Source: Malania oleifera
Taxonomy: Eukaryota > Streptophyta > Magnoliopsida > Santalales > Ximeniaceae
Length of the DNA: 64,000 nt
NCBI RefSeq assembly: GCF_029873635.1
Contig: NC_080422.1
Location: 8,897,764 to 8,961,763, forward strand
Direction of reading: 5' to 3'
Positions 1-64,000 of this stretch are shown piece after piece; position 1 is the stretch's first letter; each line of letters starts with the position of its first letter. Below the pieces are notes generated by a model, which worked only from the letters and a program-made list of their open reading frames with translations, was not told where the DNA came from and searched no databases. The position numbers and the translations under genes are program-made.

Positions 1-80
1 TAAAATTAATGCACTATATTCAAGCTGAGCCCTTCAAGTTATTGAATATTTTACTGTTGTGAATTTGATATTTTTCAGGT
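1..80. other. left flank of solo LTR
   Basis: Short AT-rich stretch in which I recognise no gene. Its last five bases (76-80, CAGGT) are repeated exactly at 2178-2182 on the other side of the LTR. They are the target site duplication of that insertion. Confidence 0.7.
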
Positions 81-2177
81 TGTTGGCCTCACAAGGCTTA
101 AAATCTTGTTATCTTGTTTTGATGCTAACAAACAAGTGAAATTTAATGTATTTGTGTGAGTAATGATATTTCAGGGTTCATATATGTGAAAGTAAGGTCA
201 GAGTGCCCACAAGAATCAAATATGATGGAAGCAAGGTCAAAGTGCTCACAAGGATCAAATGAAGCTTAAATGAGCCAAGCCATGAATTACTTGTTAAAGA
301 ACATGAGGACATGAATAAGTTGTTGAAAGCCAAGGCATATTAAAGTCAAAAGATCCAAAGAAAGGCAAAGTAAGAAAGCTTAAAGAGTATGGAAGTTTGA
401 AGAAAAGATGGATTCAATCCAGGACAAAGCATGAAGACTCAAGAACTTAGAATGTTAATATTTTAGAAGTCTCATGTAAGTGCTTTAATGTTTAAAATAT
501 CGTTTGAAATATTTTGAAGCTCTTAGGTTAACTTCTTAGACCTAGATACTTTTTAAAATACCTGAATAATATTTTTATAAGTTCAAAATTATTTTAAAAA
601 GATTAGACTCATTTTTGGAATAAAGAGCACCAACAAGAGTTTTTCCCAAATGCTGTCAGTTTTTATATAGCCGCATTGAGGTGAATTTTTCTCTATCAAA
701 CACTCATTATTTTAAAGAGTGGTAAACATTAAAGTTGTAGTATTTTCTCTTAGATTTCTTTTTACACCAAGAACATATAATTTGGAGTTACACAAAAAAC
801 GTTATGGTCAAAACACTGAAACGGAGTCACTGCTGTCAGACATAAACATTGTTCAACGGGCAAATTTTTAAAATTCTAATGTTTTAAATTATAGCCGTTT
901 GAACCTTAAATATTCTAATAAACATGGAAATTCTTTAAGGAAACTTTTGCAAGTTTGAAAGCCTATAAATACATGGTTTTGCAAAACAAAATAAATATTA
1001 AAGAATTGAAAAATCTATTTTGAGAAGTTGAAAGTACTCTTGTTCTTCCTAAGTTCTCTTGCTCACTCATTGAAAAATTCTTTTACTGAGAACTCTGAAG
1101 TGCTAATCCTTCTTCCTTTGAATTCCTACTGCTAATCCTCTTCTAAGAAGGATATTGGTGAATTCTATACTTGAACTTCATTCTATTTCCTATTGATATT
1201 TTACATTGAAGTATATAGTGCTGAAATTGTACTAACTTGCTCTTTGAGAGAGTATACTTGTACACAGATTTTATCTTGTATTTCTTGTAGTTCATTGACA
1301 TTCCAAGGTGTTTGAATCGTTGGCTAAGCAAGGGGATATTTCTTAGAGAGGCGGACTCTAGCCCATGTAAGGAGTGACCGAACGAGGGAATATCGTTTGG
1401 AGAAGGCAGGCTCTAACCTTAACCAAGGAATGTTGTAATCAGTTTTGTTCCACCCATCAATGAAACAGGTTTAGTAAATCCTTTGGTGGTTTGCCAAAGG
1501 CGAGGACGTAGGCTGGGTATAAGCCGAACCTCGTAAAAATCTCCGTCTCACTCTGTCTTTCCCTATTCTTTATTTTCAGTTCATATACAACTGCATGGAT
1601 GATTTAAATATCTAAATTATACATACTACACATATTTGGAAATCAAGTAAACTTAAAATCCAATTTTGATTTGGGTTGCGGAAACCGAAAGGGAGTACGT
1701 TGGTTACACCATATCTTGTGGAAACCATACGGGAGTACGTTACTTGGTTAACACCCCAAAGATAAATTTGCCAAGAGTTTATTTGAATTCTAAATATTTG
1801 GAAAGAGTGATTGGATTTATTTATACAGGGCGTTACTTCATTAAGCATAAATTATAATTCATAATCACAGGGCTTATATAAACAAACAAACTATCTCAAG
1901 ATCTCATATTACCAAAGTGCTGAATACTTTATATCTTGGTTTGGTTGTTTGTTGTTTAACTTGTACTTGACAAATAAATTGATTGTTTGGTTTGAAGATT
2001 GTGTTTAATTGATTGGATAAAAAAACTAAGTTCTTGATTGATTAAGGAATTAAAAAAAAAAACAAGTCAAGAATTGGTTAAAAGAAATAAAAGAAGTTTA
2101 AGGTATTTTAAAAGGAATCAAAAGAAATTTTTAGAATCCAATTCACCCCTCCTCTTGGGAAGCTATTCCTAATTTCA
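81..2177 (+). mobile_element. solo LTR, SIRE-like Copia
   Basis: The segment begins TGTTGG and ends TTTCA. It is flanked by identical 5-bp direct repeats (CAGGT at 76-80 and 2178-2182), the signature of LTR element integration. It is clearly related along its length to the 5' LTR of element E at 59921-61856. Shared landmarks are a TATA box with the following leader, the block around 1490-1540 with the GCCAAAGGCGAGGACGTAGG motif, and the CCCAATTCACCCCT motif near the end. No primer binding site follows it and no polypurine tract precedes it. It is therefore best read as a solo LTR left after recombination between the two LTRs of a full element. Plus orientation is inferred from the TATA box and from E. 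Short open frames inside are not genes. Confidence 0.88.
964..971 (+). promoter_or_regulatory. LTR TATA box
   Basis: TATAAATA lies in the middle of the solo LTR, in the same context as the TATA box of the related LTR at 60722-60729. It is the probable start-site element of the retrotransposon promoter. No activity can be read from sequence alone. Confidence 0.6.
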
Positions 2178-2182
2178 CAGGT

Positions 2183-2581
2183 AAATTTTGGGAATAGTAG
2201 CTTTTACATAGGACATCTTGTACATAAGGGGGTTGAAGATTACACATATTCACGTTACAATTATGTGAGATACCTTTTATAGGACAAAATTGTGAGATTT
2301 GGGACTAAAATTGATAATAACTCATCAAAATATGGCTTGAGCCTATTACATTTGGTAGCAAAACTACCCTAGAGATGCTATCATATGTGGATCATGCACA
2401 AAAGTGAAAGTCACTCTAATTAGGTCATTGATTAGACAGGCGGACCATAACATTATACCAATAATTATTAAATATCTATTGATGTATTTTGAAAGTAAAA
2501 GAAAGGATAAAGTATTTATTCTAATTGAAATCCTCATGCATTTTCTATTTCAAATACTTGTCACTAGCTTTTATATACCTT
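2183..2581. other. unassigned flank
   Basis: About 400 bp between the solo LTR and the CACTA remnant. I see no conserved frame, RNA gene or repeat. It may be internal CACTA sequence too decayed to recognise. Confidence 0.4.
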
Positions 2582-2803
2582 CTAGTGAGAGGAGTCACCC
2601 GCATCATCTGGACGAGATTGGCGCATCATTTGTTCGATCTGCACTTTCCAATTCTTCATGGCTTGCATCTCCGCTTCCCAGTTCGAGATCTTTTTATTCA
2701 ATTGCTGGTTCTCCGCTTCCACCATTTGCACCTAAATAACCATCACCTCCTATCGAGCCTCGATGGCTCGACGCTCTCGGTCAATCTCAGCACGAGACGC
2801 CGC
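2582..2803 (-). pseudogene. CACTA (En/Spm) accessory protein C-terminus, decayed
   Basis: Read on the minus strand, this stretch encodes a charged, Gln- and Glu-rich helical segment that includes MVEAENQQLNKKISNWEAEM and ends near RPDDAGDSSH before a stop at 2582. This style of coiled-coil C-terminus is familiar from the plant transposase (Ptta/En/Spm) family annotated next to CACTA ends. Two in-frame stops upstream of the helical part show that it is dead. The position directly next to CACTA subterminal repeats supports the assignment. Family identity is recalled from motif style and not from a search, so confidence is moderate. Confidence 0.5.
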
Positions 2804-2821
2804 ACTGAAAGAAGATGGCTC

Positions 2822-3319
2822 TCACAAACCGTCACTAATACCCTCAGCTAATTTTTTAAAATAATTTTTTAAATAAAACCACTAGTAGTGACGGTTCCAA
2901 AATCATCATTAGTACCCACTTATTAGTAATGGTACTCCTAAACCGTCACTAATACCCTTAACTATTTTTATTTTAATATTTTTTAAATAAAAACACTTGC
3001 AGTGACGGTTTCAATACCGTCACTAATACCTACTTAGTAGTGACAGTTCTTTCTAACCGTCACTAATACCCTTAATCATTTCTTTTTTAATTTTTTTTTT
3101 TCAATAAAAACACTAGTAGTAATGGTTTCAAAACTGTCACTAATACACTAGAATCATCGCTACTATTTTTCCGGTAAAATTTTTGCGCAAAAGTTAATTA
3201 CCATGCTATTTTTAGTGACGAAAGTATTAATTAAAATCGTCACTAATAGTGTTGTATTAGTGACTGCTGATAAAACCATCACTAATGCTTACACTATTAG
3301 TGACAATTTTTTTGTAGTG
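2822..3319. repeat. CACTA subterminal repeats and terminal inverted repeat
   Basis: The motif ACCGTCACTAATA and its reverse complement TAGTGACGGT, with variants, recur about a dozen times in both orientations over 500 bp. The block ends at 3319 with TTTTTTTGTAGTG, the reverse complement of CACTACAAAAAAA. That is the canonical end of a plant CACTA transposon. Such subterminal arrays are transposase-binding sites in En/Spm elements (known for the family). I did not find the opposite end, so the element is a remnant. Confidence 0.75.
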
Positions 3320-5347
3320 TTGGTGTATTCCCAAGAGGGGGGTGAATTGGGTATTTAAAAAATTATCACCTAAGTTAAACTAGATTAACTGTATTACTTA
3401 ACGTAGGGTCTATCTATGCAAAAGTAAACCCATTCATTCACAATATAACATACACGTGCAGTAAATAAAATTGCAAAAATGTAAAGAACATGCACGATAT
3501 GTTATTGAGCTTCAGCCAACTGTGCCTACGTCCCCGCCTCTAGCTCGCAAACCTGATGATTCCACTAATGCTCACTTAACGGGTGGAGCGGCACCTAATA
3601 CAGCCAGGTTAATCAGCACAGGGCTGACCGCAACTTTTATAAACTCTTCTTGTGGGGCGGAGAAGGCCCTAGGTCAAATTCACAGGGCTGACCGCAATCT
3701 AATCCTTTCAGGCTAAAACAAACCCCCTCAAGCCACGCATGGAAATACAACAGAAGTAATTGGTACAGTCATTGTGCTTCTCAAGTAAAACAGATATGTA
3801 CCCAAGACACACAGTATAATCGATCAACCACACATCAATAATATAGGTAAATATAAGCTTGGTGATATGTATTTTTGTGCAAGATACACTCAACAAGATA
3901 TGATCGATAATATGCTCAAGAGTGTTCTAATATCAAATCTCAAAAATAAACTAGGGTTTCAAATATGCTGCAAATATTTAAAATAATTCAAAATATTTTC
4001 TTCAATGTAATATGCTCAAGAGTTGCTTGAAAAAATAATATAGCTTGTTAAAACTATTTTGCACAACAAAATCAAACTATAGGAATCTTTGCGATGACAA
4101 TACAAAGATCCTTAAGCTACTAGGTTTTTCCCAACATGAGATTTATTAAATGAAATCTGTGGGAAAACCTTGCTTAACTCCCCAAAATCAATACCAATCA
4201 ATCAAGCAAAGCAATGGGAGTATGAGCAATACTACTAAGCAATAACCCAAGCAAGAACTTTCGCAAGGCCTAAAATAATCAATGGAATGAAGGTGTGAGG
4301 GTGTTTGGAAGTATTATAAGGAAAATGTGATTTTGGGTTTGGGAGGATTTTGTCTAATGATTTTTCTTAATCTCCTTCTAATCCACATAAATGAACCTAT
4401 ATTTATAAGCTAGGTCAAAAATATAACCGTTTGTAACCTATTGGGTATTCTTAGAAAAGTTTCAAATTGTTTAAACACAATTAACCCTCATTAACCCGCA
4501 TTTACCATGGTTAAAATAATTTTAACCCGATGAGGTTCGGTGGCTTAACTGTGGTTTGGTTGTCTGAACAGACTCATTTAAAAAAACTTTCAAGAATATT
4601 TTGGTAGCCTAAGTGAAGGTTTGATAGCCCGAACAAAAGTCAGAAACATTCGTTCATAGATTCGGGTGCCCAGTGCTAAGTTCGGTTAACCGAACTGACT
4701 AACTCGGTCTCCTGAGGTCTGATTTGAACGCGAAGGTTTGGCAGCTTGAGTTGGTGAAAAGTAACCTTCTAAGGGTTCGGGTGCCGGAGGGCGATAAAGT
4801 CATTTTGGGTTCGGTCGCCCGAAGCATGGTCAAACTGTTGACTTTCCAACAGTTCGAGCGCCCGAGGAGTTTTGAACTCTTGAGGTTTGGTCGCCTGACC
4901 TCTCACATACTTATCCTATTTTATCCAATTTTATTTCAATTCTTTCCTCTGATATTGTCAGTGACTATGGGGACTTTGTGCACAATGTGTAGGAACCTAG
5001 GGTCTTTTCAAGTATGCCCAAAAATTTGGCGTCAGTCGGTGAAAGGTCGACCGAAGGGTGCCCTAAAATAATTCGGTCCCTATGTTCAATCTACGGTCAT
5101 TTTGAGAGCTTAAAAATACCTACATGCATGACATGCAGAGATTATTACAGACCGATATACCTAGTTACTATTATGGACCAAAATTATACAAAATATAAAT
5201 TACAATAAGTCTTCAGGTTCTTTAATCTTCGAGCCTTCATGTGACATCAATTGGTTTGCTAATATAAACCTGCACACAAACTAGATAAACATTAAATACC
5301 AGAGTTTTTGTCATAATCAAAATAGGGCATGACTCATAGGGTCAACA
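3318..5347 (-). mobile_element. LTR of SIRE-like Copia element D
   Basis: In element sense (minus strand) it starts TGTTGACCCTATGAGTCATG and ends CACCAACA. These are TG...CA termini with an inverted TGTTG/CAACA. The AATTCACCCC block near the element-sense 3' end matches the solo LTR and element E, which places it in the same lineage. A TATA-like TTATAAATA (minus) lies near 4400-4408. The middle (about 4530-4900) carries repeated imperfect palindromes of TTCGGxxGCCCGAA type. Open frames inside are short and not conserved. At the left end the TG coincides with the CACTA terminus, so the exact boundary is uncertain by a few bases. Confidence 0.75.
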
Positions 5348-5369
5348 ATCTCCCCCTTTTTTTATGATG
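5348..5369 (-). other. polypurine tract of element D
   Basis: On the minus strand this is AAAAAAAGGGGGAGAT immediately before the TGTTGACCC start of the LTR. That is the expected place and composition for the plus-strand priming site of an LTR retrotransposon. It fixes the LTR at 3318-5347 as the 3' LTR of a minus-strand element. Confidence 0.75.
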
Positions 5370-5399
5370 ACAAATACACTATGCAAAAACTGGGTATAG

Positions 5400-5454
5400 T
5401 AAATACCAAAGTATTTGTCATAATCAAAATAGGGCATAACCCATAGGGTCAACA
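5400..5454 (-). repeat. 55-bp fragment of a second D LTR end
   Basis: It matches 5293-5347, the terminal 55 bp of the D LTR, with few differences, and it ends with the same CAACA. Only about 50 bp separate it from the first LTR. So element D lost nearly all its interior and most of one LTR. The next base begins the pol remnant of element C. Confidence 0.75.
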
Positions 5455-6640
5455 GATATTGGCGTAAACTATGGAGCCAAACACCCTAAGATGACTCACA
5501 CTGTGCTTGTGAGTACTCCAGACTTCATGTGGTGTCATTATATCAAGACTCTTCGTAGGACACCGATGTAGCGGATAGAATGCACATGACACTGCTTCTA
5601 CCCAAAAGCTCTTGGGCACATTCTTATCCTTTAACATGCTTCTGGCCATGTTAAGGATCGCGTGGTTCTTTCTCTCAGCTACACCATTCAACTGGGGAGT
5701 GTAGGTCGGACTGAACTGTTTTTGAATCCCTTGCTGCCTAAGGAATTCCGAGAAAGCTTCATTGTTATACTCTCCTCCTTGGTCTGATCGGAGTGACTTG
5801 ATGCGATAGCCACTCTGTTTCTCCACAAGAGCTTTGAACTCTTTGGACTTATCCAACACCTCTGACTTCCTTTTCAAGAAGTAGACACAAGTCTTCCTGC
5901 TGTAGTCATCGATGAAGGTGAGGAAGTATCGATTCTATTCATTTGAAAATGGCCTCAATGGACCACACACATCCTTGTGTATTATCTAGAGCGGCATGGT
6001 AGATCTCCAGTCAGCTTGCTTTCCAAAGTTGTTTCCGTATTACTTACTCAGAACACAGCTTTTGCATATCATATTTGCGTCGTGGATGTTGGGTAAGCCT
6101 TTCACAATCTTCTTGCTTCCCAACTGTTTCAAACTTTCAAAATTTAGATGTCCATACCTTAGATGCCATAGTCAGTCTTTGTCTTTGATGATAGCCTCAA
6201 ACACCTTGGCATATCATTTTGAATGGTGAGTGAAAACATTTGATTCTTTACCATTTGTACTCAAGTAACTAGCTTTCCCCGAGCGTCTGTTATCACCATC
6301 TTCTTATCACCAAGGCTAATTTGGTAGCCCTTCTCGACAAGTTGTCTAATACTCAAGGTGTTAGTCTTCATATTTCGAACGTAATAGACGTTGGATATGT
6401 AAGCATGATCTCCAGACTTCTATTTGATTAAAACATCTCCTCTGCCTCGGACTAGGATTTTAGAATTATTGCCAAAAGAGATCTCCTCCTAAACTTTCTC
6501 ATCAACTTCAAATAATAGGTACCTTTTTAAAATCATATGGTTGCTGGCTCTAGAATCAAGGCACCAAACACTTTGGTCCTAGGGATTTGAATTCTGTGTC
6601 ATCAGCATCAATGACTCTTCATCTACATGTTCAGTTTCGG
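5455..6640 (-). pseudogene. Copia pol remnant: protease to integrase (element C)
   Basis: Read on the minus strand from high to low coordinates, it holds a protease relic near 6550 with WCLDSRASNHM, where the usual DSGA motif has Gly replaced by Arg. The GAG-pre-integrase motif LWHLRYGHLNFESL follows near 6160. The integrase catalytic core comes next, with the open segment 5449-5877 containing SLRSDQGGEYNNEAFSEFL, SPTYTPQLNGVAERKN and FWVEAV. These are Tnt1-like Copia signatures. Several in-frame stops (for example before LWHL and after CVLSK) and small frameshifts show that it is inactive. The frame stops abruptly at 5455, in the integrase, where element D remnants begin. Reverse transcriptase, RNase H and the 3' LTR are missing. 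Confidence 0.88.
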
Positions 6641-7621
6641 CAAGGTTAGCCTCCTTGCTAACCTTTTCTTATTGTCTCCCCCAACACTCATTGCTATAGT
6701 GTCCGTACTTGTGACAGTTTTAGCACTAAACGTTTATTTTGTCTATGTTTGGCCGGTTATTGTATCCCCTTCTTCTTCCTTGTCCTCTGCTTTGTGGAAC
6801 ATAGTTTTGTTGATTGAGTCCTTCTCTAGTGGGACCTCTTCAGCCTCTGCCACCATCTCTGGATTCAAACTTTCCAGAATTTCTTCCATGAGATCCTCGG
6901 TCTCGTCCTCTTCCTTACTGTGACATCCCCTCTTTGTCGTATCTATCTGTAGTGAGGGACAACTTCGTTTGGAGGGCTTGCTTAAGCGTTTTATCATCAC
7001 TTCTTCTGTTGACTTTCTGCTCATGGGCTTGGAGTGAGCCCACAAGTTCTTCCACAGACATGATTTCCAAATTTTTTGTTTCTTCTATGGTCACAACTAT
7101 ATAATCAAATTTTGAATCCAAAGATCACAAAATTTTCTCAAAAATTCTCTCATAATTGAAAGTCTCTCCATTTACTCTCAATTGATTTAATACTACCATA
7201 ACTCGTGTATAGTAGTCAGCAATAGATTAAGTAGATTTCATTTTTAAAGATTCGAAATCGCCTCGTAGTGTTTGAAGACGAATCTTCTTTACTTTGTCTA
7301 CACCTTTGTGTGTTCGCTAGAGAGAGTCCCAAACTTCTTTGGATGTTTTGGCGGAGGTGATGATTTTGAACGTGGCCTCATCAAGGCCTTGGTATATTAT
7401 GGACTTCGCCTTGCAATCCTTCTATCGATCGGCTCGCAACATCATTCTTTGAGCATCAGACATAGTGCTTCGACTTCTTTGGATGGGCTTTCTTTGTACC
7501 TATCTTCAATAATCTCCATGACATCTTGAGCACCTACAAGGACTCTCATTTGAATAGACCAGTTGTCATAATTCTCCTAAGTCAACTTTGGAATGACCGC
7601 TTGGATAGCACCATTCGCCAT
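6641..7621 (-). pseudogene. Copia gag remnant (element C)
   Basis: The frame starts at an ATG on the minus strand at 7621 with MANGAIQAVIPKLT, and NYDNWSIQMRVLVGAQD follows. This is the N-terminus typical of Tnt1-type gag. A CCHC zinc knuckle lies at 6684-6725 (Cys-x2-Cys-x4-His-x4-Cys) but has a stop codon between its first two cysteines. Other stops and frameshifts interrupt the body. The open stretch 6743-7045 carries part of the middle. Gag would form the particle and bind the element RNA in the cytoplasm; this copy cannot do so. Confidence 0.85.
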
Positions 7622-8258
7622 TGAATTTAATATATAAAAACAGAGAGATAGGGGTTGATTTTGGCAAATCTGATGCCACCATTGTGTTTAGAAGGTCAAA
7701 AAATCTTAGGAACCGATTTTGGGTTGCAAAGAACCAGTCCAAAAATTACTGAACCGGCTGCAGGAATTTCGGATGGATTTTAAACTGGGCCCGTTAACTT
7801 AACGGTTGTTTAACGGGTAATGCTTACTATACGCCACATGGCAGCTTCTGCACGTGTCACATGTCCGCAGCTAGACGCGGTTCGAAGGCGAGTCAGGTCT
7901 TGGGGATGGATCCGGGTTGTGGGTCGCAAGTCGCTAAGTTATGTCGGATCGTGTGGCCAGGTCAGATTTCAACAACTGGACGAGGAAGACGCGTGCGGGG
8001 TGCGTGGAGTGCGTGTCACCGGCGGCCAGAATCGTCGTCAGCACGTGCAGCGTGTGGGAATGGCGCTGAAACCGCTAAAGAGGCACATGTGGCTTTTCTT
8101 GGAGTCTATTTGAGAGGTGGTTTTCACCATTGGAATCATCTCGACGTGAATTTCACAATGTTAGACTCAATTTTGGATTTTGAGCAACTTCAAATCTGGG
8201 AGAAAATTGAAATTTTTTCTCTACTTGTTTCTATTTGGCGAATTTCGGTGTTCCTTGA
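7622..8258 (-). other. untranslated leader of element C
   Basis: About 640 bp between the primer binding site and the gag ATG on the minus strand. The plus-strand open frames over it (around 7820-8322) are antisense to the element and extend into its LTR. They resemble no protein I know, and I regard them as chance frames. Confidence 0.6.
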
Positions 8259-8271
8259 CGCTCTGATACCA
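8259..8271 (-). other. primer binding site of element C
   Basis: On the minus strand this is TGGTATCAGAGCG, complementary to the 3' end of initiator methionine tRNA, the standard Copia primer. It sits one base from the LTR end at 8273. This sets the element on the minus strand and the adjacent LTR as its 5' LTR. Confidence 0.9.
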
Positions 8272-8272
8272 C

Positions 8273-8590
8273 TGATGGGTGAAGAGGATACTCAATCACT
8301 GGTTGTGACTAAAACCCAGTGAGAATAAATTGTAATAACAATGTATTTCAATCTAAAAATAAATACAGAGAACTTCAAAGAACAACTCTCTCTCTCTCGC
8401 TCACTAGTTTTACTCTTTCAACACCACACACTACATTGCACACACACACTTCTATTTATAGCATATTCTAAACCAAAATAATCAATAAATGCAGCTGGTA
8501 GGTGAGGTTGGTGATCAATAGAAGTGGCTGGTCGGCAGCCATCATCAAACATTGCTACCACCGTCCACCGTCAAGTTTACTCTTTCAACA
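8273..8590 (-). mobile_element. 5' LTR of Tnt1-like element C
   Basis: A 318-bp LTR, TGTTGAAAGAG... in element sense, ending CCCATCA next to the primer site. A TATAAATAGA box on the minus strand (8451-8460) and a CT/GA-rich leader downstream make a normal LTR promoter. At 8591 the sequence changes sharply into the dirigent upstream repeat. In the related copies this region continues uninterrupted, which locates the insertion point. The partner LTR is absent, so no target duplication can be confirmed. Confidence 0.82.
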
Positions 8591-9449
8591 ACATCGTGGA
8601 TCCTATAAGTTTTTTTTTTTCTTTTTTCTTTATAAATGGTATGTTGTAACACTACTACTACTACTATTATTATTATTATTATTATTATTGACAACTATAA
8701 ATAATTTGTGTATTATAGTAGGAGGGAGAATGTTAGGTTGAAAGGTGTAAATTATGTTAAATATAAAATTGCCTAATAAATTTACGCATCAAATCACTTG
8801 TCATGGATTCAACATTAAAACACTTTCACGTGTTGTCTCCCTCCTCTTTTTTCTATTTTTTTTTTACTTTTTTTAAAATATTTTTCTTGTTCATGGACCC
8901 ATAATATATCAAACTTTATGTTATTTCAACAAAATTACATACTTTTTCTTTTTTCTAAAACAGGTTATATTGTATCATCCATCAACATTACTATATTCTA
9001 CTTTTCAACATTTAGTTTTAATTCAATGTTTGAAAACTATTTGCATTTTTAAATCCTTTAAAAAAAATCTCTATTTAAATAATTGAAAAACAAATAAAAA
9101 TTTATTTTTAAATATGATTTCATTAGTCCTACAATATATTAAGCATATGCAATTTTTATTGGTGTCTCAATTTTTCCAAAAAAATTCTCAAGTAGATGCA
9201 ATGAAGGGTAGTATACCAAATATATACTTAAATATGTTATTTTAATTATCAGATATATTTATTTATTCTTTGATCCCTTTGAAATAAAAAAAGAGTAAGA
9301 AAATAATCGCATTTCTAATTGTAGTTTTATATATGTTCCAAAATCATATATTTCTTTGACTCATTAGAAAAAAAATAAAAAATAAAAAACCAATTATATT
9401 TTGAGAAATCACCAACTTAACGCCTAAAGACCAAGTTAAACATAAACCA
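8591..9449. repeat. old duplicate of dirigent upstream region (unit 0)
   Basis: It is collinear with 57899-58788 and with 36776-37720, which lie directly upstream of the two dirigent copies. The match starts at CATCGTGGATCCTATAAG and runs to ACCAAGTA. It has the same ACT/ATT microsatellite, CACGTGTTGTCTCC block and AT-rich tail. It lacks an 18-bp piece present in the other copies and differs by scattered substitutions, so it is the most diverged of the three. The left edge is cut by element C. The right edge joins LINE coding sequence directly, a duplication breakpoint. No gene follows. Confidence 0.8.
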
Positions 9450-10860
9450 AGTAAAGTGAGCAAAGATGAAATGGTTGATTGATGGTGATCAGAATTCAAA
9501 GTTTTTCCATGTTGTGATTATGCAAAAAGAAGCGTAACTCTTGTGTAAATTCAATGGTGCTTCTTGATGGTTCGGTGTTGGAAAATATGCAGATAGTCCA
9601 TGATGAGACTGTGAATTATTTTGAGCAATTTTTGAGGCAAAATAGTTTAGTGTAGAGGTCAAATCTGGACGGTATTATCCATTCAGTGGTTTCTGAGTCT
9701 ATTGGTCAATTGAGGGAAGAACCGATTGAGGAGGAGGTTTATAAAGCTATTTCTTCTATTTCTATAAATCGTAGCTCGGGACCGGATGGGGTTGGGTCTT
9801 CTTCTTATATTACCTATTGGAAGATTATTAAAAATGATGTGATGGATGCAGTAAGAGAATTCTTCAGAGGTGATATGTTGCCTCAGTATTTTTGTTCCTC
9901 TTTCATAGTGCTTATTCCTAAAGTAAAGGATCCTCAGTTTTTTGATAAATTTCGGCCGATGAGCCTTTGTAATGTAATCTATAAAATTTTCTCCAAAATC
10001 CTTATTGTTAAGCTTTCGTTGGTGATGTGTGATTTAATTTCTTTACACAAGGTGCTTTTGTGAAAGGGAGGAGTATTTTTGAAAATATTACGCTTGCTCA
10101 AGAGATGACAAAATTATTACATAGGCGGGTGAAAGGAAGTAATATAATACTAAAGTTTGATATGAGCAAAGCGTATGATTGAGTGGAGTGGCAGGTGGTA
10201 GATTAGATTTTCCATGATCTTGGTTTTTTAGATTGGGTTTGTAAGTTGATTCAGAATTGTATTTCTACTCCATGATTTTCTCTCATGATGCATGACACCT
10301 ATAGAGGTTTCTTCAAGTAAAACGGGGCTTAAGGCAAGGGGATCCATTGTTGCCGTATATTTTAATCATCATGGAAGAAGTTCTTTCTAAATTAATTCAA
10401 AAAAAGTTATGTGAGAAGCAGATTTTACCGCTTGCACATCCGTGTGGTGCACCTATTATATCACATTTTATGTACGCGGATGATGTTGTTATATTTGCTA
10501 ATGCTAGAAAAAAATATGTTCGATAGTTAATGGAAGTGATTAAGAAGTATCAAAACTGAACTGGCCAAAGGGTGAACAAAGATAAATCAGCTATTTTTTT
10601 CTCAAATAAGTTGGGTGTTTAGGAGAAGGGAGAAATTCTTCAAGAGACTAGTTTTATTGAAGGTAAATTTCTTTTTACGTACTTAGGTGTGCCAATAGTG
10701 GATGATAAATTGAAGGACTACCATTTTGATCCTTTAATTCAAAAAATCAGTAAGAGAGTTGAGGGCTGGAAAAGTAGACAATTGTCTCAAGGAGGTCGTT
10801 TTGTTTTGTTAAGACATGCGCTTTCGAGTATGTCTTTGCAAATGTCCCAAAGTTGGTGAT
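9450..10860 (+). pseudogene. LINE reverse transcriptase, 5'-truncated
   Basis: Starts inside ORF2 at KMKWLIDGDQNSKFFH, the linker motif that precedes the RT in plant LINEs. The open stretch 9686-10063 covers the first RT blocks: SSGPDGVGSSSYITYWKI, then VLIPKVKDPQFFDKFRPMSL. Further on come GAFVKGRSIFENI, KFDMSKAYD followed by a stop, the catalytic YADDVVIFAN near 10470, and FTYLGVPIVDDK near 10680. Several stops and frameshifts inactivate it. Endonuclease and ORF1 are missing. The 5' edge at about 9450 abuts the duplicated dirigent upstream region and not an ordinary target site. Confidence 0.9.
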
Positions 10861-12283
10861 AAAAAAGATACAATGTATGTTTGCTTCTTTTTTCTGGGGA
10901 TTTAAGGATGGAAAAGAAAAAATGAAATGGAGGGTTTGGAAGAAATTGTATGTTCCTGTGGAGGACGGGGCATAGGAGTAAGGGACATTTCAGAAGTGCA
11001 ACGGTCCTTGTTCATGAAGTTTGGTTGGCATTTTTTAACACAAAATTCTTTATAGGCTAAATTTTTGAAAGCTAAATATGTGAAAGGAGGACATATTACT
11101 CTTTGCAGACCTCGTGGATCGAATTCTTCCTTTTGGAGGAAAGTTCTGCAGCCTGAACTATTAAGCAAATCTAAGTGGAAGGTTAGAGAAGGAGATGTAA
11201 AATTGTGGTATGATAAGTTTCTAGATTTAGGACCTTTGTTTGCAGATTGTCCAGATGGTACTCATTCATATATCAGATTAAAAAGATTTGGTTATTAATA
11301 ATGTGTGGGATGTGAAAATTTTGTAGAGGATTCTGGGGTATAATAAAGCGGAAGAAGTGACGGAAAATGTGGGAAATCTTAGAAACTCTTCAGACATTCT
11401 GTTATGGCTCCCGAAAAAGGATGGTTGCTTTAATACAAAGTCTGCATGGGATGTTATCAGAGTTAGAACTCCAAAATTTGATTGGGCAAAGTGGGTATAG
11501 AATAAATGGTTACCGAAGAAAATTGCTATCTATATGTGAAAGACTGCTTTTGAGTGGTTAAGCGTTGATGAAAAGGTGAGAAGAGTGGAGGTTTCACTTG
11601 CTTGGGCATGTTATTGTTGTGAGATGAGGCAGCCGGAAGATATGGAGCATGTGTTAAATAAGGGAGACCTTACTAGTGAGGTTTGGAGGAAGGTTTCAGT
11701 GGAGGTAGGTGTACCTTTCATGAGGCAACAAAGTTGGAAAGAAAGAGTCCAAATGTGGTTTAATAGGGCTTCCAGATTTTCTCAATTGGGATCATTGATG
11801 GGTTTGATTTCTTATTTAGTAGTTTGGAGGCTGTGGAGAAGGAGATGCGTGGATAGAATGGATGGAAAATTGGAGAGTAGTATAGATGTGTGGCTTTCAA
11901 TTAAGTATTGGGTGGGGGGTTTTGTGTAGGAACATGACAGGAATGACTCAGTTAAAGGATGCTGATTTTTGGATATTGCAGAATCTGGAAGTGCAAATTG
12001 TAAATAAAAGAATTAAAACTATGCAATGTGTGAGATGACTAAAACCGAGGCAATGGAGGTCGAAACTAAATTTGGACAGGAACAGCTTGGGGAACACAGG
12101 GCCGACTAGTGGTGGTGGCATCCTTAAAGACCATACAAGTTCTTTTGTTTTTGGTTTTTCAAAATATTTAGGTTCTTATTCAAATAATGAAGCTAAATTG
12201 AGAGCTGTGTTGGTGGGAATAAAGATTTGCAAACATTTGGGCCATACTAGTATTGATATTAAATGTGATTCGAATATTGTAGT
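10861..12283 (+). pseudogene. LINE C-terminal region: zf-RVT and RNase H (first part)
   Basis: Continues the LINE. The zinc-binding RT-associated region runs from about 11040 to 11930, with WLPKK near 11510 and WLSVDEKVRRVEVSLAWACY near 11560. RNase H begins near 12070 with RNSLGNTGPTSGGGILKDH, followed by NNEAKLRAVLVGIK (catalytic Glu) and IKCDSNIVV (catalytic Asp). The first catalytic Asp region is poorly preserved. The domain stops at 12283 after the GTAGT target site, where element A is inserted. It resumes in the same direction at 35764. Confidence 0.88.
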
Positions 12284-14247
12284 TGTCGCGACGTCCCGGG
12301 AGCGCGTGTACCCTGGCGGCGGAATTAAAATCATTTTAATATTTTCATGGAAAAACATGGAATGTCGGAGTCGCCACTAACCTTTTAGTGTGGTTAGAAC
12401 ACATGGTTACTACCCCGTTAGGGGTAGAATGGGTCTATGTTACCAGAGTTAGGCTCGAGAGTTCGGTTACACGAGGGGAAGGTACAAGCACCCCCTACGG
12501 TTAATTTGAAATTATCCCTAAGTTAATCTAATAAGTCTTTAAATTTCTCCTTTTTATGAATTTATAAATATACATAAATAAATAAACGTAATACAATATA
12601 TATACATATATTCCCTCAGAGCTTAAAGTACGTGATGCCCGAAGGCTCATACCCCCGCAATAAAATCATAGGGATTAAAAATCAATAAAATATCTAAGAA
12701 AATACGCTCCCAAATTTTGAAATTGTATATAAAATTTTTATAGGAAAATACTAGTATGGGAGGTTTTACTATATATTAATAAGATAATAAGTTAAAATAT
12801 TAAATTATCACAATGCATATAAAAATAGTAATGATAATAAGCATATCTGTTAAAATATTACAACTTTCAAAATAGGCAATAAAATACCATATGTATATAT
12901 TAAAACACTCAAGATACTATACAAGGTAATACCACCTATAAAAAAAATGCCTTAATAAGTGAAACTAAATAATAATTATACCATAATATTATATACAATA
13001 TCATACTAAATATAATAGCAAAATATATACCAAAACACTAAACTTACCATAATGATTGATACCTTTATATGTAAACATGATATAATATTAGAATCCGAAT
13101 ACTAAATATCGAAAAATGTTAATATGAGAATAGATAACACATAAAGAAAACCCTAAGTAATTAAAATTGAACATGCATCAACCATGAAAACCCTAAATAG
13201 CCCTAAACATATGGATTAAGTAAATAATTACAATAACTATTCTAGCTACATATTAAACATGCAACAATAATATTAACAATCCAACGAATAAAATGAAATT
13301 AAACTTTAAATATCTAGACAAGTTCCGACTATAAAAATTCCGCACTCAAGAAAATTAACTTATTTGAATAATACAATCAAAACTTACCCTGCGTATCAAA
13401 AATTAAAATGATTATAAAAATTATAAAAACCTATGTACCTGCATACGCAAAGAAAAAAAAAACAAAAATCAAGACATTAGATATTAGGACAAACCAAAAC
13501 TAGCAAAAATAATAATAATAATAAAAATAATAATAATAATATTAACTAAATACTACCATAAATATTATATCAACGTACACACATACATAGCCTAGATATA
13601 AACATTAACTAAATATTACAGCAAATAATGTATTAATATACATATATACACATAGCCTATATGCAAATATTTAACTAAAAGCTACAACAAGTATTATATT
13701 AATATACACACACAAAATACCACAGTAGATATTATTTTAATACATACCCACATGCAAATAAGAGAAAAGAGAAAAAAAATAAAAATAAAAACTTGAGCTT
13801 TAAAACTTAAAATAAAACCAATATACTTATATATATAAACCCAATTAAATGTATATAAAAAAAAATTAAGCTTTACATGTATATGCATATATATATAGAC
13901 ATGTATATGTACCTACAAAAGTAAGCAACAATGTTAGTGTCTCCAAAACAAATAAAGATGTAAAATAAATAAATAAACAAGTAAATAAAAATAAAACAAA
14001 ATTCATGTGTGTGACAGTGTGTGTGCTGTGTGTGTGTGCAGTGTGTGTGCTGTGTGTGTGCGTTTCTGTGTGTGCTGTGTGTGTGTGTTGCTGTGTGTGT
14101 GTGCTGTGTGTGTGCTATGTGTGTGTGCATGTGCGTAGATATAGGGAGGCAGGGACTCACCGTGGGATGGTTCTGAGGTCCTGGGGGCTGGTGTAGGTGT
14201 CGTCGGGACTGGGGAAGTTGGCCGGAGAGTTTGGGTGCTCTGGCAGT
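12284..14247 (-). mobile_element. Gypsy element A (copy 1), truncated 3' LTR
   Basis: Begins TGTCGCGACGTCCC, preceded by target site GTAGT at 12279-12283. The same GTAGT follows the far end of A at 35764-35768. It matches the other A LTR from 18988 closely (about 1 percent differences by eye) until TGGCAGT at 14247, where it breaks off into internal sequence. The missing part is the element-sense beginning of the 3' LTR with its promoter, lost together with the polypurine tract in one internal deletion. Compared with 19204 it also lacks about 25 bp that contain the CCGTTC-GAACGG hairpin. It contains a GT-rich block at 14008-14130. Confidence 0.88.
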
Positions 14248-15626
14248 CATGCAACGTTAATTTCCCAACCTAGATGACTGTCCTTCTCATCAACTGCCCC
14301 AGTTTCATCAACCCATGCTTTGATCTCAAGATGGTCTTTAAGACTCGGGACGAAACGTAGGCTTAGGGATGTAGGATTTCAGAATAAAAGGAAAACTAAG
14401 GCTCAACAATACCACCCCAAATAATGTTTTATGCCCCCAGTTCGAGTTGAGGCGCTATTGCAAGATGTTGACCGAACTTGTTATTTAAACAAGCTGCCTA
14501 CGTACCTTTTCAGGATCAGGTCATTACGTAGTTCAGACTCAGTATTGAGTCTGACAAATCATTAGAGACAACAACGTATACCTATCTGGTCAGGACTTTC
14601 ATTTGGACCGTAATGTAGGCTAAGGATATGGGTTAAAGAAGAAAGGAATTACATAAGGCTCAAAATCATCAATTTTATCAAGGGTAATTTGGTTAAAGAT
14701 CATATATGTAGTAAGTCCCTTATTCTCTTTCTTCTTCTTCCTGTTTTTCTTTTTTTTTTCTTTCCCTTTTAATCTTTTTTTCCTTCTTTTACTGCAACTT
14801 TTACTTTTTCTTTTATAAAGGAATCTTGACTTCATTTTCATTTGAACTTCAATTGAGACCAATCTTTTAAAAACTGCCCCAGTGTGGGGTGTGATCCTTT
14901 GACGGGTTAATCAAGAAATGAATCTTTCAGGCTCAAAAATGGTTTGCAAGGGATCTTCTTCTTTGACTTTCTTTTGGGTAGCAGAACAATGGCTTGCCAT
15001 CCTTTTGGTAATGACTATTGTCTCAAATGATTTGCCAAACGCTAAGGGGCCCAAACCCAGGTTGGATTTTTGATGATCTGACTTTTAAGAAAAAGCTGGT
15101 TTAATATTCAGGCTCAATTTGGTTAACAAATGGTAAATCATTGTTTGGGTTCTTTTTAGGGATAACTGGTCGGCCAAAGAGGGCCATCCATCATTTGATC
15201 AAAACATGAGTGATTAATTGATAGGAAATTATCATAACAGCGCAGCCACTTCGTTGAATTCCTTGGAAAGTTAAAAAAACTTCTTCATAACGTCTGAATT
15301 CAATGGTTGTTTCATCCTTTAACATCTCTTTCTAGCTCATGAACACTGGCAATATTACTTTCCTTATTCCGGCATGAAACATAAGCAAACAAAATTTGGC
15401 AACTAGACTTATGATGCAAGTGCGATAACGAAATGCATAATTCATTTTATTGAATATCGAAAATATTTCGAGGCACTGGCGTCCACGGATTACAAAAAGC
15501 AAATAAAAATGGAAAACAAAAGAACATTAACTGAAAAGGATTAGATAGTCAAAAGTTCGGTACTCCATCATTTTATCCTCAGTGGATAACAACTGAAACC
15601 ATTGATTTGAGAACCTCCTGGATATG
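14248..15626 (-). other. element A interior downstream of gag
   Basis: Non-coding in all frames I inspected. It is homologous, in reverse, to 27780-29110 of element B, including repeated ACTGGGGCAG-like motifs and pyrimidine tracts near 14720-14810. No protease or reverse transcriptase motif is present. The tandem-repeat part seen in B further downstream is deleted here. Confidence 0.7.
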
Positions 15627-17102
15627 TTAACCACTTCCTTCCTCGTTTTTGGGCAAAGGATTCCCCTGGACTCCCGGTTGCTTGTCGTCGAATGCTAACC
15701 ATCCAGCATCTCTTAATGATTGCACCTTATGCTTGAAGGCCCAACATCTGTCAATAGTATGGCCGGGAGAGTTAGCATGGTACTCACAACGAACCCCAGG
15801 ATCATACCACTGTGGAGGAAGGTTCGCAATGGGTGTCCCAGGGATTGCAGATACCATCCCCCTTTCCCGCAGCTGAGGAAATAATTCGGCATATGTCATG
15901 GGAATGGGGTCCACCCTTCGGAAGTTTCTAGTCACATTCCTATCTTGTGCTTGCTGATTCGGTGGACCAAAGTGAACAATCTGGGGCCTTGTGCCTGTAT
16001 GCACCATTTGATTTACCATGGGCTCAAAACCAAAGTTTCTCTTGGGCCATTGGTTCCCACCTCTGGTGTACTGATTCTTCCAATTAAATTGCCCCTGTAT
16101 CATTTGTGCCTCTTCCTCCTTCTTCCTATTAGTCCACCTTTTGCCTAAACCAGTTTCCGAGCCATTATCCTTGAGTAGGCCTGCCTTGATATCGCCTTCA
16201 ATTCTTCCTCCCGCAGCCACAATATCCATAAAATCGTGGGGCGTTGCTCCCCGAAGGTGCGTGCGGTAGGGGTCTTTTAATGTACTTACGAATAAGGAGA
16301 TAGCCTCTCGGTCACTCACCGGGGGGTCCACTTGGATTGACATATCTCTCCACCTGTAAGCATATTCTCTGAATATTTAGGTGGATTTCTTCTCCATTTC
16401 TTGTAGCATCATCCGATCAGGCACCATTTCTGTCACATGGCGGTAGTGAGTAACAAAGGCATTGGCCAAGTCCTTCCAAGTGCAGACCCGAGCCTTATCT
16501 TGCTGAATGTACCAACAGATAGTGGACCCAGTCAAACTGCTTTGAAAGCAATGCATCATTAATTTTTCATCGTCTAAGTACGCGGCCATTGCTTGGCAGT
16601 ACATCACTAAATGTGTTCGAGGGCACCGGGTCCTGTCAAACTTTTCAAAGTCTGGCATTTTGAACTTTGGCGGCAGGGTGACTTTAGGCACCAAGCAAAG
16701 GTCATTTGGATTAACTGAATCGAAAGTATTAGAACCTTCCATTGCTTTTAAGAGCTCTTCTAATACGTCACAGCGACGCTCAGCCTCGGATTTGCTGATC
16801 CCCATATCAGAAGGTACTAATGGAGGAGTTCCTACTACTGGGAACCCCTGTGCTGGCATAGCAGGGATGAAAGGAGGCATATTTGGCGGTGGACCCCCCA
16901 TAACACCAGGCGGTGGAATTAATGTTTGTCCATGATCTGGGGTGAACCCTGGGGGATGAGCGGGGTCCACATCTACTTCGGGATCAACATGCACTGCCTT
17001 TTCCTTGTTCATCAGTAACTTTAGAACCTTACTTATCTTGTCATTTATTTCTTCTTGTCCTTGTTCCAGACCCAGGACTCTATTTTCCAATTGTTCACTC
17101 AT
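15627..17102 (-). pseudogene. gag of element A (copy 1), one internal stop
   Basis: Two open stretches (16377-17102 and 15627-16343) form one gag of about 490 residues, split by a TAA at 16377-16379. The intact B protein reads straight through this point. Order: N-terminal heptad segment MSEQLENRVLGLEQGQEEIN; Pro-rich linker (PPPNMPPFIPAMPAQGFP); retrotransposon gag core with WKDLANAFVTHYRHV and FREYAYRWRDMSIQ; and a C-terminal knuckle CEYHANSPGHTIDRC followed by FKHKVQSLRDAGWL. That knuckle, Cys-x2-His-x5-His-x4-Cys, is the form I associate with Tat/Ogre-type Gypsy gag. The single stop could be a recent mutation. Frameshifts are absent, so decay is slight. Confidence 0.88.
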
Positions 17103-18965
17103 TTCTCTCGCTCTTCGCCTGGTATTGTACTGATGCGTGGTAGTCTCAATTATTGCTTTATGTTACTCAAACCACCTCTTTGATTAGGAACTGAAAACCA
17201 AAAAATTTCTTCTTAGAATCATGAATGCACAATTATGCATGAGTGAATGTGTTTTGATGCATGATTAGGGTATGCAATAAGTGTTTATGCATGGATGCAA
17301 CTAGTGCACTTTATATATACAAACAAAGATATGGATGTGCGTGAGACCCATCATGCATGACTATGTATGAAATGAAGTGCATGCATATGATGCAACCTAA
17401 ATGACAACTTAGCCAATATTCTAGAAAAATTCCACTAATGAGAGATTTCAAGATTAACATGACCACTGATGGGCCACGATTTCAATTCAAATCTTTCCTT
17501 AACCATTCCTTTCCTAATTAACGGTTCATGAACCTCAGGTTCTATGAAGGGTCAGATTATGTTCTGAGGTTGGGGTTGACCCAGGCTAGTCAACCCGTTG
17601 GATTCATTCAGTGTGGACTTGTGGACTTTAGTGTGCACTTGGGCCTCAAGTATTTTAAAATATGGGCTTCAACCTATTTCATGATGGGCTAAGGCCCTAG
17701 TTGAAAAGGAATTAGGCTTGGTTTACTTGAAAAAAATGTTGGCCCGAATTTTTAGGTGATAAAGCTGAAGCCCATTTTTGGAAATCTGGGTTTGACCCTT
17801 TTTGAAAATCATGTCTGGGCCGAATTTTTACTTAGGAAAATATCGGGCCTAGGTTTGTTTTTAGGCTTGGATTACTTGAAAAAATGTTGGTCCAAATTTT
17901 TAGGTGATAGGGCTGAAGCCCATTTTTGGAAATCTGGGTTTGACCCTTTTTGAAAATCATGTCTGGGCCGAGTTTTTACTTAGGAAAATGTCGGGCCTAG
18001 GTTTGTTTTTAGAGAACCGGGCCCGAGTTATTTGAAAAGAGTTGGGCCGACCCATATTTTAAAATACTTGGCCCAAGTGCTTTATTTTTATTTTTTTGAA
18101 AGGATGGGTCATGATCTCATTATTGGGCTTTTTCAGAATACTAACTAAGTAGTATGTATGTCTAAATGTATGTCAAATGCATGATATAATACAAAGTATT
18201 TCACAACATATATACAATAGACAACATGGGGATAAGGATGCCCCAACCCAGGGTAGATATGTATATACAGGGTTCGTCATGACACTATCCTAGTTAGGGA
18301 AGACTATAGACAAGTATGTGCGGGTAGGCTCTAACCCTATTAACAAAAGGTTCCCAGTTTGGAATTCCATCCTCCCCCATTAGGGTCCGGATAAAACCCA
18401 CACTGAGCGGAGTGGTTCGCGGGTCCCATCAAGCTTTGCCACGAAGGGACTGACGCTATTACACTCCTACCTAGTCCTAGTAAAGAAAGCTCGGGTATAG
18501 AGCGTGAGAGTATGTGAATTTAATTTTTAACCTAATCCCGCTACCCTCACATTTATTCACATGCTACAAACAATATGGAAACAAGATATCTACAATTAAT
18601 ATATATATTCAAAAGATAAGGAAACACAATATATGCAATTAATATGTTTATTCGCAAAAAATTTTGGAAACAAAAAATAAGGAAACAAAATATCGGTAAT
18701 TAAGATGCTTATTCAAAATATCTTACAATTAATATGCTTTATTCGGAATATTTGGAAACAAAATATCTACAATTAATATTAACAAAATTAGGAAACAAAA
18801 TATTTTTACTTAGGTAAGGTTATTTGTAAATTATGGAAGTAAAATATTTAAAACTAATCAAAGTTATTTACAGATTACAACATTCACAAAATAAGGAGTA
18901 ATTAAAAGATTTAATAAATTTAAACTTGGGATAATTTCTAATTAATTAATGGCTCGACTCTCTAA
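17103..18965 (-). other. element A leader, with a 149-bp tandem duplication
   Basis: This 1.9-kb untranslated leader lies between the primer site and the gag ATG. Positions 17714-17862 and 17863-18011 are two copies of a unit of about 149 bp rich in GGGCC-containing motifs (GGCCCGAATTTTTAGG, TCTGGGCCGAGTTTTTAC). The same doubling occurs in copy 2 near 52670-52970. No conserved frame is present. Short RY-like ATGCATG stretches lie at 17220-17400. Confidence 0.7.
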
Positions 18966-18984
18966 GTCCCCAGCGGAGTCGCCA
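18966..18984 (-). other. primer binding site of element A (copy 1)
   Basis: On the minus strand this is TGGCGACTCCGCTGGGGAC, three bases from the LTR edge at 18988. It is identical to the site in B. It is the primer type I recall for Tat/Ogre-lineage Gypsy elements (complementary to a tRNA-Arg 3' end; recalled, not searched). Confidence 0.8.
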
Positions 18985-20237
18985 AGCTGTCGCGACGTCC
19001 CGAGAGCGCGTGTGCTTCTGGCGGCGGAATTAAAATCATTTTAATATTTTCATGGAAAAACATGGAATGTCGGAGTCGCCACTAACCTTTTAGTGTGGTT
19101 AGAACACATGGTTACTACCCCGTTAGGGGTAGAATGGGTCTATGTTACCAGAGTTAGGCTCGGGAGTTCGGTTACACGAGAGGAAGGTACAAGCACCCCC
19201 TACGCATCCGTTCTTACGAACGGTACCTAATTAATTTGAAATTATCCCTAAGTTAATCTAATAAGTCTTTAAATTTCTCCTTTTTATGAATTTATAAATA
19301 TATATAAATAAATAAACGTAATACAATATATATACATATATTCCCTCAGAGCTTAAAGTACGTGATGCCCGAAGGCTCATACCCCCGCAATAAAATCATA
19401 AGGATTAAAAATCAATAAAATATCTAAGAAAATACGCTCCCAAATTTTGAAATTGTATATAAAATTTTTATAGGAAAATACTAGTATGGGAGGTTTTACT
19501 ATATATTAATAAGATAATAAGTTAAAATATTAAATTATCACAATGCATATAAAAATAGTAATGATAATAAGCATATCTGTTAAAATATTACAACTTTCAA
19601 AATAGGCAATAAAATACCATATGTATATATTAAAACACTCAAGATACTATACAAGGTAATACCATCTATAAAAAAAATGCCTTAATAAGTGAAACTAAAT
19701 AATAATTATACCATAATATTATATACAATATCATACTAAATATAATAGTAAAATATATACCAAAACACTAAACTTACCATAATGATTGATACCTTTATAT
19801 GTAAACATGATAAAATATTAGAATCCAAATACTAAATATCGGAAAATGTTAATATGAGTATAGATAACACATAAAGAAAACCCTAAGTAATTAAAATTGA
19901 ACATGCATCAACCATGAAAACCCTAAATAGCCCTAAACATATGGATTAAGTAAATAATTACAATAACTATTCTAGCTACATATTAAACATGCAACAATAA
20001 TATTAACAATCCAACGAATAAAATGAAATTAAACTTTAAATATCTAGACAAGTTCCGACTATAAAAATTCCGCACTCAAGAAAATTAACTTATTTGAATA
20101 ATACAATCAAAACTTACCCTGCGTATCAAAAATTAAAATGATTATAAAAATTATAAAAACCTATGTACCTGCATACGCAAAGAAAAAAAAAACAAAAATC
20201 AAGACATTAGATATTAGGACAAACCAAAACTAGCAAA

Positions 20238-20295
<58 letters not shown>

Positions 20296-20756
20296 TTAAC
20301 TAAATACTACCATAAATATTATATCAACGTACACACATACATAGCCTAGATATAAACATTAACTAAATATTACAGCAAATAATGTATTAATATACATATA
20401 TACACATAGCCTATATGCAAATATTTAACTAAAAGCTACAACAAGTATTATATTAATATACACACACAAAATACCACAGTAGATATTATTTTAATACATA
20501 CCCACATGCAAATAAGAGAAAAGAGAAAAAAAATAAAAATAAAAACTTGAGCTTTAAAACTTAAAATAAAACCAATATACTTATATATATAAACCCAATT
20601 AAATGTATATAAAAAAAATTAAGCTTTACATGTATATGCATATATATATAGACATGTATATGTACCTACAAAAGTAAGCAACAATGTTAGTGTCTCCAAA
20701 ACAAATAAAGATGTAAAATAAATAAATAAACAAGTAAATAAAAATAAAACAAAATT

Positions 20757-20876
20757 CATGTGTGTGACAGTGTGTGTGCTGTGTGTGTGTGCAGTGTGTG
20801 TGCTGTGTGTGTGCGTTTCTGTGTGTGCTGTGTGTGTGTGTTGCTGTGTGTGTGTGCTGTGTGTGTGTGCGTGTGC
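20757..20876. repeat. interrupted GT microsatellite in A LTR
   Basis: Runs of GT broken by CTGTGTG and CAGTGTG steps. The same interrupted pattern occurs at 14008-14130 and 55717-55845 in the other A LTRs, with small length differences. The His/Thr-rich open frames over these blocks are an artefact of CACACA repeats. Confidence 0.85.
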
Positions 20877-20922
20877 ACAAATATAGGGAGGCAGGGACTC
20901 ACTGTGGGATGGTTCTGAGGTC

Positions 20923-21303
20923 CTAGGGGCTGGTGTAGGTGTCGCCGGGACTGGAGAAGTTGGCCGGAGAGTTTGGGTGCTCTGGCAGTTCTGCTGTGCT
21001 GGCCGTGGAGCTTGGCTGCGGCTGTGGTGCCTGGCCGGAGTTGTAGAGGTGGTGCGGTTGCAGGGGCTGGCCAAGGATGACCGGAGAAGGCTGGCCGCGA
21101 GGTATTCGGGTCCTGGAGTGGTGGTAGACGATGGGACAGTTGCCGAGGGAACTCTCGGCTGTGGTGGCCAGTTTGAGTTGCAGAGGACCTGGAGGATGAC
21201 TGTGTGATGGCCGGATGGCTGGAGGGTTGCAGTGTCCTGGTGTGGCCGCAGCTGGAGAATGATATGGAGGAGGGGCTATGGGGATGAGTGAAGAAAGAAG
21301 CAA
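20923..21303 (-). other. proline-rich exon-like frame in A LTR (copy 1)
   Basis: Minus-strand open frame of 126 codons starting MLLSSLIPIAPPPYHSPAAA, about 100 bp downstream of the LTR TATA box (21404-21411). In copy 2 the same frame is 134 codons long and runs to a GTGAGT donor-like site. Here a C-to-T change makes a TAG slightly earlier, and the donor GTGAGT remains. No recognised domain; composition is Pro, Ser and Thr rich. It may be the first exon of an LTR-driven transcript or simply GC-rich leader sequence. I have no evidence of translation. Confidence 0.35.
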
Positions 21304-22005
21304 ACGAAGAAGAAGAAGACGAAGAGGAGGAAGAAGAAGAATGCTTTTTTTTGGTCTTCTCTGCTGCGCCGGCTGTGCCCTTATGTGTGCTTGGCCTCTC
21401 CTCTTATAAAAGAATTTTTTTGAAAACCCTAGAAAGAATTTCCTTTTTTGATTTTATTTTTCTTTTTTCTTTTTTTTTTATTCTTTTATTCTTATGGTAA
21501 TAATGAAAAAGGAAATAATAATAATAATAATAATAATTATCATAATAATATAAGTATCCATAAGATAATAATAATAATAAAGATATTACTACTTGTAGAC
21601 ACCCCATTTTTACCCAGGCCCGATATGATTATTATTATTATTATTATTATTATTTACATTGTTATTATTACTTCATTTTTATTTTTATTTTTATTTTTTG
21701 CTATAATTATTATTATTATTATTTTATTATTGTCATTTTTACTATTACTATTAGTATTATTATTATTACTAGTCTTATTATTATTATTTTATTGATAGTA
21801 TCTTTATTATTTTTACTTTTACTACAATTATTTATTATTATTATTATTATTATTACCTTATTGATTTTATTATTATTATTATAATAATTATTACTATTAC
21901 TATTTTCATTATTACCATAATAGTAAAAGCAAAAAAAAAAAAAAAAAAAGAAAAAGAAAAAAAAAAAAAAAAAGGAAGTTTTTTTTAGGGTTTACAGAAT
22001 TTTTT

Positions 22006-22013
22006 TATATAAG
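22006..22013 (+). promoter_or_regulatory. TATA box of B LTR
   Basis: TATATAAG in the context TTTTTTTATATAAGGGGG, about 70 bp upstream of the first exon-like module. The A LTR has its TATA box in the corresponding place, which supports it as the element promoter. Confidence 0.65.
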
Positions 22014-22075
22014 GGGGCCATAGCCAAGCCAAAGGAGGAGGCACAGACCAAAGAAAGAAAAATCTTACCTTGCAG

Positions 22076-22929
22076 TCTTGTGCGGCGGCAATGGAGTCGT
22101 TGGCGTTTGCGCAGTCAACTAGATGAAACCAATCGAGCAACGATTTCTTATCCGATTAATGCAAAACTTTATGAGGTGTTTCCTAACCCTTTCATCTTAA
22201 TTTTCACCGTTCAGATTCTTCTTTTGAGTTTTCTCCCTTTGTGTTAACGTCTTGCACAGCCGTATTATCGCCGCAGCAGTGGAGTCATTAGCGTCTGCGC
22301 ATCGAACTGGACGAAGCCAATCAAGCAGCGATTTCTTATCCGATCAATGCGAAATTTTACAAGGTCGTTTCTAACCCTTTCTTATTAATTTTCACCATTC
22401 AGATTTTTTTTTTTTGAGTTTTCTCCCTTCGTGTTAATTTCTTGCACATCCGTATCACCGCCGCAGCAGTGGAGTCATCGGCATCTGCGCATTCAACTAG
22501 ACAAAGCCAATCGAGCAGCGATTTCTTATCCGATCAATGTGAAACCTTACGAGGTCGTTTCTAACCCTTTCTTCTTAATTTTCACCGTTCAGATTTGTCT
22601 TTTGAGTTTTCTCCCTTTGTGTTAATTTCTTGCAAAGTCGTATCACCGCCGCAGCAGTGGAGTCATCGGCGTCTGCGCATTTAACTAGACGAAGGCAATC
22701 GAGCGGCGATTTCTTATCCGATCAATACGAAATTTTACCAGGTTGTTTCTGACCCTTTTATCTTAATTCTCACCATTCAGATTATTATTTTTAGTTTTAC
22801 AATTTCATTTTAATTTATTACACAGCTGTCTCACCGCCGCAGCAGTGGAATCGTCGGTGTATGCGCATTCAACTAGATGAAGCCAATCGAGCGGCGATTT
22901 CTTATCTGATCAATCTGAAACCTTACTTG
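22076..22929 (+). repeat. five-copy exon-like tandem array in B LTR
   Basis: Five modules with a period of about 188-190 bp. Their GC-richer cores lie at 22076-22175, 22260-22363, 22450-22553, 22638-22741 and 22826-22929; the last four are each 104 nt. Cores are preceded by a T-rich tract ending CACAG or similar (mutated to CACAT in the third, intact in the 3' LTR) and followed by GT, as in GAG|GTCGTTTC or CAG|GTTGTTTC. The spacers are T-rich and about 85 nt. This is exactly how exon and intron look in plants. One frame reads RIQLDEANRAAISYPINAKF in consensus; stops occur in copies 2 and 4. 104 is not a multiple of 3. Origin unknown; a captured exon or structural leader repeats are both possible. 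Confidence 0.6.
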
Positions 22930-24364
22930 GTTGTTTCTAACTCTCCCTTGTTAATATTTACTGATTTAATTAATTTCTTTGAGTTTCATCTCTTGGACAA
23001 CTTGTCCACACACACACAAACACACACATGCACGTGTGATGTTTTTGTAATTGGTTTATATATATATATTTTTCTTCTTAATGTTATTTTGTATATATAT
23101 TGTATTATTATTGTTTTATTTGTTCTAATATCTAATGTTTGGGGTTCTTTTTTTTTTTTTTTTGTAATCATTGTAATATACTTATTTTTTATGTTTTATT
23201 GTGTAGACATTATTTAGGCTTTTTGATGTATTTAGGATATTTGTCATATTTATTGTTCATACGGTATTTAGGGATTTTGTTTATTATTTATGATTGTAAT
23301 ATTTATGCACATCTAGGATTCTTGATTATTTACATTATTTTCATAATACGACCATTTAGGGTTTTGGGTTATTGTTTTATTTTAGGGTTTTGGCTATTTC
23401 ACGTTATTAGGGTTTTGAGTAGTGTTTTATTTAATTTACTTTATATTGCTATTGCGTATATATTGATGTTCATTATTGTTTATTATTTATTTATTTCTTG
23501 TATACGATTGTATTATCATTTTGTCGTGTTCATAACATTGTTGTGGAATTTTTCATGCTATAATATTTATTTGAATAAATGATATTTATATTTAGCAACT
23601 TAGAATTGTAAGTAGCATTATACATTTAATTTAGTATTTTAGGTGACCGTGTACATTTAGTAATATAACATTTTAGGTAATATTATATATTATTATTATA
23701 TTTTTAGTATGTTAATATACAAGGTATTAATTATTATGGTAAGTTTAATATTTTAGGTAATATTTTTTGGTATCATGCTATTATATGGTATGTTTAGTAT
23801 ATATAGTATTATAGTAATCTATTACGTATTATATTATTTGTGGATATTTATTATTATTATTATCGTAATTATGTGTATTATGGTATGTTTAAGTATTTTT
23901 GTTTATAACGCACATGTAGTATTTTAATATTTGCTCATTATCTTAGTCTATATTATTGTTTATATTCTACTATTATTGGTATGTTAGATATTTTAGCTTC
24001 TATTATATATGTTGATTAGTATGTATTTTGGTATCCTAATATTATAGTTTATTACTATTTTATTTACTTATTTATTATGTTTAAATTATTATATCTATTA
24101 TTAAAACCTCCCATACTAATATTTTCCTATAAAACTTTTACTTACAATTTTAAAATGTGGGAGCGTATTTTCTTAAATAATTTTGATTTTAATCCCTATG
24201 ATTTAATTGCAAGGGGTATTAGCCTTTGCGCATCACGTACCCTAAGCTCTGAGGGAATATATGTGTATATTTATTTATTTTCCTATGTATTTATAAATTC
24301 ATAAAAAGGAGTAATGTAAAGATTTATTAGATTAACTTAGGGATAATTTTAAATTAATTAGGTA

Positions 24365-24507
24365 CCGTTCTTGAGAACGGGCGCGTAGGGGGTGCTCGTA
24401 CCTTCCCCTCGCGTAACCGAACTCCCGACCCCAACTCTGGTAATGTAGACCGATTCTACCCCTAACGGGGTAGTAATCATGTGTTCTAACCGCACTAAAG
24501 GTTAGTG
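24365..24507 (+). other. three stem-loops near the 3' edge of the LTR
   Basis: CCGTTC-TTGA-GAACGG (24365-24380), CTACCCCTAACGGGGTAG (24456-24473) and CACTAA-AGG-TTAGTG (24493-24507) are perfect inverted repeats in a row. The same three stems, in reverse, occur in the A LTRs (for example 19208-19223 and 54164-54179, whose loop is TTAC, not TTGA). Stems kept while loops change hints at RNA structure in the transcript leader or 3' end. Function is unknown. Confidence 0.6.
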
Positions 24508-24600
24508 GCGACTCCTACACCATATTTTTCCTGAAAATATTAAAATGATTTCTAATTTCGCCGCCCGGGGCACACGCGCTCCCGGGACGTCGCGACAGCT

Positions 24601-24619
24601 TGGCGACTCCGCTGGGGAC
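24601..24619 (+). other. primer binding site of element B
   Basis: TGGCGACTCCGCTGGGGAC, three bases after the LTR. It is the same site as in A, in opposite orientation, and confirms that B runs on the plus strand. Confidence 0.85.
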
Positions 24620-26339
24620 TTAGAGAGTCGAGCCATTAATTAATTGAAAATTGTCCCAAGTTTAAATTTAATAAATCTTTTAATTACTCCTTGTTTTGTA
24701 AATATAGTAATTCCTAAATAACCTTGATTAATTGTAAATATTTTGCTTCCATAATTTACAAATAACCTTACTTAATTAAAAATATTTTGTTTCCTAATTT
24801 TGTGAATATTGATTGTAAATATTTTGTTTCTAAATATTCTGAATAAGCATATTAATTGTAGATATTGTGAATAAGCATATTAATTACAGATATTTTGTAT
24901 ACTAATCATAAATATTTTGTTTCCTTATTTTTTGTTTCCAAATTTTTAGAATCAACATGTTAATGGCAGATAATATGTTTCCATATCTTGTGAATAAATA
25001 CATTAATGGTAGATATCTTGCTTCCATATTCTTTATAGCATGTGAATAAATGTGGGGATAGCGGGATTAGGTTAAAGTTTGAATTCACACACTCTCACGC
25101 TCTATACCCGAGCTTTACCTGCTAAGATTAGATAGGGGTGTAATAGCGTTTGTCCCTTCGTAGCTTAAGCTTGATGGGACCCGCGAACCACCCCGCTCAA
25201 TGCGAGTTTTGCCCGGACCCCTATGGGGGAGGATGAAATTTCAAATTGGGGACCTTTTTGTCAATAGGGATTAAATCCTACCCACACGTAATTGTCCATA
25301 GTTTTCCCTTAATTAGGATAGAGCCATGAAGAAACCCTATAAAATAGGTGTACCTACCCTGGGTTGGGACAGGAGCCACATCCTTCTCCATGTATAGTGT
25401 GTTGTATATAAGTTAAGAGATACTTTGTATTATATCATACATTTGACATCCATACATACTACTTAGCCAGTATTCTGGAAAAGCCCAATAATGAGACCAT
25501 GGCCCATCCTTTCAAAAAATGAAGCACTTGGCCCAAGCATTTTAAAATATGGGTTGGCCCAACCCTTTTCAAGTAATTAGGGCCCAATTTTTTGAGAAAT
25601 AACAAGTATAGGCCCAACCTTTTCCTAAGTAAAAACTCGGTCCAGGCCTGATTTTCAAAATGGGTCAAATCCAGATTTCCATAAATGGGTTTCGGCCTTA
25701 TTACCCTAAAAATTCGGGCCCATATTTTCTAAACAATCCAAGCCCAAATCCTTTTAAAATTAGGGCCTGATCCCATCATGAAGTATATTGAAGCCCATAT
25801 TTTAAAATGCTTGAGGCCCAAGTGCACACTAAAGTCCACAAGTCCGCACTGAACAAATCCAACGGGTTGACCAACCTGGGTCAACCCCAACCTCAGATCA
25901 TAATTTGACCCTTCATAGAATCTGAGATACATGAACCGATTGAGGAAAGAATTGAATTTAAATTGTGGCCCATCAATGATTGTCTTGAAATCTCTCATTA
26001 GTGGGACTTTTCCTAGAATGCTGACAAAGTAGTTAGTTAGGTTACATTGCATCCATATATTCATGCGTAATTTCACGCGTAATCATGCACGATAGGTCAC
26101 ATGCATGTTCATATCTCTATTTATATGTGTAATTGCACTAGTTACATCCATGCACCAACATTTATTTCATCTCATGGTCATGCATTAGATACTCACACAT
26201 TCATGCCTTACATAATCATGCATTCACAATGCTAAAAAGGGAAAGTTTTGGTTTGCAGTGCCTAGCCACAGAATTTTTCTGAGTAAGCAACATTGGGACT
26301 GTCACGCATCAATACAATACCAGGAGAAGGGCAAAAGAA
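24620..26339 (+). other. untranslated leader of element B
   Basis: About 1.7 kb without a conserved frame. It is homologous in reverse to the A leader but has only one copy of the GGGCC-rich unit doubled in A. ATGCATG-like steps occur at 26090-26220 just before gag. No splice signals were judged reliable. Confidence 0.6.
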
Positions 26340-27779
26340 ATGAGTGAACAATTGGAAGGTAGAGTCCTGGGTCTAGAACAAGGACAAGAAGAGATAAATG
26401 ACAAGATAAGTAAGGTTCTTGAGTTACTGATGAATAAGGGAAAGGCAGTACATGTTGATCCCGAAGTGGACCCCGCTCATCCCCCTGGGTTCACCCCAGA
26501 TCATGGACAAACATCAATTTCGCCACCTGGCGTCATAGGGGGTCCACCGCCAAATATGCCTCCTTTCATCCCTGCTATGCCAGCACAAGGGTTCCCAGTG
26601 GTAGGGACTCCCCCATTAGTAGCTTCTGATCTGGGGATGAACAGATCTGAAACTGAAAGTCGATACGATGTACTAGAGGAACGCCTGAAAGCTATTGAGG
26701 GATCCAATACATTCGACTCTGTAGATCCCAATGACCTGTGCCTCGTGCCAAAGGTCACCCTGCCACCGAAATTCAAAATACTAGATTTTGAAAAATTTGA
26801 TGGGACCCACTGTCCTCAGACCCACCTACGCCTGTATTGCCAAAAAATGGCTGCACATACTGATGATGAAAGGTTGATGATGCATTGCTTTCAAGATAGT
26901 TTGACTGGAGCAGCTATTAGATGGTACATTCAGCAGGATCGAGTTCGAATCCGTACTTGGAAAGATCTGGCAAATTCATTTATAGCTCAGTACCGCCATG
27001 TGATAGAGATGGCACTTGATCGTATGACCCTGCAAAGCATGCAAATGAAACCTAATGAAACATTCAGAGAATATGCATATAGATGGAGGGACATGTCCAT
27101 CCAAGTGAACCCTCCGGTGGAAGATAGGGAGGCTATCTCCCTATTCGTGAATACATTGAAAGATCCCTACTTTGGGCATCTCTTAGGGGCAACCCCCCAT
27201 GACTTCATGGACATTGTTTCTAGCGGAGAAAGAATCGAAACAGCCATCAAAGTCGGAAAAGCCAGAAGTAGTGGCGAAGAAACTAGTTCAGACAAGAAAT
27301 GGGCATATAGGAAGAAGGATGATGAAACTCGTATGATTCAAGGGCGACTATACCAAAGAGGTCATAACCAAGGGTTTAGAAGAAATATTGTTAATCAAAT
27401 AGGGAATGTAGGCACAGGGTCTCAGTCTGTTCCCTATGGGCCTACGCTCACACAGAAAAATGTTCAAACGCAGATATATGGTCCTAATAGGGTGCAACCA
27501 ATTCCCATGTCCTATTCGGAATTGCTCCCCCAATTGCTCGAAAGAAGGCTTATTTCAACAATCCCTGGAGTAGCCGTACGACACCCTTTACCACAATGGT
27601 ATGACCCGGACACTAAGTGCGCATATCACTCCAATTCTCCAGGTCACACCGTTGACCGCTGTTGGACATTTAAACACAAGGTACAGTCGTTGAGGGATGC
27701 CGGTTGGTTGGTCTTCGATGATAAGCAGCTAGGAATCCAGAGTGATCCCCTACCCAATCACGGGGAAAGAAATGGTTAA
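26340..27779 (+). CDS. gag protein of element B (Tat/Ogre-type Gypsy)
   Basis: An intact 479-residue frame. Residues 1-40 form a heptad-rich segment starting MSEQLEGRVLGLEQGQEEIN. Residues about 45-95 are a Pro/Gly-rich linker. The retrotransposon gag core covers about 125-300 (RTWKDLANSFIAQYRHVIEM, then FREYAYRWRDMSIQVNPPVE and LGATPHDFMDIVSSGERIE). A basic region follows, and the C-terminus has a Cys-x2-His-x5-His-x4-Cys knuckle at about 427-441 (CAYHSNSPGHTVDRC), then FKHKVQSLRDAGWL. It would form the cytoplasmic particle and bind element RNA. The start is the first ATG after the leader and matches the A gag start. No pol frame follows in any phase, so particles need enzymes from a partner element. 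Confidence 0.9.
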   Translation: MSEQLEGRVLGLEQGQEEINDKISKVLELLMNKGKAVHVDPEVDPAHPPGFTPDHGQTSISPPGVIGGPPPNMPPFIPAMPAQGFPVVGTPPLVASDLGMNRSETESRYDVLEERLKAIEGSNTFDSVDPNDLCLVPKVTLPPKFKILDFEKFDGTHCPQTHLRLYCQKMAAHTDDERLMMHCFQDSLTGAAIRWYIQQDRVRIRTWKDLANSFIAQYRHVIEMALDRMTLQSMQMKPNETFREYAYRWRDMSIQVNPPVEDREAISLFVNTLKDPYFGHLLGATPHDFMDIVSSGERIETAIKVGKARSSGEETSSDKKWAYRKKDDETRMIQGRLYQRGHNQGFRRNIVNQIGNVGTGSQSVPYGPTLTQKNVQTQIYGPNRVQPIPMSYSELLPQLLERRLISTIPGVAVRHPLPQWYDPDTKCAYHSNSPGHTVDRCWTFKHKVQSLRDAGWLVFDDKQLGIQSDPLPNHGERNG

Positions 27780-29812
27780 TATGTTGTAGGAGCCGAGGTC
27801 AGGCAAAAGAATCAGTCAAGTTATGGATCCTAGAGTTCTCGTAAGGAGCCCAAAGGGAGCAAAAGTACACAAGGGGCAAGTTTTTGATTATCTAGTTTGT
27901 TTCATGTGATGATGTCAATTTAATTCCCTATCTTCTAGAAGTCTGTCGACACTATTGTCTCGGACAATTTTCCTTTCATCAATAAATTGAATTATGCATT
28001 CTTTTCATATCACTTGTGTCCTGAGTTCAATTGACCAAGAGTTTGTTTGCTGATGTTTCGTGTAAAGATAAGGAAAATAATAATACCAATATTCATAAGC
28101 CAGAAAGTGATGTTAATTTTGAAAACCAAACACGGGAGGTGGAATCAGAAGAAGATAAAACAATTTTCCTCACCCTATGAAGACAGATGTTCTCGAAGGA
28201 ATTCAGCAAAATATATGTAGTGCTAAGAGTTTCAAGTCAATTCATTATTCATGTTTTGATCAAATGACAGATGGCCATCTTTGGCCGACCAGTTATTCCT
28301 AAAAAGAACCAAATATTGATTTACCAATTGCTAACCAAGTTAAGCTTGATTGTTAAACTAGCCTTTTCTTAAAAGTCAGTTCACCAAAAAGTTAACCTGG
28401 GTTGGGTCTCCTAGCGTTTGGCAAGTCATATGAGACAACAATGGGCTATCGAAATGATGGCAGGCCATTTTTCTGCTATCCAAAAGAAATTCAAAGAAGA
28501 AATCTCTTGCAAGCCCTTTTGAGCCTGAAAAATTCATTTATTAATTAACCCGTCAAAGGATCACACCCTACACTGGGGCAATTTTAAAGGATTAGTCCCA
28601 AATGAAGTTCAAACAAAAATGAAAAAATCCCTTCATGAAAGAGAAAAACAAAAGGGAGCAATAAAAGAAAATGGAAAGAGAAAGAAGAAAAGAGAAAGAA
28701 AATAAGGGACATACTACGCATGTGATCCTTGACCAAATTACCCTTGATGAAAATGATGATTTTGAGCTCTATTTAACTCTTTCTTTCTTTAACCTATAAC
28801 CCCCAGCCTACATTACGGTCCAAATGAAGTCCTGACCAGATTGGTATACATTGTTGTCTCTAATGATTTGTCAGACTCAATGACGAGTCTGAACTACGTA
28901 ATGACCTGATCCTGAAAAGGTACGTAGGCAGCTTGTTTGAATAACAAGTTCGGTCAACATCTTGCAAAACGTCTCAACTTGAACTGGGGGCGTAAAACAT
29001 TATTTAGGGTGATATTTTTGAGCCTTAGTTTCCCTTTTATTCTGAAAACCTGTATCCCTTAGCCTACGTTTCGTCCCGAGTCTTAAAGACCATCTTGAGA
29101 TCAAAACATGAGTTGAAGTTGACTAAACTAAAGACAACGTTTAAATAGGTGAAATTTCTAATGGTTTCACAGTATGATGAAACAAAAGAAGAGAGGTGGC
29201 CATCGATAAAGTTGGGATAGTCGAAGAAAAGATCAGCCATTCAGTTTGGTAAATTAAACATCAATATCATATGGCTTTTGAATACTGGTATAAATTTTTC
29301 TTGTAATAACATTGGGACATGGTAAAACATCTTTTTGGGTGGTTGACCTTTTGATTTCCCAAGTTGATGTCATAATTGCATAATCATTCCAATGGGATGG
29401 ATAGTCAAAGAGTTTCAGAATCACCAGAAATTTCTATAAAGAAGATCCTTGTGGAGAAAGAGCAGTCAAACTGGGGCAAATGTTATGCCAAGTTCAAAAG
29501 GAATCCAACAATAGATTCAAGATCGGTGACAGATGAATTTAACTGGGGCAAATTCCGAGTTGAGTCTCAGTAGGTCCCATTCAAGAACTTTCTTATCGGA
29601 TTGGAATAGGAAATCAGAGTCAAGATCATCTGTAGTTCCATTCAACTGGGGCAGATTTTATGATTTTCATTTGAGCTGAGTCAATCACTTCCATGACCGG
29701 ATGAATAAAGAAGATTAAGCTAAGATCGGTTACAAATCCATTCAAATGTGGCGAACCTCATGTAGAGACCAAAGATGAGGACATTGATCATGAGTGCATT
29801 GGGAGAAAAGAT
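27780..29812 (+). other. non-coding interior of B with dispersed ACTGGGGCA motifs
   Basis: No protease, RT or integrase motif in six frames. The motif ACTGGGGCA or a close variant recurs near 28574, 28984, 29470, 29541, 29646 and, beyond this block, 30555. The true polypurine tract at 32385 carries the related AGAGGGGCAGT. The 65-residue frame at 29376-29573 contains such motifs and is probably chance. Confidence 0.6.
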
Positions 29813-30300
29813 TCATGCATTATCATGCATTACCCCAAATTTCATACATTGTCATACATTTCATGCATTACCTAGATTTCACATATTGCCATGCATTCCA
29901 TGCACTACCATTCATCTCATACATTGTCATGCATTTCATGCATTATCTACATTTCATGCATTATCATCCATTGCATGCAGTACCTACATTTCATGTACTA
30001 CCGTACATTTCATGCATTGTCATGTATTTCAAGCATTACCATACATCTTATGCATCGTCATGCATTGCATGCATTTCATGTATTACCATACATCTTATGC
30101 ATTTCCATGCATTTCACACATTGCCATACATCTTATGCATTACCATACATCTTATGCATCGCCTTGCATGTCATGCACACATTACCACACATCTCATGCA
30201 TTGCCATGCATTTCATGTATTACTATGCATCTCATGTATTACTATGCATCTCATGCATTGTCATGCATTTCACGCATTACCATACATCTTATGCATTTTA
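29813..30300 (+). repeat. CATGCAT-rich short tandem array
   Basis: Dozens of degenerate units of roughly 10-20 bp built on CATGCATTACCATACAT and TCATGCATT. The long open frames across it (His-, Cys- and Met-rich, 143-209 codons, three overlapping) arise from the repeat and have no start context or conserved domain. A degraded reverse copy lies at 48505-48620. Confidence 0.8.
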
Positions 30301-30683
30301 TATTTTAGCATCACAAAAATAAAAAATAAAAATCACCAGTTAGCAACATGCATACATATAGCAGCATATCATTGCATTCTAGCATCACAAGCAGCAATAG
30401 AGCACCCTTCACACTTGTCTTGAGCTTTCAAATGATTATTTGACATCTTGGATGGAGAGATTTCAGTTGTATTGGGGTAACTGACCCCAAGCACACATTG
30501 ATTTACTTGGAAAACTAGGGCAAGTTGACCCCAGACACACGTTGATTTATTTTGAACTGGGGCAACAAATCCCAAAGATAGGGGATTCATTCATTGAGAT
30601 TTAGACTTTACCCCAAGTGCATTTTCCAAATAGAGTAACAACTTTCCAAATTTTGCTTTCACATCTTGTTACTGGATTGAGGT

Positions 30684-31343
30684 GGCTGGATCATCGTGTC
30701 CCTACGGCTCGGATTCTTACATTCGAAGCAAGCCATCATTGTGTCTCATGGCTGGATCATCGTGTCCCTACGGCTCGGATTCTTACATTCGAAGCAAGCC
30801 ATCATTGTGTCCCATGGCTGGATCATCGTGTCCCTACGGCTCGGATTCTTATATTCGAAGCAAGCCATCATTGTGTCCCATGGCTGGATCATCGTGTCCC
30901 TACGGCTCGGATTCTTACATTCGAAGCAAGCCATCATTGTGTCCCATGGCTGGATCATCGTGTCCCTACGGCTCGGATTCTTACATTCGAAGCAAGCCAT
31001 CATTGTGTCCCATGGCTGGATCATCGTGTCCCTAAGGCTCGGATTCTTACATTCGAAGCAAGCCATCATTGTGTCTCATGGCTGGATCATCGTGTCCCTA
31101 CGGCTCGGATTCTTACATTCGAAGCAAGCCATCATTGTGTCCCATGGCTAGATCATCGTGTCCCTACGGCTCGGATTCTTACATTCGAAGCAAGCCATCA
31201 TTGTGCCCCATGGCTGGATCATCGTGTCCCTACGGCTCGGATTCTTACATTCGAAGCAAGCCATCATTGTGTCCCATGGCTGGATCATCGTGTCCCTACG
31301 GCTCGGATTCTTACATTCGAAGCAAGCCATCATTGTGTCCTAT
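30684..31343 (+). repeat. 66-bp tandem repeat, ten copies
   Basis: Ten near-perfect 66-bp units starting GGCTGGATCATCGTGTCCCT, plus a partial eleventh at 31344. Because 66 is divisible by 3 and the unit has few stops, open frames appear in all three plus frames and on the minus strand. None looks like a real protein. Variation between units is one or two bases. A decayed reverse copy occurs at 43430-44120 in the second block. Confidence 0.92.
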
Positions 31344-32130
31344 CGCTGGATCATCGTGTTCCCACCTTATTGACCCATCGCGGTCTCACCTTATTAACCC
31401 TTTTCGGTCCCACTCTTATTGACCCTTCGCGGTCCCACCTTATTGACCCTTCGCAGTCCCACCTTATTGACCTATCACGGTCCCATTCTTATTGACCCAT
31501 CGCGGTCCCACCTTATTGACCCTTCGCGGTCCCACCTTATTGACCTATCACGGTCCCATTCTTATTGACCCATCGCGGTCCCACCTTATTGACCCTTCGC
31601 GGTACCACCTTATTGACCTATCACGGTCCCATTCTTATTGACCCATCGCAGTCCCACCTTATTGACCCTTCGCGGTCCCACCTTATTGACCGATCACGGT
31701 CTCATTCTTATTGACCCATCGCAGTCCCACCTTATTGACCCATTGCGGTCCCACCTTATTAACCCTTTGCGGTTCCACTCTTATTGACCCTTCGCGGTCC
31801 CACCTTATTGACCCTTCGCGGTCCCACCTTATTGACCTATCACGGTCCCATTCTTATTGACCTATCGTGGTCCCACCTTATTGACCCTTCGCGGTCCCAC
31901 CTTATTGACCTATCGTGGTCCCATTCTTATCGACCCATCGCGGTTCCATCTTATTGACCCTTCATAGTCCCACTTTATTGACCCTTTGCAGTCCCATTCT
32001 TATTGACCCATCGCGGTTCCATCTTATTGACCCTTCACAGTCCCACTTTATTGACCCTTTGCAGTCCCACTCTTATTGACCATTCGCAGTCCCACCTTAT
32101 TGACCATCCACGGTCCCACCTTATTGACCC
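31344..32130 (+). repeat. 24-25-bp tandem repeat, about thirty copies
   Basis: Units of the form CTTATTGACCCTTCGCGGTC followed by CCAC, with alternating variants (CTATCACGG, CCATCGCGG). Higher-order alternation is visible: groups of about three variants repeat together. No coding potential. It is absent from the second A copy, where the corresponding interior jumps from the LTR edge to the 66-bp repeats. Confidence 0.85.
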
Positions 32131-32384
32131 TTCATGAACTATAGCTCGGGTTCCTACCCCCGGTGCAAATCCCCGTCCTTGAACTATAGCTCGGGTTCCT
32201 ACACTCGACGCAAGTCATTCTCATGGACTCTCAAGCATACATGCAAATCGGTTTTCACAAATCATTTTGGTCTCTTTTGTTACATTGGGCCTAGTCCAAA
32301 ATCAGTGTCTTTTATCTTTGCAGGCTTGTTGCTACAAATAACGTAGGAGAATTCCTACTTTTACTTTGAAGCGACGAAGCCTAC
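32131..32384 (+). other. end of B interior, with a 45-bp repeat pair
   Basis: GAACTATAGCTCGGGTTCCT occurs at 32136 and again at 32181. The rest is unique sequence leading to the polypurine tract. The unit resembles a diverged 66-bp-repeat segment (GGCTCGGATTCTTACATTCG), so the repeat families may share an origin. Confidence 0.6.
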
Positions 32385-32397
32385 AAAGAGGGGCAGT
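32385..32397 (+). other. polypurine tract of element B
   Basis: AAAGAGGGGCAGT directly precedes the TGTAGACACC start of the 3' LTR. Its position and purine content fit the plus-strand priming site. Confidence 0.75.
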
Positions 32398-35300
32398 TGT
32401 AGACACCCCATTTTTACCCAGGCCCGATATGATTATTATTATTATTATTATTATTTACATTGTTATTATTACTTCATTTTTATTTTTATTTTTATTTTTT
32501 GCTATAATTATTATTATTATTATTTTATTATTGTCATTTTTACTATTACTATTAGTATTATTATTATTACTAGTCTTATTATTATTATTTTATTGTTAGT
32601 ATCTTTATTATTTTTACTTTTACTACAATTATTTATTATTATTATTATTATTATTACCTTATTGATTTTATTATTATTATTATAATAATTATTATTACTA
32701 TTACTATTTTCATTATTACCATAATAGTAAAAGCAAAAAAAAAAAAGAAAAGAAAAAGAAAAATAAAAACAAAAAGGAAGTTTTTTTTAGGGTTTACAGA
32801 ATTTTTTTATATAAGGGGGCCATAGCCAAGCCAAAGGAGGAGGCACAGACCAAAGAAAGAAAAATCTTACCTTGCAGTCTTGTGCGGCGGCAATGGAGTC
32901 GTTGGCGTTTGCGCAGTCAACTAGATGAAACCAATCGAGCAACGATTTCTTATCCGATTAATGCGAAACTTTATGAGGTGTTTCCTAACCCTTTCATCTT
33001 AATTTTCACCGTTCAGATTCTTCTTTTGAGTTTTCTCCCTTTGTGTTAACGTCTTGCACAGCCGTATTATCGCCGCAGCAGTGGAGTCATTAGCGTCTGC
33101 GCATCGAACTGGACGCAGCCAATCAAGCAGCGATTTCTTATCCGATCAATGCGAAATTTTACAAGGTCGTTTCTAACCCTTTCTTATTAATTTTCACCAT
33201 TCAGATTTTTTTTTTTTTGAGTTTTCTCCCTTCGTGTTAATTTCTTGCACAGCCGTATCACCGCCGCAGCAGTGGAGTCATCGGCATCTGCGCATTCAAC
33301 TAGACAAAGCCAATCGAGCAGCGATTTCTTATCCGATCAATGTGAAACCTTACGAGGTCGTTTCTAACCCTTTCTTCTTAATTTTCACCGTTCAGATTTG
33401 TCTTTTGAGTTTTCTCCCTTTGTGTTAATTTCTTGCAAAGTCGTATCACCGCCGCAGCAGTGGAGTCATCGGCGTCTGCGCATTTAACTAGACGAAGGCA
33501 ATCGAGCGGCGATTTCTTATCCGATCAATACGAAATTTTACCAGGTTGTTTCTGACCCTTTTATCTTAATTCTCACCATTCAGATTATTATTTTTAGTTT
33601 TACAATTTCATTTTAATTTATTACACAGCTGTCTCACCGCCGCAGCAGTGGAATCGTCGGTGTATGCGCATTCAACTAGATGAAGCCAATCGAGCGGCGA
33701 TTTCTTATCTGATCAATCTGAAACCTTACTTGGTTGTTTCTAACTCTCCCTTGTTAATATTTACTGATTTAATTAATTTCTTTGAGTTTCATCTCTTGGA
33801 CAACTTGTCCACACACACACAAACACACACATGCACGTGTGATGTTTTTGTAATTGGTTTATATATATATATTTTTCTTCTTAATGTTATTTTGTATATA
33901 TATTGTATTATTATTGTTTTATTTGTTCTAATATCTAATGTTTGGGGTTCTTTTTTTTTTTTTTTTGTAATCATTGTAATATAATTATTTTTTATGTTTT
34001 ATTGTGTAGACATTATTTAGGCTTTTTGATGTATTTAGGATATTTGTCATATTTATTGTTCATACGGTATTTAGGGATTTTGTTTATTATTTATGATTGT
34101 AATATTTATGCACATCTAGGATTCTTGATTATTTACATTATTTTCATAATACGACCATTTAGGGTTTTGGGTTATTGTTTTATTTTAGGGTTTTGGCTAT
34201 TTCACGTTATTAGGGTTTTGAGTAGTGTTTTATTTAATTTACTTTATATTGCTATTGCGTATATATTGATGTTCATTATTGTTTATTATTTATTTATTTC
34301 TTGTATACGATTGTATTATCATTTTGTCGTGTTCATAACATTGTTGTGGAATTTTTCATGCTATAATATTTATTTGAATAAATGATATTTATATTTAGCA
34401 ACTTAGAATTGTAAGTAGCATTATACATTTAATTTAGTATTTTAGGTGACCGTGTACATTTAGTAATATAACATTTTAGGTAATATTATATATTATTATT
34501 ATATTTTTAGTATGTTAATATACAAGGTATTAATTATTATGGTAAGTTTAATATTTTAGGTAATATTTTTTGGTATCATGCTATTATATGGTATGTTTAG
34601 TATATATAGTATTATAGTAATCTATTACGTATTATATTATTTGTGGATATTTATTATTATTATTATCGTAATTATGTGTATTATGGTATGTTTAAGTATT
34701 TTTGTTTATAACGCACATGTAGTATTTTAATATTTGCTCATTATCTTAGTCTATATTATTGTTTATATTCTACTATTATTGGTATGTTAGATATTTTAGC
34801 TTCTATTATATATGTTGATTAGTATGTATTTTGGTATCCTAATATTATAGTTTATTACTATTTTATTTACTTATTTATTATGTTTAAATTATTATATCTA
34901 TTATTAAAACCTCCCATACTAATATTTTCCTATAAAACTTTTACTTACAATTTTAAAATGTGGGAGCGTATTTTCTTAAATAATTTTGATTTTAATCCCT
35001 ATGATTTAATTGCAAGGGGTATTAGCCTTTGCGCATCACGTACCCTAAGCTTCTGAGGGAAATATATGTGTATATTTATTTATTTTCCTATGTATTTATA
35101 AATTCATAAAAAGGAGTAATGTAAAAGATTTATTAGATTAACTTAGGGATAATTTTAAATTAATTAGGTACCGTTCTTGAGAAACGGGCGCGTAGGGGGT
35201 GCTCGTACCTTCCCCTCGCTTAACCGAACTCCCGGCCCCAACTCTGGTAATGTAGATCGATTCTACCCCTAACGGGGTAGTAATCATGTGTTCTAACCGC

Positions 35301-35405
35301 ACTAAAGGTTAGTGGTGACTCCTACACCATATTTTTCCTGAAAATATTAAAATGATTTCTAATTTCGCCACCCGGGGCACACGCGCTCCCGAGACGTCGC
35401 GACCA
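32398..35405 (+). mobile_element. 3' LTR of element B
   Basis: Repeats 21594-24597 with very few differences as far as about 35040. These include the five-module exon-like array (about 32875-33730) with an intact CACAG before the third module. From 35050 onward there are several one-base insertions relative to the 5' LTR (for example GCTTCTGAGGGAAAT for GCTCTGAGGGAAT), more likely consensus error than age. The terminus reads CGCGACCA in place of CGCGACA. Confidence 0.88.
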
Positions 35406-35763
35406 CTGCTATTATAGTAAATAATAATAAATAATTATGGTAAGAAAAAAAAAAAAATAAAGATATATCTGTAAAATAATAATAATAATAATAATAATAA
35501 TATAATAATAATAATAAAATAGAGTACTAATACACAAAGTAATAATAATAATTATAATAATAAATAAATAAATGAATAAAAATTAAAAAAATATACCCAA
35601 ATAATATAAAGGTAACACTAATTCTAATATAGTAATGAACAATAATAAATAATACAAATTATTATAAGAAAATAATAATATAAAAATAAGGTAATAATAA
35701 TAATAATATAATGAGAAGGGACTCCTTTGTTCTATTTGGTTAGGGCAAAATAGGGTGTCTACA
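35406..35763 (-). mobile_element. element A (copy 1) 5' LTR, second part
   Basis: Completes the LTR interrupted by B. It matches 56550-56902 and ends GGTGTCTACA, followed by GTAGT at 35764-35768, the same 5 bp as on the far side at 12279-12283. It is mainly AAT-type microsatellite. This closes the A insertion across more than 23 kb. Confidence 0.85.
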
Positions 35764-36317
35764 GTAGTAAAATGGATAAATAAAATCTAGTAAGTGCTCG
35801 TTGTATTATTATGTGAGGATTTTTTGGGAGAGTAGCTTATTGGTTTATTATTGGAGGGAGCAGACTTTTTGATAAATCATTGGTTATAGAGAAGGGAACA
35901 AAGTGCAAATGTCTGGCTCGACAAGGTGCGATGGGGAGGAATTTTGTTTTTACCAATGGAGGTCAACTCCCTAGGTTAGTTATCAATGATTTGTATAACT
36001 GGAGAAGATGAGTACGACGTATATGGAGGTAGTTTAGCTGATTTCCTATTGGTTTGGTTTATATTATATTGTTTATCTTTTGTTTGTTTTGTTGCGTGAG
36101 GTTTGTTTTGTAGGTCCTTGTTTTGTTTTGTTTTGTTTTATTTGGACTTGTACCCACTGTTTTTGGCTGGTTTGTTGGTGTTGTTTTTTGGGAGGGTTTT
36201 TAAAAGTTGTCTTTTGTTTCTCCCATTGATTGTCTTGTAACCACGGTATTTCTCCGCCAAAAGTGAGGGTTTATCAATAATAATAAGAGGTGCCGCCCTT
36301 CTTCTTTAAAAAAAAAA
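35764..36317 (+). mobile_element. LINE 3' part (copy 1): RNase H end, 3' UTR, poly-A
   Basis: Resumes the RNase H domain interrupted at 12283. Indels scramble the frame here; the clean version is at 56903. The 3' UTR ends with the TATCAATAA / GAGGTGCCGCCCTTCTTC block and a short A run at 36308-36317, the normal tail of a plant LINE. Confidence 0.8.
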
Positions 36318-38017
36318 TTGTTATTCTATTGTGCAATCTTTCCAAATGAAAAATTGGACCGACGAATGCATCTTTCTATTTTAATTCTGCTATTTTAATT
36401 TTACACCAGTGAGATGAAATACAATAAGTAAATCAATTCTAATCCTCTTTTCCCTTCTCCCTATATCACAATCTAAAATTCAAACATAGTATATATATAT
36501 ATTATATATATATATAATATTTTGGCTCGACATTTCTCAACCAAATTTCAATTTTAACTAGTGTTGTGAAATATATATAAATTATTCTAATTCTTTCGTA
36601 CTTGCAATGTGGGGACAAAGGTTTATGAAGAATTTTTCCCTCTGTTATTATATATATTAAAACTCAGTAAGTATTTATATGTATATATATCAATGTCTGC
36701 ATATATATTAACATGCAAGAGTATATTTCATAACTCTAATTTGTTGACACATTTTTTTAATTGACAAAGTATAGTGCATCGTGGATCCTATAAGTTTTTT
36801 TTTTTCTTTTTTCTTTATAAAATGGTACGTTTTATGACACTACTACTACTACTCACTACTACTTTATTTGTTTTTTTTTTGTTGTTGTTTACTACTACTA
36901 CTATTATTATTATTATTATTGACAGCTATATATAATTTGGTATCATAGTAGGAGTGGAGAAATGTTAGGTTGGAAGCTTCTAATTATGTTAAACATAAAA
37001 TTGACTAATAAATTTACGCATTCAAATCGATATCATGGATTTAACATTAAAAACACTCTTCACGTGTTGTCTCCCTCCTCTTTTTTCTATTTTTTTTTTA
37101 TACTTTTTTAAAATATTTTTCTTGTTCATGGACCCAAATATATCAAACTTTATGTTATTCAACAAAAATTACATACTTTTTCTTTTTTCTAAAAACGGGT
37201 TATGGTATATTGTATCATCCATCAACATTACTATATTCTACGTTTAAACATGTAGTTCAATTCAACTGTTTCCAAAAAAACTATTTGCATTTTTTGAATC
37301 CTTTAAAAAAAAAAATCATATTTAAATAATTGAAAAACAAATTAAAAATTTATTTTTAAATTGTTTTCATTAGTCCTACAATATATTTAAGCATATGAAT
37401 TTTATCGTTTTGATTTTGTCTCAATTTTTCCTAAAAAAATTCTTAGTAGATGCAATGAAGGTTAGTGTACCTACACTTAAATTGGGGTTTATTTTAATTA
37501 TCAGATAATTATTTATTCTTTATCCCTTTGAAATAAAAAAGAGTAGAAAATAAATCGCATTCTAATTGCAGTTGATATATGTTCCAAAATCATATATTTC
37601 TTTGACTCTTAGAAAAAAAATAAAATTAAAAAACCAATTTGCAGTAACTGGTGCAATTATATTTTGAGAACCACCAACTGCAACTCCTAAAGACCAATGT
37701 TAAACATTAAACCAAGTAGAGGCTACAAATTAACTTTACGTAGTTTTCTCCAAATTATGCCCCGCACCTGTTTCTATTTTCATAAATCTCCCTTGTTTAC
37801 CATATAAATTCTTTCGCTCGATTTGTTCTCCCTTGCAAATCTAATAAAATTTAATGCCGCCCTTAATTGCCAATGAACCATGCGTGCGGAATCCACACGG
37901 CTCCTCTCCTTGTATAAGAGCGGAGAAAACAAACAAACAAGAAAGGGGGGGGTTTTAATACATGCACCACTTATCCTCCTCCACATCCTCCTTCATTCTT
38001 CTTGTGATTAATTGAAA
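36318..38017 (+). repeat. upstream region of dirigent copy 1
   Basis: Collinear with 57441-59074 but with many one-base indels and extra microsatellite steps (a GTTGTTGTT insertion near 36880). It contains the TATA-like TGTATAAGAG near 37911-37920 and the CT-rich leader. Short frames inside are chance. Confidence 0.75.
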
Positions 38018-38120
38018 ATGGGATCTACAGATACTTCCAACATTAACACAAACCTTGCTCTGTTCTGTCATCTTTCTTTCTCTCGTGTTCAGTCTCCTCC
38101 CAAGGCAAGTTAGGGGGAGA
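38018..38120 (+). pseudogene. dirigent-like gene copy 1, cut by assembly gap
   Basis: Begins with the same first residues as the intact gene (MGSTDTSNINT). Relative to 59075 it has one-base indels that shift the frame within the signal peptide, and it reaches AAGTTAGGGGGAGA before the N run. Whether the gene continues intact cannot be told. The indels lie in a stretch that looks poorly polished, so this may be a real gene damaged only on paper. Confidence 0.7.
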
Positions 38121-38220
38121 NNNNNNNNNNNNNNNNNNNNNNNNNNNNNNNNNNNNNNNNNNNNNNNNNNNNNNNNNNNNNNNNNNNNNNNNNNNNNNNN
38201 NNNNNNNNNNNNNNNNNNNN
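38121..38220. other. assembly gap (100 N)
   Basis: A run of exactly 100 N, the conventional placeholder for a gap of unknown size. Left of it is a dirigent gene start; right of it is LINE sequence equivalent to 11039. The missing piece should hold at least the rest of dirigent copy 1 and the 5' part of LINE copy 2. Confidence 0.98.
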
Positions 38221-39747
38221 ACAAAATTCTTTATTAGGCTAATTAAATTTTTGACAAGCTAAATATGTGAAAGGATGGGACAGATTACTCTTTGCAGACC
38301 CTCGGGAGTCGAAAGTCTTCCTTTTGGAGGAGGGAAAAGTTCTGCAGCCTCTGGAATAATTAAGCCAAACTAAGGGAAGGTTAGGAGAAGAGATGTACAA
38401 ATGTGGTATGATAAGTTTATAGAGGTAGGGACCTTTGTTTGCAGGATTTTTGGTCCAGATGGTACTAATTCATATATCAGATTAAAAGATTTGGTGATTA
38501 ATAATGGGGGATCTGTGCGAAAATTTTGTTAGAGGATTTCTGGTGGGTATAAGCAAGAGGAAGAGAAAAAGAAGTGATTGGATGGGCAAAATGTGGGAAT
38601 GGAAATCTAGAAAACACTCTTCAGACATTCTGTTATGGGGCTCCCGAAAAAAAAAAAAGGAGGTTTGTGCTTTAATACAAAGTCTGCAGGGATGTTATCA
38701 GAGTTTAGGTTTAGGAATAGGAACTCCAAAATTTGATTGGGCAAATGTGGGAGAGAAGCTGGGGGGATCAGATATATGAATAAAGGGTGCACAGCGTAAG
38801 AAAAGATAAGCCTCGCAAAGGAAAGAAAAAGAACAGAAAAAAAGAGGGGAGAAAAAAGAAGAGAAAGTGCTATCTATATGTGAAAAAAGACTGCTTTGAG
38901 TGGTTTTGTTATTTAAGCGTTGATGAAAAGGTGAGAAAGAGGGTTGAGAAGAGTGGGAAGGTTTCACTGCTTGGGATATGTGATTGTTGGAGATTTGAGG
39001 CAGCCGGAAGATAGGAAAGCAGGTTGTTAAAAATAATGGGAGACCTTACACTGAGGTTTGGAAGAAGGGGTTCAGGGGAGGTTAGGTGTACCTTTCATGA
39101 GGCAACAAAGTTGGGAAGAAAAAGTTGGAAAGAAAGATAAGAAAGAGTCCCAAATTTGGGTTAATAGGGCTTCCAGTTTTCTCAATGGATCATTGATGCC
39201 GCCCGCGCTTGTTTCTTTATTTAGTAGTTTTTGGAGGCTGATGGAGAAGGAAGATGCCGTTGGATAGAATGGTGGAAAGTGGAGCGTATAAGATGTTGTG
39301 GCTTTCAATTAAGTATTGGGGGGGGGGTTTGGTTTTGATGAGGAAAAATGACAGGAATGACTCGTTTTTTAAAGGATAGCTGATTTTTGGATTATGGCAT
39401 ATGGAAGAATAGGAAGAAGTGCAAATTGTAAATATAAAAGAATTAAATAAAACTTGGCAATGTGTGTGAGATGACTCAAAAACCGAGGCAAGGGATAGTG
39501 CCCGGGTCGAAAATAAAAGTTGGAAGGAACAGCTTGGGGAAACACAGGGTTGACCAACTGGTGGTCGTGCATCCTTAAAAGACCATACAAGTTCTTTTGT
39601 TTTTGTTTTAGTTTCAAAATTTTAGGTTCTTTCAAAATAATGAAGCTAAATGAGGAGTGTGTTGGTGGGAATAAAGTGGGGAATAAAGATTTGCAAACAT
39701 TTGGGCCATACTAGTATTGAATAAATGTCGATTCGAATATTGGTAGT
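38221..39747 (+). pseudogene. LINE copy 2, left part (noisy)
   Basis: Aligns with 11039-12283: zf-RVT and the start of RNase H, up to the GTAGT target site at 39743-39747. Almost every line has one-base insertions or runs of G or A relative to copy 1. Frame damage beyond that shared with copy 1 should not be trusted. Confidence 0.75.
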
Positions 39748-42700
39748 TGGCGCGATGTTGCTAACTGGTGTTGTCTTCCGTGGCTACTGTCTATTTCGGC
39801 TGCTGGGAATTGGCAGTGATAGGGTGCCCACGGGAGGAGCGGCAAGTGTTATAGACCCAGGATACCGGAAGATCCCCCCATATTTAATTTTTTTTTTTAA
39901 TTTGAATTCGGGATAGGAATCCGGGGCAGCCCCCCCCATTAAATTAGCGAATATTCATTAAAATCATTTTAATATTTTCATGGAAAAAAAAAACATTGGA
40001 ATCGGAGTCGCCACAAACATGTTTTTCGTGTGGTTTTTGGTTTAGAACAACATGGTTATACCCGTTTAGGGGTTAGGTTAGAATAGAAGGATAGAATGGG
40101 GTAGTTAGTTTGGTTTATAGAAGGGTAGAATGGGTCGATGTTACCAGAGTTTAGGCTCGGGCGGAGTTCGGTTACACGAGGGGAGGAAGGTAACAAGCAC
40201 CCCTACGTGTGAATGGGGAAAGTAGCCCGCAAGGAAAGCGAATAAGGCGTTAAAAAGTGCTCCTTTTATGAAGTTAGTAAATATACATAAATAAAAGAAA
40301 CAGGAAAAATATATACATATATTCCCTCCCAAAAGCTAAAGGGCGTGATGCCGAGGCTCCTACCCCCGCAATAAAATCATAGGGTTAAAAATCAATAAAT
40401 ATCTAAGAAATACGCTCCCAACTTTTGACAATTGTATATAAAATTTTGATAGGAAATACTAGTAGGGAGGTTTACCTATATATTAATAAGATTTTAATAG
40501 TTAAATAGTTACATTATCACAATGCATATAAAAAATAGTAAATGATAATAAGCATATCTGTTTTTAAAATATTTACAAGTTCAAAATAGGCAATATTTAA
40601 AATACCATATGTATATATTAAAAACACTCAAGATTCTATTAGTGTGGGATAATACCATCTATAAAAAAAAATGCACCTTAATAACGTGAAACTAAATTAA
40701 TAAGTATACATAAGATTCTATAACACATATCATTACTAAATATAATAGCAAAATATATACCAAAACACTAAACGGACCATAATGATATATCCGTTATCTG
40801 TTAAAAACATGATAAAAATATTATAGAATCCGATACTAAATATCGGGACAAAGGTAATAGAGAATAGATAACAAAATAAAGAAACCCCTAAGTAATTAAA
40901 AAGTTTGAACATGCATCAACAGGAAAACCCTAAATAGCCCTAAAACTAATGGAGTAAGTAAAAATGACAATACTATTCTAGCTACGTATTAAAAAGGCAA
41001 CAAAGATTAACAATCCATACGAAATAAATAAAAATGAAATTAAACTGTAAATATCTAGGACAAGTTCCGACTCTATTAAATTCCGCACGCAAGGAAAATT
41101 AACTTATTTGAATAATCAATCAAAACCTTGACCCTGCGTATCAAAAATTAAATGATTATTAAAAATTATAAAAACCTATTGTACCTGCATACGCAAAGAA
41201 AAAAAAAACAAAAAATCAAGGACATTAGATATTACGACAAACCAAAACTAGGCAAAAATTAATAATATAATAATAAGTAATAATAATAATAATACTAATG
41301 AATAAAAATATTAAACTAAATACGTACCTAAATACTTATGATCAACGTACACAATACATAGGCACAGATATAAACATAAAATATTACAGCAAAGAAGGTA
41401 TTAGATAATATATACACATAGCATATATGCAAATATTTCCACAACAGCTACAAACAGTATATATATATATACAAGGACAAATACCACAGAGATATTATTT
41501 TAATACATACCCACAGCAATAAGAGAAAAGAGGAAAAAAAGAAAAATAAAAACTGAGCTTTTTTTTAAACTAATAAAAATAAAACCAATATACTATATAT
41601 ATAAACCCAATAAATGTATAGAAAAAAAAAATTAAGCTTGATGTTATATGCCTAGATTATAGACATGATATGTGCCTACAAAGTAAGCAACAATGTTAGG
41701 TCTCCAAAAACCTACGATTGTAAAATAACTAAAATAAAAAATAAAGCAAAGAAAAAGAAAACAAAAATCCCTCTAAGGAATGGGCATTCTCGCTGGCAAA
41801 GGGGCGGCGTATGTCGTGGGGGGGGGCGGAAGTAGGTGGGGCGTTCATGGGCGGGACTGGATGGTGAAGGTGGGGGGGAGGGGGGGGGGAGGTGATGGGT
41901 GGGAGGGCGTGGGGGGTGGGTGAAGGGGGTGGGGGGAGCGTGGCGTGTGGCGTGAAGGGGAGATATGTGAGAGGTGACTTCCTTCTCAGGGGGGGGAAGG
42001 ACGGGGGGGGAAGCAACGTGGATGGGTGATGGGAGGAGGTAAGGGGGGGGGGGGTGGGGACTCCGGGGGGCCGGGAATGATGGAGATAGGGGGCAGGGAG
42101 AGTGGGCGTGATATCAGCGAGGTAGGGGGGCGTGGAGGGGGAGAGGAGGCTGAGGCGGATGGGGTGCATGAAAGGAGGTGTGTGTGTAGAGGGGGAATTT
42201 GCCGGGTTGAAGGGGTGGCCAAGGATGAAAGGAGGAGAGGAGAAAGAAGGCTTGGCAGAGAGGTGGTGGGATTCGGGTCCGGAGTGGTGGTAGACGATGG
42301 GATGTGCGAGGGAACCTTGGTGTTTATGGTGGCCGGGTGAGTGAAGAGGACTGAGATGACTGTGTGATGGAACGGATGGCGGGGGAGCGGTTTGAAGCGT
42401 AATGGTGTGGGCCTTGCTGGAGCATTGATAGGAGGAGGGGCGGCTTATGGGGTTTGTTTGAGTGAAGAAAGAAAAGAAGCAAAAGGAAGAAGAGAAGAAG
42501 CGAAGAGGGGAGGAAGAGAGAATGCTTTTTTTTTTGTCTTCTGTGCTGGCCGGATGTGCCCATGGGTGCTTCGGCTCTCCTTATAATAAAAGAATTTTTT
42601 GAAAGAACCCTAGAAAGAAATTTCCGTTTTTGATTTTTTTTTATTTCTTTTTTATTCTTTTAGTTTCATGCGTAATAATTGAGAAAAAGGAAATAATAAT

Positions 42701-43158
42701 AATAATAATAATAATGAGCATACATAATTAGGAAGGATCCATAAGGAATTAATAATTAAAAAGAAGGAATACGTAATCCGTAAAGTTAAATAAAATAATA
42801 ATTTATGGTAAGAAACAAAAATACTAAGAAAGAGGAGGAGCATGTAAAGAATAAGAATAAGAAGACGAATAAGAAGACGAAGAAAAAGCAGTAGGAAAGG
42901 AATAATACAAAAAAAGTCAGAATAAGACAGAAATAATAATGTATAATAAAGAATAAAAAATAAAAAATTAAAAACAGATACCCAAAATAATGAGGAAGGT
43001 AACCACTAAGTTTATATCCAGTAATGAACAATAAAAATAATAAAATAATATAAGAATAATAATAAAAAATAAGGGTAATAATAATAATAACCCTATAATG
43101 ACGCAAGGACTCTTTGTCCTCATTGGTCCCTATGGCGCAAAAAAGTAGGGTATTGTAG
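39748..43158 (-). mobile_element. element A (copy 2), 3' LTR (noisy)
   Basis: Begins TGGCGCGATG, a corrupted TGTCGCGACG, right after GTAGT. It then follows the A LTR to about 43158, including the piece missing from copy 1. About 190 bp of extra sequence lies near 39765-39955. The GT-block and proline-rich-frame region (41760-42560) is heavily garbled into G runs. The Pro-rich minus-strand frame at 41729-42169 is a distorted image of 20923-21303. Confidence 0.7.
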
Positions 43159-44500
43159 AAGCCTTTTTTTTTTTGCCTTTCCCTCTTTTGGGAGTGCCAT
43201 TAGTTGCTTCAAGTAACGATTAAGGAATCTCAACGTTTTTGTAGCAACAAGACTACATTAACGATAAAAGACGCTATTTAGCCAGCCATTCCCTATGATG
43301 TTTCATGGCTTAAGCAAGAGTTGTGGATTTCTGCCCAACCAGAGGAAGATCCTGCGGGATGCATTGTACGAATCCAGGTTGAGTTTGGGGTCAAACCCCT
43401 CGGCTGCGTTCGCGAAATGTAAAGAACCGAAGCACTAGGGACACGATGACAGCCAAGGGGACACAATGATGCGTGCTCGAATGTAGAATCCGAGCCGTGG
43501 GAGACGATGATCAAGCAATGCGGACATTAATGATGGCTTGCTTCGCATGTAAGGAATCCGAGCCAAGGGACACGATGTGATCCAGCCATGTACACAATGA
43601 TGGATTGGCTGGAATGTAAGAATCCCGGAGCGTAAGGACACGAGGATCCAAAGCCTGGGCACAGGACGGCTTGCTTACGAATTTGGTAAGAATCCGGAAC
43701 GTGGAAGCGTAGGGCCACATGATTTCCAGCCATGGGACACAATGATGGCTTGCTTCGAGTAGAATCCGGCCGTAGGGACACGATGACAGCATGGGACATA
43801 ATGATGGCTGCGTCGAAAATTAAGAATCGAGCCGTAGGGACACATGTCCAGCCAGGGACACACTGATGGCTGCTGCAGAATGTAAGAATTGAGCCGGTAG
43901 GGACACGATGATCCAGCCATGGGACAAATGAGGGCTGCTTCGAATGTACGAATCCGACGCGTGGGACACGATGATCCAAGCCATGGGATGAACCAAGATG
44001 GGCTTGATGAATGTAAGACTACGAGCAGACTAAGGGACACGATGAATCCAGCCATGGGACACAATTGATGGCTGCTTTCGAAGTACGAATTCCGAGTCGT
44101 AGGGATACGATGATCTGAGGACACATCACCACCAGTACAAGATGTGAAAGCAAGTTTGGAAAGTTGTACTCTATTTGGAAAATGCGGCTTGGTGGTAAAT
44201 TGGGGTAAAATCCGAATGTTAAAGGAATCCCCTTGTCCTGGGTTCTGTTGCCCCAGTATCAAAAATAAATCAATGTGTGACCTGGGGCAACTGCCCTAGT
44301 TTCCCAAGTGGTAAATTAAATGTGTGCTTGGGGTTCGTATACCCCAAGATCATAATTTAAACACACAGGAATCTCTCCATCAAGACTGTCAAATAATCAT
44401 TCGAAAGCTCAAGGACAAGTGTGAAGGGTGCTCATTTGGGCTTGTGAGAGAGAAAAGAAGCCAATGATAGTGCTATATGTATGATGTTTAACTTATAATG
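43159..44500 (-). other. element A (copy 2) interior with decayed 66-bp repeats
   Basis: Next to the LTR is sequence matching the reverse of 32280-32390. From about 43430 to 44120 lie about ten decayed reverse units of the 66-bp repeat (GGACACGATGATCCAGCC and variants). Then comes sequence matching the reverse of 30340-30690 with GGGGCAAC motifs. The 24-bp repeat block of B is missing. This shows that A once had the same repeat-rich interior as B. Confidence 0.7.
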
Positions 44501-47500
44501 GTTGGGATGGGCTATTAATTGATGTGTTACCAAAGTGTGCTCATAGGTATGCATTTTTATTTTTAGGTTTTTATAATCTTTTTTTTTGGGTAATGTCCGA
44601 ACTTTTTCCATGCACCATGGTTGATGATGAGCGTATGGCCCTCCATAGCAGGTCGGTTAATACGGCCCTGCATGGGGATTGCCGAACTATGCTATTTTGG
44701 GATCCTGCGTTGACATGGAGGAACTGCTAAGCTGCATGGTACCTACACCTACAGCTCTGACCTTGGGTCATGTGTGGAATACATGAAATGCCCCTGGGGG
44801 AAGGCATGCAAGAGAGAGAAGGCAGCCCAAAGGGAGAGGGGAGAACACCCGAGGGGACCCAGGCCCCCAAGTGGAAAGGGGGGGGGCGAGGAGGGGAGGA
44901 GGAGGGGAGTGAGGAGGAGGAGCGAGGAGGGGGGAGGGAGGAGGAGTAGGAGGGGAAGGGGCAGAGGGAGGAGGAGGAGGAGGAGGAGAGGGGAGGGACC
45001 CCCCCCCGGTTATTGTCACGCAGGAGGAGGTTAGGAGGAGGAGGGGAGGGCGAGGGAGAGGGGGAAGTAGAGGGGAGAAGGGAGGGGGCGTGGAGAGAGG
45101 AGGAGGGGGGAGGAGAGACAGGAGGAGGAGGAGGCGGAGGGGTAGGAGGAGGAAGGGCGAGTTGGGGGGGGCTAGGATAGGGGGTATGAGGACGAGTGAT
45201 ATTATGTATTTATCTGTGTGAGTACTAGCATATTATTATTTTAATAACGAGCAGTAGCGTCGGCCACATCGATGAGGATGATAGTAGGACAGATTAAGAA
45301 TGATTCGCCTAAATATTATTTCCCAAAGAAAAAAAATCCATAAAATTAAAAGGGAAGGGGGAAGCGAGATATTTGGGTTTATAATTTTTGCTCATAAATA
45401 GGCTTTTCTTCCCTTCAAAGAATAGGAGGACAGCCGGGGCGGCGCACAAACGTAAAAAAAATTCGTCTTACTTTTCTCTTGCTCTCTCATACAACCCGGC
45501 GCTTGTGTGGATGCGAACCGCAAGCCACAGCCGGGAGAAGGAAGAATTAAGAGGGCGGAGAAGAGAGAAAGGAGAAATAAAAAACATGCTCTTCTTCTTT
45601 TGCTTTCCAAACCTCCAGAATTCACAGCTCCATGCTTCTAGCAACAATAAAACCGCACCCGCCATCTCTCCGGCAACCTCTGCAACACGGCCAATCCTGC
45701 TCCGGCGTATCCCCTAAGTCACAGAGCACGGCTACAATTGGCTACGCAGAAGAAAAACAAAACGAGCCCCACGGCAAGGGTAAGACAAAAACAGAAACCA
45801 AACCCGGCAGGAGAGTAGGAGGAGTAGGAGTATAACAAAAATAACAAGAAGGAAAAGCTGAGAAGATCAAGCCAGCCGCAAACCAGCACCGTACGGCCAG
45901 GTAAAGGCAATCGCAGTGCGGAATCTCTAGCAGTCGCAGAGACTCTTTTGCTCAGCACAGCAGGACCAGCACGCGAGTCCATCACAGCACAAGCACCTTA
46001 CGGCCAACAGTCCAGCCTCACTCGCTGCGAATCTCCTAGCATCCGAAACTCCATTATGCGACCAAGCACAGAAGCACAGCAAAACTCGGTACGTCCCCAA
46101 CCCGGGCACACACCAAACCCCCACATGTACCGAACGAAAACACGCACATGTGGGGATTTAGATTTAAAACTTTTAGTTTTTTTGGTTTGTCTTGTACATG
46201 CATTTATGATGAGTAATAATAGATGTTTCATAGGCTTACTATTATTGTTGTATAAATATTAGATTCTATGATAGTGTATGATATTTAATTATGTATTAGT
46301 TCAGTATTATTATTAAAGTGGGTTCTGTAAAGTATAGTACTAAAGCTTTATTATATTTTGTATTGACATCGTTATCTTTATAATACGTAGGCCTCGAGTT
46401 CATAATTTCATTATTGTATTCTGATAGTATTAGCCTTATGTGTTATCTTCATTTATTTGACCATAATTTTATCATCCCATTACATTGTGGGTTAGTGACG
46501 TATGGTATTAATTTTTGCGGTTATGGTGATTATTGTCCATGTCTTCGCACGTAGTATTATTTAAGGGAGTTTAAGTTATGTAAATTTAGTGTTTATTAAA
46601 TAATAGGATTAATGGAATTCTATTATTGTAATATGGTTTTAACGTTTGATTCCAAGGAATAGGTGCCTTGTTGTTATTTTGTGTTGTAATACGCATGGTA
46701 GTATTTCGATGTTGTAACATTTGTTTAAAGAGATATCCAAGGTTATTTAGCTTTGGGAAATTCGTGATTTGACACAAGTTATAATATAAATATTGTTTTT
46801 TATTGATGTTAAGCCTAATGTTATGCCCCAACTTGGGTAATATTTTGTGTACTAGGATGTAAAATGTGTATTCATATTAGTTGTTAGCTTGTGATGTATG
46901 TAGTTCGTGTGAGAATTCTAAGCTGCCCCGGAAGCTGCACCTCTCCTGTAGTATTGCATGTATTTTTATCGAGGTTGCCTATTACTTGACACACCGCTGC
47001 ATATGGTTGAGGGTTATTCTGCCCCACATTTCCGTTTTACCGACGTTGTATTTATGTTTTTTTAAGTTAGGTTTATCATGTTAATAGTTTATTTAATTTT
47101 TTGTAGTTTATTTGAGTTATTTAAATTCGCTTCAGGTTTTGGTTATGATTGTTGATTAGGCTCATTCAATTTATGTGTAGGTTGTTTTAGGTGGTGGTAG
47201 TCACGTTTTTTAGAAGGTTTAATTTAGTTTTTAAGTATTGTTTAGGGTTTGAGTTTATTGCTTATTATTATTGTTATTATTATTGCCACATCATTTTAGT
47301 CAATCATTGATATCAATTTCTAGGATTTTATATGATGAACACTATGATTAAAAATTAAATGTATTTCCATATTTATTTTAGGGTACCATCTTGTGGCATA
47401 TGGATTTACTAGAGTTTGTAGACACTGCCTTATAGTTCATAACTGAATTTGTGTCCATAATTAATTTCTTCCTGACATGTATATAAAAGTATATATTTCT

Positions 47501-48500
47501 AGGGTTAATTTGTTCCACTTGTCATTGTATATTAATGGTAAGACTACGATGTTTCCATAACGTTTAAGATACATCCTAATAATTTTCTAGGGATTAATTG
47601 TTTTCCATAATGACCATGTATATATCGTGTATTTATCTTGGGAGGAATAATGTTTACAATGTGCATATATGCGGTTTGATATTTATAAGTGAGTATCATT
47701 ATAGTTATTAGAAGTTAATATATTACTATTGCTGGTGTATTATTATTTATTATTGGATTAATTATTATTATTTTATTATACGTGTAGTAGTCATTATAGT
47801 ATATGTATTAGTATTATATATTGTTCTATTGTTATCGGTATGGTTATAAGTTTAGTATTTATTATCAGTCTTAGTTGTGTGTGAGAGCAGTACGAGATAT
47901 TAGGTGGGTGTTTTAGTAGACTGGCATTAGGTAGAAGCAATGTATGATTAGAGGCCAGTAGGAGGAACGGAGGAAGGGGAAGGGAAGGGCGGAGGGGAGA
48001 GGCGAGGAGAGATAGAGGAAAATGGGCCATACTATAGTTTCCTATAAAATTTTACATATAATTTCAAAATTGGGAGTGTAGTTTCTTAATATTATCCCTA
48101 TGATTTTATGCGGTGTATGAGCATTGTGCATCAGTCCCTAAGATCTGCGGGAATATATGTATATTATTTATTATTATTTATTTATGTCCCTAGTATTTAT
48201 AAATTTTATAAAAAGGGTAATTTAAAGATGTAGATTAACTTAGGGATAATTTCAAATTAATTAGGTACGGTCGTAAGACGGGCGGCATAGGGGGTGCTTG
48301 TACACCCCTCGGTAAACCGAACTCACGACCCCAACTGGAATGTAGAACGATTTCTACCCAACGGGTAGGAATAATAGGTGTTCTAACCGCAAGAAAGGTT
48401 AGGGCGATCCCTACACAATTTTTCATTGATTGAAAAATATTACATGATTTTTAATTCGCCGCCCCGGGGGCACACCGCGCTCCGGGGACGCAGCGCGACA
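44501..48500 (+). mobile_element. insertion of about 4 kb in A copy 2, ending in a B-type LTR edge
   Basis: Both flanks are A interior read in reverse. The right end (about 48030-48500) carries the B/A LTR edge in plus orientation: CCTATAAAATTTTACATAT, then GGGGGTGCTTGTAC, then CGCTCCGGGGACG and CGCGACA. The rest, including 46150-48000, is T-rich like the B LTR but not alignable by eye. 44876-45180 is an extreme GGAGG-rich stretch. Probably a solo or partial LTR of a related subfamily; I could not find a clear left end or target duplication. No gene is seen. Confidence 0.5.
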
Positions 48501-50578
48501 TAGATAATGCATGACATGCATGACAAGGCATGAGATGAATGTTAATGCAGGAAGATGGCATATATGAATCTAGTACTACATGAAATGTATGACAATGCAG
48601 AACTTTGGGGTAATGCATGACAAGCATGATCTTTATAAAGCACTCGATCAATGTCCTATATTTGGCTAACATGAAAAATGAACACTCGCCATATTTGGGA
48701 ATAGATCTGTAACGATATGGGCTTAATTTATTTTTCATCTAGTCATGAAAAGGATGACTAGCTTCAACAAAATCACAAAATTTGCACAGGTGAATGGACC
48801 TACAGATGATCTTGACTTGATTTCTATTCAAATCGGAGAAGAAAGTGCTTTGCAATGGGACCTTACTGAGGACTCAACTCGGATTTGCATAATTAAATTC
48901 ATCGCCATCCATCTTGACTCTATTATGGTTTCCTTTTGAACTTGACAGAACATGTGCCCTAGTTTGACTGCTTTTCTACACAAGATTCTCGTTTATAGAA
49001 ATTTCTGGTGATCTGAAAATCTGTTGACTATCTATACTCTTTGCATGCCTCTAAGAATAAGAAGGGTTCCCTTTTTTTTTTGTTGTGATTTTAAGGACGA
49101 GACATGATTAGCAACTATAAACATCACTGCAAATCAAAAGGCCCATCAACAAACTAAATGTTTTCATGTTTCAATGCTATCATAGGGAAAAAATTCATAC
49201 CAAGTCTTCAAAGTATATTGCAACCCGGTAATTACAACCTAGAGTGACTGTCTTCTATAAACTGCCCCTCCAGTTTATCAACCCATGCTTTGATCAGATG
49301 GTCTGTAGACTCGGACAGAAAAGTTAGGCCTTTGGGATGTAGGATTCAAATTTAAAAGGGGAAAAATAAAAAAGGGTAACAAGACCACCCAAATAATGTT
49401 CTGCCCCCAGTCGAGTTGAGGCGGTCATGCAAGATGTTGGACCGAAAACTTGTTATTTAAAACAAGCTCATAAGTACCGTTCAGGATCAGGTCATACGTA
49501 GTAGACCGTATTGAGTCTGACAATCATAGAGACACAAAACGTATCCTATTTGTCAGGACTTTCATTTGGCCGTTAATGTAGGCTAAGGATATGGGTTTGT
49601 TAACGAAGAAAGGAATTTTTAAATAAGGATCAATCAATATTTATCAAGGGTACATTTGGTTAACGCTCGTTAAAGATAATATAGGTAGTAAGTCCCTATT
49701 ATCTTTCTCTTCTTCCTGTTTTTTGTTTTTTTCTTTCACTTTAATCTTATTTTCCTTCTTTATGACAACTTACTTTTTCTTGTATAAAGGAATCTTTGAC
49801 ATCATTTCATTTGAACATTCAATTGAGACCAAATCTTTTAAAAAACTGCCCCGTGTGGGGCCCCCCCCCCTTCCGACGACCGCCACATTGGACGGACCTC
49901 GTCCCATCAAGAATGAATCTTTTAGGCTCAAAACTGGTTTTGCAAGGATTTTTCTGAGTTCTTTGGGTAGTCAGAAAAATGGTTGCCATCTTTTGGGTAA
50001 TGATCTTGTCTCAAATGATTGGCCAAAGAAGGGGCCCAAACCCAGTGGATTTTTGATATCTGATTTAAGAAAAAACTGGTTAAATAGGCCAATTTGGTAA
50101 AAATGGTAAATCCATTGTTGGGTTATTTTAGGGTAACTGTCGGACAAAGGGGCATCATCATTTGATAAAACATGGTGATAATGATAGGAAATACATAACA
50201 GCGCAGCCACTCGTTGAATCATTGGAAAGGTAAAAAAACTTCGTTCATAACGTCTGAATTAATGATGGTGTTTAATCCTTTAACAATCCTTGTAGTCAGA
50301 ACACTGGCAAATATTACTTTCCCTATTCCGGCATGAAACATAAGCAAAACAAATTGCAAATAGGACTGATGAGCAAGTGAGGATAACGAAATGCATAAGT
50401 CATTTTATGAATATCGAAAATATTCCGAGGGCACTGGCATCCACGGATTACAAAAAGCCAAATACAGAAAACAAAAGAACATTAACGAAAGGATTATGAT
50501 AGTCAAAATTTCGGTACTCCATCTTTATCCTCAGTGGATAACAACTGCAACCATTGATTTGAGAACCTCCTGGATATG
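48501..50578 (-). other. element A (copy 2) interior downstream of gag (noisy)
   Basis: Starts with a reverse copy of the CATGCAT array, then continues collinear with the reverse of 28000-29900 and with 14260-15620. It has many indels and a stray C run at 49861-49872. Non-coding. Confidence 0.65.
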
Positions 50579-52059
50579 TTAACACTTCCTTCCTCCCCCC
50601 CATTGTTTGGGGCAAAGGCTTCCCCTGGCTCCCGGTTCTGTCGTCGAATGAATAACCATCCAGATATTTAAGGATTGCACCATTATGATTGAAGGCCCAC
50701 ATTGTCAATAGTGTGGCAGGGAGAGTAGCAATGTACTCACAACGAACCCCAGGACTCAACACGGCGGAAGGTTCGAAATGGGTGTCCCAGGGGGAGGCCA
50801 AATACCATCCCCTGGTCCCGCAGCTAAGAAATAATTCTGCATATGTCATGGGATGGGGGTCCACCTTGGAAGTTCTAGCCACCCCTATTCTTGTGCTTGC
50901 TGAGTCGGTGGAACAGATTGAAACAATCTGGGGTCTTGTGACTGTAGGCACCGTTTAATTTACCATAGGCTAAAAACCAAAGTTTCTCTTGGGCCATGGT
51001 TCCCCACCTCTGGGGTGTACTGGATCTTCCAATATTAAACTGACCCTGTATCATTTGTTGCTCTCCTCCTCTTCCGATTAGTCACCTGTTGCCACCCTAA
51101 ACCAGTTTCCGAGCCATGTCCTTGACTTGCGGCCTGATATGACCTTCAATTCTCCTCCGCAGCCACAAATCCATAAATAGGGGGAGGGGGGGAGTTGCTC
51201 CCCGAAGGTGCGTGCGGTAGGGGTCTTTTTAATGTTACCCCCCCCCCCCTTAACGAACAAGGAGAGAGCCTCTCGGTCACTCACCGGGGGGTCCACTGTG
51301 ATTGACATATCTCACCGTAAGCATATGCATCTGCATTATTTAGGTGGAGTCTCTCCATTTCTTGATTGAGCATCTCGGATCAGGGCAACATTCTTTAACA
51401 TGAGGTAGGGTAGGTGCGTAACAAAGGCATGGTCCAATTCGTCCAATAAGTGCGGACCCAGAGCCTTATCTTGCTGAATGTACCAACAGATAGTGGACCC
51501 AAGTCAATGCTTTGAAGCATGCATCAGTAATTTTTGATCGTGAGTACCGCGGGGCATTGCTTGGCAGACATCACTACTAAATGTGTTAGAGGGGAACCGG
51601 GTCTGTCAAACTTTTCAAAGTCTGGCATTTTGAACTTGGCGGCGGTGACTTTAGGCAACAAAGAAAAGGTCATTGACTAATGAATCGAAAAGATTAGAAC
51701 CTTACATGCTTTTAAGAGCTCTTCTAATACGTACAGCGACACGATCAGGTAGATTTGTGATCCCATATCAGAAGTTAATAATGGAGGAGTTCTACTAATG
51801 GGACACCCCTTGTGCTGCCTAGAAGGATGAAAGGAGGCATATTTGGCGGGGGAACCATGACACCAGGCGGGGTGAAGGGAATTAATGTTGGTCCATGATA
51901 TTGGGTGAACCAGGGGGATGCGCGGGGTCCACTCTACTTCGGGCTCAACATGCAGGCTTCCTTGTTCATTCGTAACTTAGAAAAACTTACTATCTTGTCA
52001 TTTATTTCTTCTTGTCCTTGTTCTAGACCCAGGACTCTATTTTCCAATTGTTCACTCAT
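50579..52059 (-). pseudogene. gag of element A (copy 2), frame scrambled
   Basis: Collinear with 15627-17102. Recognisable pieces include DPHPMTYAELF (near 50840) and MSITVDPPVSDREALSLFVK (near 51300). Numerous one-base indels and inserted runs of C or G (51180-51250) break the frame. From about 51990 toward the start codon the sequence is suddenly clean. I attribute much of the damage to poor consensus. True state unknown. Confidence 0.7.
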
Positions 52060-53921
52060 TTCTCTCGCTCTTCGCCTGGTATTGTACTGATGCGTGGTAG
52101 TCTCAATTATTGCTTTATGTTACTCAAACCACCTCTTTGATTAGGAACTGAAAACCAAAAAATTTCTTCTTAGAATCATGAATGCACAATTATGCATGAG
52201 TGAATGTGTTTTGATGCATGATTAGGGTATGCAATAAGTGTTTATGCATGGATGCAACTAGTGCACTTTATATATACAAACAAAGATATGGATGTGCGTG
52301 AGACCCATCATGCATGACTATGTATGAAATGAAGTGCATGCATATGATGCAACCTAAATGACAACTTAGCCAATATTCTAGAAAAATTCCACTAATGAGA
52401 GATTTCAAGATTAACATGACCACTGATGGGCCACGATTTCAATTCAAATCTTTCCTTAACCATTCCTTTCCTAATTAACGGTTCATGAATCTCAGGTTCT
52501 TTGAAGGGTCAGATTATGTTCTGAGGTTGGGGTTGACCCAGGCTAGTCAACCTGTTGGATTCATTCAGTGTGGACTTGTGGACTTTAGTGTGCACTTGGG
52601 CCTCAAGTATTTTAAAATATGGGCTTCAACCTATTTCATGATGGGCTAAGGCCCTAGTTGAAAAGGAATTAGGCTTGGTTTACTTGAAAAAAATGTTGGC
52701 CCGAATTTTTAGGTGATAAAGCTGAAGCCCATTTTTGGAAATCTGGGTTTGACCCTTTTGAAAATCATGTCTGGGCCGAATTTTTACTTAGGAAAATATC
52801 GGGCCTAGGTTTGTTTTTAGGCTTGGATTACTTGAAAAAATGTTGGTCCAAATTTTTAGGTGATAGGGCTGAAGCCCATTTTTGGAAATCTAGGTTTGAC
52901 CCTTTTTGAAAATCATGTCTGGGCCGAGTTTTTACTTAGGAAAATGTCGGGCCTAGGTTTGTTTTTAGAGAACTGGGCCCGAGTTATTTGAAAAGAGTTG
53001 GGCCGACCCATATTTTAAAATACTTGGCCCAAGTGCTTTATTTTTATTTTTTTGAAAGGATGGGTCATGATCTCATTATTGGGCTTTTTCAGAATACTAA
53101 CTAAGTAGTATGTATGTCTAAATGTATGTCAAATGCATGATATAATATAAAGTATTTCACAACATATATACAATAGACAACATGGGGATAAGGATGCCCC
53201 AACCCAGGGTAGATATGTATATACAGGGTTCGTCATGACACTATCCTAGTTAGGGAAGACTATAGACAAGTATGTGCGGGTAGGCTCTAACCCTATTGAC
53301 AAAAGGTTCCCAGTTTGGAATTCCATCCTCCCCCATTGGGGTCCGGATAAAACCCACAATGAGCGGAGTGGTTCGCGGGTCCCATCAAGCTCTGCCACGA
53401 AGGGACTGACGCTATTACACTCCTACCTAGTCCTAGTAAAGAAAGCTCGGGTATAGAGCGTGAGAGTATGTGAATTTAATTTTTAACCTAATCCTGCTAC
53501 CCCCACATTTATTCACATGCTATAAACAATATGGAAACAAGATATCTACAATTAATATATATATTCAAAAGATAAGGAAACACAATATATGCAATTAATA
53601 TGTTTATTCGCAAAAAATTTTGGAAACAAAAAATAAGGAAACAAAATATCGGTAATTAAGATGCTTATTCAAAATATCTTACAATTAATATGCTTTATTC
53701 GGAATATTTGGAAACAAAATATGTACAATTAATATTAACAAAATTAGGAAACAAAATATTTTTACTTAGTTAAGGTTATTTGTAAATTATGGAAGTAAAA
53801 TATTTAAAACTAATCAAAGTTATTTACAGATTACAACATTCACAAAATAAGGAGTAATTAAAACATTTAATAAATTTAAACTTGGGATAATTTCTAATTA
53901 ATTAATGGCTCGACTCTCTAA
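52060..53921 (-). other. element A (copy 2) leader (clean)
   Basis: Near-identical to 17103-18965; I count about 17 differences over roughly 1.95 kb around here. It includes the 149-bp tandem duplication. Non-coding. Confidence 0.75.
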
Positions 53922-53940
53922 GTACCCAGCGGAGTCGCCA
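53922..53940 (-). other. primer binding site of element A (copy 2)
   Basis: Same site as 18966-18984 with one mismatch, three bases from the LTR edge at 53944. Confidence 0.75.
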
Positions 53941-53943
53941 AGC

Positions 53944-55191
53944 TGTCGCGACGTCCAGGGAGCGCGTGTGCTTCTGGCGGCGGAATTAAAATCATTTTAA
54001 TATTTTCATGGAAAAACATGGAATGTCGGAGTCGCCACTAACCTTTTAGTGTGGTTAGAACACATGGTTACTACCCCGTTAGGGGTAGAATGGGTCTATG
54101 TTACCAGAGTTAGGCTCGGGAGTTCGGTTACACGAGAGGAAGGTACAAGCACCCCCTACGCGTCCGTTCTTACGAACGGTACCTAATTAATTTGAAATTA
54201 TCCCTAAGTTAATCTAATAAGTCTTTAAATTTCTCCTTTTTATGAATTTATAAATATATATAAATAAATAAACGTAATACAATATATATACATATATTCC
54301 CTCAGAGCTTAAAGTACGTGATGCCCGAAGGCTCATACCCCCGCAATAAAATCATAAGGATTAAAAATCAATAAAATATCTAAGAAAATACGCTCCCAAA
54401 TTTTGAAATTGTATATAAAATTTTTATAGGAAAATACTAGTATGGGAGGTTTTACTATATATTAATAAGATAATAAGTTAAAATATTAAATTATCACAAT
54501 GCATATAAAAATAGTAATGATAATAAGCATATCTATTAAAATATTACAACTTTCAAAATAGGCAATAAAATACCATATGTATATATTAAAACACTCAAGA
54601 TACTATACAAGGTAATACCATCTATAAAAAAAATGCCTTAATAAGTGAAACTAAATATTAATTATACCATAATATTATATACAATATCATACTAAATATA
54701 ATAGCAAAATATATACCAAAACACTAAACTTACCATAATGATTGATACCTTTATATGTAAACATGATAAAAGATTAGAATCCGAATACTAAATATCAGAA
54801 AATGTTAATATGAGTATAGATAACACATAAAGAAAACCCTAAGTAATTAAAATTGAACATGCATCAACCATGAAAACCCTAAATAGCCCTAAACATATGG
54901 ATTAAGTAAATAATTACAATAACTATTCTAGCTACGTATTAAAAATGCAACAATAATATTAACAATCCAACGAATAAAATGAAATTAAACTTTAAATATC
55001 TAGACAAGTTCCGACTATAAAAATTCCGCACTCAAGAAAATTAACTTATTTGAATAATACAATCAAAACTTACCCTGCGTATCAAAAATTAAAATGATTA
55101 TAAAAATTATAAAAACCTATGTACCTGCATACGCAAAGAAAAAAAAAAACAAAAATCAAGACATTAGATATTACGACAAACCAAAACTAGC

Positions 55192-55252
<61 letters not shown>

Positions 55253-56619
55253 TTAACTAAATACTACCATAAATACTATATCAACGTACACACATACATA
55301 GCCTAGATATAAACATTAACTAAATATTACAGCAAATAATGTATTAATATACATATATACACATAGCCTATATGCAAATATTTAACTAAAAGCTACAACA
55401 AGTATTATATTAATATACACATACAAAATACCACAGTAGATATTATTTTAATACATACCCACATGCAAATAAGAGAAAAGAGAAAAAAAATAAAAATAAA
55501 AACTTGAGCTTTAAAACTTAAAATAAAACCAATATACGTATATATATAAACCCAATTAAATGTATATAAAAAAAAAATTAAGCTTTACATGTATATGCAT
55601 ATATATATAGACATGTATATGTGCCTACAAAAGTAAGCAACAATGTTAGTGTCTCCAAAACAAATAAAGATGTAAAATAAATAAATAAACAAGTAAATAA
55701 AAATAAAACAAAATTCATGTGTGTGACAGTGTGTGTGCTGTGTGTGTGTGTGCAGTGTGTGTGCTGTGTGTGTGCGTTTCTGTGTGTGCTGTGTGTGTGT
55801 GTTGCTGTGTGTGTGTGCTGTGTGTGTGTGCATGTGCGCAGATATAGGGAGGCAGGGACTCACCGTGGGATGGTTCTGAGGTCCTGGGGGCTGGTGTAGG
55901 TGTCGCCGGGACTGGAGAAGTTGGCCGGAGAGTTTGGGTGCTCTGGCAGTTCTGCTGTGCTGGCCGTGGAGCTTGGCTGCGGCTGTGGTGCCTGGCCGGA
56001 GTTGTAGAGGTGGTGCGGTTGCAGGGGCTGGCCAAGGATGACCGGAGAAGGCTGGCCGCGAGGTATTCGGGTCCTGGAGTGGTGGTAGACGATGGGAGAG
56101 TTGCCGAGGGAACTCTTGGCTGTGGTGGCCGGTTTGAGTTGCAGAGGACCTGGAGGATGACTGTGTGATGGCCGGATGGCTGGAGGGTTGCAGCGTCCTG
56201 GTGTGGCCGTAGCTGGAGCATGATATGGAGGAGGGGCTATGGGGTTGAGTGAAGAAAGAAGCAAAGGAAGAAGAAGAAGACGAAGAGGAGGAAGAAGAAG
56301 AATGCTTTTTTTTTTTGGTCTTCTGTGCTGCGCCGGCTGTGCCCCTATGTGTGCTTGGCCTCTCCTCTTATAAAAGAATTTTTTTGAAAACCCTAGAAAG
56401 AATTTCCTTTTTTGATTTTATTTTTGTCTTTTCTTTTTTTTTATTCTTTTATTTCTATGGTAATAATGAAAAAGGAAATAATAATAATAATAATAATAAT
56501 TATCATAATAATATAAGTATCCATAAGATAATAATAATAAAGATAATACTACTATTAATAGTAAATAATAATAAATAATTATGGTAAGAAAAAAATAATA
56601 ATAAAGATATTATCAGTAA

Positions 56620-56652
<33 letters not shown>

Positions 56653-56680
56653 AATAAAAATAGAGTAATAATACAAAAAG

Positions 56681-56714
<34 letters not shown>

Positions 56715-56902
56715 AAAATTAAAAAATATACCCAAAATAATAGTAAGGTAACACTAATTATAATACTAGTAATGAACAATAATAAATAATACAAATAATT
56801 ATAAGAAAATAATAATAATAAAAATAAGGTAATAATAATAATAATATAATGAGAAGGGACTCCTTTGTTCTATTTGGTTAGGGCAAAAATAGGGTGTCTA
56901 CA
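53944..56902 (-). mobile_element. element A (copy 2) 5' LTR, uninterrupted
   Basis: Complete 2,959-bp LTR from TGTCGCGACG to GGTGTCTACA, followed by GTAGT at 56903-56907. It serves as the empty-site reference for the B insertion in copy 1, because B is absent at the corresponding point near 56545. It contains a long AAT tract (55194-55252), the GT block (55717-55845), the proline-rich frame and a minus-strand TATA box (56368-56375). Confidence 0.9.
55860..56264 (-). other. proline-rich exon-like frame in A LTR (copy 2)
   Basis: 134 codons on the minus strand, MLLSSLNPIAPPPYHAPATA to DLRTIPR. The stop lies inside a perfect GTGAGT donor-like site (55861-55866). The ATG is about 105 bp downstream of the LTR TATA box. 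TATA box, short leader, long GC-rich open frame, strong donor, then a T/A-rich and CA-rich tract: this is the layout of a first coding exon. Rich in Pro, Ser, Thr and Ala; no domain recognised. Copy 1 differs by substitutions that mostly keep the frame open. Coding is unproven. Confidence 0.4.
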
Positions 56903-57440
56903 GTAGTAAAATGGATAAAATCTAGTAAGTGCTCGTTGTAGTATTTGTGAGATTTTTGGGAGTAGCTTATTGGTTTATTGGAGGGAGCAAACTTTTTGAT
57001 AAATCATTGGTATAGAGAAGGGAACAAAGTGGCAAATGTCTTGGCTCGACAAGGTGCGATGGGGAGGAATAGTTTGTTTACCAATGGAGTCAACTCCCTA
57101 GAGTTATCAATGATTTGTATAAACTGGAGAAGATGAGTACGACGTATATGAGGTATGTTTAGCTGATTTCCTATTGGTTTTGGTTTATACTTTATATTGT
57201 TTATCTTTTGTTTGTTTTGTTGCGTGAGGTTTGTTTTGTAGGTCCTTGTTTTGTTTTGTTTTATTTGGACTTGTACCCCTGTTTTGGCTGGTTGTTGGTG
57301 TTGTTTTTTGGGAGGGCTTTTTAAAGTTGTCTTTTGTTTCTCCTATTGATTGTCTTGTAACCACGGTATTTCTCCGCCAAAAGTGAGGGTTTATCAATAA
57401 ATAAATAGAGGTGCCGCCCTTCTTCTTTAAAAAAAAAAAA
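56903..57440 (+). pseudogene. LINE copy 2, right part: RNase H end, 3' UTR, poly-A
   Basis: Reads VVKWIKSSKCSL, then after two stops LIGLLEGANF and HWYREGNKVANVLARQGAMG, ending at the stop in INWRR. This is the C-terminal part of a plant LINE RNase H; the usual VAD near the end is VAN here. The 3' UTR and a run of A at 57429-57440 follow. It is the clean equivalent of 35764-36317. Confidence 0.85.
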
Positions 57441-57612
57441 TTGTTATTCTATTGTGCAATCTTTCCAAATGAAAATATTGGGACGAATGCATCTTTCTAT
57501 TTTAATTTCTTGCTATTTTAATTTTAACCAGTGAGATGAAATACAATAAGTAAATCAATTCTAATCCTCTTTTCCCTTCTCCCTTATATCACAATCTAAA
57601 ATTCAAACATAG

Positions 57613-57652
<40 letters not shown>

Positions 57653-57955
57653 TTGGCTCGACATTCTCAACCAAATTTCAATTTTAACTAGTGTTGTGAA
57701 ATATATATAAATTATTCTAATTCTTTCGTACTTTCAATGTGGGACAAAGGTTTATGAAGAATTTTTCCCTCTTTTATATTATAGTTAAAACTCAGTATTT
57801 ATATGTATATATATACAATGTCTGCATAATATTAACATGCAAGAGTATATTTCATAATCTAATTTGTTGCACATTTTTTTATTGACAAAGTATCGTGCAT
57901 CGTGGATCCTATAAGTTTTTTTTTTTCTTTTTTCTTTATAAATGGTACGTTATAA

Positions 57956-57993
<38 letters not shown>

Positions 57994-59074
57994 TTATTAT
58001 TATTATTATTGACAGCTATATATAATTTGTGTATCATAGTAGGAGTGAGAATGTTAGGTTGGAAGCTCTAAATTATGTTAAACATAAAATTGACTAATAA
58101 ATTTACGCATCAAATCGATTATCATGGATTTAACATTAAAACACTTTCACGTGTTGTCTCCCTCCTCTTTTTTCTATTTTTTTTTTTACTTTTTTTAAAA
58201 TATTTTTCTTGTTCATGGACCCATAATATATCAAACTTTATGTTATTTCAACAAAATTACATACTTTTTCTTTTTTCTAAAACGGGTTATATTGTATCAT
58301 CCATCAACATTACTATATTCTACGTTTCAACATTTAGTTTCAATTCAATGTTTCAAAACTATTTGCATTTTTGAATCCTTTAAAAAAAAAAAATCTCTAT
58401 TTAAATAATTGAAAAACAAATAAAAATTTATTTTTTAAATATGTTTTCATTAGTCCTACAATATATTAAGCATATGCAATTTTTATCGGTGTCTCAATTT
58501 TTCCTAAAAAATTCTTAAGTAGATGCAATGAAGGGTAGTGTACCTAATACTTAAATATGTTATTTTAATTATCAGATATATTTATTTATTCTTTGATCCC
58601 TTTGAAATAAAAAAAGAGTAAGAAAATAATCGCATTTCTAATTGCAGTTTTATATATGTTCCAAAATCATATATTTCTTTGACTCATTAGAAAAAAAAAT
58701 AAAAATAAAAAACCAATTGCAGTAACTGGTGCAATTATATTTTGAGAAATCACCAACTTAACTCCTAAAGACCAAGTTAAACATAAACCAAGTAGAGGCT
58801 ACAAATTAAATTTACGTAGTTTTCTTCCACAAATTATGCCCCGCACCTTTTTTCTATTTTCATAAATCTCCCTTTTGTACCATATAAATCTTTCTCTCGA
58901 TTTGTCTCCCTTGCAAATCTAATAAAATTCTTTAATTGGCCGCCCTTAATTGCCATGAACCATGCGTGCTGAATCCACACGGCTCCTCTCCTTGTATAAG
59001 AAGCGAGAACAGAGCTAATACATGCACACTTCTCCTCCTCCACCTCCTCCTTCTTCTTCTTGTGATAATTGAAA
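57441..59074 (+). promoter_or_regulatory. upstream region of the intact dirigent gene
   Basis: 1.6 kb of AT-rich sequence with a TA dinucleotide run (57616-57648), an ACT then ATT microsatellite (57957-58010), a CACGTG core (58148-58153, G-box-like) and a CT-rich leader just before the ATG (59029-59062). Most of it exists in three copies in the window. The part next to the ATG (from 58789) exists only in the two copies that carry gene sequence. Confidence 0.6.
58995..59000 (+). promoter_or_regulatory. TATA box of dirigent gene
   Basis: TATAAG in CCTTGTATAAGAAG, 75-80 bp upstream of the ATG and conserved in copy 1. The distance leaves room for a start site about 30 bp downstream and a short CT-rich leader. 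Confidence 0.55.
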
Positions 59075-59659
59075 ATGGGATCTACAGATACTTCCAACAT
59101 TAACACAACCCTTGCTCTGTTCTTCATCTTTCTTTCTCTGTGTTCAGTCTCCTCCCAAGGCAAGTTCTTGGGCGAAAAGCAGCAGCGGGAGCCATGCAAT
59201 AACTTGACTTTCTACATCCACGACATTCTGTACAACGGCTCCAACGCTGGGAACGCGACTTCGGCGATCGTGGCGGCGCCAGAGGGCGGCAACCTCACGA
59301 CGCTGGCGAAGCAGAACCATTTCGGGAACATTGTGGTGTTCAACGATCCGTTGACGAAGAACAACGATCTGAGGGCGGAACCGGTGGGAATGGCGCAGGG
59401 GTTCTACCTGTACGACAACAAAGACACTTTCACGGCGTGGTATGGCTTCACGATTGTGCTGAACAGCACGGAGCACAGAGGGACCCTGCAGCTCATGGGG
59501 GCCGACCCCATCCTGGTGAAAAGCAGGGATTTGTCGGTGGTGGGGGGCACCGGCGACTTCTTCATGACCCGGGGAATTGCTACTCTCATCACAGATTCGT
59601 TTGAGGGGGAGGTGTACTTCCGGCTGCAGATTGACATCAAGCTTTATGAGTGTTGGTGA
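59075..59659 (+). CDS. dirigent-like protein, intact, intronless
   Basis: 194 residues from the ATG at 59075. A possible TTG six bases earlier is not needed. Residues about 12-27 are a hydrophobic signal peptide (TLALFFIFLSLCSVSS), so the protein is secreted to the apoplast. The mature part is one dirigent domain: FYIHDILYNG (Asp50), NATSAIVAAP, HFGNIVVFNDPLT, MGADPILVKSRDLSVVGGTG, then FFMTRGIATL and EGEVYFRLQIDIKLYECW. Cys41 and Cys193 fit the disulfide known in the family. Five N-glycosylation sequons are visible (Asn43, 54, 60, 73 and 130). Dirigent proteins steer stereoselective coupling of phenoxy radicals in lignan and related pathways; the exact substrate cannot be read from sequence. 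No introns, usual for the family. The coding sequence is markedly GC-richer than its surroundings. Confidence 0.93.
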   Translation: MGSTDTSNINTTLALFFIFLSLCSVSSQGKFLGEKQQREPCNNLTFYIHDILYNGSNAGNATSAIVAAPEGGNLTTLAKQNHFGNIVVFNDPLTKNNDLRAEPVGMAQGFYLYDNKDTFTAWYGFTIVLNSTEHRGTLQLMGADPILVKSRDLSVVGGTGDFFMTRGIATLITDSFEGEVYFRLQIDIKLYECW

Positions 59660-59920
59660 TTAATTAGTTGAGAAGATGATTCGGGATCCATGATTAGAAT
59701 TCGTATTATCTTAATTTGGAGTATGCATGGTGAGTTTTAATTAGTGTTAGGGTTGGGAGTAGCATGGGGGAGTGGGGTGTGGGTTTGGATATGACTAAAT
59801 GTCGTTTTTCAGGTTTCGAAAATAAATGTGGTTTTTCAGCTTTCAAAAATAAATCAGGAGTGAAGTGTCATTGTTCAATCTAATTGTTTATGAGAAAATA
59901 GCATATAGTTTCATGCATCA
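59660..59920 (+). other. 3' flank of dirigent gene
   Basis: Contains two AATAAA signals (near 59820 and 59850) in a short repeated stretch (TTTTTCAG followed by AAAATAAAT). Either could direct polyadenylation. At 59921 the LTR of element E begins, 260 bp after the stop codon. Confidence 0.5.
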
Positions 59921-61856
59921 TGTTGGCTTTAGATGGTTTTTCAATTTTGTTATGATGATAACAAATAAAGAATGGAAAGTACAAAGAATCACAAAGTCTT
60001 ATTCACATGAAGAAAAGATTCAACAAGAGAACTCAAAGCATTTTCAATATGAGCAGAATATGAGGACACTTAACTGAATCAAAATTCAAGTCAAAAAGAT
60101 CTTAAAGAGAAATACCATGGAAGGCTTGAAGAAAAGAGTTTTAAACTTTAGGACCATGTTGTAAGTACTTGATGATTGAATATCTTTTGAAATAATTTTG
60201 AAGCGCTTTTAGGTTAATACTGAGTTAAAGACCTTATTTCAAAACCCGGAAAATATTTTATAAAGAAGCAAAGCAAAAGAACAAAAATGTTTTTTTGAAA
60301 ACAAAACTAAAAAAACTGAAAGTGGTCTGCTCAGATGACTAAGGAGAATCTTAAGAAGATTGAAAAGTTTCTTCAGAATTCTGAAGATTAAAATATGAAG
60401 ACTGAAGATTTTATTTTTGAAACCTAGAACAGGAAGAACACCTTCATACGTCAGAACGGTCAGTTCAGTCGTCTGAACAGGAACTTCAGAAGTCTAAACC
60501 TACGCTTCAGACGTGTGACCTTGTGTCCAGTTCAAATTTTTCAAAGCATTAAGGAATCCGAGACGACTGAACCCGATACCTTAGACGTCTAAACACTGTT
60601 AACAGTCAGAAATTTTAAATGTTTTAAATTTGAAATCGAGGTTGCTTGTGCTCCAAAAGTAATGAAAACTTGGAAGATACTCCAAGTAAACTTGGGCATC
60701 ACGAAAACACTTTTTTAAGCCTATAAATATATGGTTTTGCAAATCAAAATATATACCAAGAATTGAAAATCTGAAAAAAAAGCTGAAAATACTCTTGTTT
60801 ATACAAAGCTCTCTCTTGCTCACTCATTGCAAAACTGATTTGCTGAGATAATCTAAAGTGCTGAATCCATTCTACTCTAGTTTTTACTATTGATCCTCAT
60901 CTAAGAAGGAACCTTGGTGAAATCTAATCTTGAGCTTCATCTTATTTTACTTTCATATTTAAATTTTGACGTACATAGTGTTGAATTTGTACAAATCTCT
61001 TCTGTTTGAGAGTGTTATTGTACGCAGTGTTTATTTTGTGTTTCTTGTAGTTTTTGGATAGTTCAAGGTTGATTTGGATCGTTACACAAGCGTGGGGTAT
61101 CGCTTGGAGAGGTGATTACTCTAACCTAGTGAATGAGTGTTTGTAAAGGTTTTGTTCCACATGGAAAGGGACAGGTTTAGTGGAATCCTTTCGTGGTTTG
61201 CCAAAGGCGAGAACGTAGGCTGGGGATAAGCCGAACCTCATAAAAATTGCGGTCTCCTTCTCTCTCCCTTACTCTCTTTAAATTCTAGCAAACATATAAA
61301 CTATGTGGACGTTTTAAATTCCTTAATCATAAAAACTACATGGATTGGAAATTAAATAAACCAAAGTTTATTTTTGATTTGGGATTGTGAAAACCAGAAA
61401 GGGAGTACGTTGGTTCATCAATACTTTGCGGAAACCTCAAAGAGAGTACTTTGATTGATTAACACCTAAAGACAAAATTACTAAGAGTTTATTTAAATTC
61501 TGAGTTGTTGGGAATTTGAGTTGTCGTTTGAATTGAAGAAACAAATTTCATTACTACAGAGCTTAAATCAAATTTATATATGCAGGGCTGTTAACAAAAG
61601 CTGAGAATTGTTCTAAAGCTTTCTTGATTGAATGTTTGATTGATTGGTTACTTTGTTGGTATATAGTTGTGGATTGAATATTGTTTTTAAGAATTGTATA
61701 AAGACTTAAGTATTTTCTGTGTATTGGATAAATCAACAAGAAGTCAAAAATTCATTAAAAGAATTAAAAATGGTTAAGGATTCTTGAAAAATATTAAAAG
61801 AATTTTTTATACCCAATTCACCCCTCCCCCCTCCAAGGACTATACCTTAATTTTCA
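59921..61856 (+). mobile_element. 5' LTR of SIRE-like Copia element E
   Basis: Runs from TGTTGGCTTT to TTTTCA, 1,936 bp, followed two bases later by a methionine-tRNA primer site. It is homologous to the solo LTR at 81-2177. It contains repeated TTCAGACGTCTGAAC-like palindromes (60430-60600), a TATA box at 60722, and the conserved GCCAAAGGCGAGAACGTAGG block near 61200. The 5-bp flank on the left is CATCA; its partner lies outside the window. Confidence 0.88.
60722..60729 (+). promoter_or_regulatory. TATA box of E LTR
   Basis: TATAAATA in the context AGCCTATAAATATATGG, matching the solo LTR site at 964-971. Confidence 0.6.
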
Positions 61857-61858
61857 AT

Positions 61859-61869
61859 TGGTATCAGAG
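61859..61869 (+). other. primer binding site of element E
   Basis: TGGTATCAGAG, complementary to the 3' end of initiator methionine tRNA, two bases after the LTR. It confirms plus orientation. Confidence 0.9.
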
Positions 61870-61913
61870 AGGGGTTATAATAAATCCTAACAAGTAATTA
61901 TATAAAGATCTAG

Positions 61914-63787
61914 ATGGCACACTTAGGGGTAGCTCCCTTTGGAGATGGTCAATCCTTAACTAGGCCTCCTATCTTTTGTGGCTTAAATTATACATTTTGG
62001 AAACAAAGGATGAGAATCTACCTTCAAACTATGGATTGGAAAGCTGGAAGGTTGTCACACATGGTGACTTAATTCCTACCAAGCAAGTAGATGGAAAATA
62101 AATACCCAAAGAAGAAAAAGAGATGATCGACAATGACCATAAGATGCTGCAAGTAAATTCAAGTGCTATGAATGCATTATATTGTGTTCTTGACATAAAT
62201 AAATTTAATAGGGTCATGGCTTGCAAATTAGCCAAAGAAATGTGGGATAAATTAGAAGTAACCTATAAAGGTACTATTGATGTAAGAGACAATCAAATCA
62301 ATATGCTCACTAGTGAGTATGAGACTTTTTGGATGAATCCGGATGAAACTATCACTAGTATGTACATTAAGTTCACCCATATAATAAAATCCCTCAATGC
62401 ATTAGGAAAAACTTACACCACTTATGAAATGATTAGAAAAATCCTTCGAGGACCGCCCGGCCCCCCCCCCCCCCCCCCCCCCCCAAAAAAATATGGGAAC
62501 TAAAAGCCACAGCCATAACTGAAGGAAGAAATCTAAAAATTATCTCCCTAGATGAACTTATAGGTTCTCTCCTCACCTATGAAATGGCTATGAATGAAAG
62601 AAGTGGAACATCTAAAGTCCAATAATCTACTGCATTTAAAGCCTCAAATAAATGTTTTAGTGATGAAGATGAAGATGAAATGGATAAAGATGAACTAGCC
62701 CTTATATCTAAGAAACTTGCAAAAATCCTTAGAAAAAAGAATAAATTTAAACGAAAATTTTGGAACTCAAAAACAGAATCAAATGAAGAAGAAACCAATG
62801 AAAAGAAATCAAAGAATAAAATCCCCACATGTTATAATTGCAAGAAAGATGGACACATAAAACCAGATTGTCCACTGCTCGTAAAGGATTCTAAAAGGAA
62901 AAAGAAAAAGGCAATAAATGCCACTACATGGGACAATCTAAGTACAACTAGTTCAAAAAGTGAATCAAGTGGCCAAGAGGTTGCTTGCTATATGGCATGG
63001 GCGATGATGAAGAACAAAGTTCCTAATCCAAATTGGTTCCTCATAAGATATTAGTTAAAGTAACTAAACGATATACTTTATTGAAAAACAAAAATGAAAG
63101 TACAATAAAGGAGTTGGAGTCTTTTAAACTTGCTGAAAAATAAAAAGATTCAAAAATCAAGAAAAAATAAATAAAAATGAAGCTTTGATAAAAGAGTTAG
63201 ACTCTAAAAATCTTGCTCTAAAGGAAAAAGGATTCGAACATCAAAAGATTAGAAAGCAAGAATGAAAATTTGATAATAGAACTAGAAGATCTAAGATCCT
63301 AAACTTCTTTGGAAAATGAGAAAGATCAATTTATTTCTGAAATAGGGAATAAAATCAGAAAAATATCTCAAAATCAAGAAAATGGTAAAAATATACAAAA
63401 TTCAAAAATCAATGATCTTGAGAGAAAAATTGAGGATCAAGCCAAAATTATTTACAATTTCACAAAAAGAAAAGAAAATTTTGACAAAATGATTAACTCA
63501 CAAAGAATGTCATTAAACAAAGAGTGCATAGGATTCAATGGAATTGAAAATAAAAGGAAAAAGAATCTTTACATGGGATACTTTACAAAAGCATGTAAAG
63601 ATTATGCTAGCACCTCCTCAAATGCCTACACACACACACCACATGTTTTCTATGTAAGAAAAAGGGGCATGTTAAGTTTGAATGTCCATTCAAGAGGAAA
63701 GGTGTGAAAACAAAACAAGTTTGGAGAATTAAAGAAGTATCACATGTTAAACCATTCGGACCCAAGAAAGTGTGGGTGCCTAGATGA
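61914..63787 (+). pseudogene. Copia gag of element E, frameshifted
   Basis: Starts MAHLGVAPFGDGQSLTRPPI then NYTFWKQRMRIYLQTMDWK, the N-terminus of SIRE-type gag. A missing base near 62045 shifts the frame. It resumes with MIDNDHKMLQVNSSAMNALY and KLAKEMWDKLEVTYKGT (UBN2-type gag core), then is broken by a run of 24 C at 62461. It continues with DELIGSLLTYEMAMNERSG, an in-frame stop near 62624, a first CCHC knuckle (62830-62871, CYNCKKDGHIKPDC), a Lys/Glu-rich coiled-coil part, and a second knuckle (63644-63685, CFLCKKRGHVKFEC). It ends FGPKKVWVPR and a stop at 63787. Pol would follow outside the window. Confidence 0.88.
62461..62484 (+). repeat. 24-base C homopolymer inside gag
   Basis: Replaces a conserved stretch of the gag frame between ILRG and WELKA. 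A run of this kind in a coding position of an otherwise readable gene is more likely an assembly or sequencing artefact than a real expansion. Confidence 0.8.
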
Positions 63788-64000
63788 ACAGTCCAGTTCA
63801 TAAACTAAGGATCTAAAGATATTTGGATTAGTCATTCCCCTCCACCTAAAATTTGTAATCCTCTTAATGTCTCATTAGACCATTTGGACACATAAAATTA
63901 AAAGGCATTGCCTAGGGTCACCTCAATGGCGTGGGTTTTATATTACTTTAGTGGTCAAAATATTAGTGCAATATCTTCTGATTCGAGGGTTGGACCGCCG
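63788..64000 (+). other. start of element E pol region, unrecognised
   Basis: The protease motif expected soon after gag in this lineage is not visible. The sequence has stops in all frames I checked. It is either spacer or a decayed pol start. Confidence 0.4.

Follow-up and report, generated by a model that had tools for sequence, protein, structure and literature searches.

Does the dirigent locus in this part of the Malania oleifera genome form a true tandem series, or has the assembly set two versions of one unit end to end? A preliminary description of the window (the whole stretch of DNA analysed, 64,000 nucleotides) had proposed a tandem series from three copies of the region upstream of a dirigent gene. 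Our answer combines ordinary biology, a tandem array rich in transposable elements, with an assembly overlap. We give a probability of about 0.68 to the whole explanation, in which the dirigent array is true and the two large blocks of the window are two versions of one of its units. The features concerned are, in window positions:

5452-8591, minus strand: Copia-type LTR retrotransposon remnant (integrase ORF 5452-5934, PF00665, E=6.6e-12)
8592-9453, plus: D1, truncated copy of the dirigent upstream region (match to 57898-58794)
9454-12279, plus: part of LINE ORF2, with reverse transcriptase, zinc-binding domain and first half of RNase H (Pfam)
12284-35763, minus: Gypsy-type element of the left block, nested in the RNase H part of the LINE, its right LTR interrupted by X (target-site duplication GTAGT)
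21594-35405, plus: X, a young LTR element with gag, inserted into the right LTR of Gypsy (gag PF03732, E=2.1e-10)
36318-38017, plus: D2 of the left block, an unpolished contig end (alignment to right block)
38018-38111, plus: opening 94 bp of a dirigent ORF that breaks off at the contig end (tblastn)
38121-38220, no strand: 100-N scaffold gap (genome 8935884-8935983)
38221-52000, no strand: unpolished start of the right contig, with LINE part, left LTR and much of the Gypsy internal part (error rates)
53941-56902, minus: right LTR of Gypsy, right block, with empty X site (self-alignment)
56903-57440, plus: LINE 3' end with A-tract and remainder of RNase H (RVT_3 profile 102-122)
57441-59074, plus: D2, upstream region of the intact dirigent gene (self-alignment)
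59075-59659, plus: intact single-exon dirigent gene, 194 amino acids (PF03018, E=4.3e-37)

Repeated blocks on either side of a scaffold gap

Self-alignment of the window returns matches hundreds to thousands of bases long, far above chance. The three upstream copies are present, all on the plus strand: D1 aligns with 57898-58794 at 92.1% identity over 901 columns (25 substitutions and 14 indel events in 856 aligned columns) and also with 36777-37721, and the blocks 35404-38111 and 56548-59166 are homologous. The last two copies are indeed preceded by the same LINE with the same nested Gypsy element, as had been described; the 5-bp target-site duplication GTAGT lies at the same LINE base in both blocks (12279-12283 at the left end; at the right end, 35764-35768 for the left block and 56903-56907 for the right). 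Dirigent coding sequence had been reported after both of these copies, and this holds for the intact gene at 59075. The middle copy has only about 94 bp of it, from the ATG at 38018 to about 38111, with frame-shifted tblastn matches (38012-38104 and 38059-38118), followed by nine unmatched bases and the gap. The PF03018 match of the intact gene reaches 127.5 bits in a Pfam profile search (curated cut-off 29.1), and the nearest solved chain is pea DRR206 (PDB 4rev; E=2.2e-72, residues 36-194), a dirigent protein that, judged by sequence likeness, would be its nearest solved relative.

The left border of D1 is the 5' LTR (about 8275-8591) of the Copia remnant, which carries CTCTGATACCA at 8261; we take this to be a primer-binding-like motif, and the LTR borders are likewise assumed. 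A search of 1-8274 for a second LTR copy gave just 12-14-base matches. The stretch 475-2152 might have belonged to the downstream side of a further dirigent gene; this was rejected in favor of an LTR family, because its match at 60160-61827 stops immediately ahead of a primer-binding motif of copia type (61859) and a copia gag.

The nested element is typed as Gypsy because it is homologous to the gag region of X (16197-17851 against 27239-25609, 78.8%); Pfam returned no gag match in its own gag ORFs. In the left block its left LTR and adjoining internal part are shortened at 14247/14250, and its left and right LTRs differ by 20 substitutions in 1955. Between the blocks, 14910-21593 matches 49906-56553 at 93.7% in the self-alignment. 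X, with a target-site duplication CTACT/CTGCT and LTRs that differ by 14 substitutions in 2999 columns, is found in the left block only, and the right block has an empty site around 56547.

The sequence beside the gap has the character of raw-read error. It is error-laden from 35.4 to 38.1 kb and from the start of the right contig to about 52.0 kb, wherever a clean partner allowed measurement (on the right, 38221-39743, 39957-43160 and 49235-52229; 43.2-49.2 kb is without one). Against the right block, 35760-38111 shows 23 substitutions and 124 indel events in about 2351 columns; 38221-39743 and 49235-52229 have 83-98 indel events per kb and a transition:transversion ratio of 0.16-0.26, dropping abruptly at about 52,000, and 39957-43160 has the same type of error. 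The error zones together (ratio 0.16-0.44, 53-98 indels per kb) contrast with the zone that is clean in both blocks, where 49 substitutions in about 4152 columns (1.18%; 31 transitions, 18 transversions) accompany five indels (pooled Fisher test, p=9e-15 for transition:transversion and 7e-25 for substitution:indel). The left LTR of the right block was set aside for dating the split, 39.7-43.1 kb being too error-laden. The two blocks overlap like dovetailed contig ends. The gap, the error-laden zones and X as a separate young LTR element were absent from the preliminary description.

A tandem dirigent array in the wider scaffold

The wider scaffold, C6, shows that the dirigent locus is a genuine tandem array. 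A search for further copies, which the preliminary description had suggested, places nine of the 46 Pfam Dirigent matches of C6 at 8.72-9.12 Mb, all on the plus strand; we merged these into seven gene places, spaced about 17-106 kb apart. Right of the window gap, 8956838 and 9024703 are two different intact dirigent genes, 68 kb apart and 85.6% identical in amino acid sequence. The only N runs in the 332 kb of sequence read are two 100-N gaps, so these two same-orientation paralogues share one N-free stretch, in which unmarked misjoins are possible.

LINE-bearing units recur across 215 kb and are mostly 3.5-7% apart in the LINE3-D2-gene segment, a different region from the Gypsy sequence that gave 1.18%. 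The distances are 3.5% between units L1 and Ms, 3.7% between Ms and R1, 5.3% between L1 and R1, and 6.1-6.9% between unit M2 and the four clean units. MAFFT distances involving the unpolished M3 (the left-block unit of the window; LINE3-D2-gene) or C2f (the right block; LINE5) are inflated and were replaced by site-by-site comparison. The view that the whole finding is a haplotype artefact was rejected, since the wider scaffold has other clearly paralogous units.

Two versions of one unit, or a recent duplication

The tandem series stands for the wider scaffold, but is not supported as a reading of the blocks at 36-38 kb and 57-59 kb: their unpolished ends face each other across the gap, their clean overlap in the Gypsy differs by 1.18%, and one has X where the other has its empty site. 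For the blocks at 9-38 kb and 38-59 kb the likeliest explanation is a single unit present in two versions, one haplotype having X and the other lacking it; tandem neighbors are less likely. The two versions would have been placed end to end by scaffolding, their contig tips left unpolished. Over about 62-68 kb, sequence of the left contig returns in the right contig with its order kept; the breaks in this match are for the most part LTR elements found on one side only, as in haplotypes. The first two pieces are 99.2% identical and further ones 88.6-98.3%, BLAST figures that depend on its cuts; in the following 19.5 kb there is one substitution over the opening 3 kb, and the density is 14-43 per kb beyond 8896.5 kb. 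PMC8081667 and PMC9516828 describe false duplications as marked by a gap between the copies, an overlap at the contig boundary about a read long and unequal consensus quality; the present case agrees, with the gap at 38121-38220 between the copies and unequal consensus quality at the contig boundary. A real gene array laden with transposable elements is easily over-counted, and should the pair be allelic, a literal reading of the scaffold counts too many dirigent genes here.

Two observations weigh against an allelic pair. There are three unit versions, two with X and one without, more than the two alleles of a single-copy locus, so the unit may be truly duplicated in cis. The divergence between the contigs is also very uneven, from one substitution in 3 kb to about 10% in short pieces, which either alleles or gene conversion between copies could produce. 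In addition, the 1.18% and the 3.5-7% belong to separate regions, and D1 of M3 and D1 of R1, in what we count as different units, are just 1.75% apart. The pair comes close to haplotypes joined by the assembler, the outcome that the preliminary description had said would overturn its reading; in favor of that reading, a third, X-bearing version 0.24% away may mean true duplication.

A recent true duplication of the unit is accordingly possible: some 85 kb (unit, M2 and spacer) duplicated in tandem by unequal crossing-over between array units, with Ms and M3 as its two copies and the X-less C2f as a third copy or an allele of one. We hold this at somewhat under even odds; it is compatible with the explanation preferred for the M3/C2f pair, and the odds do not sum to 1. 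Both X-bearing versions (genes 8850951 for Ms and 8935781 for M3) lie in the left contig, separated by 85 kb that contains no N. A comparison of 10.4 kb of X counts 25 substitutions (0.24%) and five indels between them; the differences are scattered, and one indel is a 19-bp repeat unit. Of the 17 Gypsy sites that separate M3 from C2f, Ms shares the M3 state at 14, has another state at two and a gap at one. The left-right divergence climbs around 8896.5 kb, which is what crossing-over between paralogous flanks would leave. Against it, the two ends of the left contig overlap each other, as they would had the assembler looped through paralogs that diverge by a few per cent. Such differences could also come from polishing in a multicopy young element, and at the five D2 sites where Ms and C2f differ, M3 agrees with Ms at two, with C2f at two and with neither at one, leaving the Ms-M3 pairing unsupported there. 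A grouping of the four X LTRs of Ms and M3 was dropped for too few clean differences. If real, the duplication would mean that copy number changed very recently in a family of genes with links to lignans and defense. A broader proposal, slightly more tentative, is that the array is still expanding by unequal crossing-over with transposon sequence as part of the unit: an old fusion of dirigent upstream sequence to the LINE would have founded units, a very recent 85-kb duplication would have carried the new X, and the plant would hold at least three unit versions that vary between haplotypes in X and in copy number.

That all units are cis neighbors as assembled, the gap concealing a spacer and what is missing of the middle gene, agrees with a real array and with the scaffold order and orientation, but is unlikely given unpolished tips on both sides of the gap, just 1.18% divergence where both blocks are clean, and a right contig that repeats the left in order.

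The junction of upstream region and LINE

D1 joins LINE ORF2 directly after 9453, close to the 9450 of the preliminary description, and the identical join occurs in M3, R1 and L1. In units M2 and M2' the LINE continues 5' across the equivalent point, in M2 in one open frame and, further 5', with an endonuclease-like part (Exo_endo_phos, E=0.017, below cut-off). The border between LINE and D2 is at the same place in six of six aligned units, the A/T tract varying. Since LINE sequence extends past that point in M2, the junction marks an old rearrangement breakpoint and not the end of the LINE itself, which bears out the earlier claim that no transposon explains it. The LINE is recognized by RVT_3 (profile 8-79, 5.5e-9, above cut-off), by RVT_1 (E=7.7e-6 at 10305-10523 and 0.0018 at 10033-10179) and zf-RVT (8.3e-5), all three below curated cut-off, and weakly by RVT_3 profile 102-122 at 56966-57133 (E=0.035); Pfam gave no match on 9656-10060, though this region reads like LINE reverse transcriptase.

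LINEs are often 5'-truncated, and the junction could be read as the 5' end of such an insertion, with D1 and D2 as an unusually long target-site duplication. PMC5223499 reports, for human cells deficient in repair, L1 inserts flanked by duplications longer than 1 kb. We rejected this improbable reading: the LINE does not start at that base in every copy, and M2, with its LINE and D2 border at the same place, contradicts it unless its extra 5' LINE came by later recombination with another LINE.

For the rearrangement breakpoint, we infer the following order of events. One LINE would have inserted upstream of an ancestral dirigent gene, and the old repeating unit would have been D1, LINE, A-tract, D2 and dirigent gene. 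A later rearrangement, by tandem duplication or by deletion between units, would have joined gene-upstream sequence (window 9453) to the interior of LINE ORF2, and the units with this join (L1, the window unit and R1) would then have spread, each collecting its own LTR elements. The shared breakpoint may serve as a marker for ordering the duplications. In a tree of the D1 and D2 copies, D1 of M3 pairs with D1 of R1 with good support (99.4/99); D1 of L1 is placed among D2 copies, so a single origin of D1 is not shown by the tree.

The overlap at the gap resembles the heterotype and homotype false duplications treated in PMC8081667 and PMC9516828 in its gap, dovetailed ends, low end quality, divergence of about 1% and structural differences. 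It is unlike them in lying inside a true tandem array, so that part of the similarity is biological, and it is judged here on assembled sequence.

Tandemly expanded dirigent clusters are known in plants, and the locus is like them in having several same-strand dirigent genes within about 400 kb. It differs in that its unit carries a common LINE and a common rearrangement breakpoint, and in the nested LTR elements that lie between gene places where sequence was read.

Units of the array

The sequence considered here (C6:8897764-8961763 of a 1.49-Gb assembly) was read together with its surroundings on C6, unbroken from 8697764 to 9029763 (332 kb, window included) and again at 9121764-9124563. 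Two N runs within the 332 kb, 8833605-8833704 and 8935884-8935983, delimit contigs L (to 8833604), M (8833705-8935883) and C2 (8935984 onward). The array region takes 9 of the 46 Dirigent HMM matches listed for the genome, which we merged into seven places, all on the + strand, with match starts at 8723224, 8816556 (second piece 8816852), 8851074, 8956961, 9024826, 9106820 (second piece 9107012) and 9123954. Profile matches mark two more large dirigent clusters in the genome, at C5:4.90-5.43 Mb and on chromosome C2 at 148.49-148.69 Mb.

Features of the window and units of the array (D1, truncated upstream region; D2, upstream region directly before the gene)
8592-9453, +, D1, dirigent upstream region copy 1 (self-BLAST)
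36318-38017, +, upstream region copy 2 (self-BLAST)
57441-59074, +, upstream region copy 3 (self-BLAST)
59075-59659, intact dirigent gene, 194 aa; Dirigent family match, closest solved chain pea DRR206
L1, contig L: D1 from 8810823, LINE, D2, gene 8816433 with a frameshift
Ms, contig M: begins within the Gypsy LTR; X, D2, intact gene 8850951, amino acids 100% identical to the window gene
M2, contig M: LINE carrying a different LTR element, D2, gene reduced to about its last 26 bp
M3, contig M, the window's left block: D1, LINE, Gypsy, X, D2, gene start
C2f, contig C2, the window's right block: intact gene 8956838
M2', contig C2
R1, contig C2: D1 9018843, LINE without Gypsy, D2, intact gene 9024703, 85.6% aa

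Self-BLAST of the window recovers the three upstream regions in one orientation, and before the last two stand a shared LINE 3' end and a shared Gypsy element, as the preliminary description had proposed. The families of the gene and the elements point to a plant genome. D1 is bordered on its left by a copia LTR at 8591. The Gypsy element is inserted within the LINE's RNase H part, has a GTAGT target-site duplication, and splits the RVT_3 profile into positions 8-79 before the insertion and a weak 102-122 after it (E=0.035). Within the right LTR of the left-block Gypsy lies X, a 13.8-kb LTR element at 21594-35405 whose LTRs differ by 14 substitutions in 2999 columns; the right block holds its empty site. 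Satellite-like 66-bp and 73-bp arrays lie in the internal part of X, and its LTR has a 188-bp array (window 30683-32129, 22088-22955).

The array is real on the evidence of between-unit distances, and C2f and R1 suffice by themselves as a tandem pair in N-free sequence. Over LINE3 (3' LINE part), D2 and gene in clean units, L1 differs from Ms by 3.53%, from C2f by 3.60% and from R1 by 5.28%, R1 differs from Ms by 3.70% and from C2f by 3.74%, M2 stands 6.10-6.94% from the others, and Ms and C2f differ by 0.18% (5/2742). LINE5 (5' LINE part) distances are 1.27% for M2-M2', 3.09% for M3-R1 and 5.15% for L1-M3, and D1 differs by 1.75% between M3 and R1. The L1 dirigent copy (C6:8816433-8817013) is frameshifted after about residue 145; M2 (C6:8878789-8879737) keeps most of D2, joined at 8879490 to the gene's last bases and 3' flank. 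Homology of the gene at 8723101 begins about 100 bp before its ATG (79.8% in DNA over 702 columns); around it, within 8697764-8740000, the LINE had no match and the upstream region matched once more, over 36 bases. Near 9124 kb lies a distant gene (59% aa); the 2.1 kb read before it matches neither the LINE nor the upstream region.

The upstream region-LINE junction

The direct junction of D1 with the LINE at 9453 had been described as a breakpoint, and M3 (the window's own unit), R1 and L1 share it down to the few filler bases. In M2 and M2' the LINE extends 5' across this point, and M2 keeps one open frame through it (ORF 8860217-8860441); further 5', 8859616-8859828 gives an Exo_endo_phos match under the cut-off (E=0.017), with motifs that we take to be endonuclease-like. 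This 5' continuation rules out the junction as the LINE's own end. We take the LINE in M2 to be the same insertion as elsewhere, because the LINE-D2 border falls at one position in 6/6 units aligned, M2 included; the A/T tract there is variable and T-rich in M2. Since one insertion would thus continue past the junction, the join reads as a rearrangement predating the split of L1, M3 and R1. Its origin would lie in a tandem duplication, whose novel join it would represent, or in a deletion between adjacent units.

The gap and its contig ends

A run of 100 N at window 38121-38220 had been overlooked. Dirigent coding sequence does start after the middle upstream region, as claimed, but only 94 bp with frame-shifting differences precede the contig end. 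We aligned the two blocks and sorted their differences into substitutions, as transitions (ts) or transversions (tv), and indel events; column counts are coordinate lengths, and the microsatellite tail was excluded from the clean zone and the left-block end. Two regimes emerged, clean and error-laden. The clean zone (17272-21423 versus 52230 onward) has 49 substitutions in ~4152 columns (31 ts, 18 tv) and 5 indels. The noisy zones have 130 substitutions (27 ts, 103 tv) and 251 indel events in ~3006 columns (49235-52229), 37 (5 ts, 32 tv) and 122 in 1241 (38221-39743), and 23 (7 ts, 16 tv) and 124 in ~2351 (35760-38111). These three pooled differ from the clean pool (clean zone, D1 versus 57898-58794, two Gypsy LTRs) in ts:tv (Fisher p=9e-15) and substitution:indel ratio (p=7e-25). 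Quality steps abruptly near 52,000, from 8-18 differences per 100-base bin (51000-51999) to 0-3 (52000-53499); 39957-43160 shows the same error type. From the error type we infer that the noisy zones are unpolished long-read contig ends.

Versions of one unit

Site agreement indicates one unit in three versions, Ms, M3 and C2f. Where M3 and R1 differ in the LINE (40 sites), C2f agrees with M3 at 33 and R1 at 3 (other 3, gap 1). M3 follows Ms at 45 of 47 sites separating Ms from R1 (R1 at 2), and at 76 of 78 separating Ms from L1 (L1 at 1, gap 1). Ms matches M3 at 14 of 17 Gypsy-LTR sites where M3 and C2f differ (other 2, gap 1); among 5 sites separating Ms from C2f, M3 sides with Ms at 2 and with C2f at 2 (other 1). 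X is common to Ms and M3; over 10.4 kb of it the two show 25 substitutions and 5 indels, of which one is a 19-bp repeat unit. Unless the Ms/M3 differences were made by polishing in a multicopy element, or ploidy or sample are not simple, three versions exceed the two alleles of a single-copy locus. A recent 85-kb duplication in cis therefore has to be weighed seriously against, or alongside, the haplotype reading, with which it is compatible for M3 and C2f; we give it slightly less than an even chance.

Contigs M and C2 correspond as a mosaic: 8848419-8857151 equals 8954311-8963047 with 32 substitutions, 8857148-8861349 equals 8963563-8967764 with 31, pieces of 8882057-8890515 match 8991191-8999712 at 88.6-98.3%, and 8890510-8910043 equals 9002956-9022531 with 422 (a single one within the first 3 kb, 22 over the following 3 kb, then 14-43 per kb). 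Other differences are mostly one-sided LTR elements. The mosaic is compatible with two haplotypes of an outcrossing plant and could also be obtained from tandem copies with conversion. An apparent LTR-internal-LTR-internal-LTR arrangement of one LTR family (C6:8968343-8991188; 12.7 kb repeated, 99.1%) occurs in the right contig only, within the sequence read. An SF3B1-like splicing-factor fragment, probably a pseudogene, lies 532-1235 bases left of the window in the array unit's flank (C6:8896529-8897232); 8896858-8897232 matches PDB 6en4_C (E=5.8e-42), 8896529-8896906 matches HEAT repeat, and the frames overlap.

The tandem series stands as to array and breakpoint and falls as to the copy number counted from the window. 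The array is ordinary in kind; the locus has value for the warning it gives and for marking the array's history. The contig ends dovetail: in self-BLAST, base 38221, the first past the gap, aligns to 11040, and 38111, the last match before it, to 59166, so both contig ends span one and the same unit. This overlap alone is indecisive, because a genuine tandem repeat interrupted by a gap would give it too. Passages of the Vertebrate Genomes papers describe false duplication as tandem copies at contig boundaries, with a gap between them and differing consensus quality (PMC8081667, PMC9516828), and the contig-end overlap at the gap takes the form described there.
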